From: Mycoplasmatota bacterium
Lineage (GTDB): Bacteria > Bacillota_I > Bacilli_A > Izemoplasmatales > Hujiaoplasmataceae
Direction: 5' to 3'
DNA: 41,858 nt
NCBI GenBank assembly: GCA_016342455.1
Contig: JAEIOE010000016.1
Location: 1-41,858, forward strand
The translations under genes were made by a program, and so were the position numbers. The notes below the pieces were generated by a model. That model was not told where the DNA came from. It did no database searches and saw only the letters and a program-made list of their open reading frames with translations. Positions 1 to 41,858 of this stretch are shown one piece after another. How positions within the stretch are numbered: the first letter of the stretch is position 1; the number at the start of each line of letters is the position of its first letter.

Positions 1-26
1 ATTGTATCAAAAAATAGCTAATCAAA

Positions 27-45
27 AAAGAGCCCCAGGCTCTTT
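27..45 (-). terminator. hairpin terminator, minus strand
   Basis: Perfect 8-bp stem AAAGAGCC / GGCTCTTT with a 3-nt loop. On the minus strand it is followed by a run of T, so it would end leftward transcription. Confidence 0.6.
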
Positions 46-99
46 CGTTGAAAAACTTGTTTTTCATTTTTTTATTAAAAATACTTTCCATCCGTAAAT

Positions 100-167
100 G
101 AGTAAAACTCCGTTGGAAATAGAGTAAAACTCCGTCGAACACGAACGATTTTAGAGTAAAACTCCGT
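100..167. repeat. triple direct repeat GAGTAAAACTCCGT
   Basis: Three exact copies of a 14-mer at 100-113, 122-135 and 154-167. Each contains the small inverted repeat GAGT-AAA-ACTC. The spacings are 22 and 32 bp. Short repeated motifs of this kind are known at the ends of IS21-type transposons and at plasmid origins. No neighbouring gene decides between these, so the role is unknown. Confidence 0.6.
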
Positions 168-554
168 TATAACAAGACAGTTTTATTATATTAAGTTTAT
201 TCATTTATCGTTAATGGCTTAATTGCGCCATGTAGCGGTATATAAAGGATAAACTTTTTTATTTGCGTTATAATGATTAGAGTAGATTTCCTGGAAATCT
301 CTCTTTTTTTTAGTCTTTAAGCTCGCGAAACAACAGTCTACATATAAAGGGTATCGAACTTTTAAAGTTGATAGGCAGGTGAAGTGTGTCGGATTTTATA
401 TAATATCTCTTATAATGTATCTAACTGTCCCATTTGTTTGGAATTTAGTGTACAATAACCCTACCCTACCACGGCTTTTATATTGTTCTGTTTTAGTTGG
501 TGTATTTAGCTATGCAATGTATGTCTAATTTTTTTTGATATAAGAAAAAACAAA

Positions 555-572
555 ACCCCTAGTTAAAGGGGT
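555..572 (-). terminator. terminator of the serine recombinase operon
   Basis: Stem ACCCCT / AGGGGT with a 6-nt loop. The minus strand continues into a T-rich tract (complement of 541-554). It lies about 95 bp past the stop of the leftward recombinase gene and is the natural end of that operon. Confidence 0.7.
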
Positions 573-665
573 CTATTGTATAAAAACGCACTAAATAATT
601 ATGGCGGGTCCTTAAAATGGGATACATGAAATGTGACTTTCCAATAGTCCCATTTGATTAGCTAA

Positions 666-2315
666 CTAGTAGACACAGACCTCACTTTCCGCAGTATGTA
701 TTGTTTTTCTTATTAAATATTCTTTAGAAATATAATTTAACTTATGAACTGGTTTATCTAATTGCCCATTTTCAAACCTAATTACAAATTCCAGATTATC
801 TCTTTCTCTAACTATGACATAATTAAATAGTTCTTTAAAAGGAAATTCTTCAATAGTACTTATTGGATTCTTAAAACCTCTCAGTATAGCTTTTGTTTTC
901 TGGATTATGAAATCAACGTTATGAGTAGTTAAAAGCATATTTTTATATTGTACTATCTGATTACTAATAGATAATTTATGATGCAAGAGTTGATTATGAA
1001 CTGTTTTGCTAAACTCATCTTTATCTAATAATGCCAGTTTATTTCTATTTTGTAATAACTCGTTTTCTAACCTAATGATTTCATTTTTCATTTTCAGTAT
1101 TTCAGGGTGGTTTTCTAGAGTGGTTTTTAACTCGTTTAGAAAATCACCTTTTTTCTTTATTATCATGTTAATGTGTTCCATTAATATTTCATCAAATGTA
1201 TCTGCGAATAACGATTCACTTTTACAAGTTTTTCTTATCCTGTTCGATGAGCAGTAGAACATTCTGGTTCTGTATTTTTCATTAGGGTGATTGATTCTTA
1301 ACTGATAGTTTTTACCACATCTTGGACACTTTATAAAATTGTTATATATTGATACATTCTTCTTTTGATTCCTTAAGGTTTTCTTGTCAAGAGTATGATT
1401 GTACCTAATTCCTTTTTGCTTTCTTAAATCCTGGACTTTATTCCATTTATCTTCAGAAATAATTGCTGGATGTGTATTCTTCACGTAATATTTGGGTAAG
1501 AAATTTTGCTCCTTCATTTGATTCTTATTTCCTACAGCCCTTCTTGCTGATTTCTGAAGAAGAGCATTACCAGTGTATTTTTCATTGATTAATATGTTTC
1601 GAATTCCAGTTGAGTTATAGTTGACTCCTTTTAGTTTTGTTTTTAAACCCTTTTTAGTTAGATAAGTACATATACTATTATATGAATATCCTTTTAGATA
1701 TAGTTCATATATCTTACGTACTATTATTGCTTCTGCATCATCAATTATTATATTGTTGTCTTTGTCTCTTTGATAGCCCAGAACTTGCGACGTAACCAAG
1801 TGAATTTGGCCCTGTTGAAATCTTTTTCTTACACCCCACTTCACATTCTCACTAATGATTCGGGCTTCTTCCTCGGCCATTCCAGCCAATACAGAAATAA
1901 CGAACTCTATCTTAGGGTCAAATGAGGATATGTTTTCCTTCTCAAACCAAACTTCAGTATTATATTCTTTGAGTTCTTGTATTATTGATAGGCAGTCAAT
2001 TGTGTTTCTAGCAAACCTGGATATTGATTTAGTTATTATCATGTCAATATTGCCAGCTTTAGCTAATGTCACCATTAAATTTAACTGATTTCTATACTTG
2101 ATATTGGTTCCACTTTTACCTTGATCAGAATAGACTCCTACGAAGTTCCACTCCGCATTTTTATTTATCATTTTAGTGTAAGTTTGAATTTGTAACGCTA
2201 GGGATGTTTCCTGAATTTCTTTGTTTGTTGAAACTCTTGCATATGCACAAACTTTACGTTTTTGTTGTAGTCTTTCATGTCTTTCTAAGTTAAGTATTTC
2301 TACTACATTACTCAT
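666..2315 (-). CDS. large serine recombinase (second of a tandem pair)
   Basis: Site-specific DNA recombinase of the large serine family, about 549 aa. An N-terminal resolvase domain (about residues 20-170) has the catalytic serine in YARVST (Ser29) and the conserved ITKSISRFARN helix. A recombinase domain follows (about 190-290), then a zinc ribbon opening with CPRCGK and a coiled coil of about 90 residues, the normal layout for phage and ICE integrases. An upstream in-frame TTG at 2327 exists. I prefer the ATG at 2313-2315, 1 nt after the stop of the preceding recombinase and preceded by GGTG, which implies translational coupling. The paired, similar but non-identical layout recalls CcrA/CcrB and other two-recombinase elements. 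Whether both are needed for integration is inference. Confidence 0.92.
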   Translation of the reverse strand: MSNVVEILNLERHERLQQKRKVCAYARVSTNKEIQETSLALQIQTYTKMINKNAEWNFVGVYSDQGKSGTNIKYRNQLNLMVTLAKAGNIDMIITKSISRFARNTIDCLSIIQELKEYNTEVWFEKENISSFDPKIEFVISVLAGMAEEEARIISENVKWGVRKRFQQGQIHLVTSQVLGYQRDKDNNIIIDDAEAIIVRKIYELYLKGYSYNSICTYLTKKGLKTKLKGVNYNSTGIRNILINEKYTGNALLQKSARRAVGNKNQMKEQNFLPKYYVKNTHPAIISEDKWNKVQDLRKQKGIRYNHTLDKKTLRNQKKNVSIYNNFIKCPRCGKNYQLRINHPNEKYRTRMFYCSSNRIRKTCKSESLFADTFDEILMEHINMIIKKKGDFLNELKTTLENHPEILKMKNEIIRLENELLQNRNKLALLDKDEFSKTVHNQLLHHKLSISNQIVQYKNMLLTTHNVDFIIQKTKAILRGFKNPISTIEEFPFKELFNYVIVRERDNLEFVIRFENGQLDKPVHKLNYISKEYLIRKTIHTAESEVCVY

Positions 2316-2316
2316 T

Positions 2317-4017
2317 TTATACACCAAATTTAAGTATCTGATAGTTTACATAGTATTTTGGATTTGAACTCTCTATCCTTTGGCTATGAAGTAATTGATG
2401 TTTGTTAGTTTGCATGATATCCTCTAATATACTTTCGGTAGATATATCTTTATTACCAATAACAAAGATGGCATCGTGTGAACTAGTTGATATTATGACT
2501 TTAAATATGCTCTTAATTATCGTTTGGTTAAGCGGAAGGTACCCATTTAGAAAATCACCCATTTGTTTGATTCGTTCTTCATGGAGACGTTTATCTACAA
2601 TTAAACTATTTTTATTTTGTAATAAGACTTTGAAATCAATTAATTTGCTCTTTTTATCATCGTAAAGTGCCCTATAAAAATCTGTGTTTTCTTTAACAGA
2701 TTCAACGTTAATGTTGATTATTTCTTTTATTTCATTTTCGGTTTTAGTAATTTGATTCTTAATGTGTTCAATTTCTTTATCTGATTTTGAAGTATCTAAA
2801 CTTGATTTAACGAGATTTAAAGTGTCATTAAGGATATCATCGTTGTAAATATCTAAATTCTTTATAGCATCTATGATAGCTAACTTGAGCGTTTCTTGGT
2901 CTATGGGCTTGTTAGTGCAGTTAGCTGCTTTATCTCTATATCTATTCTTGCAGGATAAAGTTATTCTTTGAGAAGCTTTTCCGTAATTGTAGTAATGTCT
3001 ATTCATTGGTTTTCCACAGTGAATACAATATACAATTCCACTGAGTGGATACTTGTTTGTGTATCTTGATTTTCCACCCTTTTCATTTCTCTTTTTCTTG
3101 AGGGCCTGAACAAACTCGAATTTTTTTCTTGGAATAATTGCTTCATGATTGTTTTTGATGTAATACTTTGGAGCTTGTCCTGTATTCTTAACTGATTTAT
3201 GGGTTAAGTAATTAGTAACTACCCGTTTTTGCAGAATAGCATCTCCTGAATACTTTTCATTGGTTAAGATAGAAGAGACAGTGGCGGGTTTCCAAAAAAT
3301 CTCTCCTCGACCATTCTTTATATTATTAATAGTTAAAAAATCAACTATTTGCTTAAGGGAAGAACCGGCGATATACATGTTGAAAATCATTATAACAGTT
3401 TTAGCTTCTGTTTTATTAATGACTATTTTTCCATTCTCATCTTTATCGTATCCAAGGAATCGCTTTGTATTGATGTGAACCTTCCCTTCCTTGAATCGTT
3501 TTTGAAAACCCCATTTAACATTCTCGCTTATATTTCTAGCTTCCTCTTGAGCAATTGAAGAGAAGATGGTAAGCATAAAATCAATTTTAGTATCACTTGA
3601 ATATAAATTCTCTTTTTCAAAGAATACCTCAACATTGTAGTCTCTTAATTCTCTTACAACAGTAAGACAATCAACGGTGTTTCTTGCAAATCTCGATAAT
3701 GACTTTGTAATTATCATATCTAACTTCCCATTTCTAGCATCCGATATCATTCTTAGGAAGTCTGTTCGCTTCTTCATACCTGTTCCTGATATGCCTTCAT
3801 CAGCATACATTCCCATAAATTCCCAGTCTTCATTCTTTTGTATTTGATTTGTAAATTCTCTGATTTGTGCATTGTAACTGTGAATTTGGTCATCTTGATC
3901 TGTAGATACTCTAGCATAAGCACAAACTCTACGTTTTGGTTTTTCAATTGGAAGTCCTTTTTTATCTTCAAAGAATGGCATTTCTGGTTGAATAACTATT
4001 ATTTCTTTATCTTGCAT
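2317..4017 (-). CDS. large serine recombinase (first of a tandem pair)
   Basis: Second large serine recombinase, about 566 aa. Resolvase domain with the nucleophile serine in AYARVST (Ser38), the ITKSLSRFARN motif and the EEARNISENVKWG linker into the recombinase domain. A zinc ribbon (CIHCGKP, later SCKNRY and NC) and a coiled-coil segment follow. The open frame reaches 4053, but the ATG at 4015-4017 has a perfect GGAGG 8 nt upstream and is the likely start. Its stop is separated from the next recombinase start by one base. A small ORF with its own strong ribosome site lies directly upstream, so the three form one leftward operon. It probably integrates and excises the element to its right. 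Confidence 0.92.
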   Translation of the reverse strand: MQDKEIIVIQPEMPFFEDKKGLPIEKPKRRVCAYARVSTDQDDQIHSYNAQIREFTNQIQKNEDWEFMGMYADEGISGTGMKKRTDFLRMISDARNGKLDMIITKSLSRFARNTVDCLTVVRELRDYNVEVFFEKENLYSSDTKIDFMLTIFSSIAQEEARNISENVKWGFQKRFKEGKVHINTKRFLGYDKDENGKIVINKTEAKTVIMIFNMYIAGSSLKQIVDFLTINNIKNGRGEIFWKPATVSSILTNEKYSGDAILQKRVVTNYLTHKSVKNTGQAPKYYIKNNHEAIIPRKKFEFVQALKKKRNEKGGKSRYTNKYPLSGIVYCIHCGKPMNRHYYNYGKASQRITLSCKNRYRDKAANCTNKPIDQETLKLAIIDAIKNLDIYNDDILNDTLNLVKSSLDTSKSDKEIEHIKNQITKTENEIKEIININVESVKENTDFYRALYDDKKSKLIDFKVLLQNKNSLIVDKRLHEERIKQMGDFLNGYLPLNQTIIKSIFKVIISTSSHDAIFVIGNKDISTESILEDIMQTNKHQLLHSQRIESSNPKYYVNYQILKFGV

Positions 4018-4090
4018 AAATATTTCCTCCTTTTTCATTACTATATACATCACTCAAAAAGCAACATAAATCAAGTGATATAGTTAATGT

Positions 4091-4222
4091 TTATTGTTTT
4101 TCACTTTCATATATTATTATTAATTTAGACAAAGAATTGTACCATTCCATACCATTGATATTTTTTGACTCGTAAAGCTTATCTAGTATTGTCTTCATGA
4201 TCGTAAATCTTGTTTTATCCAT
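4091..4222 (-). CDS. small SHOCT-like protein, 43 aa
   Basis: Short ORF upstream of the recombinase pair, encoding 43 residues (start MDKTRFTIMK, end ESEKQ). GGAAAGGA stands 6 nt before the ATG, an excellent ribosome site. The pattern ILDKLYESKNINGMEWYNSL resembles the short SHOCT fold (leucine, glycine-like turn, acidic/aromatic helix) that often precedes recombinase genes in Firmicute elements. That assignment rests on pattern only. It lies between a minus-strand terminator and the recombinase gene, so it heads the recombinase operon. It could also be an unrelated small regulatory protein. Confidence 0.55.
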   Translation of the reverse strand: MDKTRFTIMKTILDKLYESKNINGMEWYNSLSKLIIIYESEKQ

Positions 4223-4247
4223 TATGTGTCCTTTCCAAATAAAAAAA

Positions 4248-4266
4248 GGATTGCAGAAAGCAATCC
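4248..4266 (-). terminator. terminator of the leftward repressor gene
   Basis: Stem GGATTGC / GCAATCC, 5-nt loop, followed on the minus strand by seven T (complement of 4241-4247). It separates the repressor gene from the small ORF and recombinases, implying the latter have their own or a read-through promoter. Confidence 0.8.
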
Positions 4267-4363
4267 TCAAAAGGAAATGATAAAGTATTCAAATATTCCT
4301 AACTTACCGGATACAAGTATATCACTTTGATTTTAAAAAGTATATGAACTTTAAGCACAATTT

Positions 4364-4960
4364 TTAGAAGAAATGTTTAATATCCATTTTCTTATCTAGA
4401 GTAGCAAAATATACACCCTTATATATGATGTTTTCTGCTCGTGCTTTATTAAAATACAACGGTTCTTCATTTATGTAGAAGTGTCCGCCTCCGCTAGAGT
4501 TGTAAAATACTTTTGAAATATATGTCTTGTTATAGTAGTCAAATAGCATTACTAGGCTTTGCTGATTTGTGTCTGTTCTCCAGAAAAAATCACTTAGTAA
4601 ATCATTTTGCTTAACTACAATTACATCATCTCTAATGGTAGAGATACATAGCGGCATTACTTCCTTCAGCTCATTCTCCACGTATTCGAAGTATCTGTAG
4701 GCTATAGATTTATCGTTCATTAGAGCGTATGGGTTTCCAACAATAACATCAATGGATACATTATAGAAGCCTGAAAGCTTAATTAGATCATAAATACCTA
4801 TATCTCTCAATCCAGTTTCATAATTAGAATAGGCTTGTCTTGATTTTTCGATAATCTTTGCTACATCATAAGTAGATAAGTTGTGTTTTACTCTCAATCT
4901 TTTGAGACTAGTGCTTATAAAAAACTTGTTTAAAGAATCTTGTGTTTTCAATTCTTGCAT
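4364..4960 (-). CDS. XRE-family repressor
   Basis: Helix-turn-helix regulator, 198 aa. Residues about 15-70 form a standard HTH_3 domain (LKRLRVKHNLSTYDVAKIIE, then a SRQAYSNYETG recognition helix). The C-terminal half (about 95-198) is beta-rich and ends FNKARAENIIYKGVYFAT. It recalls the dimerisation fold of LexA/CI-type repressors, but I see no clear Ser-Lys protease pair. The gene is transcribed divergently from the small HTH gene at 5195. Its promoter has consensus -35 and -10 boxes with a candidate operator in the spacer. By position it is the lysogeny-type master repressor of the element, as CI in phages or Stl in phage satellites. That role is inferred. Confidence 0.85.
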   Translation of the reverse strand: MQELKTQDSLNKFFISTSLKRLRVKHNLSTYDVAKIIEKSRQAYSNYETGLRDIGIYDLIKLSGFYNVSIDVIVGNPYALMNDKSIAYRYFEYVENELKEVMPLCISTIRDDVIVVKQNDLLSDFFWRTDTNQQSLVMLFDYYNKTYISKVFYNSSGGGHFYINEEPLYFNKARAENIIYKGVYFATLDKKMDIKHFF

Positions 4961-4992
4961 GATCTGCCTCTTTCAAAATTTATTATCACTAA

Positions 4993-5022
4993 ATTATATA
5001 GCAACAAATGTTACCTTGTCAA
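4993..5022 (-). promoter_or_regulatory. repressor promoter with internal operator half
   Basis: On the minus strand TTGACA (complement of 5017-5022) and TATAAT (complement of 4993-4998) are separated by 18 bp. The spacer includes GCAACAAAT (5001-5009), whose reverse complement recurs at 5090-5098 in front of the divergent gene. Repression at this site would give autoregulation. Confidence 0.75.
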
Positions 5023-5098
5023 TAGTTAATGTGTACAATAACCATTAAAACAATAGCAAAATAGTGTAAATCGGACATCTCATGTCACGATTTGTTGC
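5001..5098. promoter_or_regulatory. inverted 9-bp operator pair in the divergent intergenic region
   Basis: GCAACAAAT at 5001-5009 and ATTTGTTGC at 5090-5098 are exact inverted copies 80 bp apart. One sits in the leftward promoter; the other lies about 50 bp upstream of the rightward -10 (TATAAT, 5147-5152). This is the expected layout for a repressor that bridges and shuts both promoters. Confidence 0.5.
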
Positions 5099-5194
5099 CA
5101 AACTGAAAAAAGTGTTTTTAATTATTTTAGAGAATATTTTTTGTATTATAATATTAATTACCGTCTATTTTTTATAACAGATTGGAGGTTAATA

Positions 5195-5485
5195 TTGGAT
5201 AGAAATAATATAGGTGAAAAAACAAAATCAAGGCGAGTGATTTTACAAAGAGTATACCTTATTGATAGAAGGGTTTCATTAAGTTTATCTGTAGAACTTG
5301 TTTCAAGAAAGTTAAATGTAAGCGCCAATTACTATTATCAAATAGAAAATGGTCAGAAAGGTAAAAACTTGCCTGTTTGTCTTTTGTTAAAAATAGCGAA
5401 AGCACTAGAAATGGATAAGCACGATATACTTGATTTTGAGAATGAATATATTGAATTGCTGAGAGTGTATAATCAAAATGGTTAA
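5195..5485 (+). CDS. small XRE-family HTH protein
   Basis: A 96-aa DNA-binding protein. I place the start at TTG 5195-5197, because GGAGG (5184-5188) lies correctly before it. The upstream ATG at 5141 would lie inside the -10 promoter region (TATAAT 5147-5152). Residues about 15-80 form an HTH_3 domain (SLSLSVELVSRKLNVSANYY, then QIENGQKG). It is the first gene of the rightward operon, divergent from the larger repressor, and its stop overlaps the start of the tyrosine recombinase by 8 bp. By position it is a Cro- or Str-like early regulator. That role is inferred from the layout, not from sequence. Confidence 0.8.
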   Translation: MDRNNIGEKTKSRRVILQRVYLIDRRVSLSLSVELVSRKLNVSANYYYQIENGQKGKNLPVCLLLKIAKALEMDKHDILDFENEYIELLRVYNQNG

Positions 5486-6410
5486 TATAAGGTTTAGAAC
5501 TAAAGAAGCTAAAGAGTTCTATGAAAAAGTTAATGATTATATTGATTACATTGATATAAAAGAAGCTTCAAAAGAAGGCTATAAAAAGATATTGATAGAG
5601 TATGTATTATATACAGATAGATTACCTGACTTACCAATTAGGCATGATGTTATTGTGTATCGAGAAAGACTCAAAGTCAGATTAAAAGCATCATCAGTTC
5701 AAAAACATATTGTAGTTATAAGAAATTTTTATAGATGGTACTATTCTATGGGCTATGGTCATAATATAGCTGAAGGGATAAAAGGAATGAAAATAGAATC
5801 TGATTTCAAAAGAGAAGCATTATCAGTAAAAGATTCTATTAGGCTTTTGAAAAGAGCCGAATTCAATGCAAAAAAAGATGTTATAGGTTTTAGAAACTAT
5901 GCTGTAATATCTATTTTAATTACTACTGGATTAAGGACTATTGAACTCGAAAGAGCAGATGTTGAAGATATTGTTCATGTTAATGATGAATATGTTCTTT
6001 ATGTTATGGGTAAAGGTCATGACGATAAAGATGCGTACGTTAAATTATCTAAACAAGTCTACAATATAATTGAGGAATATCTCATAGCTAGATCGGATTC
6101 ATATACACCTTTATTCATAAATCATACATGTCACTCGTTGGGCTCGAGAATGAGGACAAGAACCATACGAGGGGTTGTTAAGGAAACTCTACGTCAAATA
6201 GGCATAGATAACCCTAAATACTCTGCACACAGCCTTAGACATACTACAGCAACTCTAGCTTTATATGAAGGAGCAAATATAGAGGATACTCAGCAGTTGT
6301 TAAGGCACAAGGATCCATCAACGACACAAATCTACGTTCATAAAGAGAAGAAACGGAATAGCAACTATGAATACAAGATAAGTGATACATTGTTTGGAGC
6401 AAAAAAATAA
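5478..6410 (+). CDS. tyrosine recombinase (phage/Xer-type integrase)
   Basis: Site-specific recombinase of 310 aa. It has an N-terminal SAM-like core-binding domain (about 15-105) and a catalytic domain (about 115-295). The active-site set is complete: Arg153 in TGLRTIE, Lys179 in GKGHD, His251 and Arg254 in HSLRHTTA, His277 in LLRHKD, and Tyr286 in QIYVH. Length and layout match XerC/D-like and plasmid/phage integrases. It lies in the rightward early operon, overlapping the upstream HTH gene by 8 bp. A tyrosine recombinase in an element that already has two serine recombinases is redundant unless it acts on another site. The 19-bp repeats at 7385 and 15288 are candidate targets. Confidence 0.93.
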   Translation: MVNIRFRTKEAKEFYEKVNDYIDYIDIKEASKEGYKKILIEYVLYTDRLPDLPIRHDVIVYRERLKVRLKASSVQKHIVVIRNFYRWYYSMGYGHNIAEGIKGMKIESDFKREALSVKDSIRLLKRAEFNAKKDVIGFRNYAVISILITTGLRTIELERADVEDIVHVNDEYVLYVMGKGHDDKDAYVKLSKQVYNIIEEYLIARSDSYTPLFINHTCHSLGSRMRTRTIRGVVKETLRQIGIDNPKYSAHSLRHTTATLALYEGANIEDTQQLLRHKDPSTTQIYVHKEKKRNSNYEYKISDTLFGAKK

Positions 6411-6431
6411 TACTAACAAGAGGAAAAAACA

Positions 6432-7178
6432 ATGATAAAAGAATTCGCGAACGAAGAGTTCGGAAAAGTAAGAGTTACATTGAAAGAAGAAGAACCATAT
6501 TTTTGCCTAGTTGATGTAGCAAGAATGTTTGATATCTCTAATGTATCAGAAATAAAAGCATCAATTCCTAGTTTAGATTTTGAGTCTATAGAAATGAAAT
6601 CAGGGAATAAGATAGTTAAAAGGATATTTATTAAACCACAATATATAAGTACAGTATTGTTTGCTTCTAAGCATCCAGAAGCGGATACAATATATGAATG
6701 GTTGTATCGAACGGTACTCCCACAGTTGTTAAAATACGGAGACTACAAGGTGGATGATTTTCAGGATCCAATAGTTGTCGTTAAATTTCTAGAAGAATTT
6801 CAAAATATGAGACTTAGAAATACAGTTTTGGAAACACACAAAAAAACAAATGCACCAAAGATTAAATATCTAAACAGATTATTAGGCTCAGAAACATGTG
6901 TTGATCTAGATGTTGTTCCGGAAATGCTAAAGTATAAAGGAATAGGAAATATGGAACTTATGAAAGTTCTACGAGCAACTCATATATTTAAAGATTGTAA
7001 TAAGCCATGTCAAGAATTTTGTGATAACAAATGTTTTAGAGTAGTTGAAGCTAAATCTGTATGTGGTAATAGTGTTATAACATCAAATCGTACTTTTGTT
7101 TACAAAAAAGGAATTACTCTAATTGAGAAAATACTATCTGAATATGAGGTGAAACGCAATGCACGAGAAAAGCGATAA
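6432..7178 (+). CDS. BRO-N phage antirepressor
   Basis: Phage antirepressor-like protein, 248 aa. Residues about 5-105 form a BRO-N domain (FGKVRVTLKEEEPYFCLVDV, then ISTVLFASKHPEA and a closing YRTVLPQLLKYG). The C-terminal part (about 115-248) is KilA-C-like, with a Cys-rich patch CNKPCQEFCDNKC that could bind a metal. AGAGGA precedes the ATG. Such proteins usually bind and inactivate a CI-type repressor during induction, so the XRE repressor at 4364 is a plausible target. The end overlaps the next start by 20 bp, indicating co-translation. Confidence 0.85.
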   Translation: MIKEFANEEFGKVRVTLKEEEPYFCLVDVARMFDISNVSEIKASIPSLDFESIEMKSGNKIVKRIFIKPQYISTVLFASKHPEADTIYEWLYRTVLPQLLKYGDYKVDDFQDPIVVVKFLEEFQNMRLRNTVLETHKKTNAPKIKYLNRLLGSETCVDLDVVPEMLKYKGIGNMELMKVLRATHIFKDCNKPCQEFCDNKCFRVVEAKSVCGNSVITSNRTFVYKKGITLIEKILSEYEVKRNAREKR

Positions 7179-7341
7179 TTACTATTCAGTAACTGATCTA
7201 ATAGATATCTTGGAAGTAACCAGGAGAACAATATTAAAATACATCAAAAAAGGAAAACTAAGAGCATTTAAGCTTGGTAACCAATGGAGAGTAACAGAAG
7301 AAGAATTACAGAAGTTCATAAACAGAAATTCAAACTATTAA
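7159..7341 (+). CDS. excisionase-type HTH protein
   Basis: A 60-residue DNA-binding protein of the excisionase/MerR-like HTH_17 family: YYSVTDLIDILEVTRRTILK followed by the beta-wing IKKGKLRAFKLGNQWRVTEE. A GAGGTGA site precedes the ATG, which lies inside the end of the antirepressor gene. Family members bend DNA to direct a tyrosine recombinase toward excision. Position two genes after the integrase supports a Xis role. It could instead be a transcription regulator, since the fold is shared. Confidence 0.85.
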   Translation: MHEKSDNYYSVTDLIDILEVTRRTILKYIKKGKLRAFKLGNQWRVTEEELQKFINRNSNY

Positions 7342-7384
7342 AAAATAACTCAATATTCTGACATATTTAACAGTACCGATAATG

Positions 7385-7403
7385 TATGTAACTGGTGTTA
7401 CTA
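7385..7403 (+). repeat. 19-bp direct repeat, copy 1
   Basis: TATGTAACTGGTGTTACTA, containing the inverted repeat GTAAC-TGGT-GTTAC. An identical copy lies at 15288-15306. The pair brackets the replication and cargo genes. Candidate recombination site or operator; see findings. Confidence 0.7.
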
Positions 7404-7482
7404 ATGATATATTTAATGCTAGTTTCGACTATGTTTAGGTTCTGTTATATGTCGGTTTATTGTTATATCGAAAGGTAATATT

Positions 7483-8355
7483 ATGGCACGACCATTTAAA
7501 CAAGGATTACAGTATTTTCCTATGGACGTGCATATTTTTAAAGATCAAAAACTGGTGGATATGCATTACTATTTTGGACCCTTAGGTCTTCACTTGTATA
7601 CACAACTCTTATTACTTGTCTATGAGAATGGGTATTACTTAGAGAAGTCCGAAGATGAACTCGCTGCACAGTTGCATCGAATTTTAGGTACTCGTTGGGT
7701 AAAGCTATCGAAAGTGGTAGAAATGATTCGCGGTTGTGTTGAGTTTAATCTCCTTGAAAGAGAGCTGTATACACAAGGTGTTATTACTTCTCTAGCTATC
7801 CAGAAACAATATATTCTTTCTACAAAAAGAAGAAAGACTGTGAATATTGACAAGTATTGGTTACTTGATCAGGAAGCCATGGATGAATTAGGATCTTTTT
7901 TAAGTATGCAAAAAAATAGAGTTAATGTATGCAATAACCTAGTTAATGTCAACAATAACCCGGTTAATGTTGACATTAATACACAAAGAGAAAGAGAAAT
8001 TGAAAAAGAAAGAGATGTAATAGATATAAAAGATAAAAGCATTTACGGGCTACCCGAAATGCATTATTTAACAAAATTTTTAACTGATAGAAAATACATC
8101 CAACAAGATAGCAGTGATATTGTTCTGTACAATAAGCTGTTTGAAGAAGTAACAAATCGATATAGCCATTATGATGTAATGGTAGTTGTTAGGTACATTG
8201 TTACTTATAGCAGGAATGCAGAACCTAAGATTGATGATAAGTTTGCATTTATGAAAAAATCAGTTATTAACAATTTGAAAGAGTATAAGATAAAACAAGG
8301 GGGTGAATCTTTTGAAAAATGGATTGAATCAGGATTTTTACAAGTGGATAGATGA
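7483..8355 (+). CDS. DUF4373 replisome organizer (Lin1244/Lin1753-type)
   Basis: Phage-type replication initiator, 290 aa. The N-terminal domain (about 1-130) is the DUF4373/Lin1244 winged-helix region: it opens MARPFKQGLQYFPMDVHIF and carries the HYYFGPLGLHLYTQLL segment. A low-complexity linker with three VNV units (about 147-165) and a charged stretch lead into a C-terminal helical domain (about 185-275) like DnaD-type helicase-loader adaptors. The linker DNA is a 21-bp iteron array (7921-7980) and may be the origin bound by this protein. Reads into the next gene by overlap. Confidence 0.85.
   Translation: MARPFKQGLQYFPMDVHIFKDQKLVDMHYYFGPLGLHLYTQLLLLVYENGYYLEKSEDELAAQLHRILGTRWVKLSKVVEMIRGCVEFNLLERELYTQGVITSLAIQKQYILSTKRRKTVNIDKYWLLDQEAMDELGSFLSMQKNRVNVCNNLVNVNNNPVNVDINTQREREIEKERDVIDIKDKSIYGLPEMHYLTKFLTDRKYIQQDSSDIVLYNKLFEEVTNRYSHYDVMVVVRYIVTYSRNAEPKIDDKFAFMKKSVINNLKEYKIKQGGESFEKWIESGFLQVDR
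7921..7980 (+). repeat. 21-bp iterons inside the initiator gene (candidate origin)
   Basis: GTTAATGT occurs at 7921, 7942 and 7963, an exact 21-bp period, and AATAACC follows at 7933 and 7954 in the same phase. Purine-rich, easily melted DNA follows (7981-8040). Initiator-internal iterons next to an AT-rich tract are the classical plan of lambda-like and satellite origins. The same bases encode a 7-aa repeat, so protein-level selection is an alternative explanation. Confidence 0.5.
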
Positions 8356-8740
8356 CGTAAGGAAAGCCATTAGAAAGAAAGATGAGTTAGAAAAGAAGAT
8401 AAAGTATTATGAGAGAAGGCTTAACTCTTGTAAAGGTGTAACTTATGATGTTCTAGGTGGAAGAGGGAATTCTAGATCTAATGAAGACAATCAAATTTAT
8501 TGGATAGACAGAATTTCAAAAACAAAGAAAGCAATATCATATTTAAATAAACCAATAAATTATTATGAATGTTTCAAAATACAAGTAGGCTCTCAAGAGA
8601 AGCTTTTACTTCAGGGATATGTCATAAAATGTAAATCAATTAGGCAAATAGCAGAGGAACTAAATGTTTCTTCATCAATGATAATGAAAATAATGAATAA
8701 CTTATCAAAGAAGTATAGCAAGGAAAATATAACTAATTAA
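8312..8740 (+). CDS. phage-like HTH regulator (ArpU/sigma region 4-like)
   Basis: Basic protein of about 142 aa. The frame can open at GTG 8303, but AGGGGGTG (8298-8305) is the ribosome site, so TTG 8312 with 6-nt spacing is the likely start. The N-terminal half is a charged helix (KKDELEKKIKYYERRLNSCK). The C-terminus has a sigma-70 region 4-like helix-turn-helix (SIRQIAEELNVSSSMIMKIM). Length, layout and position after the initiator match ArpU/RinA-type late regulators of Firmicute phages and satellites. It overlaps the preceding gene by 44 bp. Exact target unknown. Confidence 0.65.
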   Translation: MKNGLNQDFYKWIDDVRKAIRKKDELEKKIKYYERRLNSCKGVTYDVLGGRGNSRSNEDNQIYWIDRISKTKKAISYLNKPINYYECFKIQVGSQEKLLLQGYVIKCKSIRQIAEELNVSSSMIMKIMNNLSKKYSKENITN

Positions 8741-8849
8741 ATTAATGTATAGAAAACTATTCAAATCAATTGAAAAAAGTGGTATTATATTTATAAGAAA
8801 AAAACAGGATTTTTTCACAGAAATTAAATGTTATAATGGGAGGTTAAGC

Positions 8850-10265
8850 ATGAATACAGAATTACTATATACAAAAAATTCTAGGTCTTATGAAAAAAGC
8901 TTAGACTCTCAGTATAAGAAAAATAATGGTATTTATTATACAGACATAAGTTTAGCAAAGCAAATGATTGATGCGTTAAAACTAAGCAATATTGAAGATA
9001 TGAATATAATTGATCCTACTTGTGGAACAGGTAGTTTTTTATATGCGGCTAGTGAGTATGGCTTTAAGAATATTTTTGGTTTAGATATAGATAAAGGCGC
9101 AATTAAAATCGCAAAGAATAATGTTCCAAACGGAACATTTAAAGTTTATAATTCAATTTCTAATTCGTCTTCAAAATTAATGAAATTATTAAAGTTAAGA
9201 GAAAGGTTCCATGTTGTCATTGGAAATCCTCCTTATGCTCCAATAACAAATGAAACATATGGTTCGAGTAATGATTATTTATTTCAACGAACTGTTAAGA
9301 GTTCAGGAGATAATTTATTTGTTGCGGGATTATTGCGAGCTAAAGAAATGGTTTGTGAAGGCGGGTTGGTTTCATATATAATCCCCAAGAATTTTTTACA
9401 TGTAAACTCATATAGTTTACTTAGAAGAGAATTATTAAGAGACTATTCTATTATGTCTATTGTTGATATAGGAATGTATTTTAAGAATGTAAGAGGAGAA
9501 CAAATAATATTAACCTTCAAGAAATCAAAACCGAGTAATAATATGATAAAGATTTATTCTCTTATTGACTCTAACTTTATGTATATGACAATGATATCTC
9601 AGGATTTTTATAAAGATACAATTGTTTTATTCGACAGTGAAGAAGATTTTACAATATATAATAAGTTTAAGAACTCTTATACAACATTGAATGATTACGT
9701 AAGTGGATATGTTGGTAGAGGAAAGAAAAAAGGAAAAGGTGTTATTTCTGGAAAAGACATTAGAAAGTTTGGTCTTAAAAACAACAGAAAATTATCTGCG
9801 GGAAATAAAATATTTATCCAAAATATATATAGCAAAGAAGCAGGAATAATCGCTTGTTTTGGCGGAGATTTAGACGCTTCAGAAACAGTTACAGTTTTTA
9901 CTGATGGAGATGCTACTATGTGCAGGTATGTTTTAGGAATTATTCATTCAAGATTAATTAATTATTTTTTACATAGATATTGTTTTAATAAATCAAGTGT
10001 TACTATGCATGTAGATGCAAAATATCTTAAAAAGATACCATTTATTGTTTCAGAGCAATACTTTGATATAGTATTAGAATATGTAGATTTACTTGAAAGT
10101 AGCAAATACATGAGTGAAACTTGGTTCATATATCTTGAAGAACTGAATAGAATAGTTTATAAGATATACAATATTGAAGATAGTGAGAGAGATTTTATTG
10201 ATTTAAAAGTCAAATTAGTACAATCAAGAAAGTGGGTAGCATCGAATGGCAAGAAGAGCAAATGA
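8850..10265 (+). CDS. N6-adenine DNA methyltransferase (gamma type) of an R-M operon
   Basis: S-adenosylmethionine-dependent DNA methylase, about 472 aa. Motif I is DPTCGTGSF (about 55-63) and the catalytic motif IV is NPPY (126-129), the order and sequence of gamma-class adenine methylases such as M.TaqI. The C-terminal half, with YVGRGKKKGKGVISGKDI and the SVTMHVDAKYLKKIPFIV end region, is the target recognition domain. The frame extends upstream to 8745, but GGGAGG (8838-8843) just before ATG 8850 fixes the start. It overlaps the second methylase gene by 20 bp. Two methylases of different class in one operon fit a non-palindromic recognition sequence where each strand needs its own enzyme. 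The site is not predictable by eye. Confidence 0.88.
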   Translation: MNTELLYTKNSRSYEKSLDSQYKKNNGIYYTDISLAKQMIDALKLSNIEDMNIIDPTCGTGSFLYAASEYGFKNIFGLDIDKGAIKIAKNNVPNGTFKVYNSISNSSSKLMKLLKLRERFHVVIGNPPYAPITNETYGSSNDYLFQRTVKSSGDNLFVAGLLRAKEMVCEGGLVSYIIPKNFLHVNSYSLLRRELLRDYSIMSIVDIGMYFKNVRGEQIILTFKKSKPSNNMIKIYSLIDSNFMYMTMISQDFYKDTIVLFDSEEDFTIYNKFKNSYTTLNDYVSGYVGRGKKKGKGVISGKDIRKFGLKNNRKLSAGNKIFIQNIYSKEAGIIACFGGDLDASETVTVFTDGDATMCRYVLGIIHSRLINYFLHRYCFNKSSVTMHVDAKYLKKIPFIVSEQYFDIVLEYVDLLESSKYMSETWFIYLEELNRIVYKIYNIEDSERDFIDLKVKLVQSRKWVASNGKKSK

Positions 10266-11013
10266 CTTAACAGGAAAAGAGTGGTTACAAAATTCATTTA
10301 GTATTTGGAGAGATTTGCGTAAAGACGCTGAAGAAAAAAAGCTAGAACATCCAGCTTCTTACCCAGTTGCTTTGTGTGAAAAGCTTATAAAGACATTTAC
10401 TCGAAAAGATTTTAGGGTGTTAGATCCATTTAATGGTGTTGGCTCTACTTTGGTTGCGGCTAAGAATTTGGGTGGATCAGGTGTCGGAATTGATTTATCT
10501 GAAGATTACTGTAATATTTCAAAGAAAAGATTAGATTTTGATTCTAGATTTGAAGTAGTTAACGGAGATAGTTTTAAGGTTTTAAAAGATGAATCTTTAG
10601 GAGAATTTGATATATGTGTTACATCTCCACCGTATTGGGATATTTTAAATATGAAGAGAAGTGCAGATATGAGAAAAACAGTTAATTATTCTGATAGTTC
10701 TGTTGATTTAGGTAATATCTCAGATTATGATTTATTTCTAGATAATCTTAAGGAATTGTTTTCAAATGTATATTTGAGATTGAAACCTGACACATATTGT
10801 TTAATTAATGTTATGGATCTTCGCAAGAAAAGTGAATTTTACCCATTGCATAGCGACTTAGCATATAAGTTAAGGGAAGTTGGATTTGTTTTTGATGATT
10901 TAATTATTTGGGATAGGCAACTTGATTATAATAACATGAGACCGTTAGGGTATCCATATAGATTTAGAATTAACAAAGTGCATGAGTATATTCTTATTAT
11001 GCACAAGAAGTAG
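10246..11013 (+). CDS. beta-class DNA methyltransferase (SPPY; N4-cytosine or N6-adenine)
   Basis: DNA methylase of 255 aa. DPFNGVGSTL (60-69) is the AdoMet-binding motif I, and TSPPYW (126-131) the catalytic motif IV. SPPY is most often seen in N4-cytosine enzymes, though N6-adenine activity is possible. The protein ends FRINKVHEYILIMHKK, the usual closing strand of this family. It is shorter than stand-alone methylases with a large recognition domain, so specificity lies in loops (about 135-175 and 215-235). It starts inside the end of the first methylase gene and is followed 8 bp later by the LAGLIDADG-like gene, all one operon. Confidence 0.88.
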   Translation: MARRANDLTGKEWLQNSFSIWRDLRKDAEEKKLEHPASYPVALCEKLIKTFTRKDFRVLDPFNGVGSTLVAAKNLGGSGVGIDLSEDYCNISKKRLDFDSRFEVVNGDSFKVLKDESLGEFDICVTSPPYWDILNMKRSADMRKTVNYSDSSVDLGNISDYDLFLDNLKELFSNVYLRLKPDTYCLINVMDLRKKSEFYPLHSDLAYKLREVGFVFDDLIIWDRQLDYNNMRPLGYPYRFRINKVHEYILIMHKK

Positions 11014-11021
11014 GTGAACTT

Positions 11022-11912
11022 ATGAATGTTCAAATGGCATATTTATTAGGGATGATTACTGGTAATGGCGAAATTAAAAGAGGAAATTCTACAACAAGAG
11101 TTTCAATAGCGATACCACATAAAAATCAGAAAACATATAATGATCGTGATGTTAAAATTTATGTTCGTGCAAGCATTACAGACATAAAACAGATTTTAGA
11201 ACCTTTAGTAGGTACTTTATTACAACATACGCAAAGAAATAGTGAGACAACTCTATATTTTGAAAAATCCAACGAGGACTATTTAATAAGAGAGATTATT
11301 AGATTTATTGCAGGATCAGTAAGTCATGAAGATACAAGGATAAATCCGTACTTTTTTAGTTGTTCAAGAGATGAAAAAGTGTATTTTCTTCGTGGTTTAT
11401 CTGATGTGACTGGATATATTAGAGAAAGTAATTATTTTTTCAAAAAACAGATTCATAGAGTATATATTGAAGTTCCACATAATTGGTTTTTAGTAATAGA
11501 TATTTGTAATTTACTAAAATCAATTGATATACCTGTACAGAATATTGACTGGGCTCATCCTAATATGAGAGACGGATATTTGACAAAATATAATCAAGGC
11601 TATCATACATTTTGGAAAAAAGAACATCAGATCAAGATTTATGCAAATGAATTTCTACCTGTTGGATTCGGTATTATCCATAAGCGTGATGCTTTAAATG
11701 CTTTATCTGAAGATTTAGTCAATTATTATGCTTCAGAAGGGAAAAATGTAATAGATAAAACTCATAAATTTTATTGGGATTCAAATAGGATAAGTAACAA
11801 AGTAAAACCTCATCACCCTGGAGAATCAGATAGTTTTATACCAGAAGAGATTAGAGGAATGCATTTTAATAGATGGACAGAAATCGCTGATAAATTGGGT
11901 TATAAAGAATGA
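11022..11912 (+). CDS. LAGLIDADG-like protein in the R-M operon
   Basis: A 296-aa protein with two LAGLIDADG-type helices: LLGMITGNG (8-16) and FLRGLSDVTG (122-131). Each opens an alpha-beta half, and the second half ends with IKIYANEFLPVGFGIIHKRD. This is the layout of monomeric two-repeat homing endonucleases of about 300 aa. At the positions that carry the metal-binding acid in active enzymes (as Asp and Glu in I-DmoI) this protein has Asn15 and Thr130, so ordinary catalysis is doubtful. TAGGTGA precedes the ATG. Its stop overlaps the ATG of the nuclease gene (ATGA). It lies where a restriction subunit is expected, so DNA recognition for the nuclease or a modified cleavage role is my inference. 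Confidence 0.65.
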   Translation: MNVQMAYLLGMITGNGEIKRGNSTTRVSIAIPHKNQKTYNDRDVKIYVRASITDIKQILEPLVGTLLQHTQRNSETTLYFEKSNEDYLIREIIRFIAGSVSHEDTRINPYFFSCSRDEKVYFLRGLSDVTGYIRESNYFFKKQIHRVYIEVPHNWFLVIDICNLLKSIDIPVQNIDWAHPNMRDGYLTKYNQGYHTFWKKEHQIKIYANEFLPVGFGIIHKRDALNALSEDLVNYYASEGKNVIDKTHKFYWDSNRISNKVKPHHPGESDSFIPEEIRGMHFNRWTEIADKLGYKE

Positions 11913-12385
11913 AAGAGTTAGAACTGTATATGCCAATGTGTATTTGGCTTGAAAGCTATATGAAAGACAATTATAAGGGATATAAAGTAATTGTTGTTGA
12001 CGCACATTCTGAGAGACTTGATAGAGTGTTAAAGAAATACGATATTACATATGATTTAGCTACAGGAGTGGATATTCAAATTGACGTATTAGGAATAGCT
12101 AGAAGAAAAGATAAAGTAAAATTGATTTTTATTGAAGCAAAGATTACTAGATTAACACTAAGGGATTTGGGTCAATTATGGTCTTATTGTAAATTGATTA
12201 ACCCCGAAGAGGCATTTTTGTTTTCGTCACATAGTTTAGGGAGTTTAAATAAAATTCTAAACAATTATGGCAGAGAAGATTTATTAGATTTTGGTAATAC
12301 AAAGAAAATAAAAAAGATGATGGTTGGTGTTTGGGATATAAAGCAGAAATCGCCTAATCTTCTAACAATTATACCTAAATTATAA
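11909..12385 (+). CDS. PD-(D/E)XK nuclease, probable restriction endonuclease
   Basis: A 158-aa protein with the core of the PD-(D/E)XK fold: VDIQIDVLGI (Asp55 or Asp59), then FIEAK (Glu76, Lys78), then LGQLWSY with Gln89 and the strand EEAFLFSS. These match the catalytic Asp, the E-x-K pair and the Gln of the RecB/MrR-like branch. It is small for a complete type II enzyme, so a partner for DNA recognition is likely. The LAGLIDADG-like protein, encoded immediately upstream with ATGA overlap, is the obvious candidate. Together with the two methylases it makes an R-M operon, on gene order and motifs only. Confidence 0.7.
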   Translation: MKELELYMPMCIWLESYMKDNYKGYKVIVVDAHSERLDRVLKKYDITYDLATGVDIQIDVLGIARRKDKVKLIFIEAKITRLTLRDLGQLWSYCKLINPEEAFLFSSHSLGSLNKILNNYGREDLLDFGNTKKIKKMMVGVWDIKQKSPNLLTIIPKL

Positions 12386-12395
12386 GGAGGTTATT

Positions 12396-12851
12396 ATGGC
12401 AAGTATTTTAAATAATAGAGCAGAAACAATTAATTTCAGTTCTTTAAATGATTATTATGAGTTTATTGGATATTTATGCACACCAAATAGAGTAGTTTCT
12501 ATTGATGCTGAAGTTCCAAGTAATTTGGTAAAGCAGTTTCTAGCAAATTATCCTAAAGGTCATTACAGGATTAAACCTAATCCAGTAACCCCAAGTGGTC
12601 TTCCCAAGAAATTTGGTGCACAGTTTAGAATTAATCTACGTAATATAACCAATCATCCTTTGAGTATTAGCAAGTATTTAAAAAGAGGAACAGGGACGAC
12701 TGTTGTAAAAAGGATAAATAAGAGTAAGTTAGTAGAAGATTTAGTTTTGAACCATGGATTTGTATTCGGTAATATGCAGAATGTGACACATATAAAATCA
12801 TTGGTGCCAAAACAGTATGTTACAGATTTTGATAAAGGATATAATTTATAA
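12396..12851 (+). CDS. unknown protein, last gene of the R-M operon
   Basis: I do not recognise this 151-aa protein. It starts after a perfect AAGGAGG site 10 bp past the nuclease stop and ends just before a strong terminator, so it belongs to the R-M operon. It is basic, has no signal peptide or membrane segment, and shows a run of basic and turn residues (KGHYRIKPNPVTPSGLPKKF) followed by FRINLRN and KYLKRGTGTTVVKRINKS. This could bind nucleic acid. Possible roles are a third restriction subunit, a control protein or an accessory DNA-binding factor. No helix-turn-helix is evident. Confidence 0.75.
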   Translation: MASILNNRAETINFSSLNDYYEFIGYLCTPNRVVSIDAEVPSNLVKQFLANYPKGHYRIKPNPVTPSGLPKKFGAQFRINLRNITNHPLSISKYLKRGTGTTVVKRINKSKLVEDLVLNHGFVFGNMQNVTHIKSLVPKQYVTDFDKGYNL

Positions 12852-12892
12852 TAATTTTACAAAAAATCGTTAAACAATAGCAATGAATATGA

Positions 12893-12924
12893 AAAAGTGC
12901 TACAATTTTTATTGTAGCACTTTT
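12893..12924 (+). terminator. strong terminator after the R-M operon
   Basis: Perfect 14-bp stem (12893-12906 with 12911-12924) and a TTTT loop, flanked by A on the left and T on the right, so it can work in both directions. It separates the R-M operon from the RES/KAP pair. Confidence 0.9.
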
Positions 12925-12987
12925 ATTTGATGATTCTTATAACGGGTATTTAATACAAGTAGCTTATGCTAGGGAGATGATTTAGAC

Positions 12988-13860
12988 TTGAGTATCTTGG
13001 AAAAAAGCACAAAAAAGAATTATGATTCATTGAAACGTAGGATAGAATACTTTAACGATAATTATCATCAGTTTCAACTCAAGCATATTGAAGGAATCGT
13101 TAAAAATATAATATACTTTAATGGCATAGTATTATTTGGTAGACTTAGAGATGCTGAATATAAAACTGATTACAATAGTAATGAAACAGTTTTTCCGCGA
13201 CTTAGAGTAGTAAATGGAGAAGATTTTTCTGTCTTTAGAGACATTAATCAATATTACAATTTGCCATCTGAAAAAGTTAAATGGGAGGGAAGACTTAATA
13301 CTATTAATGAATCGCTATTGTATGCTGCACATAAATCATTCATTGTTACAGTATTTGAGACAGGAGCAAAGGAAGGAGACACAGTATTATTGATTTTATA
13401 TAAGAAGCAACCTAATTGTTCTATAAGATTACGAAAAATGGCTGTAGATGATGACCAAATTATTAATCTGGATAATTATACTGCTAAGATTAATGATTTA
13501 AAACTCAATTTTATAAAATACTGGTTAACAAAAACTTGCAATCCTCATTTTGAGGAAATTACATATAGAATTACTAATTCAATAAAGAAAATATATTTTA
13601 CAGAAAAGAATCAAGACCGAATAGATGGATTTATTTATCCATCTACTACGAGAAGGAAGAATGACTTAAATGTAGCTTTTAAATCCTCGGGTATAAGAAA
13701 AATATATGTTGAATCTGCTTTTTATGGCAAGGTTCTAAAAGTAGGCCATAATAGTTTATTGATTAGATCAAATTATTGTTTTAAAGGTGTTCAGAATAGG
13801 CGTATATGCTGGGAGTTCAAGAATGATTATATAGATTATGCTTTTATAGTGCAAAGCTAA
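12988..13860 (+). CDS. RES-like domain protein, candidate toxic effector
   Basis: A 290-aa soluble protein. The segment from about residue 45 to 140 follows the plan of RES domains: an early Arg region (LFGRLRDA, Arg52/54), then GRLN (101-104), LLYAA (110-114) and a Glu (Glu124 in TVFETG), then a hydrophobic strand. RES proteins of the MbcT type degrade NAD+ by an ADP-ribosyltransferase-like fold. The match here is by pattern only, and the protein is longer than the classical 150-200 aa form. Start is TTG 12988 with GGGAG upstream. It lies between a terminator and a KAP NTPase gene with a 59-bp gap. A defence role as effector of a sensor NTPase is inference. Confidence 0.5.
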   Translation: MSILEKSTKKNYDSLKRRIEYFNDNYHQFQLKHIEGIVKNIIYFNGIVLFGRLRDAEYKTDYNSNETVFPRLRVVNGEDFSVFRDINQYYNLPSEKVKWEGRLNTINESLLYAAHKSFIVTVFETGAKEGDTVLLILYKKQPNCSIRLRKMAVDDDQIINLDNYTAKINDLKLNFIKYWLTKTCNPHFEEITYRITNSIKKIYFTEKNQDRIDGFIYPSTTRRKNDLNVAFKSSGIRKIYVESAFYGKVLKVGHNSLLIRSNYCFKGVQNRRICWEFKNDYIDYAFIVQS

Positions 13861-13919
13861 ATAAGGGAAGTAAAGGAGATGTAGAGTATTAGTCGTATAT
13901 TATACTCGCTATAAATAGA

Positions 13920-15257
13920 ATGAAAAGAGATTTATTACCAACTGAAAAAAATATCATTGAAACATTGAAAAATGATTCAATAGAAAGAAATAAGCAAGTC
14001 AAACAAGTTTTAGATATAATCAGTAACGACTTCAAGGATGGTGGAGTAATTTTTATTGATGGAAAATGGGGGTCAGGTAAGACCTTTTTTGTAAAACAAC
14101 TACAACATATATTAGATTGTGAGTCTGGACTGAAAATAATTAACAGTGAGCTTTCAAATTATGGAACTATTAATATAGATATTACAGAACCTATGATGAC
14201 GCTATATTTTAATGCTTGGGAGAATGATTTTCATATGGATCCATTATTGTCAATGACTCATAAACTTATATCAGCAAGTTCTGGCTACGTTTATCAAGGT
14301 GATGTGATTAAGAAGAACCAAAGTGTTTTTATAAGAATGTCAAAAGTAATAAAGTTTGTTTCAGGAGGAAGATATGATATTTCTGAGTTTGAATCTGAAA
14401 AGCAAGATACGTTCAAAGTAATTGAAGTGCAAGAGGAAATACATAGTATTTTTAATAGATTAGTTGATTCAATTTTAGCTGAAAGAGCAAACAGGTTAGT
14501 GTTGTTTATAGATGAACTGGATAGATGTAAACCAGATTATACTGTTAGACTTTTGGAAAGATTAAAACATGTATTAAATAATGATAAAATCACTACAATT
14601 ATATCAGTTAACTTAGATGAACTTGGTGCTACAGTAAAAAAATTATATGGAGAAACATTCAATCATAATAATTATTTCAATAAATTTTATGACTTGAAAA
14701 TCCATCTTGACGAGATTAATAGATTTGATTATTTAGTACAACAGGATTCGGATAAGTTAGCTTTCTTAAGTCAATATGTTTTTAATGTTTCAGTTAGTTG
14801 TAGTTTAGAGTACTTTAATTTATCGTTGAGAGAAATAAACGAATATAAAATTTATATCGATAAACTCAAGTCTTTGTTGAAAGGTAACTCGTTCCATATT
14901 CCTAGAAAGAACTCAGTTAATTTTATAGCTTGGATAATAGTTCCATACCTTATTGCACTCAAAATCTCTAACGATTCAATTTACAAATCTGTAACTAAAG
15001 GTAGAAATTCAAGTGATTTTACACAGTATTACTTTTCTGATAAGATGATGCTAGATTTATGTGATTATGTTCTATCTATAGATAATCAGAACTCAGAAAA
15101 AGAGATGAAGTTAAATTATGAAGATGACTTTAAGAAAATTTACAACTTTCTTTTTACAAGTATGCATACTGAATTTGAGCAAATAAAAATATTAAATACA
15201 CTATTTAATAAAAATTCAAAGGATATGATTAGCAGAGTACTTAAAAGTCTTAAATAA
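13920..15257 (+). CDS. KAP-family P-loop NTPase
   Basis: NTPase of 445 aa. Walker A is GKWGSGKT (48-55). The family-specific FNAWEND follows at 97-103 and Walker B is VLFIDELDR (about 194-202), with SVNLDEL sensor-like sequence after it. KAP NTPases are named from Kidins220/ARMS and PifA, the latter a phage-exclusion protein. This one lacks the membrane hairpin often inserted in the domain and should be cytosolic. No ribosome site lies close to the ATG: the nearest, AAAGGAGA at 13872-13879, is separated from it by a small inverted repeat. Paired with the RES-like gene upstream and placed beside an R-M operon, it is a good anti-phage candidate. Confidence 0.85.
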   Translation: MKRDLLPTEKNIIETLKNDSIERNKQVKQVLDIISNDFKDGGVIFIDGKWGSGKTFFVKQLQHILDCESGLKIINSELSNYGTINIDITEPMMTLYFNAWENDFHMDPLLSMTHKLISASSGYVYQGDVIKKNQSVFIRMSKVIKFVSGGRYDISEFESEKQDTFKVIEVQEEIHSIFNRLVDSILAERANRLVLFIDELDRCKPDYTVRLLERLKHVLNNDKITTIISVNLDELGATVKKLYGETFNHNNYFNKFYDLKIHLDEINRFDYLVQQDSDKLAFLSQYVFNVSVSCSLEYFNLSLREINEYKIYIDKLKSLLKGNSFHIPRKNSVNFIAWIIVPYLIALKISNDSIYKSVTKGRNSSDFTQYYFSDKMMLDLCDYVLSIDNQNSEKEMKLNYEDDFKKIYNFLFTSMHTEFEQIKILNTLFNKNSKDMISRVLKSLK

Positions 15258-15287
15258 TAGAAGTTGTTTTACTCGCTTCCAGTAATC

Positions 15288-15306
15288 TATGTAACTGGTG
15301 TTACTA
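15288..15306 (+). repeat. 19-bp direct repeat, copy 2
   Basis: Exact repeat of 7385-7403, 31 bp after the KAP NTPase stop. Confidence 0.7.
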
Positions 15307-15412
15307 GTACCATGTTTTACTGATATACAATGTGATTTTTATTACTGTTACATGTACCTTATTTGATATAGACAATATTGGTGCTTTTACACTAAATTGT
15401 GCTTAAAGTTGG

Positions 15413-15512
15413 TAGACAAAACTTGACAGTTAAAATATAATATAAGTATCGTGGAGTACTGGGTAAAACACCCTAGAAGTCATAGGAATTCGTAGATCGA
15501 GTTCCTTTTTCT
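15413..15512 (+). ncRNA. short transcription unit with hairpins, candidate small RNA or leader
   Basis: A plausible promoter, TAGACA (15413-15418), 17 bp, TATAAT (15436-15441), is followed by two hairpins: GGGT-AAAAC-ACCC (15461-15473), then GGAATTCG/CGAGTTCC (15485-15503). The second ends in TTTTTCTTTT, a standard terminator. The product would be about 65 nt. It could be a free RNA or an attenuator leader for the truncated gene that starts at 15594. Confidence 0.35.
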
Positions 15513-15593
15513 TTTGCAGAAATATATGTAGTACAAATCTAGTAAATAACTTCAGTTTTTTGAAAAATACTGCTGTTTAGAGGAGTTGTATGA

Positions 15594-15672
15594 GTGCCAA
15601 AACCATTAGACACATATCAAAAATGGGCCAGAGATGGCGTTTTAAATGAAAGAATAAAGACTATACAGGAAC
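15594..15672 (+). pseudogene. 5' fragment of a phage terminase-small-subunit-like gene
   Basis: A GTG start at 15594 with AGAGGAG 8 nt upstream opens a frame reading PKPLDTYQKWARDGVLNERI, then KTIQE. The IS3-family element begins at 15673 and supplies a quick stop at 15690-15692. The KW-ARDG...RI.TI pattern is common in the first residues of small terminase/HTH proteins of Firmicute phages. With so few residues the family is tentative. No continuation of the gene is seen on the far side of the IS, so the rest is deleted. Confidence 0.45.
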
Positions 15673-15741
15673 TGGATTGGTATGGTTTTTAAACAGTGGT
15701 TATAATAGTATATGCATACAAATATGAAAGGAAAAATAACC

Positions 15742-16086
15742 ATGCCAAGTAATAATAGTAAGTATTCAGAAGAAATGAGAGTAAAAACAGTTAAGTTTAT
15801 ACTCGATACAGGAAAATCAGCTACTTCAGTCGCAGAGGAATTAGGAATTGATACTAACACAGTGTGCAGATGGGTAAGAGATTATAGAAGGAAAAATAAT
15901 ATGCCATCATACGCCGAGGAAAAAGGCGTAATAAAAAGACCATATAAGAGAAAAGATGAGAAGGATTTAAAAATTGAAGAATTGAAAATTGAAATTAAAA
16001 AGAAAGATAAACAACTTGAAGCTGAAAAAGAAAAGGTGGAGATCTTAAAAAAATCCCTGCGCATCTTCATGGAACCACGCGAATGA
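15742..16086 (+). CDS. IS3-family transposase OrfA
   Basis: DNA-binding subunit of the IS3 transposase, about 114 aa. The start ATG at 15742 follows AAAGGA; an upstream ATG at 15712 lacks a good site. An N-terminal HTH of the HTH_23/28 type (SKYSEEMRVKTVKFILDTGK, then VAEELGIDTNTVCRWVRDY) binds the ends. The C-terminal leucine-rich coiled coil (EELKIEIKKKDKQLEAEKEK) mediates dimerisation. A slippery A-AAA-AAA lies at 16047-16053 near its end, so an OrfAB fusion can be made by -1 frameshifting. The stop overlaps the OrfB ATG. Confidence 0.92.
   Translation: MPSNNSKYSEEMRVKTVKFILDTGKSATSVAEELGIDTNTVCRWVRDYRRKNNMPSYAEEKGVIKRPYKRKDEKDLKIEELKIEIKKKDKQLEAEKEKVEILKKSLRIFMEPRE
16047..16053 (+). promoter_or_regulatory. 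programmed -1 frameshift site for OrfAB
   Basis: The heptamer A-AAA-AAA is in the correct OrfA phase. A -1 slip enters the OrfB frame, which is open from here to the OrfB ATG at 16083. Frameshifting of this type is the normal way IS3 elements make active transposase. Confidence 0.7.
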
Positions 16087-16961
16087 AGTATGAAGCGATT
16101 CATAAGTTAACCTCGTCACATAGCGTGAGGAAGATGTGCATCGTATTAAATGTAAAAGAACGAGGGTATTATCAGTGGCTTAAACAAGAGAAAAGAAGAA
16201 AACAACGAAGAGAATCAGAATTGGATCTTGTTAAGGCGGTTGAGAATACATTTAGAGATAATAAGGAAATATATGGTAGTAGAAAGATACACAGAGTATT
16301 ATTAAATGAAGGAATCGAAGTAAGTGAATGGAAAGTACGCAGAATTATGCGTCAAAACGGATTTTATTCGATTGTAAATAAAAAGTATAAAGCATATTCA
16401 AATAAGAAGCTAAATGGAAGATACGCAGCTGATATAATTGAACAAAACTTTGATGTAGAAATACCTAATAAAATATGGGTAAGTGACATTACATATATAA
16501 AAACAACACTAGGTTGGTACTATCTAGCGTGTGTAATGGATTTATATAATAGAGAAGTGATTGGTTACTCAACTAGTAAAAACATTGACACAGAACTTGT
16601 TAAAAGAGCTTTAGGAAACGCTATTGCTAAGTACCCTGATGTAGAAGGTACAATCTTCCATAGCGATAGAGGAAGTCAATATGCAAGTGCTGGATGTAAA
16701 AACATACTAAACGAACATAAAATGGTTCAAAGTATGAGTCGTTCTGGTTGTCCATACGATAACTCTTGTATAGAGAGTTTCTTCGCTTGCTTAAAGAAGG
16801 AATGTATCTATAGAAGACAATACTTAAATCCATCTCAAGTTGATGTGGATATCTTTAGTTATATCGAACTATTCTATAACAGGAAAAGAATGCATTCTTA
16901 CTTAGACTATATGTCTCCTATTGCTTATAGAATTCAAAATAAGGCTTTTATATCTGCCTAA
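16083..16961 (+). CDS. IS3-family transposase OrfB (DDE integrase)
   Basis: Catalytic part of the transposase, 292 aa. An N-terminal HTH_21 segment (about 45-105, YGSRKIHRVLLNEGIEVSEW) precedes the rve integrase core. The DDE residues are visible: Asp in WVSDITYIKT, Asp in FHSDRGSQY, and Glu in CIESFFACLKKE, 35 residues apart as in the family. The length is full and the frame intact, so this IS copy may be active. It is normally translated as OrfAB after the frameshift. Confidence 0.95.
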   Translation: MKYEAIHKLTSSHSVRKMCIVLNVKERGYYQWLKQEKRRKQRRESELDLVKAVENTFRDNKEIYGSRKIHRVLLNEGIEVSEWKVRRIMRQNGFYSIVNKKYKAYSNKKLNGRYAADIIEQNFDVEIPNKIWVSDITYIKTTLGWYYLACVMDLYNREVIGYSTSKNIDTELVKRALGNAIAKYPDVEGTIFHSDRGSQYASAGCKNILNEHKMVQSMSRSGCPYDNSCIESFFACLKKECIYRRQYLNPSQVDVDIFSYIELFYNRKRMHSYLDYMSPIAYRIQNKAFISA

Positions 16962-17025
16962 TAAATGATATAATCCTATGTATATATATTCATTATTACT
17001 ATATGTTAAAAATACACTTAATCCA

Positions 17026-18803
17026 CTAACTATACAAAATACTACTATTATGATTCCAGAGGAAATAGAACTGACGTTAAGACATTTATTTATGGTCAAA
17101 ATGATACTACAACTCCGACTATTCCTTCGTACCAACAATATAATTCAGGATCTTCTGATGCCGTAATGTATTATAATTATAGTTATGACTATCAAGACAT
17201 ATATTCTTTGGATGTCGGAGAATCTCCATCACTGAATTTCACTTATTTTGATGAATTTGATACATATAAAGAATATCCTATAACAGGTATGTCAACAACA
17301 ATGACATATAATAACCTTGATACTTCAACAGCTGGATACTACTATAGAACTTATCATGCGACATATAGTACGTATTATGATTTGACGTTTAGAATTGTTT
17401 TCCAAGTTGGAAATCCACAGCCTTATGATACAGTTCCTCAAGAACATATGCATTATAACTATAGTACTGATTGGGAAGATCAATTAGTTAGTTTTGGTGA
17501 GATTGATTATATAAATGGAGTTGCACAGACGGAAGCTACGATTCAAGAATATACATATGATAATCAAGGAAATCCAACATATATAACTAATTTTGTATAT
17601 AATGGGACAACTTACTATGGAGCAAATTTAAGTTGGTCTGGTAGAGAGTTGACTAACATATATGTTATGTCTAGTAGCCAATACCCTATATACCAAATAG
17701 AGTACACATATAATGACCAAGGTTATAGAATAGAGAAAGAAATCTCTACATTTAACGGGTCTGGATTTACAATAAATCAAACAATCAAGTATGAATTAAT
17801 TGATGATAAAGTTGTGTACGAAACTGATGGTGATTATGGTATAATGTTTACATATGACTACGATGGTACATTAATAAGTTTTGATTACGATTCAGATGTT
17901 ACTGATCAGACAAATGGTTCTGAGTATTTCTATATTAGGAATCAAATGGGTGATATCACCCATATAGCAAATAGTAATGGGATTGTTGTTGTACATTACG
18001 TTTATGATGCATATGGGAATATTGTAGAAACAGAAATATCTTCTGGATACACAGCAATAGCCAATGCAAACCCTTATAGATATCGTGGATACAGATATGA
18101 TACCGAAACAAATCTTTATTACCTAAATAGTAGGTACTATGATTCTAATATTGGAAGATTTATTAATGCTGATGGATTGTTAGGTGGAATTGGAGATGTT
18201 CAATCTACAAATATGTATACATATTGTGCTAATAACCCCGTGAACAGAAGTGACGAATCAGGATATTTTTGGAATATTATTGCAGGAGCTGCAATAGGTT
18301 TTGTGATAGGTTTTGGAGTGAATCTGGCAATACAAGCGATTAGTGGAGATGAACTTGATATATCTAAAGCTTTGGTTGCAGGAGCTGCTGGAGCAATTTC
18401 TGGAGCTTTAACAGCCACTGGATTAGGTGCAGGAGCAGTTGCAATTGGCAATGGTCTTGTTTCTTCAGCAGAAACAGCAGCCACCACTCTACTAAACGGG
18501 GATAAGATTACTGGACTCGAACTTGGTATATCATTCATTGTAGGGGCAGGTACAAGTCTTTTGACTGGTGGTGGAGTAAAGAATTCAAAGAGTTACCTTG
18601 GTGCAAATGCGCAATATTCAAAATGGGTTAGTAAATCAAGTAAAGTATTAGGCTCAAAAGGTGCGTATAAAACAATGCAAGGACTTAAAAGCGCTTTTAC
18701 TCAGGCAAAAAATAGATATTTGAAGGAACAATGTAAGGCATTTACTAAATTTGTTATTACTCAGACAGGTATCGAAATATTTCAAGAATTAGTTATTGAC
18801 TAA
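17026..18803 (+). pseudogene. 3' part of an Rhs/YD-repeat polymorphic toxin, 5' end lost to the IS
   Basis: The frame runs open from the first base after the IS (reading TNYTKYYYYDSRGNRTD), so the original gene began further upstream. The first internal ATG is at 17166. YD-type repeats (YTYNDQGYRIEKE, FTYDYDGTLISF) lead to the Rhs core end: HYVYDAYGN, PYRYRGYRYDTETNLYYLNS, RYYDSNIGRFINADG and YTYCANNPVNRSDESG. After this core comes a toxin-type tip of about 180 aa, a glycine/alanine-rich hydrophobic stretch and a basic C-terminus with no motif I can name. The N-terminal secretion signal and most repeats are missing, so it is probably no longer exported. A membrane protein gene follows 24 bp on. 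Confidence 0.85.
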
Positions 18804-18827
18804 AATACGATTAGTAGGAGAGGAACC

Positions 18828-19355
18828 ATGATTTGTAAACACAATAAAAACAGTACTATGTCAATCTTTATAATTCAAAAATTGATATTTATAATTCCTT
18901 TAATTGCTTATGCTGTTGTTAAGAATTTTCTTGGTGGGACTTCAATATTGATTCCATACTTGTTTTGTATTATTCTCTCTGGCTTTGTTATTAATCTAGG
19001 GAATACTTGGATGTCAAGCAATGTTGAAACATGCATATTTAAAGTTTCAGTAAAAGATATAAAAAATAAATCCTTTATTTACAATACTTCAGAAGGACCA
19101 TATATGTCGAAAGTAGATTATATTTTTCAGAAAATCGGGTATATACTAATCTTGATAAGTATATTTTATTTTACTATTTTAGTTATCATAAGTAGAAAAA
19201 ATTCGATTATAGTTCTGTGGACTTCAATGAGCGATGTTTATTCATCACTTCTGATGATATATCTATTATTTGTAGCTATATTTTCAGCTTTAATAAGGAT
19301 ATCTTTATACTTATATGAGAAGTACTTTTGTAAGAATAGTACAAAGTTTAAGTAG
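18828..19355 (+). CDS. membrane protein, candidate immunity protein of the Rhs tip
   Basis: A 175-aa integral membrane protein with four likely transmembrane segments (about 12-32, 38-58, 105-127, 138-162) and a polar loop at about 60-100. TAGGAGAGG precedes the ATG. The gene directly follows the Rhs C-terminus and ends at a strong terminator, the usual place for a cognate immunity gene. A membrane immunity protein would fit a toxin that acts at or through the membrane; the hydrophobic Gly/Ala-rich tip agrees. No family recognised. Confidence 0.7.
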   Translation: MICKHNKNSTMSIFIIQKLIFIIPLIAYAVVKNFLGGTSILIPYLFCIILSGFVINLGNTWMSSNVETCIFKVSVKDIKNKSFIYNTSEGPYMSKVDYIFQKIGYILILISIFYFTILVIISRKNSIIVLWTSMSDVYSSLLMIYLLFVAIFSALIRISLYLYEKYFCKNSTKFK

Positions 19356-19394
19356 TTAGTTCAGTGAAATATAGAGATAAATACTGATTGTATA

Positions 19395-19430
19395 AAAAAC
19401 ACCAAGATCTATCTAGAACTTGGTGTTTTT
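19395..19430 (+). terminator. terminator after the Rhs/immunity pair
   Basis: Stem of 12 bp, AAAAACACCAAG with CTTGGTGTTTTT, and a 12-nt loop. The right arm merges into a degenerate IS left end. Confidence 0.85.
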
Positions 19431-19530
19431 AAACATTGGGTATAATAGTATATGCATACAAATTCATTATTTTGAAATTCAAAGAAAGCAACACAGTAAT
19501 GACACTGAGTAAAACATTGATTATTTTCAT
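19414..19530 (+). repeat. relic of a related IS left end (F1)
   Basis: The stretch from about 19419, with GTATAATAGTATATGCATAC, matches the left end/promoter of the IS at 15673. After CAAAT it differs from that IS but matches 34646-34704 (shared AGTAATGACACTGAGTAAAA or close variants). It is a relic of a sister IS with no transposase left. Confidence 0.6.
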
Positions 19531-19559
19531 TGTTTTTCATATAAACTTAGTAATGACAG

Positions 19560-19769
19560 CCCATAAGACAAGCATAGGTCTGATACATTCGGTATCAAAC
19601 CTTTTTTTTGCCTTTATTTAGCCGGTTCTACTTTTTATCATTGTGTTAAAATTAGTAACTATATAGATAGTGAATGATCTATTTTGATACAAATTTAGTA
19701 AAAAATCTAAACGAGCTACACGATTACATTTCGAGCTACACGATTTGAAATAGATTTACACGATTACAT
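19560..19769 (+). repeat. dispersed repeat, copy F: terminator plus TACACGATT triplet
   Basis: Hairpin GGTCTGATAC/GTATCAAACC with T-tract (19577-19609), an AT-rich middle, then TACACGATT at 19717, 19737 and 19757, an exact 20-bp period. It closes the Rhs module and precedes the next regulator gene. The 19356-19904 gap holds this and the IS relic, no gene. Confidence 0.8.
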
Positions 19770-19904
19770 ATCTATCAAAATAATTCTTAGTGTTTCTAAT
19801 ATGTATAATATGAAAGATTTTCAAGGTCAACGATACGTATACCTAATATTATTTGTGGTGCGAGATGATTTGCATTATAATATAATCAGCAGGAGGAAGT
19901 TAGG

Positions 19905-20630
19905 ATGAAAAAGATATCAGAGCATATTAAGAAGTATAGAAAAAAGCACAACCTTTCTCAAAGTGAATTTGCTGTTAGATTACATGTAACAAAACAAGCT
20001 GTAAGTAAATGGGAAACAGGACGAGGATATCCGGATTCTTCTTTGATACCTGTTATTGCTAAAGAGTTGGGAATATCAATTGATTCTTTTATGGGAGAGA
20101 AAAGAATCAAAAGCAGAATGATTGTCATATCAATAATATCCACTATATTCATAATTGCGTTGATTATTCTCTTCCCAGTGATTAAGAATTATTTCCAAGA
20201 AATTCGTGAATACAATAACTTTAAGGACAATATAGAAAATACTATTGAATTAGATTTACCTGAGGATGGGTCGTTGGTAAATGCAGAATTTGAGGATTGG
20301 ATAATGTTCGGTAATGCTATCCCTATAAATCGCATGAGTTATCTAGTGTTTTCAAATGAAAATCAAATTGAAACATTTGAGAATGGTTTGGTTACTGATT
20401 CCAGATGGGTGACATTCTTAGATGAAGATCAATTGGAGTTAATGCCTGCTGCTATCTTCGACTATTCTAGTATTGGTAATTATTACTTGTTTTATAATGT
20501 TGATACGAGTTCACTATTAGATTCCAGTGTTAATGATGGTATCTATCATATTCTATTTTTAATATATCAAAAAGATAATAATAGATTAATAGTGTTTGAT
20601 TACTCAATATATATTGAAGGAGGGAATTAA
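19905..20630 (+). CDS. XRE HTH regulator fused to a membrane anchor and extracellular domain
   Basis: A 241-aa one-component regulator. The HTH_3 domain spans residues 1-62 (IKKYRKKHNLSQSEFAVRLH, then TKQAVSKWETG). One transmembrane helix follows at about 71-92, then an outside domain of about 145 residues without known motif. A good AGGAGGAAG site precedes the ATG. The stop is followed after one base by the ATG of a lipoprotein gene, so the two are translationally coupled. A surface signal sensed by the outer domain or by the lipoprotein may control the DNA-binding part. This is inferred from layout. Confidence 0.8.
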   Translation: MKKISEHIKKYRKKHNLSQSEFAVRLHVTKQAVSKWETGRGYPDSSLIPVIAKELGISIDSFMGEKRIKSRMIVISIISTIFIIALIILFPVIKNYFQEIREYNNFKDNIENTIELDLPEDGSLVNAEFEDWIMFGNAIPINRMSYLVFSNENQIETFENGLVTDSRWVTFLDEDQLELMPAAIFDYSSIGNYYLFYNVDTSSLLDSSVNDGIYHILFLIYQKDNNRLIVFDYSIYIEGGN

Positions 20631-20631
20631 G

Positions 20632-21114
20632 ATGAAGAAATTTCTAGTAGTATTGTGTTTAATGGGTACGATTTTACTTAGCAGTTGCGCACAAAATGAA
20701 GAAAGCATTATAGATGATTTAGATGGAAATTATTATTACGTTGAATGTATATATCTTTCACCATTTTCATCAAGTACATTGGATGCCTATCCAGGTCTAT
20801 ATGGGTCATTAATATATATAACTTTTTCTGATAATCAAATTGTATATTATGGCAATGATGATGAAACTAGAAGTTATAATCAAATTGAATTTAGAGAAGA
20901 AGAAGTAAACAAAGATCTAGATGATTTGATTACACTAGATCTGAATGGGGTGTTTGAGACTTTTGAATCTCGTTATGATATTTATAGTGATGATGTTTCA
21001 ATCGGACTGACAGTTTTTGTTGATGGTGATACACTATATTTGGCTGAAACTAGAATGATAGGTGGCAGCAACGATATTTTCACTGTTTGGAGTATAGTTG
21101 AGATTGGGAAATAA
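20632..21114 (+). CDS. small lipoprotein
   Basis: A 160-aa lipoprotein. The true start is ATG 20632, preceded by GGAGGG. The N-terminus is a lipoprotein signal (MKKFLVVLCLMGTILLSSCA) with lipidation at the Cys of LSSC. The mature part is acidic, rich in Tyr and Asp, with alternating strands, and has no family I recognise. It is coupled to the membrane-anchored HTH regulator upstream and is probably its ligand-binding or modulating partner. The repeat copy A follows. Confidence 0.8.
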   Translation: MKKFLVVLCLMGTILLSSCAQNEESIIDDLDGNYYYVECIYLSPFSSSTLDAYPGLYGSLIYITFSDNQIVYYGNDDETRSYNQIEFREEEVNKDLDDLITLDLNGVFETFESRYDIYSDDVSIGLTVFVDGDTLYLAETRMIGGSNDIFTVWSIVEIGK

Positions 21115-21175
21115 TCATATGTTTTAACTAAACATGAAAATTTTTAAATCTACCACTTAAATTAAAAATTTGTAA

Positions 21176-21560
21176 TATAGGGTTCGATACCCCACAATAA
21201 GTAGGTAGTGGAATAACCAATTTTGACACAAAGAAAGTACTACTTGAAAATCACCTCAAAATAAAAAGGCTAAAAAAAGCCATAATTTAGGGGTGCAATT
21301 TTTTCGGGTGGGGGTGTAAAAATTTTGACTAGGGGTGTAAAATTGTAGCAAAATAGGTCATACAACCCATATTGAAAGCATAGGTTTGATACAATTGTAT
21401 CAGGCCTTTTTTTGCGCTATATAGGGACGTTTTTCTATTTGATAGAATTTTAGGAGACTAAAAAGTACTCTGATTTTACTTGTTTTAAGACATTTCATTA
21501 GAATTTCTACACGATTACATTTTGAAATACACGATTTGAATTAGATTTACACGATTATTG
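21176..21560 (+). repeat. dispersed repeat, copy A (full form)
   Basis: Parts in order: GGGTTCGATACCCC (21180-21193, T-arm-like); a TTTTGACACAAAGAAA block; GGGGTG at 21290, 21311 and 21332 (21-bp steps); terminator hairpin GGTTTGATAC/GTATCAGGCC with T7 (21383-21413); TACACGATT at 21508, 21528 and 21548 (20-bp steps). The GGGGTGTAAA and inverted GTGTAAATC cores face each other, as in the two ends of a small transposable element. No ORF inside. Confidence 0.85.
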
Positions 21561-21677
21561 ATAGATGCTCTAGTTTGAAATAAACTGCATATCGTTTTAA
21601 ACTAACTACTCTTTTTATCAAGTAGACAATATCACAAAAAGATATACTTTTTTTAAAAAAAAAGAACAGGCGATATG

Positions 21678-21982
21678 TTGACAATTCACTATTGATATAG
21701 TATTATTAATTTGAAGCGCGACATTATAAGTCGTATCAATGGGGTTAAATTATTACCAGACTAGTCCAACCTCACAGACAAGGATTTGAAAAGACTTTTT
21801 TATAAAAAACTATTTGGATTATGATATCTAAATTACATATACGTGTTGAAATGAACTATTCAATCCAATATATATGACTACTTGCATTAAGTAAATGTAA
21901 TATGAAAAGTAAATATCGCTTTATACAAGAAAACCTGATATGAATATAACAATCGATGAAGCAAATGCTATATCGATTTTTT
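21678..21982 (+). ncRNA. orphan transcription unit, candidate noncoding RNA of about 270 nt
   Basis: A near-consensus promoter, TTGACA (21678-21683), 17 bp, TATTAT (21701-21706), faces a strong terminator: AATCGAT/ATCGATT with an inner AGC/GCT step and a T-run (21951-21982). Between them only trivial ORFs of 14-16 codons without ribosome sites are seen. The 5' part can fold: GCGAC/GTCGT, then TGGGGTT/AACCTCA. No known RNA family recognised. It fills the 21115-22080 gene gap together with repeat A. Confidence 0.45.
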
Positions 21983-22080
21983 AGATTTTTTATTAACGAT
22001 TTGTTTGTTTGTTTGTCTCTTAATATAATCATCTTCTCTTTATATTTTATTAGTGAACATTAGGAAAGGAAGGAATTATT

Positions 22081-22662
22081 ATGAAAAAAGCGCTGATTAC
22101 ATTGATATTTGTGCTAATTATATTTCTTGTGGGCTGTGATTCTAGCACCACACTTTATACAGGACCAATTGAAATAGGTTATAGTGCTGGAGGAGGAGCG
22201 GCAAAAGAGTTTCCAGGTTGGGTTGCTTTTACGATTCCAAATCCTGTGCTAGATGAAGGTGTATCAACGGATATTATATTTGAATATGGTCATGATTACG
22301 ATTCGAATCAATATGATTTATGGTATGAAACACATTCTATTGCCGTATTTGTTTCACCATCTCCATCAAACTATTATCGTAATAGAGATGAATACACTAC
22401 ACTATATGAAGAAAATGTAGAAGATTTCGTTACTGATGAATATCTGGTTAGTGGAGATATTCATAACTTGTTTGGTGAAGTAGAGTTCCATAAATCATTT
22501 GTGTTATCCATATCATCTAGTGATATACCTTATGAACACGGAAGACTGTATTTTGTTTTGTGTAGGGGTGTTTTCTATGATGATATGGAGATCAATCTCA
22601 TGACAATATACAAAACTATTACTTTTAATAATAGTGATGGTAAACTTGTTTTTTACGAATAA
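22081..22662 (+). CDS. lipoprotein of unknown function
   Basis: A 193-aa lipoprotein. AAGGAAGGA precedes the ATG; the signal is MKKALITLIFVLIIFLVGCD, lipidated at Cys19. The mature chain is beta-rich and acidic (GYSAGGGAAKEFPGWVAF, FEYGHDYDSNQYDLWYE) and may be an immunoglobulin-like or carbohydrate-binding sandwich, though no motif proves this. It is followed 22 bp later by a secreted metalloprotease gene, so the two probably form one operon and act at the cell surface. Confidence 0.8.
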   Translation: MKKALITLIFVLIIFLVGCDSSTTLYTGPIEIGYSAGGGAAKEFPGWVAFTIPNPVLDEGVSTDIIFEYGHDYDSNQYDLWYETHSIAVFVSPSPSNYYRNRDEYTTLYEENVEDFVTDEYLVSGDIHNLFGEVEFHKSFVLSISSSDIPYEHGRLYFVLCRGVFYDDMEINLMTIYKTITFNNSDGKLVFYE

Positions 22663-22684
22663 AAAATCGAAGAGAGAGATTTTT

Positions 22685-25030
22685 ATGAAAAAATTATTTA
22701 TAGTTATATGTTTTTCAGCACTAGTTATGCTAATTCCATATTCTGTCAAAGCAATAGATTATAGGGACTATGGATTTACACAAGAAGAAGCCGAAACAAA
22801 TTTAGAAAATGGTTTAGATGATTGTTTATATACGGACTTTAAAGACACTTACTATACACACGGTGAATATATTAGTGTTCAATTTGAGATCAGGAATAGT
22901 AAAGACCTAAAAGGCGATTATGAATATATTGTATCTGTTGAACCCGAAGGAAATGACTTTGACAAAAGTATAAAAATAATTACAAACACAAGTTTTGAAA
23001 TTAATTTTTATTCTACTAAGTTTGGTGAGTTCGAAGTGAAAATATCGGCCAAAGACAATCAGGGAAGCCGCTTTCAAACCAGTCTGTATGTATTCTCAAC
23101 TGAGGATCTAGATTTTGTAAGTAAAACTAGCTTCACACAAACTAAACGACAGTATTTTATGTATTTGTTTGATAAAAAAATGGTAAACGAAGAAGACTAT
23201 AATTCTATTGTTTATGGATATGAAAAACACACTGATATAACAGAATTCATGGAAGAAACTCCTAGAATAAAGGATTTTGAGCAATATATAACAAAATCAT
23301 CCTCTATTATATATATTTATGGCTATATTAGGTTCGAAGATGTTGCTCATCAAATTCATCCAGCAAAAAATATAAAAGTAACACTTTATGATGAGGATTT
23401 ATTTGGTATTAGACAAAATTTGGGAGCCCAATATACTTCTAACACTGGATTATATTGGTTTTCTGTAGAGAATGATACTGGATTCCTCGAAAACGGTTAT
23501 GATATAATACTTGAGATAAAACTAGGAAATGAGTCTTATCAGGTGCAAGATTTTTTCCAAGTATACGAGATTGAATATGGTCCTTTTGTTGATGTTACTA
23601 ACACGTATACATATATAGGCCACACTTTTGAATATTATGATTCCAATAATGATATAGATGATTTTGGAGTGGCTGCCAATTTGTACGAAGCTGCAACGAT
23701 AGGTTTTGATTATCTAGATTTAGTTGATTCTGAAGATTTAGAGGACTATACTTTATTAGGTATTGAGTATCCGTATGGGGAGGATTTCAGTTGGTATGAC
23801 CCACTAACTGCTGATATTTATATGGGGAATGATTACATTAATGACTACATGTGGGATACGCTTTTACATGAGTTCGGACATTATGTCGCACATCAAAATG
23901 ATATCACTAGTTTTTGGCCAGCCGTGCACTCCATGGAAGAAAATCAGATATATGAGTTTGGTGTGTTTGGGAAAACTATTGGTAGGCAGCTCGTGTGGTC
24001 TGAAGGCTGGGCACATTACTTTTGTGTTATGGTTCAACAAGTGATGAATAGTATCCTTCTTAATGTTCCAAATGTAGGTGATACATTAGAAGGCGGCTAT
24101 GATATGGAAACGGTAAAGGCCCCTTCCTATCTAATGGGTGAGGGGAATGAATATGTAATGGGTCTTCTACTGTATGATATAGCAGATACGAACGATGATG
24201 TTGCAGATGATATTGACTGGGGGCATGATGTATTATTTGATTATTTAGAGAGTTATGTAGAAAGTATGAAAGTAAGTGATCCAGACTATGTACTATTCTA
24301 TTTCAATGAATTTTACGACTCTCTTAATTTAGATGCCTATGACGATGAATTTGGACCGTTAATGACATACTACAAAATATCTGCTGCATTAACTTCTCCT
24401 ACTAGCGTATCTTACAATCCTCCAAGCTTTAATTGGGATGCTCAAGGTGGTATTACCTACAATATAAATAATGATTTCACTTTATACATTATGGATTCTT
24501 TTGGAAATCTATTATTAGATCCTATTCCGATAGGAAACAATACTACCTACGTACTGGATGAAGCTCAATGGACAACTGTTTTGTCATCCGGAACTTCAAA
24601 CATAAAATGGAATGTCAGCGCTATACAAACCACAGGCACAGATACTGGACCTTATTTTGCAGAAAGAATCACTTGTAATCTTCCTGTTCCTTTAACATTA
24701 GCGGTTGGCTTATCAAGATCTGGAAATATATTATTCGCAGGATCTTATATCTGGTATAAGTTCACTGCATCTTCGAATTCAAGTTATACATTTGTGTCTA
24801 CGGGAACAACAGATACATACGCTGAATTCTTCAATACCCCTGTAGCTGGTACAAGTATAATTGGTAGATTGTATTATAATAACGATAGTGGACCAGGATT
24901 GAATTTTAGTAAGACTATTACATTGTTAAGTGGTCAGACAATATATCTGCGGGTTAGAGGTAATGACTGGACAGAGACTGGTGCATACTTAGTCGAAGTA
25001 TCAGGTGGTGGTATAAGCTTCGAGTATTAG
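22685..25030 (+). CDS. secreted zinc metalloprotease (gluzincin) with PPC-like C-terminus
   Basis: Exported protein of about 781 aa. The start is ATG 22685 after GAGAGAGA; the frame extends upstream without a good site. A Sec signal (MKKLFIVICFSALVMLIPYS, cleavage near VKA-ID) is followed by a beta-sandwich region (about 45-150), a transthyretin-like segment (about 215-295) and the protease core. The zinc motif is HEFGH (395-399), with the third ligand Glu440 in SEGWAH, spacing typical of gluzincins. After it a fibronectin-like and a pre-peptidase C-terminal type domain (about 675-775, YIWYKFTASSNSSYTFVSTG) should help in surface or substrate binding. Substrate unknown. Confidence 0.85.
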   Translation: MKKLFIVICFSALVMLIPYSVKAIDYRDYGFTQEEAETNLENGLDDCLYTDFKDTYYTHGEYISVQFEIRNSKDLKGDYEYIVSVEPEGNDFDKSIKIITNTSFEINFYSTKFGEFEVKISAKDNQGSRFQTSLYVFSTEDLDFVSKTSFTQTKRQYFMYLFDKKMVNEEDYNSIVYGYEKHTDITEFMEETPRIKDFEQYITKSSSIIYIYGYIRFEDVAHQIHPAKNIKVTLYDEDLFGIRQNLGAQYTSNTGLYWFSVENDTGFLENGYDIILEIKLGNESYQVQDFFQVYEIEYGPFVDVTNTYTYIGHTFEYYDSNNDIDDFGVAANLYEAATIGFDYLDLVDSEDLEDYTLLGIEYPYGEDFSWYDPLTADIYMGNDYINDYMWDTLLHEFGHYVAHQNDITSFWPAVHSMEENQIYEFGVFGKTIGRQLVWSEGWAHYFCVMVQQVMNSILLNVPNVGDTLEGGYDMETVKAPSYLMGEGNEYVMGLLLYDIADTNDDVADDIDWGHDVLFDYLESYVESMKVSDPDYVLFYFNEFYDSLNLDAYDDEFGPLMTYYKISAALTSPTSVSYNPPSFNWDAQGGITYNINNDFTLYIMDSFGNLLLDPIPIGNNTTYVLDEAQWTTVLSSGTSNIKWNVSAIQTTGTDTGPYFAERITCNLPVPLTLAVGLSRSGNILFAGSYIWYKFTASSNSSYTFVSTGTTDTYAEFFNTPVAGTSIIGRLYYNNDSGPGLNFSKTITLLSGQTIYLRVRGNDWTETGAYLVEVSGGGISFEY

Positions 25031-25179
25031 TATAAAATTGTTATTGCTGTCTAAATGCTCTTAGAATGAAAATTTATAGTTTTATTGTAGCAAAATTGAC
25101 TAATTAGTAAAAAATAGACTCTTAATTTTGGTTAACAGAGAGTGAATTTGACACAAAAAGTTGGACTCTTACTGTTTAG

Positions 25180-25566
25180 ATAGAAACCGGGGTTTGATAC
25201 CCAACAATAAGCAGATAGTTGAATAACCTGTTTTGACACAAAGAAATTCTCACTAAAAAGAGTCCGAAAATAAAACGGCTAAACTAAGCCATAATTTAGG
25301 GGTGTAATTTTTTCGGCTGGGGTGTAAAAATTCTCGCTAAGGGTGTAAAATTGTAGCAAAATAGGTCATACAACCCATATTGAAAGCATAGGTTTGATAC
25401 AATTGTATCAGGCCTTTTTTTGCTCTATATAGGGCCGTTTCTCTATTCTCTAATATTTTTGGACTCTTAAAAGTCCATTGATTTTACTGATTTTCGATTG
25501 TTCTCATCAAATTTCTACACGATTACATTTTGAAATACACGATTTAAAATGGATTTACACGATTTC
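25180..25566 (+). repeat. dispersed repeat, copy B (full form)
   Basis: Same order of parts as copy A: T-arm-like GGGGTTTGATACCC (25189), TTTTGACACAAAGAAA block, GGGGTG at 25299 and 25319 and GGGTG at 25341, hairpin GGTTTGATAC/GTATCAGGCC plus T7 (25391-25421), TACACGATT at 25516, 25536 and 25556. The right 165 bp differ from copy C at only four positions. Confidence 0.85.
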
Positions 25567-25608
25567 AGTAATCTAGCCATTTAAGTAGTATAAAAAGATA
25601 ATATTGTA

Positions 25609-25745
25609 TTCAAATATAGTTGATCATATGGTAAAATATTTTCAAAAGGCAAGTTGCAAGTCGCTATTTTTATATCTAGGGCAGTAACTATGTGTCCTAG
25701 AAAATCATAGCAGTGCAATCTTACCGGATTTGAACTATGATTTTT
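25609..25745 (+). ncRNA. promoter-to-terminator unit without ORF, candidate RNA
   Basis: TTCAAA (25609-25614), 17 bp, extended -10 TGGTAAAAT (25629-25637). Downstream are hairpin TCTAGG/CCTAGA (25675-25701) and hairpin AAAATCATAG/CTATGATTTT (25701-25744) ending in T. About 100 nt of product; no ORF. Function unknown. It belongs to the 25031-26174 gene gap. Confidence 0.35.
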
Positions 25746-25799
25746 CAAGTGTTTTTATACAGTTTTTGTTATTATCATGAGATGAAAAGCATATAAAAA

Positions 25800-25818
25800 C
25801 AACCTTCAATGAAGGTTG
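25800..25818 (-). terminator. hairpin terminator, minus strand
   Basis: CAACCTT/AAGGTTG, 5-nt loop; on the minus strand GTTTTTAT follows. No clear minus-strand gene feeds it: the leftward frame at 25848-26099 lacks coding character. Confidence 0.5.
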
Positions 25819-25895
25819 AAATAAACTTACTATAGTTTCACATGTTTTTATACACTTAAAGTGTTGAAAAACTTACTAAAAGTGTCGAAAAAAAA

Positions 25896-25965
25896 ATAAA
25901 GTCGGTACGGTGACTGAAAGCAACTCGGGTCGATAGCACCCAAAAATAGGATAAAGTCGGTACGG
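25896..25965. repeat. duplicated 15-mer around a GC-richer core
   Basis: ATAAAGTCGGTACGG at 25896-25910 and exactly again at 25951-25965. Between them lies an unusually GC-rich segment for this window (GGTGACTGAAAGCAACTCGG and GCACC), whose GGTG and CACC can pair. A plus-strand terminator follows at 26038. Possibly part of an RNA or an old insertion; not assigned. Confidence 0.5.
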
Positions 25966-26037
25966 ACATGACATAATTTAGAAATAATACAAATAGTGTA
26001 ATTAGTAAGAACAATACATAAAGGGATAATATGATGG

Positions 26038-26063
26038 GTTCTCCTTTTTTGGAGAACTTTTTT
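26038..26063 (+). terminator. hairpin terminator
   Basis: GTTCTCC-TTTTTT-GGAGAAC followed by six T. It ends whatever is transcribed across the 25.9-kb repeat pair, or insulates the next gene from upstream read-through. Confidence 0.75.
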
Positions 26064-26174
26064 ATAAAAACGGGCCCTGTGGACCCTGTTTAGGTTCAAT
26101 AAAATATTATAAAATGTTTTAGATGCAGCTAAGTTTATGTTAGTTGTTAATTTAAATAGAGGAAGGTAAGAGTA

Positions 26175-26714
26175 ATGAAAAAAATGTTGTTAGTATTTAT
26201 GAGTTGTATTTTATTGTTTGCGTCTAGTCAAATGACAGATGTTAGTGCGAGTAGTACTTTTACACCTGGAATAGACGGATATATAGGACAATATGCTAAA
26301 ACACGGTTTATTGATGAAGTTGTTAGAGTATACATAACTGAGGATGCTGTTGAGACTATTGAAAGTACAAATACTGATGTTCAGACAGAAGTAATAACAA
26401 CAGAGTCCTGTCTAATTTTTGGTTGGATTTGTACAACCCAGACGCAAACAAAATTTTACTATGAAACAACTATGAAAGTTAATAAAGTAGTAGAGGATAG
26501 ACATCTTTTTAATGATGTGGATTCATTAATTTACATGCTGAAAGAGTTAGAATACAGAGCAAGTAATTATGAGGGTTGTAAAGGTCAAAATGTGAACAAT
26601 TGTGTAATTGGATATGTTAGAGGTATTGATAAAGGCTATGTTTCTGGTTATGGTGGTTTATTCACTTCTGCATTAGGTAATGTTAATGAAGGATTTGTTG
26701 ACTATGTTAAATAA
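26175..26714 (+). CDS. secreted protein, N-terminal part (ended by an in-frame TAA)
   Basis: A 179-codon frame with GAGGAAGG before its ATG. The N-terminus is a Sec signal (MKKMLLVFMSCILLFASSQM, cleavage near VSA-SS). The rest includes paired cysteines (TTESCLIFGWICTTQ and EGCKGQNVNNC). The TAA at 26712-26714 is followed in the same frame by 319 more sense codons, with no frameshift, so this is the first third of a protein of about 498 codons. Either it carries a recent nonsense change or the stop is sometimes read through. Family not recognised. Confidence 0.75.
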   Translation: MKKMLLVFMSCILLFASSQMTDVSASSTFTPGIDGYIGQYAKTRFIDEVVRVYITEDAVETIESTNTDVQTEVITTESCLIFGWICTTQTQTKFYYETTMKVNKVVEDRHLFNDVDSLIYMLKELEYRASNYEGCKGQNVNNCVIGYVRGIDKGYVSGYGGLFTSALGNVNEGFVDYVK

Positions 26715-27671
26715 CAGACTGGAGATAGTGGACTACAGGTTTATGAGTATTTTGCAGCTTTTGTGTCTACGAGTTCATTTAATTCACCGCTCTATGGGGA
26801 TGTTGAGTATTACAATCATGGAGAAGCAGTGAAACTAATTGATCCATTGAATAACAATTACACAACCGAAGGAAGTATAGACTTGATTCACTTGTTTGCT
26901 TCAGTAGATGGGATTTATGAGGATACTGATGCTATACTTGATCCAATTGATGATATTGTTGTTTCTATTGATCATATGATTTCTTGGGCAGGTGATTTGC
27001 AAAAATTCACAGTTGAACTTGAGAATCACAAAGTCACACGAGTAGAAGTTGATAATGTTATCAACTCCTGGTCAGATACTAGAAATAATGAATACGATTT
27101 TTGTAATCTTATAGGTACAGCATGTCAGTTTAGTAATGAGGACATGTTGAGTGATATTGATGCTATGAATATAACTGAGTTGTTAATAAATGGAATACCT
27201 GAATACGAGACGTATTGTGATTATAATGGATTCTGTACAACATATACATTTTATGATGATTTAAATCTAGTGAGTACTGCTTTTGCAGGTTATTACAACA
27301 TTGTAGGGTATGACAACTCATCTGTATTACCGAACAGATACAAAATATTTCTAGACAGTATCTTTTTTGAAGATGGTAGAAAATCTAATGATAGTAGTTT
27401 AAGTGATTTCAGAGATTTGGTTGATGAATATACCGCAATCAAAATTAGTAATGGCAATTATGTTGATGACTGGCCATTATTGAGTAGTAAATCCACATTT
27501 CTTTATAATGCTGGACAAAAAGTTGATATTTTATACAGAGAACTTGCATCTCAGTTGTTTAAAGAGTACATTATAAATATGAGTACTAAGGCAATATATT
27601 CATCTGGTGGAGGTGGAGGGTATTATAACCCAAACAGTCCATATATTATGAAAGAGCTAGCAGCAATGTAA
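26715..27671 (+). pseudogene. C-terminal part of the same secreted protein, cut off by the TAA
   Basis: In-frame continuation of the 26175 gene, beginning QTGDSGLQVYEYFAAFV. An internal GTG at 26763 could start it, but there is no ribosome site and no signal peptide. It contains acidic repeats (DDIVVSIDHM), more cysteines in pairs (YDFCNLIGTACQF, YETYCDYNGFC) and ends with a Gly-rich SSGGGGGYYNP tail. The paired Cys suggest a disulfide-bonded exported protein. A membrane protein follows after 34 bp and could be its immunity or partner protein. Confidence 0.7.
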
Positions 27672-27705
27672 AGTATTATTTCAAAATTTCTTTAGGAGGA
27701 ATAGC

Positions 27706-28143
27706 ATGAGTAATAGTAGATATTTATCAGTTAGAAGTGTTATTTTGGGTCTAACTATATTCTTTGTGTATATGATTATAGGTATATACCTTAGTTTTAA
27801 TGAGCAATTTGAGTATTTGAATGACTTTTGTATAATTCCAAATTCAATCAATTGTTACTACATTAATGTAGCTAGTAATCCATATTACTTGATTGTGCCA
27901 TTATTGAAAATATTCTTAGTGTTTTTTTCAATAGGAAGAAGTAAAAACTTTTTGATAAGAATATTTGCAGCTTATTTATGTTTGACTACTTTAATACTTT
28001 CGCTACTAGGTATTGTTTTTCCATATGACCCTCTAGAAAATTTTATGTTTTGGTTGATGATTGATTTCTTAAAGATAATAGAGATTATCAACGGATTGTT
28101 ACTACTTATTGTTTTTGTATTCATAGAACTTAAGAATAGATAA
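27706..28143 (+). CDS. four-helix membrane protein
   Basis: A 145-aa membrane protein with AGGAGG before the ATG. Hydrophobic segments lie at about 12-30, 62-79, 85-107 and 117-140. A loop of about 30 residues with two Cys (DFCIIPNSINCYY) faces the outside between the first two. It follows the interrupted secreted-protein gene and shares its module, so partner or immunity role is possible; nothing in the sequence proves it. No family recognised. Confidence 0.7.
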   Translation: MSNSRYLSVRSVILGLTIFFVYMIIGIYLSFNEQFEYLNDFCIIPNSINCYYINVASNPYYLIVPLLKIFLVFFSIGRSKNFLIRIFAAYLCLTTLILSLLGIVFPYDPLENFMFWLMIDFLKIIEIINGLLLLIVFVFIELKNR

Positions 28144-28216
28144 ATGTATTTGATTCTTCTTGTCAAGAGTACTGTGTTAAACTATTTAACATGTCTACTT
28201 TTACTGTATCACTAGA

Positions 28217-28380
28217 ATTGTATCAGGCCTTTTTTTGCGCTATATAGGGCCGTTTCTCTATTCTCTAATATTTTTGGACTCTTAAAAGTCCATTGATTTT
28301 ACTGATTTTCGGTTGTTCTCATCAAATTTCTACACGATTACATTTTGAAATACACGATTTAAAATGGATTTACTCGATTA
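28217..28380 (+). repeat. dispersed repeat, copy C (right half only)
   Basis: Starts inside the terminator (right arm TTGTATCAGGCC plus T7) and runs to the TACACGATT set at 28331, 28351 and a TACTCGATT variant at 28371. Only four differences from copy B in about 165 bp. The left arm of the hairpin is missing, so termination here is doubtful. It fills the 28144-28517 gap. Confidence 0.85.
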
Positions 28381-28517
28381 TAGATTACACACTCTATATT
28401 TTATAAAGTGGGCAATAACACCCTGAAAAATAGTAACATTTGTTTTTTCTAAAATTTATGATATAATTATTTTATAAAACAGGTCATTTAACCCGGAAAA
28501 TAAAATAGGTGATATAA

Positions 28518-29768
28518 ATGGTAATTAAAAGAAATGATTATTTAAGAAAAATAATAAGACATAAAAATAACGGATTGATTAAAGTAATAACAGGCATGCG
28601 AAGGGTAGGAAAATCATACCTTTTGTTTACCTTGTTTTACGACTATTTAGTCAGTATAGGAATTGATAAAAGTCACATCATAACATATGCATTGGATGAT
28701 AGAAGAAACAAAGAGTTAAGAAACCCTGATAAATTATTAAATGCTATTGATGATGGGATAAAAGATGATGAAATGTATTACATCTTACTAGATGAAATTC
28801 AAATGGTTGATGAGTTTGAAGATGTTTTGAATAGTTTGCTACATATTAAAAATGTTGATACATATGTAACAGGAAGCAATTCGAAATTTCTATCAAAAGA
28901 TTTGATTACTGAGTTTAGGGGAAGAAGTGATGAAATTCGAGTATATCCTTTAACATTTAAAGAATTTACGTCAGTATTTGAAGGTGATTTAAATGATGCA
29001 TGGAATCAATACTACACTTATGGTGGGTTACCTTTAACGCTTAATTTCACCGAGCACGAAGAAAAATCCAATTATTTAGTCAAGCAGTTTGAAGAAGTTT
29101 ATATTAGCGATATTGTTGATAGAAACAATATAAGAAATGTTAGTGAATTAGAAGAATTAGTAAATATTTTAGCTTCAAATATTGGATCGCTAACTAATCC
29201 AAAAAAATTATCAAATACATTTAAGAGCATTAAAGGAGTATCTGTTACAGAACCAACGATCAAGTCATATTTAACTTATCTAGAAGATGCATTTATGATA
29301 GAAAAGTCTATGAGATATGATGTAAAAGGTAAAAAGTATATATCAACTCCAAGTAAATATTATTTCACTGATTTGGGGTTAAGAAATGGCAGACTGAATT
29401 TTAGACAACAAGAAGAAAATCACATTATGGAAAACATAATTTATAACGAACTAAAAGTTCGCGGATTTAATCTAGACGTTGGAGTAGTTGAAGTTAGAGA
29501 ACAACAAGAAGGAAAATTACTCAAGAAAAAATTAGAAGTAGATTTTATTGCACAAAGAGGGAACGAAAAATACTATATTCAGTCAGCTTATGAAATGAGT
29601 ACCCTAGAAAAAAGAAAACAAGAACAAAGATCTTTACTAAACATACCTGATTCATTTAAAAAGGTTATTATTGTTAAAGATAATATTATGCCTAAACGTG
29701 ATGAATATGGAGTCGTAACGATTGGTTTATTTGATTTTTTATTAGGAAAGATTGGACTTGATTATTAA
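28518..29768 (+). CDS. AAA ATPase with DUF4143 domain
   Basis: ATPase of 416 aa. The N-terminal AAA_14 domain has Walker A GMRRVGKS (26-33), Walker B YILLDEIQ (about 91-98) and the sensor TGSNSKFLS. A winged segment (about 200-250) is followed by the DUF4143 domain, which has the nuclease-like core KKLEVDFIAQRGNEKYYIQS (Glu-x-Asp with a downstream Gln) near residues 335-355. Such proteins are widespread and mostly of unknown role; the C-terminal fold is related to PD-(D/E)XK nucleases. It heads a three-gene operon with two papain/transglutaminase-fold proteins. Confidence 0.85.
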   Translation: MVIKRNDYLRKIIRHKNNGLIKVITGMRRVGKSYLLFTLFYDYLVSIGIDKSHIITYALDDRRNKELRNPDKLLNAIDDGIKDDEMYYILLDEIQMVDEFEDVLNSLLHIKNVDTYVTGSNSKFLSKDLITEFRGRSDEIRVYPLTFKEFTSVFEGDLNDAWNQYYTYGGLPLTLNFTEHEEKSNYLVKQFEEVYISDIVDRNNIRNVSELEELVNILASNIGSLTNPKKLSNTFKSIKGVSVTEPTIKSYLTYLEDAFMIEKSMRYDVKGKKYISTPSKYYFTDLGLRNGRLNFRQQEENHIMENIIYNELKVRGFNLDVGVVEVREQQEGKLLKKKLEVDFIAQRGNEKYYIQSAYEMSTLEKRKQEQRSLLNIPDSFKKVIIVKDNIMPKRDEYGVVTIGLFDFLLGKIGLDY

Positions 29769-29810
29769 GATAAATCGAACAAATGAATCAGGCGAAAGGG
29801 AGTTAGGTAA

Positions 29811-30626
29811 ATGAAATATATGAGCTTTAATCGTTCATGTTCTTATACATGTTTAGCCTATATGATAGGGGACTACGGTTTAGAATATACAGATAAAGAT
29901 ATAGCTATAGAAATGAAATTGGCATACCTTTTTTACAATGACACTAAGAATAATGAGTATTTATCTGGTGCCATGTTACAAGGAAAGAGATGGTTTGATC
30001 TATTTCTGAATCGTCATTCATTTGAATTTGTAGAAAATAAATATAATAAAGTTGATGTGTTAATGGTTATTAAAAAATCAACGCATAAATTAATGGTTGG
30101 AATCAATTTGAAAACCGGTAAACATGCTATGGTTTATTGTCCATCAGAAACGCAACTGTTTAGATTCTTTAATCCGCATTATGAGAATGATGGTGCTGTT
30201 GACTTTTTTATCTATTCAGAACAAGAATTACTTGATCTTCTAGATGATGAGGTTACTGTTGGCTACATTAATCATAATTCAAGAATTACGGTTCCTGAGT
30301 TAGAGCTATATGGTCATTCGAGTGGGTACCTAGATAAATATGTAGTAGACATAATTGAATTTTGTTCGATTGAACATACACTTGATGAGATACTAGAAGT
30401 GAAAGAATCATTGTTTGCTGGACTATTACTTTCTCCAATACCATTGTTAGAGTTTGAGGGAGAGACTGAACTTGTTAATTGTCTAAGAAAATTGCAAACT
30501 GACTTTATAAACTCCTTACGACAAACAAAAACAAACATTAGGCTTCTAGATTATTTAAGTCCATTAGAATTAAATTCATGTGTTAGAAAGTATAAGGAAT
30601 CGATTATAGCAAATATTGTATTTTAG
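29811..30626 (+). CDS. C39-like papain-fold cysteine protease
   Basis: A 271-aa soluble protein. Its first 150 residues look like a C39-type peptidase: FNRSCSYTCLAYMIGDYGLE places Cys10 (or Cys14) as nucleophile, GKHAMVYC gives the His and FFNPHYEND the Asn/Asp region. The C-terminal 120 residues are helical and unassigned. No signal peptide or transporter domain is attached, unlike bacteriocin-exporter C39 domains, so a cytosolic peptide or protein substrate is likely. Second gene of the ATPase operon (42-bp gap). Confidence 0.6.
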   Translation: MKYMSFNRSCSYTCLAYMIGDYGLEYTDKDIAIEMKLAYLFYNDTKNNEYLSGAMLQGKRWFDLFLNRHSFEFVENKYNKVDVLMVIKKSTHKLMVGINLKTGKHAMVYCPSETQLFRFFNPHYENDGAVDFFIYSEQELLDLLDDEVTVGYINHNSRITVPELELYGHSSGYLDKYVVDIIEFCSIEHTLDEILEVKESLFAGLLLSPIPLLEFEGETELVNCLRKLQTDFINSLRQTKTNIRLLDYLSPLELNSCVRKYKESIIANIVF

Positions 30627-30662
30627 TATAGTCAATATATTACTGAAAAGAGAGGTGATTCA

Positions 30663-31904
30663 ATGAGAAAAGGCTTTGATATATTTGGAAAAGAATATGG
30701 TGTAATGTTTAGAAATGATATACACCATAAAGATTCAGCAGGCTATCAATTCTACAAAAAAATGATACTTATAAATTCATATTCTGAAGACTATTTATAT
30801 AATCAATGCATTTCAAAAATCAACATTGAAATCACTAATCATGAATTATTTAGTTTTGCGAAAAAGTTCAAAGGAGAATCAGATATTCAAACAATCAAAA
30901 GTGTTTTAGATTTTACTAGCAGTATGGTAAGAAACTATGATGTTCCTTTTGACAATATGGAATTCGGAAATACAGAGAAAGAGATTATAGAAAGAGGAAC
31001 TGACTGGTGTACTGATATTTCACGCATTGGGTTGGCTATATTACAATGTTTGAATATTCCATGTCGTTTGGCCATATTAGTTAATAGTAGAAAAGCATAT
31101 AATGGTCATACGTTATGTGAAGCATATTTAGATAATGAATACATGATGATTGATTTTACATATGGTGTTTTAGGACTGTTATCCAAGAAATACTCTGTGA
31201 AAGACTTATTAAAGCAACCGCAAATTGTAAAGGAAATTTACAGTTTACAGATCGATTGTAATATTGATTTGGAATATATAGAAGGTTTATACGATATGGC
31301 AGCACTAGCAGAGTATGATATTACAAAAAAACATGATTACTCTATTAGTGTGCCTAATGAGTATTATTTAAACATGATGAATCTTTCGCATGATGGGTTG
31401 TGGAAAATGGGTGAGGATATGAAAATTGATGATTTGATTATTAGAAAAGCTACAGCTGAAGATGCTAAAGGAAAAGGTTATGTTCATTATCAAAGCTGGA
31501 TTGAAACATATACTGGTCTTTTTCCAGATGATGTGATGAGTAGATTATCACTTGAAAAGTCTATAGATAATGCTCGAAAATATCCAGAGAACACTTATGT
31601 TGCCATTGTGGATGATAATATCATTGGATTTAGTTGTTATCTAGAGTCACGAGATGAAGACTTAGAGGATGCCGGTGAAATTATGGCAATATATATATTA
31701 AAAGAATATCAAGGTCAAGGCATTGGTAAGAAACTAATGGAAGTTTCTTATAAGGAACTCAGTAATTATTCCAAACTATCATTATGGGTACTTGGAAGTA
31801 ATAAGAAATCAGTTAGTTTCTATGAAAGACAAGGATTCATAGCTGATGGAAAAACAAAGATGCTTCATGGAAAAGAAGTTATTAGAATGATTAAAAGGAT
31901 GTGA
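30663..31904 (+). CDS. transglutaminase-like / GNAT acetyltransferase fusion
   Basis: Two-domain enzyme, 413 aa. Residues about 75-200 form a transglutaminase-like domain with Cys116 (GTDWCTDISR), His149 (NGHTLCEAY) and Asp164 (MMIDFTYG), the normal catalytic triad. Residues about 253-413 form a GNAT N-acetyltransferase: IRKATAEDA start, YVAIVDDNIIGF, and the acetyl-CoA loop YQGQGIGKKLM. AGAGGTGA precedes the ATG. This domain pair is unusual. With the C39-like protease and AAA/DUF4143 ATPase upstream it may modify a common protein or peptide. It ends the operon at repeat copy D. Confidence 0.8.
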   Translation: MRKGFDIFGKEYGVMFRNDIHHKDSAGYQFYKKMILINSYSEDYLYNQCISKINIEITNHELFSFAKKFKGESDIQTIKSVLDFTSSMVRNYDVPFDNMEFGNTEKEIIERGTDWCTDISRIGLAILQCLNIPCRLAILVNSRKAYNGHTLCEAYLDNEYMMIDFTYGVLGLLSKKYSVKDLLKQPQIVKEIYSLQIDCNIDLEYIEGLYDMAALAEYDITKKHDYSISVPNEYYLNMMNLSHDGLWKMGEDMKIDDLIIRKATAEDAKGKGYVHYQSWIETYTGLFPDDVMSRLSLEKSIDNARKYPENTYVAIVDDNIIGFSCYLESRDEDLEDAGEIMAIYILKEYQGQGIGKKLMEVSYKELSNYSKLSLWVLGSNKKSVSFYERQGFIADGKTKMLHGKEVIRMIKRM

Positions 31905-31927
31905 AGTGACATAATGTTTAGAGTAGA

Positions 31928-32120
31928 ATAGGTCTGATACATTCGGTATCAAACCTTTTTTTGCCTTTTTTTGACATTTCTTGATTATTACATTGTACTA
32001 AAATAGTATAGGTAGTAGATAGAGAATGACATATTTTGATACAATTTTAGTAGATAATAAGAATCATTTACACGATTACATTTGAAATACACGATTAGAA
32101 ATGGATTTACACGATTACAA
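31928..32120 (+). repeat. dispersed repeat, copy D (right half)
   Basis: Hairpin GGTCTGATAC/GTATCAAACC with T7 (31931-31962), an AT-rich middle with TTTTGATACAATTTTAGTA, then TACACGATT at 32069, 32088 and 32108. Same subtype as copy F. It terminates the ATPase operon and fills the 31905-32235 gap. Confidence 0.8.
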
Positions 32121-32157
32121 TAATTTTTAGTTAATAACGGATTATATACTAGAGATT

Positions 32158-32200
32158 CAATGAAACGTTGATAGTTTTTCTTGAGAAATCATTTTATACT
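32158..32200 (+). promoter_or_regulatory. promoter with CAATGAAACGTTG box (acyltransferase)
   Basis: The 13-mer CAATGAAACGTTG (32158-32170) is followed 37 bp from its start by a -10-like TATACT (32195-32200). The same 13-mer at the same distance from TATAAT precedes the HTH gene at 33443. TTGATA overlapping the box would be a -35 at a long 21-bp spacing, which suggests activator help. Confidence 0.5.
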
Positions 32201-32235
32201 AAAGAATATAATTTGAAAGTCTAAGGAGGAATAAT

Positions 32236-33351
32236 ATGAAAAAATACTATGGAATTAGTTATCTGAAATTAATGCTAACAATGTTTGTTGTAGCACATCA
32301 TGCTTTTTTAGCATTCACACCATCAGGAGCGGCATCACCCATTCACGACGGAAATAGAACGATAATATTTTCATATGTGACTGTCTTATTTGATAATTTC
32401 TTCATGTATACATTTTTCTTGATTGCTGGTCTGTTTGCATATAAAAGTCTAGTTTCAAGAGGAAAAGCATCCTATTTTTTGTCAAGATTACTACGATTAG
32501 GGGCAGTGTTTTTTATCGCGACGTATACAGTCAATATTGTTGGTTTTTATCTAATGGAAGTAGTCAAGGGAACTGATCCATACATTAATTTTGGTTTAAG
32601 TAATTTCGCAGGATACTATGAATTCGTTGTTATGAATATTTTTCCTACTCAACATTTGTGGTTCCTATGGGTGCTATTACTGTTCAATGTTATTTTTATT
32701 GTGATTTTTCCATTCTTTAGTAAGGAGAATAAAGTATCGAAACTACTTCGCAATAATGGTGTTATTTTTATAGTAACTATGCTTGTTTTAGGTGTCTTGT
32801 TTTATAGAACTGGCTCTTTATTCTTAGGTTATGATTTTGTTACATTGTTTGGACCTTTCAGTGTTCAAATTGGGCGTGTTCCAGTTTATTTTATGATGTA
32901 TCTATTTGGGATATTACTAGGAAGAAACGGAATTGAAAATACGTTTATTGTGCAGAAATATCGAATGAAAAATTATATTTTCATATTAGTATTAGGAATT
33001 ATATCTGGACTAATCTTTGCATTATTATTAATCAACTCTCAGTTTGAACTACTCTATTATATTGGTGATATTCTAACAACAGTTACGTTTGTTTTGATCA
33101 CAATAGGGCTAATAGCTTTATTTATTAATCATTTAAATCAAGAATCAAAATTTGTAATTGTTCTATCTGAGAATGCTTTTATGATTTACATATTGCACTA
33201 TGGAGTAGTATCAGCGTTACAGGGTATCTTCTATAGAATTGATTTTAACGGTTTTTTAGAAGGTGTATTAGTATTCATTCTTGGGTTTATCATCAGTTTT
33301 GGGATATCATATTTACTTAGAAAAATTAAAATTTTAGCGAAAATAGCATAG
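32236..33351 (+). CDS. acyltransferase-3 family membrane protein
   Basis: Integral membrane O-acyltransferase-like protein, 371 aa, about ten transmembrane helices. The opening YYGISYLKLMLTMFVVAHHA, with the conserved His pair region, is the acyltransferase_3/OafA signature. The helix with NIFPTQHLWFLWVLLLFN also fits. It has no attached SGNH domain. Family members acetylate surface polysaccharides or lipids. A clear AAGGAGGAA site precedes the ATG. It shares a promoter box with the downstream HTH gene, so surface modification may be controlled by that regulator. Confidence 0.85.
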   Translation: MKKYYGISYLKLMLTMFVVAHHAFLAFTPSGAASPIHDGNRTIIFSYVTVLFDNFFMYTFFLIAGLFAYKSLVSRGKASYFLSRLLRLGAVFFIATYTVNIVGFYLMEVVKGTDPYINFGLSNFAGYYEFVVMNIFPTQHLWFLWVLLLFNVIFIVIFPFFSKENKVSKLLRNNGVIFIVTMLVLGVLFYRTGSLFLGYDFVTLFGPFSVQIGRVPVYFMMYLFGILLGRNGIENTFIVQKYRMKNYIFILVLGIISGLIFALLLINSQFELLYYIGDILTTVTFVLITIGLIALFINHLNQESKFVIVLSENAFMIYILHYGVVSALQGIFYRIDFNGFLEGVLVFILGFIISFGISYLLRKIKILAKIA

Positions 33352-33376
33352 AGAGTATTGGTAAAAGATTACAAAA

Positions 33377-33419
33377 CAATGAAACGTTGTTATGTTTTGC
33401 AGTATTTTTGCAGTATAAT
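33377..33419 (+). promoter_or_regulatory. promoter with CAATGAAACGTTG box (HTH regulator)
   Basis: CAATGAAACGTTG at 33377-33389; TATAAT at 33414-33419, exactly as far apart as in the acyltransferase promoter. The tandem TTTTGCAGTA just before the -10 is a further local feature. Confidence 0.5.
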
Positions 33420-33442
33420 ATAAGTGTTTAGGAAGTGGTGTT

Positions 33443-34144
33443 ATGACGTTTGGTGAGAGAATTAGAGCAAATAGAATTAAAAATAACATGAGCCAAAAGC
33501 AACTTGCTGAGTTGCTGAATGTGACACCTCAAACAATATCAAAATGGGAAAATGATTTATCTGAGCCAGGATTTCAAATGATTACTGAAATGACGAATGT
33601 ATTTCATATTTCACATGATGAATTGTTTATAGGGGAAACAGAAGTTTTATATCAAGGATCTATATATATAGCAAAAAAAGACCTTCGAATGAAAAAATAC
33701 TACGATTTCTTTGTAGGACTCTTGATTTTCTTATCTGTTGCGATGATTATTACAACTACTTATATCTCAACTCTTGAGATTTTAACATGGCATTTCACAT
33801 TAGGATTTGGTTTATTTACAATGTTTTGGTTATTTCTACTTTTTATGACATCCAGATGGAGATATATCTATTTGGATTCTCCGAATGATTTGCTTGATAT
33901 CTATCATGATAAAGTGGTAATTCAAAAAGGTAATTTAACGGTCGAAGGAATCAAAATTAAGAACATATATATTAAGAAATATCAATTTTATTCAGGTATT
34001 CGTGTTTATGAAAACAACGGTTTTTTGAAAATCTTAACAACAGATAATCAAATGTTAGTTGTGAGAGATATAATCGACATCGAGGATTTAAAGAAAGTTA
34101 TATATAAAATGAAAATTCAATTTATTGAGGAGGAAACAAAATGA
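33443..34144 (+). CDS. XRE HTH regulator with two membrane helices
   Basis: A 233-aa protein. HTH_3 spans residues 3-60 (RIRANRIKNNMSQKQLAELL, then TPQTISKWEND). Two transmembrane helices at about 88-108 and 117-137 follow, then a C-terminal domain of about 90 residues resembling PH-like folds (IYHDKVVIQKGNLTVEGIKI). The ATG lies after GAAGTGGTG. Its stop overlaps the next ATG (ATGA). The promoter box it shares with the acyltransferase gene makes that gene and itself likely targets. Confidence 0.8.
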   Translation: MTFGERIRANRIKNNMSQKQLAELLNVTPQTISKWENDLSEPGFQMITEMTNVFHISHDELFIGETEVLYQGSIYIAKKDLRMKKYYDFFVGLLIFLSVAMIITTTYISTLEILTWHFTLGFGLFTMFWLFLLFMTSRWRYIYLDSPNDLLDIYHDKVVIQKGNLTVEGIKIKNIYIKKYQFYSGIRVYENNGFLKILTTDNQMLVVRDIIDIEDLKKVIYKMKIQFIEEETK

Positions 34145-34347
34145 ATTATTTATGGGGAAGTTTAATGGCTTTGATTGGTTTATTTTTATTAGTTAGCGCA
34201 CTTAAGAAAAGTGAATTTATCATTTATAAACTTTTTGTAGCAAGAGCAAAACTGCTATGGGGAGATAACGTGCATTCATTCTTCGTAGTAGTAGGAGTCA
34301 TTCTAATGGGACTAAGTTCTTTATTCTTTTTTGGAATTTGGGGTTAG
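34141..34347 (+). CDS. small two-helix membrane protein
   Basis: A 68-aa protein with hydrophobic helices at about 4-21 and 45-66 and a basic loop between. The ATG overlaps the stop of the HTH-membrane regulator, and GAGGAGG lies before it, so the two are made together. It is probably a partner of the regulator in the membrane. No family recognised. Confidence 0.7.
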   Translation: MNYLWGSLMALIGLFLLVSALKKSEFIIYKLFVARAKLLWGDNVHSFFVVVGVILMGLSSLFFFGIWG

Positions 34348-34376
34348 ACATTCTATTCTAATATTTAAATACGGAA

Positions 34377-34593
34377 GTATGGGTTCGACACCCCACAATA
34401 AGATGATAGTGGAATAACCTATTTTGACACAAAGAAAATACCATTTGAAAATCAACTCATAATAAAAAAAGCTAAACTAAGCCATAATTTAGGGGTGCGC
34501 AAGTTTTCTTTGGGGGTGCGCAATTGTATTAAAATAGGTTACACAACCCATATTGAAAGCATAGGTTTGATACAATTGTATCAGGCCTTTTTT
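34377..34593 (+). repeat. dispersed repeat, copy E (left half)
   Basis: T-arm-like GGGTTCGACACCCC (34381-34394), TTTTGACACAAAGAAA block, GGGGTG twice (about 34492 and 34513), hairpin GGTTTGATAC/GTATCAGGCC with T-tract (34564-34593). The right half with TACACGATT is absent; an IS left end replaces it from 34593. Confidence 0.8.
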
Positions 34594-34710
34594 GGATTGG
34601 TATGGTTTTTAAACAGTGAGTATAAAGGTATATGTATACAAATACAGTATTTTTATATTCAAAGAAAGCAATTTAGTGATGACACTGAGTAAAACATTGA
34701 TTACTTATTA
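34593..34710 (+). repeat. relic of an IS left end (E1)
   Basis: TGGATTGGTATGGTTTTTAA at 34593-34612 equals the first 20 bases of the IS at 15673. After CAAAT (about 34643) the sequence follows instead the relic at 19.48 kb (CAAAGAAAGCAA, GACACTGAGTAAAACATTGA). No transposase gene remains. The 34348-34791 gap holds only this and copy E. Confidence 0.7.
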
Positions 34711-34791
34711 TTTTATATCATGTGTTTTTGAAAAACCACTTATTTAAGAATTGTAAAAATGGTATAATGTTGATAAAAGAGGGGGATTTAT

Positions 34792-35799
34792 ATGTTTAAT
34801 TACAATAATATTCTAAAAAACAAGGATATTTCGAGAAACATTCTTGAAGATATGTACCCTAATGAAATATTCAGTTCAGAAGAAAGAGAAGAGAAATCCT
34901 TAAAAGATATCGATTGGACTTTACGGTTTATTGTAGAAGCTATCCAAGTGGAAAATGAAATAATTTTAGAAAACTATTTTATTTGGCTTCACAGATTATT
35001 TAAAGGATTAGAAATAGATAAGATTCATATTGTAAAACTATTTAAAAGTATACAGATTATTCTAAATCAAACATATCATGACCAAGAATTAAATTCTTTT
35101 TTAAACAAGATTGAAATTAATAAGGTTCTGAAAGAAAATATCACTTCAAAAATAAATCCTTATCAAAATTCAATGGAAGAATATCTTAATGCTTTATTGC
35201 TTTCAGATAGAAATAAAGCAAAGTCAGTAGTTGATAAATTAATCTCTAAAGGGACTAAGATAGAAGATATCTATCTGTATATTTTTCAAGATGCGATGAG
35301 TCATGTAGGCAATTTATGGCATGATTCAATTATTACTGTAGGTAGAGAACACTATTGTACTGCAGTTACACAGTTTTTGATGAGCAATCTTTATACAGAA
35401 AGCCTTTTTGAAGAAGAAAAAGACAAGACTATGATAGCTTGCGCTGTAGGCTCGGATTTACATGAAATGGGAATAAGAATGGTTTCTGACATTTTTGAAT
35501 TACATGGATGGAGGGTATCATTTTTAGGATCTAATTTGCCTACAGAAGAACTTGTTAGTTTTGCAAAAGAAACAAATCCTAATTTGATTGCTTTAAGTAT
35601 AACTATGCCTTATCATATATCTATTTTAAAAAATACAATTTCTTCTATAAAACTAGAAGAAAAACTAAAAAATATACCAATTATTGTAGGTGGAGTACCA
35701 TTTATTGATAATCCAGATTTATATAAATCAGTTGGAGCAGATGCTTATGCAAAAGATGCATTAGAAGGAGTAGAAATTGCAAAAAGACTATTACAATAA
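34792..35799 (+). CDS. cobalamin-binding sensor protein
   Basis: A 335-aa protein. The C-terminal part (about 120-335) has a four-helix B12-binding cap, VGNLWHDSIITVGREHYCTA, with the Trp and Glu-His pattern of CarH-type photoreceptors and methionine-synthase modules. A Rossmann B12-binding domain follows with DLHEMG (Asp-x-His-x-x-Gly; His is the lower cobalt ligand). The N-terminal 115 residues are helical and unassigned, not an HTH as in CarH. An extended -10, TGGTATAAT (34760-34768), and AGAGGGGGAT precede the start. The GGDEF gene 31 bp downstream suggests that cobalamin, perhaps light, is linked to cyclic-di-GMP. Confidence 0.85.
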   Translation: MFNYNNILKNKDISRNILEDMYPNEIFSSEEREEKSLKDIDWTLRFIVEAIQVENEIILENYFIWLHRLFKGLEIDKIHIVKLFKSIQIILNQTYHDQELNSFLNKIEINKVLKENITSKINPYQNSMEEYLNALLLSDRNKAKSVVDKLISKGTKIEDIYLYIFQDAMSHVGNLWHDSIITVGREHYCTAVTQFLMSNLYTESLFEEEKDKTMIACAVGSDLHEMGIRMVSDIFELHGWRVSFLGSNLPTEELVSFAKETNPNLIALSITMPYHISILKNTISSIKLEEKLKNIPIIVGGVPFIDNPDLYKSVGADAYAKDALEGVEIAKRLLQ

Positions 35800-35830
35800 A
35801 CAAGCGGTTATTTAAATTGATAAAAAAACA

Positions 35831-36751
35831 TTGATTTCAGAAATTATGTTTGATGGATTCAATGATTTATCATTTGCTTTAGGAAAATCAATTATTCATA
35901 TTTTTTCAGATGTATCTCATAAGATATTTTATGAGAATTTTGAAACGGTACAGACTCAAATAGTTTCGCTAGGGTTTACTGCGGTTTTAGTAACTCAAGA
36001 GAAGGCGCTTGTTTTTATGCTAAATCCAGACGATAGAGTATTACTATTCTTGATTGGACTTCATCAAGTTGTATTACCAATTATTGATGAAATGATTCTT
36101 ATTAATAACGAGCAAATGGGTTTAATAAAGAGTCTTTATGTAAAATTAACGAGGCAGAAAGATGAAATGGGTTTTTATGAAGAGATAATGAAATTAAATA
36201 ATCTCTTAATAAATACGAGAAGAGAACTAAGATATAAGAACATTGAATTGAAGAAACTAAATTTGGACTTAGAAAAAAGTAATTTTACTGATTATTTAAC
36301 AAACGCCTTTAATAGAAGAAAATTTTTCATCGATATATATGAGTTACCAAAACAAGAGTCCTATACGCTTGTTATGATTGATTTTAATAATTTTAGAATG
36401 ATTAACAATGATTATGGGCATTCAAGAGGTGACGAGGCATTGCTTTTCTTCACGAGAAGTATACAAGAGAGAGTGTCTTCCGAGGGAGGTTTAGTATACC
36501 GTTTGGGTGGAGATGAATTTGTATTTCTAATCCCGGGAAATGCAAATATTAACATTGATGACCTTATTGAAACTTTGAATACACAGTTAAAGCAGTTCCA
36601 TAAGTTAGTTTCTATATCGTACGGGATGACGGTAGTTGATTCGAAAGTGTTTAATCAAAAAACTACAGCTGAAGAAATTTTGCATCTTGCAGATCAAAAA
36701 ATGTATCAATTCAAGACAGAATATAAGCGGAAAACAGAATTGAAACAATAA
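35831..36751 (+). CDS. GGDEF diguanylate cyclase
   Basis: Enzyme making cyclic-di-GMP from GTP, 306 aa. Residues about 1-100 are an uncharacterised sensor region (possibly PAS- or heme-NO-like in size), 110-145 a signalling coiled coil, and 148-300 the GGDEF domain, with DYLTNAFNRRKFF, VMIDFNNFRMINNDYGHSRG and the active-site LGGDEF. No RxxD inhibition site is visible before the motif. The start is uncertain: TTG 35831 or ATG 35846, both with poor ribosome sites, so translation may depend on the upstream B12-protein gene. A terminator lies at 36884. Confidence 0.88.
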   Translation: MISEIMFDGFNDLSFALGKSIIHIFSDVSHKIFYENFETVQTQIVSLGFTAVLVTQEKALVFMLNPDDRVLLFLIGLHQVVLPIIDEMILINNEQMGLIKSLYVKLTRQKDEMGFYEEIMKLNNLLINTRRELRYKNIELKKLNLDLEKSNFTDYLTNAFNRRKFFIDIYELPKQESYTLVMIDFNNFRMINNDYGHSRGDEALLFFTRSIQERVSSEGGLVYRLGGDEFVFLIPGNANINIDDLIETLNTQLKQFHKLVSISYGMTVVDSKVFNQKTTAEEILHLADQKMYQFKTEYKRKTELKQ

Positions 36752-36883
36752 ATTATTATCATTTTTTCGTATAAAAACAGTAATAGAGAGCGCTGAAATT
36801 TGTTTGCAATAAGAAAAACAATAAAGTATAATATAATTTAGAATAAATAGAATTAACAAACTTAAAAAAATATAATATAAATC

Positions 36884-36914
36884 ACTATGATGAAAAACTT
36901 TATCATAGTTTTTT
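36884..36914 (+). terminator. terminator of the B12/GGDEF operon
   Basis: ACTATGAT/ATCATAGT stem with a 10-nt loop and a T6 tail. Confidence 0.8.
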
Positions 36915-36948
36915 AAGACAATAGACAATGAAGTTGAGGAAGCATTTT

Positions 36949-39102
36949 ATGGAGAAAATCAAACAAAAAATTAACGAGCTATTATCTAATATGTCAATAA
37001 GAGAGAAAATTGGTCAATGCATTATGATTGAGCCGTTTTTCTTGCTTTCTAAATTGACTAAAGAAAATAATGAAAGCTATATTGATTTAGTAGATCCGAA
37101 GTTTTTAGATAAGATGTTGAATGAGTATCATATCGGATTTTTTCTATTTGGAGGAGTTTCTAGTCTAGGGAACGATTCGGCTGAAGAGTGGACTAATTAT
37201 TTAAAGCAAATGAACGAGTACGCTAAAACAACAAGATTGAAAATACCTTTATTGTTTGGAGCGGACGCAGTTCATGGTGTGAATTTCGTTAAAGGATCAA
37301 CAATCTTTTCTCATAATCTTGGAGTTACTTCGACTTGGAATACGGATTTAGCAAAATCTTATGCTAGCATTGTCTCTAAGGAATTAGCTGCTATTGGGTT
37401 AAACTGCAATTTTGCACCTACAATTGATGTGGCTAGAGACCAAAGGTGGGGTAGAGTATATGAATCATTAGGAGAGGACCCATATTTAGCTTCTAAGATG
37501 AGTGAAGCACTTGTCCTAGGAATGCAAAGCAATCCGCATGTTGCTGCCTGTGGAAAGCATTATTTGGGCTATGGAGAATCTAGTAATGGAATGGATAGAA
37601 CTCCAGCAAATCTTTCTGAAAGAAGTATTTTAGAAACTCACTTGCCACCTTTTGAAGCAGCGATAAAAGCTGGAGTAAAAACAATAATGGTAAACGGTGG
37701 AGATGTAAATGGTACACCAATGCCTGCGTCAAAAGATTTATTAACTGGTGTGTTAAGAAAGAAATTAGGATTCAAAGGTATTACATTATCAGACTGGGAA
37801 GATGTAAATAGACTATATAAACGTCATCATATCGTGCAATCAAGTGAAGAAGCAATCCTAAAAGCCTTTAATGCAGGATTGGATGTAAATATGGCAGTAT
37901 CAGATTTATCATCAGTTGATATCATGGAAAAACTAGTAGCTGAAAACAAAATAACAATCAAGCGTTTAAACGAAGCTTGCGCTAATGTGTTAAGAGTTAA
38001 ATTTGAACTTGGTTTGTTTGAAAGAGATGATTTTGATATAACGAAAGCAATAGAATTATGTGGTAACTTAGAAAGTAAAAATCTTGCAAAACAAGTAGCT
38101 TTAGAATCAATTACATTACTTAAAAATAAAAATAATATATTACCAATAGATAAAAAGATTAAATCAATTCTTCTAACTGGGAAAACAGCAAATAGCAAAC
38201 GTCACTTATGTGGTGGCTGGACTTTAGGTTGGGACAGTGCAAAAGAAGAGGACTTAAACTTTCCAACAATTTTAGAAGCTTTAAAAGAGAAGGTGCCGAA
38301 TGCCGAAATAACTTATGTTCCTGATATTCAAGCATTAAAAGCATTAAATGTAAGTAATAATCACTTTGACTTGTGTATAAGCGTAGTGGGAGAAGAACCA
38401 CATTCTGAGTGGGTTGGAGATACACCGGATTTAGCAGTTGAAAAAGGTGAAATAAATCTATTAATGTCAGCCTTTAAAACAAAAATACCCGTAGTAATGG
38501 TCTCTATTTTAGGGAGACCATTAAATGTTGCTTGGGCAAACGATAACTTAGCAGCTATCTTATGGGCATATTATCCTGCCACAGAGGGCGCTAATTCTAT
38601 TGCGGATGTATTATTTGGAGACTATAATCCTTCGGGTAAAACACCAATTACCTTTCCAAAATCAGGAAATCAAGTACCTATTGTTTATAATGCAAGAAAA
38701 TACAATAGCCCAGAAATAACTACTAAATACGAACCCCTATATCCCTTTGGATATGGCCTAAGTTATACAAATTTTGAATATAGTGACTTGGAAATTAGTG
38801 ATGAAGTTTCTCTTGGTGAAGATTGTTTCATTAAAGTCAAGGTAAAGAATATTGGAAATAGAGTTGGAGCGGAAGTAGTACAGTTATATTTAGAAGACAA
38901 ATATGCTTCTGTGACAAGACCTATAAAATCTTTAAAGGGATTTACAAAAATAAATTTGCTTCCGAATGAAGAGAAAACAGTTGAATTAATATTAACGAAA
39001 AAAGATTTAAGTTTTTATAATGATAAACTTCAATTTGTTCAAGAACAAAGAGAAATAGAGGTTTCAGTAGCTAATTTAACTAAAACATTTCAAGTAAAAT
39101 AA
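36949..39102 (+). CDS. glycoside hydrolase family 3 (beta-glucosidase type)
   Basis: A 717-aa enzyme that removes beta-linked sugars from oligosaccharides. ATG 36949 has GAGGAAG 6 nt upstream and is preferred over ATG 36928. The GH3 N-terminal barrel includes PLLFGADAVHGVNF, RDQRWGRVYESLGEDPYLAS and CGKHYLGYG, with the nucleophile Asp in GITLSDWEDVNR. The GH3_C domain (about 395-590) has VVGEEPHSEWVGD and PATEGANSIADVLFGD. A fibronectin III-like tail ends near 715. No signal peptide, so it acts in the cytosol on imported sugars. Single-gene unit. Confidence 0.95.
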   Translation: MEKIKQKINELLSNMSIREKIGQCIMIEPFFLLSKLTKENNESYIDLVDPKFLDKMLNEYHIGFFLFGGVSSLGNDSAEEWTNYLKQMNEYAKTTRLKIPLLFGADAVHGVNFVKGSTIFSHNLGVTSTWNTDLAKSYASIVSKELAAIGLNCNFAPTIDVARDQRWGRVYESLGEDPYLASKMSEALVLGMQSNPHVAACGKHYLGYGESSNGMDRTPANLSERSILETHLPPFEAAIKAGVKTIMVNGGDVNGTPMPASKDLLTGVLRKKLGFKGITLSDWEDVNRLYKRHHIVQSSEEAILKAFNAGLDVNMAVSDLSSVDIMEKLVAENKITIKRLNEACANVLRVKFELGLFERDDFDITKAIELCGNLESKNLAKQVALESITLLKNKNNILPIDKKIKSILLTGKTANSKRHLCGGWTLGWDSAKEEDLNFPTILEALKEKVPNAEITYVPDIQALKALNVSNNHFDLCISVVGEEPHSEWVGDTPDLAVEKGEINLLMSAFKTKIPVVMVSILGRPLNVAWANDNLAAILWAYYPATEGANSIADVLFGDYNPSGKTPITFPKSGNQVPIVYNARKYNSPEITTKYEPLYPFGYGLSYTNFEYSDLEISDEVSLGEDCFIKVKVKNIGNRVGAEVVQLYLEDKYASVTRPIKSLKGFTKINLLPNEEKTVELILTKKDLSFYNDKLQFVQEQREIEVSVANLTKTFQVK

Positions 39103-39164
39103 ACCAGTGAAAACATTTACATTGAAAAACGTGTTGCTTTCTTAAAACGAATATGCAATAATTG

Positions 39165-39407
39165 TTTTCAATAAATAGTGTTGAACAAGAGTAGTAAATT
39201 TTCGATGATGCATAGAGAGCTGTTGGTTGGTGTAAAACAGTCAGGTAGAAAATTGAACGTGCTTGGGAGCTTGGTTGTCGAAATGTTTTGAGACAATTGC
39301 GTAGAACCTGCGTTAAAGGTCTAAGAGCTTAGTAGTTATTACAATATTAAGAACTAAGGTGGTACCGCGAGCTAGAATCGTCCTTATATTTTAAGGACGA
39401 TTTTTTT
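39165..39407 (+). promoter_or_regulatory. T-box leader for the amino-acid transporter (candidate Arg specifier)
   Basis: The conserved T-box AAGGTGGTACCGCG (39356-39369) is followed by terminator AATCGTCCTT/AAGGACGATT plus T7 (39376-39407). Upstream lies a stem I with AGAGAGCTGTTGGTTGG. The likely specifier follows GAA at 39255-39257: CGT (39258-39260, arginine), then GCTTGGGAG. The bulge TGGT would read an A discriminator. Uncharged tRNA binding should favour the antiterminator and switch on the transporter operon. The specifier is an alignment-by-eye call; a shift of one base gives Thr or Val codons. Confidence 0.88.
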
Positions 39408-39429
39408 ATATTCAAAAAGGAGAATAATC

Positions 39430-39942
39430 ATGGATATCTTTAATTACGAAAAAATAAAACCTTGGATTCCTTACCTTTCAAAAGGACTTGGAATCACACT
39501 ACTAATAGCCCTGATTTCTGCTATATTTGGATTTGTATTAGGAACGGTATTAGTTTTAATGCAAAGAAATAAAGTGACAAGTAAAATTGCTGGTGCATAT
39601 ATAGATTTATTTCGGGGAACACCCCTATTATTACAATTATCAATCATATATTTTGCAGTACCTCAAGTCTTAAGAGGAATCTTTAATGAAGGACTTGGAA
39701 TGAATTTAGATTTCGGGTTACCAGCTTTATATGCCGCTTTCATTACCTTTGGTTTAAATAGTGCAGCTTACATATCTGAAATCATAAGATCGGGTATAAA
39801 CAGTGTTGATGAAGGAGAGATTGAAGCAGCTAAAGCTTTAGGTATTGACAAGTTTCATGTGTATAAAGACATTATTTTGCCGATATCTTTTAAAAACTCT
39901 TTTCCTGCTCTAATGAATGAATTTATTACATTAATCAAATAA
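39430..39942 (+). CDS. amino-acid ABC transporter permease, truncated by an in-frame TAA
   Basis: HisM/GlnP-type permease. The 170 codons before the stop contain the first helices (YLSKGLGITLLIALISAIFG), FRGTPLLLQL and the EAA loop that contacts the ATPase (EGEIEAAKALGIDKFHVYKD). The frame stops at TAA 39940-39942 after NEFITLIK. Relatives continue with E-T/S-S at this point, and here the same frame goes on TSIVSMLGIEDL to a normal C-terminus. A GAA-to-TAA change therefore removes the last helix. If not suppressed, the transporter would be inactive. The gene follows the T-box leader. Confidence 0.85.
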   Translation: MDIFNYEKIKPWIPYLSKGLGITLLIALISAIFGFVLGTVLVLMQRNKVTSKIAGAYIDLFRGTPLLLQLSIIYFAVPQVLRGIFNEGLGMNLDFGLPALYAAFITFGLNSAAYISEIIRSGINSVDEGEIEAAKALGIDKFHVYKDIILPISFKNSFPALMNEFITLIK

Positions 39943-40119
39943 ACATCCATTGTGAGTATGTTGGGAATTGAAGATTTGTTTAGACGTCAACAAATCATTA
40001 CTTCTCAAACATATTTATATTTTGAAGCTTTGATAATTATTGGAATAATCTACTATGTTGTAATTAAGATTTTTAGCTTCATTGGTAGAAAAGTAGAGGT
40101 GGTGATGGCTCATGATTAA
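39943..40119 (+). pseudogene. C-terminal remainder of the permease
   Basis: In-frame continuation after the TAA, reading TSIVSMLGIEDLFRRQQIIT, then a final transmembrane helix (YFEALIIIGIIYYVVIKIFS) and a stop that overlaps the ATPase ATG by 8 bp. The frame is otherwise perfect, so the nonsense change is recent, an assembly/sequencing error, or tolerated by readthrough. Confidence 0.8.
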
Positions 40120-40828
40120 AGTATCTAACTTATATAAGTCCTTTGGAACTTTAGAGGTTTTAAGAGACGTGACTTACGAGTTTAAGAAAGGTAAGACAAC
40201 AGTTATTTTAGGTGCTTCTGGTAGTGGAAAGTCAACACTGCTAAGAGCAATCAATCAGTTAATTAGTTTTGACAGTGGAACTATTTTATTCGAAGGAAAT
40301 GATATTACCAAGATGAAACATCAAAAATTAGTTTCAAGAATAGGAATGGTTTTTCAACAGTTCAATTTATTTAGTAACATGACAATACTTAAAAATGTTA
40401 TGTACACTTTAGTCAAGGTTCAAAAATTACCGAAAGCAGAAGCGAAAGAAAAAGCAATAGCTGCCTTAGCTATGGTGAATATGGTAGATAAGATTAATAA
40501 TTATCCAAAAACATTAAGTGGCGGACAAAAGCAACGTGTTGCTTTAGCGAGAGCGATGGTTTTAAGTCCAGATGTAATGTTGTTTGATGAACCAACAAGT
40601 GCTTTAGACCCAGATAAGGTAAATGAAGTGCTAGATGAAATTAAAAAATTAACGCAAATAGGATTAACGAATATCATCGTTACCCACGAAATGGGATTTG
40701 CTAGAGAAGTTGCGGATGAAGTCATCTTCATGGATGAAGGTTTGATTATTGAAGCGGCAACAAAAAACGATTTTTTCCTCAACCCAAAAGAGGAAAGAAC
40801 AAAAGCGTTTTTAGGAAAAATATTATAA
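40112..40828 (+). CDS. polar amino-acid ABC transporter ATP-binding protein
   Basis: GlnQ/HisP-type ATPase, 238 aa. Walker [11 protein letters not shown]-loop VFQQFNLF, signature LSGGQKQR, Walker [13 protein letters not shown] and switch [13 protein letters not shown] are all present, and length is normal. It starts inside the permease end after GAGGTGGTGA, so the ribosome site depends on the permease region. It powers uptake with the permease and the binding protein below. Confidence 0.95.
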
Positions 40829-40849
40829 AAAATAAGAGGAGATAGAAAA

Positions 40850-41611
40850 ATGAAAAAAATTATTATAGCGACAGTAGCATTACTATTATTTGTAAGTTTA
40901 GTTGGGTGTCAAGCAAATGAGAACACAGAAACATTGACAGTGTTAACATCCAGTGGCTATGAACCTTATGAAATGGTTGACACTAATGGAGATTTAACAG
41001 GTTTTGATATTGAATTAATGGAAGCTTTGGCTTTAGAAGTTGGAGTTGAAATTGAATGGTTAGATGTAGATTTTGGCGGAATTATCGCCAGTCTTGAATC
41101 AGGTCAATATGAAGTAGCTATCGCTGGGATAAGTACTACTCTCCTTAGAGCAGAATCTGTAGATTTTAGTGATGTATACTATAATTCTGAAGACGGTGTT
41201 CAAAACTATTTAATCTTTGAAGATGGAAGTAGTTATTCTTCTTTAGCAGATTTAGATGGCTTAGTAGTAGGGGCACAACTTGGAACAATACAAGCTGAAT
41301 TATTAGTAGAATACGCAGAACAATACAATTATACAGTTGAATTAAGAAATACAAATTCAGTTGTTATAGAAGAAATTAAACTAGGAACAATTGACGCTAT
41401 GCTTGTTGAAAACCTAGTTGCAGATTCAATCTTAGAAGTTAACACTGATTTTGCTAAGGAAAAACTTACAGATTCACTTGATTCATTATATGGTAATGCA
41501 ATAGCATTCTCTATGGGAAGTGAATGGGTAGACGTTTTCAATACAGCTTTGGCTACATTAAAAGAAAATGGAACTTTAGCAACATTAATAGAAAAGTGGT
41601 TTGGTGAATAA
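40850..41611 (+). CDS. amino-acid ABC transporter substrate-binding lipoprotein
   Basis: Family 3 (polar amino acid) binding protein, 253 aa. The lipoprotein signal MKKIIIATVALLLFVSLVGC is lipidated at Cys20. Ligand-fold marks include SSGYEPYEM, LTGFDIELMEALA, AIAGISTTLLRAESVDFSDV and the hinge LVVGAQLGTIQAE. The acid after SGYEPYE and the ISTT-R pair are standard for the alpha-amino group. Side-chain specificity cannot be read with certainty; the T-box suggests arginine. AGAGGAGAT precedes the ATG and a terminator follows. Confidence 0.93.
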   Translation: MKKIIIATVALLLFVSLVGCQANENTETLTVLTSSGYEPYEMVDTNGDLTGFDIELMEALALEVGVEIEWLDVDFGGIIASLESGQYEVAIAGISTTLLRAESVDFSDVYYNSEDGVQNYLIFEDGSSYSSLADLDGLVVGAQLGTIQAELLVEYAEQYNYTVELRNTNSVVIEEIKLGTIDAMLVENLVADSILEVNTDFAKEKLTDSLDSLYGNAIAFSMGSEWVDVFNTALATLKENGTLATLIEKWFGE

Positions 41612-41643
41612 TCTTAGAATTTGCATATAATAAAACATAGTAT

Positions 41644-41676
41644 AAAACAAGGCATATGTTTGTGCCTTGTTTTTTT
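41644..41676 (+). terminator. terminator of the transporter operon
   Basis: AAAACAAGGCA/TGCCTTGTTTT, 11-bp stem, 8-nt loop, T-tract. Confidence 0.9.
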
Positions 41677-41838
41677 CTTTTTTATGTTTGTAGTTAAAAT
41701 ATAGTAAACTTTAAATTCTACAATTCATAGAATTACAATTCTCCTAATAAGAGATGCTAAAAAATACGCAATAATGTATAATATTTATCAACACTAACCA
41801 GAACACCCTTTCTTCAATCTTGGATAAGTGGGGGATGA

Positions 41839-41858
41839 ATGGTAATTTTTTCAAGTAT
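41839..41858 (+). CDS. possible start of a further gene, cut by the window end
   Basis: GGGGG (41830-41834) precedes an ATG at 41839 and the frame is open to the last base. A TATAAT-like box lies near 41777. Only six codons are visible, so identity and reality are unknown. Confidence 0.25.

Follow-up and report, generated by a model that had tools for sequence, protein, structure and literature searches.

At positions 8850–12385 of the window, by which we mean the whole stretch of 41,858 nucleotides that was analysed, lies an operon coding for two DNA methyltransferases, with NPPY and SPPY motifs, and for two further proteins, P3 (296 aa) and P4 (158 aa). All of its genes are on the forward strand. 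M1 (8850–10265) starts at an ATG preceded by GGGAGG, and an upstream ATG at 8745 is likewise open. The start of M2 (10246–11013) lies inside the end of M1, P3 follows at 11022–11912, and P4 (11909–12385) has its start in an ATGA overlap with the P3 stop. A small accessory protein, P5, is encoded at 12396–12851, inside the range of the original prediction, which did not mention it. The four open reading frames from M1 to P4 are where the original prediction had placed them. This restriction-modification (R-M) operon is borne by a mobile element.

M1 is an N6-adenine-type DNA methyltransferase that matches the Pfam models Eco57I (61.8 bits) and N6_Mtase (56.1 bits); its C-terminal region weakly resembles TaqI_C (22.2 bits, below the cut-off of 26.5). 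M2 (255 aa), with the motif SPPYW, scored 110.8 bits against Pfam N6_N4_Mtase and probably modifies cytosine at N4. Motifs and Pfam matches agree with the earlier claim that the methylases belong to two classes. In related loci, classes were assigned with single-pass seeds (E ≤ 1e-10, more than 60 bits, within 5.5 kb, same strand), a procedure that records classes and not gene numbers; iterated methylase profiles were discarded, having converged on each other. A methylase was assigned in 77 of 78 loci, and an adenine-type together with a cytosine-type class in 75; three of the 78 (L046, L056 and L089) are incomplete, being cut by contig or fetch ends. The methylases fall into three interchangeable sets, namely M1 with M2, M1 with a C5-cytosine methylase, and an EcoRI-type with a C5 methylase. 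The C5 enzyme replaces M2 beside M1 in 7/78 loci, and 51/78 had no C5 methylase assigned next to P3. On a quick P3 tree, parsimony counts 5 changes of methylase set around a constant P3–P4 pair. That two methylases suit an asymmetric recognition site had been part of the original prediction; the pairing of classes in 75/78 loci fits such a site but does not prove it.

The structure of P3 was predicted with confidence (pLDDT 91.5, pTM 0.91). In a Foldseek search of the PDB with this model the best E value was 3.5e-6, and 50 of 50 among the matches listed were LAGLIDADG proteins. VIA gave PI-PfuI as the best match (Z 15.1, rmsd 3.0, 190 aligned residues), with further matches to I-Tsp061I (Z 14.9), WhiA (Z 13.4) and I-DmoI (Z 13.3). 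Two alpha-beta-beta-alpha-beta-beta repeats are packed on the LAGLIDADG helices, at model residues 3–15 (motif 1) and 116–130 (motif 2), so that P3 meets the definition of the LAGLIDADG fold. Absence of this fold had been set beforehand as one result that would refute the prediction. At the level of sequence, neither P3 itself (E up to 10) nor a P3 profile matched the PDB, no match was found in Pfam, NCBIfam or PHROGs, and a PADLOC match (E 0.015) was taken as chance. Across the family, Pfam LAGLIDADG models gave only weak matches, Hom_end to 5 of 53 proteins (best E 0.0039) and LAGLIDADG_3 to 1 of 53, a point against our reading.

In LAGLIDADG homing endonucleases, an acidic residue ends each LAGLIDADG helix. 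In P3, motif 1 (LLGMITGNG, residues 8–16, positions 11043–11069) has N15 at the acid position and motif 2 (LRGLSDVTG, residues 123–131, positions 11388–11414) has T130. An alignment of 67 sequences, the window protein and those of 66 loci, showed asparagine (64) or lysine (3) at position 15 and threonine at position 130 in all 67. The replacement of both acids, noted before for the window protein alone, is therefore a trait of the P3 family, which does not meet this criterion of a homing endonuclease. Family-wide acid loss and the constant coupling of P3 to P4 also led us to reject a homing endonuclease invading a restriction operon. Histidine, lysine, glutamate and aspartate are among the invariant residues of P3, D128 (67/67) being one of them. 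Invariant residues are concentrated in repeat 2 (31 of 100 positions, versus 13 of 115 in repeat 1), where 24 of the 31 are polar or aromatic; R183, K199, E201 and H202 belong to this group.

P4 was likewise modelled with high scores (pLDDT 95.3, pTM 0.90). VIA matched the model to the N-terminal part of PaqCI (Z 9.2), EndoMS (7.8), FokI (7.3) and the small subunit of R.BspD6I (7.0), and we take the matches up to Z 9.2 to be mainly nucleases of the PD-(D/E)XK fold. The top score slightly exceeds the usual best of 7–8 for models without a clear match. Foldseek returned nothing at E ≤ 0.001 (best 0.017), and its lower rows include non-nucleases such as the SPM-1 metallo-beta-lactamase. The predicted fold match is thus a moderate one. 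By sequence, P4 had no match in the PDB at E up to 10, and the single helicase match of a P4 profile (E 0.69) was judged meaningless. The motif residues D59 (12083–12085), E76 and K78 (E-A-K, 12134–12142) are kept in 68/68 sequences, the window and 67 loci. With this motif on a core fold, P4 meets the criterion of a bare PD-(D/E)XK nuclease domain; its cleavage activity is inferred. Model, fold matches and motif uphold the earlier description of P4 as a small nuclease domain that has no recognition domain of its own.

P3 is followed by P4 in 68 of 69 genome loci, and in the remaining locus P3 is a fragment. The gene pair occurs in numerous bacteria and in a small number of archaea, with P3 proteins 45–70% identical to the window protein across phyla. 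Class-wide searches of 395 genomes found P3 in 7 and P4 in 5, all of them within those 7; the 2 P3 genomes without P4 hold a distant form. Among 299 genomes from the phylum to which the genome with L047 belongs, A4 matched a single distant locus besides the seed genome, and among 296 from that of the genome with L009 it matched nothing but the seed genome. The few matches in these two phyla indicate that the family is rare and scattered. Distance correlations were r = 0.80 for P3–P4, 0.90 for P3–M2, 0.91 for P4–M2 and 0.81 for P3–M1. Since the P3–P4 value is not above the other three, co-evolution does not single out a P3–P4 complex. P5 is present in 46/78 of the related loci, also sits beside other restriction-type gene pairs, and may be a further functional part.

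A compact form of the system is carried by NZ_CP060181, a small plasmid of Lactiplantibacillus plantarum from a cultured host, on which the annotated restriction-type genes are only a fused EcoRI-type and C5 methylase, P3 and P4. The plasmid therefore offers no other annotated endonuclease candidate. At three distant loci (L080, L081 and L093), a protein like P3 but longer stands with a PD-(D/E)XK protein and a C5 methylase. The acid positions of these P3-like proteins hold G/I, C/R and N/R, and the nuclease motif is intact in all three relatives (10/10 in an alignment of P4 with its distant relatives). The distant L080 protein matched only four plasmid and phage records, all already matched by P3, and had no match among viral contigs. 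In L081, three separate pieces make up the C5 methylase, and a second C5 gene lies about 3 kb downstream.

The linkage of methylase genes to a gene for a nuclease-like protein satisfies one criterion of a Type II R-M system; sequence-specific cleavage blocked by methylation is inferred. The in silico support comprises both folds, the loss of the P3 acids, the intact P4 motif, constant pairing and two methylase classes. We consider it likely, at roughly three chances in four, that the operon encodes a Type II system with a two-subunit endonuclease, in which P3 reads, P4 cuts, and M1 and M2 protect; reading, the P3–P4 complex, cleavage and the site itself are inferred. P3, the proposed sequence-recognition subunit, would bind an asymmetric site and read it with its beta-sheet saddle, the second repeat doing most of this work, and P4, the proposed cleavage subunit, would be brought there to cut. 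To break both strands, P4 would have to act in two copies or make its cuts one after the other. The two strands of one site would be protected by M1, acting on adenine, and M2, acting on cytosine, probably at N4.

One alternative gives P3 two tasks, recognition of the site and cleavage of one strand through an unconventional active site, and leaves the other strand to P4, as in Type IIT heterodimers such as BsrDI, BtsI and R.BspD6I. These enzymes consist of a large subunit that recognizes and nicks and a small non-specific one (PMC4081073). P4 resembles the small R.BspD6I subunit, and P3 has the invariant histidine, lysine, glutamate and aspartate residues described above, D128 among them; both points favour this alternative. 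Yet neither LAGLIDADG position is acidic in any of the 67 sequences, nor do the distant relatives, with G/I, C/R and N/R, have acids there. By this evidence P3 lacks the catalytic site of its own that a Type IIT subunit should have, although an unconventional one could still be present, and we regard this explanation as unlikely rather than dismissed.

The WhiA match raises the question of whether P3 is a regulator of operon transcription, with P4 alone as the endonuclease. WhiA binds DNA with a LAGLIDADG fold, but a 158-aa nuclease core leaves P4 little space for recognition, P3 adjoins P4 and is conserved across phyla to the extent described above, and it is the methylases that are exchanged around the constant pair, all of which makes a purely regulatory role very improbable. 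P3 might instead be a specificity subunit common to P4 and the methylases, like the S subunits of Type IIB or IIH systems; its constancy across systems and the small size of M2 would suit this, but P3 would need to bind all three methylase sets, and M1 itself includes a region resembling TaqI_C, if below the cut-off. We give such sharing only a slight chance. Finally, EndoMS among the P4 fold matches could point to a mismatch-repair nuclease, Vsr- or EndoMS-like, beside a methylase. Where no C5 methylase was assigned, in 51/78 loci, no m5C is made whose deamination would call for repair, so Vsr-like repair is unlikely, and the repair explanation as a whole seems to us barely tenable. The reading of P3 as a LAGLIDADG-like reader of a separate nuclease, as first predicted, is supported by its fold, the family-wide acid loss, the bare P4 domain, the P3–P4 linkage and the compact plasmid form; site reading by P3, P3–P4 binding and joint cutting remain inferences.

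In PaqCI and FokI, recognition and cleavage are separate modules. These Type IIS enzymes share the PD-(D/E)XK fold of P4 in their cleavage domains, but they carry both modules on one chain, whereas here the work would be divided between two proteins, with LAGLIDADG as the fold of the proposed recognition module. LAGLIDADG homing endonucleases (PI-PfuI, PI-SceI, I-DmoI, I-Tsp061I) have the fold of P3 (Z 13–15) and differ in retaining the acids; P3, moreover, lies in a methylase operon with a separate nuclease next to it. WhiA/DUF199 proteins combine a LAGLIDADG domain with a C-terminal helix-turn-helix domain; the WhiA match, from a search with P3 as a whole, spans model residues 1–237/238. WhiA reuses the fold in DNA binding, but it is a transcription factor, whereas P3 is linked to nuclease and methylase genes. 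R.BspD6I, BsrDI and BtsI also pair a large subunit with a small one that lacks sequence specificity, as proposed here for P4, and they generally come with two methylases for an asymmetric site (PMC4081073); the strand that each methylase of the present system would modify is inferred. They differ in that their large subunit recognizes and cuts one strand, whereas P3 is a LAGLIDADG protein without catalytic acids.

Among the PDB matches listed, the known roles of LAGLIDADG proteins are those of homing endonucleases, maturases and the WhiA regulator. No LAGLIDADG restriction subunit was found in the open literature searched, and an extensive review of the Type II enzymes (PMC4081073) does not use the word LAGLIDADG. 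We think it probable, with less assurance than for the operon itself, that these loci represent a class of restriction endonuclease in which a dead LAGLIDADG protein is the specificity subunit of a generic PD-(D/E)XK cutter, with at least two specificities, one for the widespread family that has two methylases and another for the longer proteins found with C5 methylases in L080, L081 and L093. The family is a natural experiment in which one endonuclease pair is found with adenine and N4/N6-family or with adenine and C5 methylases. If our reading is true, specificity and nuclease modules are naturally separated here, with the specificity part already catalytically silent, in a natural split version of the 'meganuclease plus FokI' arrangement, and a LAGLIDADG fold domesticated as a restriction reading head would link homing with restriction.

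The arrangement of four adjoining genes put forward in the original prediction is borne out by their coordinates and shared strand. On the plus strand, an NPPY DNA methyltransferase (M1, 8850-10265; Eco57I/N6_Mtase match) is followed by an SPPY DNA methyltransferase (M2, 10246-11013; N6_N4_Mtase match). Behind them lie a 296-aa protein without a Pfam or NCBIfam match (P3, 11022-11912) and a 158-aa protein with sub-threshold Pfam/NCBIfam matches only (P4, 11909-12385). Neighbouring genes overlap or almost touch, and the P4 start lies within the P3 stop codon in the anticipated ATGA overlap. A fifth small gene on the same strand (P5, 12396-12851) starts 11 bases behind P4 and has AAGGAGG ahead of its start.

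A pattern-based search across 84,980 species (the number stated for the tool), each represented by a single genome, found relatives of P3 in 69 loci at 45-70% identity; except in L068 and L069, the match covers almost the full length. By title, many of the records are Clostridia and relatives; further carriers are Bacteroidales, Spirochaetia, Endomicrobia, Alphaproteobacteria, Cloacimonadota, Saccharibacteria and three Thermoplasmata archaea. Some loci are near-copies, and P3 of L008 and L058 is identical. A P3 model predicted from an alignment (A1) of the window and 52 of 66 usable loci had a pLDDT of 91.5 and a pTM of 0.91. All 50 best Foldseek rows were LAGLIDADG proteins (best E 3.5e-6), with 52 chains at E<=0.001. 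VIA-align superimposed the model on PI-PfuI with Z 15.1 and an rmsd of 3.0 over 190 aligned residues, followed by I-Tsp061I (14.9), WhiA (13.4) and I-DmoI (13.3); TM-scores were moderate, at 0.35-0.51 by query length. The two-repeat LAGLIDADG-like protein that had been proposed was thus recovered by structure prediction. Homing endonucleases carry an acid at the end of each LAGLIDADG helix. In P3 the two helices are closed by N15 and T130 and, as predicted, neither position holds an acid in any of 67 aligned sequences. Position 15 is occupied by N 64 times and by K three times (Thermoplasmata loci L061, L064 and L065); all 67 have T at position 130 and D at position 128. On the predicted model, P3 is therefore a LAGLIDADG-fold protein without the catalytic acids. 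The window residue is found in at least 97% of aligned sequences at 62 columns. Repeat 1 (115 residues) contributes 13 of them, repeat 2 (100 residues) 31, and the region behind the repeats (81 residues) 18; of those in repeat 2, 24 are polar or aromatic. We read this crowding as a putative fixed DNA-contact surface lying mostly in repeat 2, DNA binding itself being inferred.

The P4 model, predicted from an alignment (A2) of the window and 47 loci, had a pLDDT of 95.3 and a pTM of 0.90. VIA-align placed it nearest to PaqCI and AF1548 (both Z 9.2), followed by VC1899 (8.2), a repair nuclease from Pyrococcus (8.0), EndoMS (7.8), FokI (7.3) and the R.BspD6I small subunit (7.0). Foldseek returned nothing at E<=0.001 (best 0.017, MspJI) and non-nucleases were among the lower rows; the fold is therefore assigned from the motif and from the kinds of protein that fill the upper rows. 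All 68 of 68 sequences share E3, Y7, D59, E76, K78, Q89 and Y93, and 11 of 48 P4 members weakly matched the YhcG PDDEXK domain (best E 0.0024). The small PD-(D/E)XK nuclease of the original prediction is upheld by D59, E76 and K78 and by the nuclease rows. P4 is a bare nuclease domain of this type, its cleavage activity being inferred.

P4 lies immediately behind P3 in 68 of the 69 loci; in the exception, L069, only a P3 fragment (5586-5898) was matched, with no ORF. In L066 (3636-4796), P3 is broken into two ORFs and P4 is shortened. Within the window's class, P3 was detected in seven of 395 genomes, in two cases as a distant form. When the class was searched again, with a draw of equal size that listed identical genome identifiers, P4 turned up in five genomes, exactly those with main-form P3, which it adjoins. 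P3 and P4 distances correlate with r=0.80 (67 loci). Because the correlations with the methylases equal or exceed this value (P3-M2, 0.90, 51 loci; P4-M2, 0.91; P3-M1, 0.81, 55 loci), co-variation does not single out a P3-P4 contact.

Profile searches revealed three distant loci, L080 (genome G102), L081 (G185) and L093 (G752), which we regard as a wider class of the P3-P4 arrangement. In each, the genes run in the order C5 methylase, P3-like protein (438-491 aa), PD-(D/E)XK protein (193-221 aa). Wider stretches contain a single C5 gene in G102 (13 kb) and in G752 (8 kb, where the contig stops); in G185 the C5 gene of the locus reads as three pieces (L110 5101-6150) and a further C5 gene follows the nuclease at a distance of ~3 kb downstream. 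All three small proteins are matched by the P4 profile (E 2e-7, 1.4e-6 and 2.4e-7), and all keep E3, Y7, D59, E76, K78, Q89 and Y93. L080 and L081 are rows of the later search profile, so their E-values there follow by construction; their first detection with profile A1 was independent. Alignment and ORFs give G/I (L080), C/R (L081) and N/R (L093) at the two acid positions. Both L080 and L081 keep Y7, G10, G16, G125, D128, N154, H179-P180-N181, W198, K200, F216, K221, P274, R278 and G279 (P3 numbering). The main-family invariants R183, K199, E201, H202 and Q203 are altered in both, which makes them candidate specificity residues on alignment evidence, with the reservation that L093, by eye, keeps K beside W at 199.

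In its most compact observed form, the system sits on a plasmid of only 6.5 kb in Lactiplantibacillus plantarum P9. Besides a 700-aa fused methylase, P3 and P4, the annotated genes there encode a replication protein, a DUF536 protein, a YafQ-type toxin and a small hypothetical protein (the collection's gene table is incomplete by its own description). The fused methylase, P3 and P4 also occur in two phage records from human faeces; in all three records P3 and P4 are labelled 'hypothetical protein'.

The operon itself looks to be carried on an integrated mobile element. Ahead of it, a module at 666-8740 encodes two serine recombinases (666-2327 and 2317-4053, minus strand), an HTH repressor, a tyrosine integrase, a Bro-N/KilAC antirepressor and a Lin1244-type replication protein. 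Behind it, at 12988-15257, are a 290-aa protein without a clear family match and a KAP-family NTPase (candidate defence family PDC-S20, 149 bits). The closest P3 relatives found (79% and 77%) are on two viral contigs, where the genes likewise run M1, M2, P3, P4, P5. P5 is present in 46 of 78 P3-P4 loci, with K72, R78, R106 and G121 kept in 24/24 aligned sequences. It was matched in 6 of 296 genomes of the class, four of which lack main-form P3; in the three of these four that were inspected it adjoins a C5 methylase and a protein that, by eye, is HNH-type. Copies lie at L100 4190-4597, L101 4237-4662 and L102 1929-2345. P5 is perhaps a general accessory of restriction systems, its fold and role being unknown. 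In L043 (4220-5308) P5 is joined to a NOV_C domain (Pfam E 2.6e-9), and long ORFs in L062 (4925-6004) and L077 (2868-3944) resemble this fusion; a single ORF in L019 (4837-5973) matches both M2 and P5.

Most likely, P3 and P4 form a Type II restriction endonuclease with divided labour, in which P3 would read the DNA site and P4 would cut, both roles being inferred; two cuts could be made by a dimer, a 2:2 complex or sequential cutting. In the Type IIT enzymes BsrDI, BtsI and BspD6I, as described in PMC4081073, the large subunit recognises the site and cuts one strand, and the small subunit is non-specific. In contrast, P3 seems to lack an active site of its own, which would leave the pair without the two different catalytic sites that define Type IIT. 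Full-text searches covering 5.39 million open papers, with REBASE, preprints and subscription papers outside their scope, listed no match whose title or abstract start describes a LAGLIDADG restriction subunit. In PMC11997821 LAGLIDADG proteins figure as homing endonucleases, and an earlier claim of LAGLIDADG for GmrS is disputed in PMC4619093; the word has 0 occurrences in PMC4081073 and one each in PMC11279042 and PMC3009677.

The methylases beside P3 and P4 are exchanged between loci. We classified 78 loci by methylase classes near P3, not gene numbers; 67 came from genome contigs, 4 from viral contigs, 4 from further genomes, 2 from phages and 1 from a plasmid, the window, L068 and L069 being left out. 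M1 and M2 occur in 51, an EcoRI-type adenine methylase with a C5-cytosine methylase, separate or fused, in 17, and M1 with a C5 methylase in 7. In the other three (L046, L056, L089) the contig or the fetched stretch stops short. For L071 and L049, the two fused proteins tested, Pfam confirmed EcoRI_methylase plus C5 methylase, as it did the C5 class for L067. On a quick P3 tree (80 rows, L066 omitted, two rows without a methylase set, with a long-branch warning), the labels, distant group included, require five changes by parsimony, two for M1 plus C5 and three for the EcoRI-type plus C5 set; well-supported branches force two of each. A cytosine methylase substitutes for M2 while M1 stays, and an adenine methylase substitutes for M1, a pattern that supports M1 being an adenine methylase and M2 a cytosine methylase, probably N4. 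A constant P3-P4 pair with interchangeable protectors is what would be expected if P3 and P4 set the site, as we infer.

Follow-up and report, generated by a model that had tools for sequence, protein, structure and literature searches.

The standard example of a system that accumulates single-gene cassettes is the integron. The nearest known kinds to the locus described here are the SCC/ECC cassette chromosomes and the ssrA islands of Dehalococcoides. SCC/ECC elements use the rlmH 3' end as insertion site, with TATCATAA as the core, have inverted repeats in the circular att site, carry variable cargo, and include recombinase-less pseudo-SCC elements (PMC6222049). The Dehalococcoides islands (DsiB/DsiA) have ssrA as their only target; they enter it within the T-loop and are associated with a direct repeat of 20 bp. 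Of 31 islands, 16 carry the integration module and the rest lack it (PMC3146451). Islands of the Islander/TIGER type usually employ tyrosine integrases, and the tRNA gene is split and restored (PMC4383910).

The window is the entire stretch of 41,858 nt that was analysed, and its features are compiled in Table 1. At a probability of roughly three in four, we read it as a tandem array of site-specific integrative cassettes that would be built on CcrAB-like large serine recombinase (LSR) pairs. The target of a unit would be the CCA at the 3' terminus of a tRNA or tmRNA gene, or a position beside an earlier unit there, with crossover at a CA dinucleotide. Since this dinucleotide is non-palindromic, all units would adopt a single orientation. 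The intrinsic terminator at the left end would substitute for the tRNA terminator pushed off by insertion and, inside the array, would halt transcription coming from the preceding unit. The right end would regenerate a ...CA joint, so that further units could be added. Autonomous units would bring the LSR pair, and most units are small and presumably mobilised in trans, given that 43 of 44 complete cassettes carry no recombinase.

Table 1. Repeat copies, insertion units and recombinase genes in the window
Feature	Position	Strand	Description
Copy F	19425-19770		full copy, left half differs
Copy A	21180-21560		full copy
Copy B	25190-25570		full copy
Copy C	28211-28380		right half only
Copy D	31914-32117		right half only
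Copy E	34381-34594		left half only, then decayed end
Right end of preceding unit	1..179	+	three GAGTAAAACTCCG repeats at ~20-nt spacing or multiples, then ...TAACAAGACA; joint after base 179
Autonomous type-L unit	180..19563	+	left end GTTTTATTATATTAAGTTTATT..., right end ...AGTAATGACAGCCCA; LSR pair, HTH, tyrosine-recombinase-like gene, BRO/KilAC, methylases, KAP NTPase, Rhs-like gene
LSR 1 of pair	666..2327	-	CcrB-like, 552 aa
LSR 2 of pair	2317..4053	-	CcrB-like, 577 aa
Type-L right end (copy F left part)	19425..19563	+	GAGTAAAAC... AGTAATGACAGCCCA; joint after 19563
Cassette 1	19564..21369	+	terminator 19564-19610; three TACACGATT sites 19717-19765; HTH regulator 19905-20630; lipoprotein gene about 20632-21114; two GGGGTG sites 21289-21338, constant end, joint after 21369
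Cassette 2	21370..25377	+	terminator 21382-21415; three TACACGATT sites 21508-21556; genes 22081-22662 and about 22682-25030 (large secreted, HEFGH metalloprotease-like motif); GGGGTG sites 25298-25346, constant end, joint after 25377
Cassette 3	25378..28210	+	terminator 25390-25423; three TACACGATT sites 25516-25564; genes 26175, 26763, 27706; right end lost at copy C
Cassette 4	28211..31913	+	start mid-core (copy C); TACACGATT sites 28331-28379; AAA_14/DUF4143 ATPase 28518-29768 (PADLOC PDC-S01); gene 29811-30626; transglutaminase-like/GNAT 30663-31904; right end lost at copy D
Cassette 5	31914..34550	+	copy D terminator 31917-31965; three TACACGATT sites 32069-32116; acyltransferase 32236-33351; HTH protein 33443-34144; small gene; GGGGTG sites 34492-34525, constant end, joint after 34550
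Remnant unit	34551..34720	+	terminator 34551-34594, then decayed type-L right end

The locus shares with SCC/ECC paired recombinases of similar size (here about 436 and 527 aa; the NCBIfam models span 442 positions for CcrA and 542 for CcrB), inverted repeats at the att site, variable cargo and recombinase-less elements. Unlike SCC/ECC, insertion occurs at tRNA/tmRNA 3' ends and not at rlmH, the recombinases fall far under the CcrA/CcrB cut-offs, and small cassettes form long arrays, which is not the SCC/ECC rule. A CcrB-like serine recombinase, tandem islands downstream of tmRNA and elements lacking the integration module also characterize the Dehalococcoides islands, but the present system uses many tRNAs in addition to tmRNA, its joint falls precisely at CCA, and hardly any repeat is shared, a 20-bp direct repeat being absent. 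Its units, most of them 1-4 kb long, share one orientation and bear a terminator cap, again in contrast to those islands. Site-specific integration at tRNA/tmRNA genes and tandem arrays recall the Islander/TIGER type, although here the tRNA stays whole and only its terminator is replaced.

The first-pass annotation had described six copies of one repeat family, all in one orientation and sited between gene modules, and every copy was recovered as such. Copies A and B share about 85% identity over 375 nt, and B and C share 98% over 167 nt, both far above chance. The proposal that the repeat bears a terminator is borne out by folding (z about -3.4 to -4.1) and by a scan that returned 15 terminator-like sites, the hairpins of copies A, B and E among them, against 4.7 +/- 2.2 in shuffles. 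The putative terminator caps each cassette on its 5' side; where an array begins, it would stand in for the displaced tRNA terminator. The cassette-array interpretation of the modules is also supported, the repeats being the joints between insertion units, and each unit holds about one to three genes, as proposed. A promoter scan gave no backing to the idea that each module has its own promoter, since it returned 111 and chance alone would give 113. The pairing of a regulator with a surface protein, or a toxin/immunity make-up, applies to some modules and fails as a general rule. The array had also been drawn too short, as it begins at or before base 1, with the end of one unit (1-179) and a recombinase-bearing unit (180-19563) at its left.

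The first element of a unit is the hairpin terminator; TACACGATT sites spaced 20 nt apart often come next, and then the genes. Two end families can be distinguished, and they evidently use one site and mix within one array. Type S combines the terminator core with a GGGGTG end, in which (A)GGGGTG(C/T) sites precede the constant ...AAAATAGGTCATACAACCCA, and type L combines a GATTATACCAAGTT start with a GAGTAAAAC end. A further end family starting at CCA (...AGCTTCCAAAAGTTGGAG...) had no Rfam match. The same end as that of bases 1..179 (GACAAGACA) precedes type-L left ends in contig C31 of the genome from which the window comes (L287). The gene order of the type-L unit recurs in unit L256, which starts at a tRNA-Leu CCA end, and in units of the window's own genome at tmRNA and tRNA-Cys. 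The joint is incomplete at copies C and D, and the decayed end of the remnant unit resembles 19425-19526 (86%); chromosome comes next.

CA precedes the joint in 44 of 53 non-tRNA joints, and modules with different ends are joined at this same dinucleotide. In the arms, 15-28 nt from CA, symmetry across the 31 constant-end joints reaches 73.5% when centred exactly, compared with 22-36% at other offsets. This dyad symmetry centred on CA fits the expectation for a large serine recombinase.

The repeat is unevenly distributed and forms arrays, which in the window's own genome lie on contigs C39, C41, C51, C63, C72, C90 and C96. In relatives, the repeat occurs in same-strand arrays, many of which begin at tRNA/tmRNA 3' ends, with the first unit abutting the CCA end exactly. 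Of 82 core sites, 24 lie exactly 9 nt (core position) past a tRNA/tmRNA end, where 0.003 would be expected; their targets are Leu, Gly, Ser, His, Trp and tmRNA. Module content differs among species at one tRNA. Downstream of tRNA-Leu and tRNA-Gly, either a cassette start or unrelated sequence follows, and the switch falls at CCA. The genomes G014 and G032 form an occupied/unoccupied pair at tRNA-Gly with flanks alignable from CCA, and at the occupied site two cassettes (5.9 kb) sit precisely between the tRNA gene and its native terminator. At tRNA-Leu, G014, G021, G027 and G032 have the same site and the same distal gene, and this unoccupied comparison is less clean because G014 carries an extra acetyltransferase-like gene. 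No unoccupied version of the window locus was found, since homologues of the right-flank B12-binding gene are only 29-39% identical and none is in the same genus.

These observations bear on two other origins. Were the repeats miniature transposons, with IS21- or Tn7-like ends for instance, dispersed between ordinary chromosomal operons, the several short inverted-orientation repeats on both sides could be transposase-binding ends. Yet there is no target duplication, the sites keep a single fixed distance to tRNA ends, and entire modules, not repeats alone, are inserted at the unoccupied site and common between genomes. As IS21 transposase is also absent from the window's own genome and exceeds the cut-off in only 2 of 61 relatives, this origin is very improbable. 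The IS21-end/MITE candidate was ruled out by that scarcity, the tRNA distance and the G014/G032 site, and a single-MITE reading of the repeat had been dropped on seeing the tRNA joint. Homologous recombination between repeats following DNA uptake, the arrays being relics on which no dedicated enzyme works today, is improbable as well. It would suit the near-identical right halves of B and C, as in conversion or duplication, the several deleted joints (C, D), and the absence of LSR genes from some array-bearing genomes. It does not suit the insertion at the unoccupied tRNA-Gly site precise at CCA, the meeting of differing module ends at one dinucleotide, or the intact LSR pairs in several genomes and on a plasmid. 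The earlier idea of module exchange at repeats stands as to the location of the junctions, whereas the joints point to site-specific recombination at CA and not to general recombination.

Individual modules are common to different families, with homology beginning at the repeat. Cassette 4 is 86% identical in DNA to G055 from 28213 to 30606 and 82% identical to G021, and against another family its protein identity reaches 94%, compared with 52% for rsmH. For Cassette 5, the region 33377-34502 is 95.5% identical to L157, and 33377-34346 is 87.7% identical to a cassette on the MO-XQ plasmid. Cassettes have a median size of 2.5 kb, and 105 of 111 ORFs are co-oriented in the 43 complete recombinase-free ones. 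Array cargo includes restriction-modification, CBASS cyclase, AbiE and DUF4143 candidates, metal transport, c-di-GMP signalling and surface proteins.

A true integron, in which IntI acts on attC sites, might be suspected from the small size and shared orientation of the cassettes and from their palindromic constant 3' end. An integron integrase exceeds the model cut-off in one of 61 genomes (G033) and is missing from the window's own genome, it never adjoins the arrays, and the array starts are tRNA genes. Integron identity was rejected on the absence of IntI and is hardly credible. The likeness is a functional analogy of recombinase-free cassettes in one orientation with a recombination site at each 3' end. 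The differences are that cassettes enter at a tRNA/tmRNA end, that the recombinases belong to the serine type, and that the terminator sits at the cassette 5' end.

CcrB scores are 124-140 bits, against a curated cut-off of 900. In the window, recombinase 1 of the pair matches Pfam Resolvase (2.6e-32), Recombinase and Zn_ribbon_recom, and NCBIfam CcrB at 2.4e-38, below the model cut-off; recombinase 2 matches CcrB at 1.2e-40, also below the cut-off, and was placed by tree as well. Type-L pairs occur in the window, L256, L284 and L285, and outside the window their units start exactly at tRNA-Leu, tmRNA and tRNA-Cys. In G021 and G022, LSR pairs lie with a core on one side and an end on the other; in G013, G033 and G017 they adjoin core or end on the same strand, and on the MO-XQ plasmid a pair occurs together with an array. 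Against an LSR explanation, type-S LSR genes lie mid-unit and not at the unit end, the array-bearing genomes G006, G057, G028 and G048 have no LSR, and no excision circles were seen. A hand count gives the repeat in 15 of 22 genomes with an LSR and in 21 of 39 without, an unclear association among many incomplete genomes, so that the case for LSRs rests on their position inside units. Many of these genomes are fragmented MAGs, with contig breaks falling at repeats.

The main competitor invokes a tyrosine integrase that moves cassettes in trans, with TACACGATT and GGGGTG as arm-type sites around a tRNA-end core. tRNA 3' ends are classic targets of tyrosine integrases, and a tyrosine-recombinase-like gene is present in the type-L unit. 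The TACACGATT and GGGGTG repeats have a 20-21 nt period, are mutually inverted and flank the joint as arm sites would; a need for 20-nt repeated flanking sites is not known among LSRs, and a tyrosine integrase or transposase would fit them better. However, tyrosine systems usually repeat a longer tRNA piece, whereas here the tRNA 3' segment is not duplicated at the far end and joint identity is only about 2-4 nt. The TACACGATT run is absent at 39 of 73 core sites, and the tyrosine-like gene is confined to the type-L unit among those seen, while LSR pairs occur in both types. We therefore regard a tyrosine integrase as unlikely and retain site-specific integration by LSR pairs.

A wider proposal, made tentatively at a little under even odds, is an order-wide, integron-like form of gene capture that evolved independently on serine recombinase pairs. 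It would draw on a shared pool of small, recombinase-free, 5'-terminator-capped cassettes, integrated in trans at tRNA 3' ends into co-oriented arrays, with two end families sharing one target. The modules occur one behind another at tRNA and tmRNA 3' ends across an order of Acholeplasma-like bacteria, where paired serine recombinases apparently inserted them. In the literature searched, cassettes that are small, co-oriented and terminator-capped seem not to have been described, and no serine-recombinase system of integron architecture was encountered. If cassettes move in trans, the arrays would preserve a legible record of gene exchange in an order of wall-less-related bacteria that has received little study. 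A general problem, that of inserting behind a tRNA without harming its transcription, would be answered by the terminator that each unit brings along. Since the recombinase pairs would target tRNA CCA ends, which are found in every genome, their specificity is worth measuring. A search of a phage collection gave no matches. Viral contigs gave four matches, one of them next to a called tRNA, and these seem to be chromosomal sequence neighbouring prophages.

The repeat family described in the first-pass annotation is real, and all copies read in the window share a single orientation. Its anatomy was derived by comparing copies in the window, elsewhere in the same genome, and in relatives, and this comparison indicates that the repeat is the joint between two insertion units. 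Left of the joint lies the right end of one unit, which comprises a GGGTTCGATACC-containing block, (A)GGGGTG(C/T) sites (one to four, spaced 20-21 nt apart), and the constant end AATTGTA(T/G)CAAAATAGGTCATACAACCCA. On its right the next unit begins: TATTGAAAGCATAGGTTTGATACAATTGTATCAGGCC and a T run form the core of this left end, and behind them two to six TACACGATT sites often recur every 20 nt. In every copy tested, the hairpin of this left end folds more stably than shuffled sequence by a clear margin; it would terminate transcription. To our knowledge, no precedent among large serine recombinases (LSRs) accounts for the function of the 20-nt repeats, and any role assigned to them is putative. 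At one joint on another contig of this genome (L032, ~1570-2180, contig C51), a group II intron maturase gene fragment stands in place of the terminator.

The array had been placed at 19414-34710. Although an array is present there, its extent was underestimated: two units precede this interval (table below), which therefore covers the latter part of a longer, mixed-type array. The larger of them belongs to a family with different ends (type L), and its gene order is matched in G017 by a unit starting at the tRNA-Leu CCA; other type-L recombinase pairs, in the window's own genome, start exactly at tmRNA and tRNA-Cys ends. Behind it follow five cassettes with the terminator core and GGGGTG end (type S), then a remnant, with deletions at two type-S joints (repeat copies C and D).

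Units and other features of the window
Feature	Position	Remark
Right end of a further unit	1-179	with GAGTAAAAC repeats
Type-L unit	180-19563	start related to GGTTGATTATACCAAGTT
Recombinase pair of the type-L unit	666-4053	
IS3-type transposase pair	15712-16961	within the type-L unit, just before the Rhs-like gene fragment
Rhs-like gene fragment	17166-18803	small membrane protein gene behind it
T-box leader	39172-39388	138 bits; beyond the array, upstream of an amino-acid ABC transporter

At tRNA and tmRNA genes, the unit starts directly behind the CCA. One identical distance separates 24 of 82 distinct cores from such a gene (Leu, Gly, Ser, His, Trp, or tmRNA), where 0.003 would be expected. 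What follows the CCA of tRNA-Leu(GAG) and tRNA-Gly(TCC) varies by genome: in some a type-S cassette starts there, in others a different element family, and in others again a gene or native terminator comes next. In G032, TTCGTTATATAAGCAAATCACATGATTTGCTTTTTTTT comes right behind an unoccupied tRNA-Gly, whereas G014, of the same genus, carries two complete units behind tRNA-Gly (L082, 8909-12479 and 12480-14832) and then CTGTTATTTGAAAGCAAATCATATGATTTGCTTTTTTTT, from which both genomes are alignable (79% over 1171 bp). Insertion has thus placed whole modules between tRNA-Gly and the terminator that belongs to it. Downstream of tRNA-Gly in G021, an array of at least seven units extends from 71.5 to 108.6 kb. 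A further family, (G)AARTRGCTTCCAAAAGTTGGAGATATGG...CTCTGATGAAGGGAGCTATTTTTTT, also starts directly behind tRNA CCA ends (L199, L205, L176, L186; G021 at ~105.0 and 108.6 kb) and is apparently a structured terminator; a search for an Rfam match gave none.

The dinucleotide CA immediately precedes 44 of 53 non-tRNA joints. Stretches 15-28 nt either side of it are mutual inverted repeats in the 31 constant-end joints, with 73.5% identity at the exact centre versus 22-36% at other offsets. Dyad symmetry around a 2-bp crossover is the form of an LSR site, and orientation is fixed because CA is non-palindromic. Type-S LSR pairs (proteins of ~436 and 527 aa) sit between core and end in G021 and G022, beside either on the same strand in G013, G033, and G017, and together with an array on the 93 kb plasmid CP017949 (L280) of the cultured isolate MO-XQ. 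No tRNA was called within the 45 kb of this plasmid read; it is a possible vehicle between cells. In a tree, the two type-S proteins form two clades of largely parallel membership; their hits to the CcrB model (E 1e-36 to 1e-41) lie far under its cut-off. These pairs probably catalyse integration, and recombinase-free cassettes would be moved in trans. Array-bearing genomes in which no LSR was found count against this simple picture, though many of them are incomplete.

The nearest known kind is the ssrA islands of Dehalococcoides, which have a CcrB-like recombinase, lie in tandem at tmRNA, and in many cases lack an integration module (PMC3146451). SCC and ECC have in common with the present arrays a recombinase pair and, in the circular site, inverted repeats (PMC6222049). 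As far as both papers show, neither ssrA islands nor SCC/ECC target CCA ends across many tRNAs, begin with a terminator cap, or build up arrays in which small cassettes share one orientation. No description of such arrays in this order of Acholeplasma-like bacteria was found in the open-access literature. Of 61 relatives, 36 carry the repeat, and they span several families of one order. Scanning 85,462 species genomes for an exact core pattern gave 37 loci, mostly titled as Acholeplasmataceae, Acholeplasmatales, or Izemoplasma-type organisms and in a few cases only as Bacillota, Bacilli, Bacillales, Clostridium, or Clostridiales.

Shared cassettes indicate that modules travel singly. Window positions 28213-30606 (a DUF4143 ATPase and the next gene) are 86% identical in DNA, starting at the core, to G055 of another family; the ATPases share 94% protein identity versus 52% for rsmH of the two genomes. 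This module recurs at a different place in G021 (82%). Likewise, an Acholeplasmataceae MAG holds a cassette matching 33377-34502 at 95.5% identity; over the first 970 bases of that interval, an MO-XQ plasmid cassette with joints at both borders matches at 87.7%. The loci examined contain 43 distinct cassettes that are complete and lack a recombinase; their median length is 2.5 kb (range 0.8-7.1 kb), and 105 of their 111 ORFs of at least 100 aa are oriented along the array. AAA_14/DUF4143-like genes number 12 in these loci, this ATPase cluster being the commonest recurring gene; the window's member matches the PADLOC candidate PDC-S01. As read from sequence, modules between array sites on contig C41 of the same genome (L031, 6930-11690) hold FeoA/FeoB-like and Fur-like genes, an RNase III-like pair, and diguanylate cyclase/PAS proteins, which extends the cargo beyond defence. 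In G033, a GroEL-like ORF lies immediately behind a joint (L251, flipped, from 14203).
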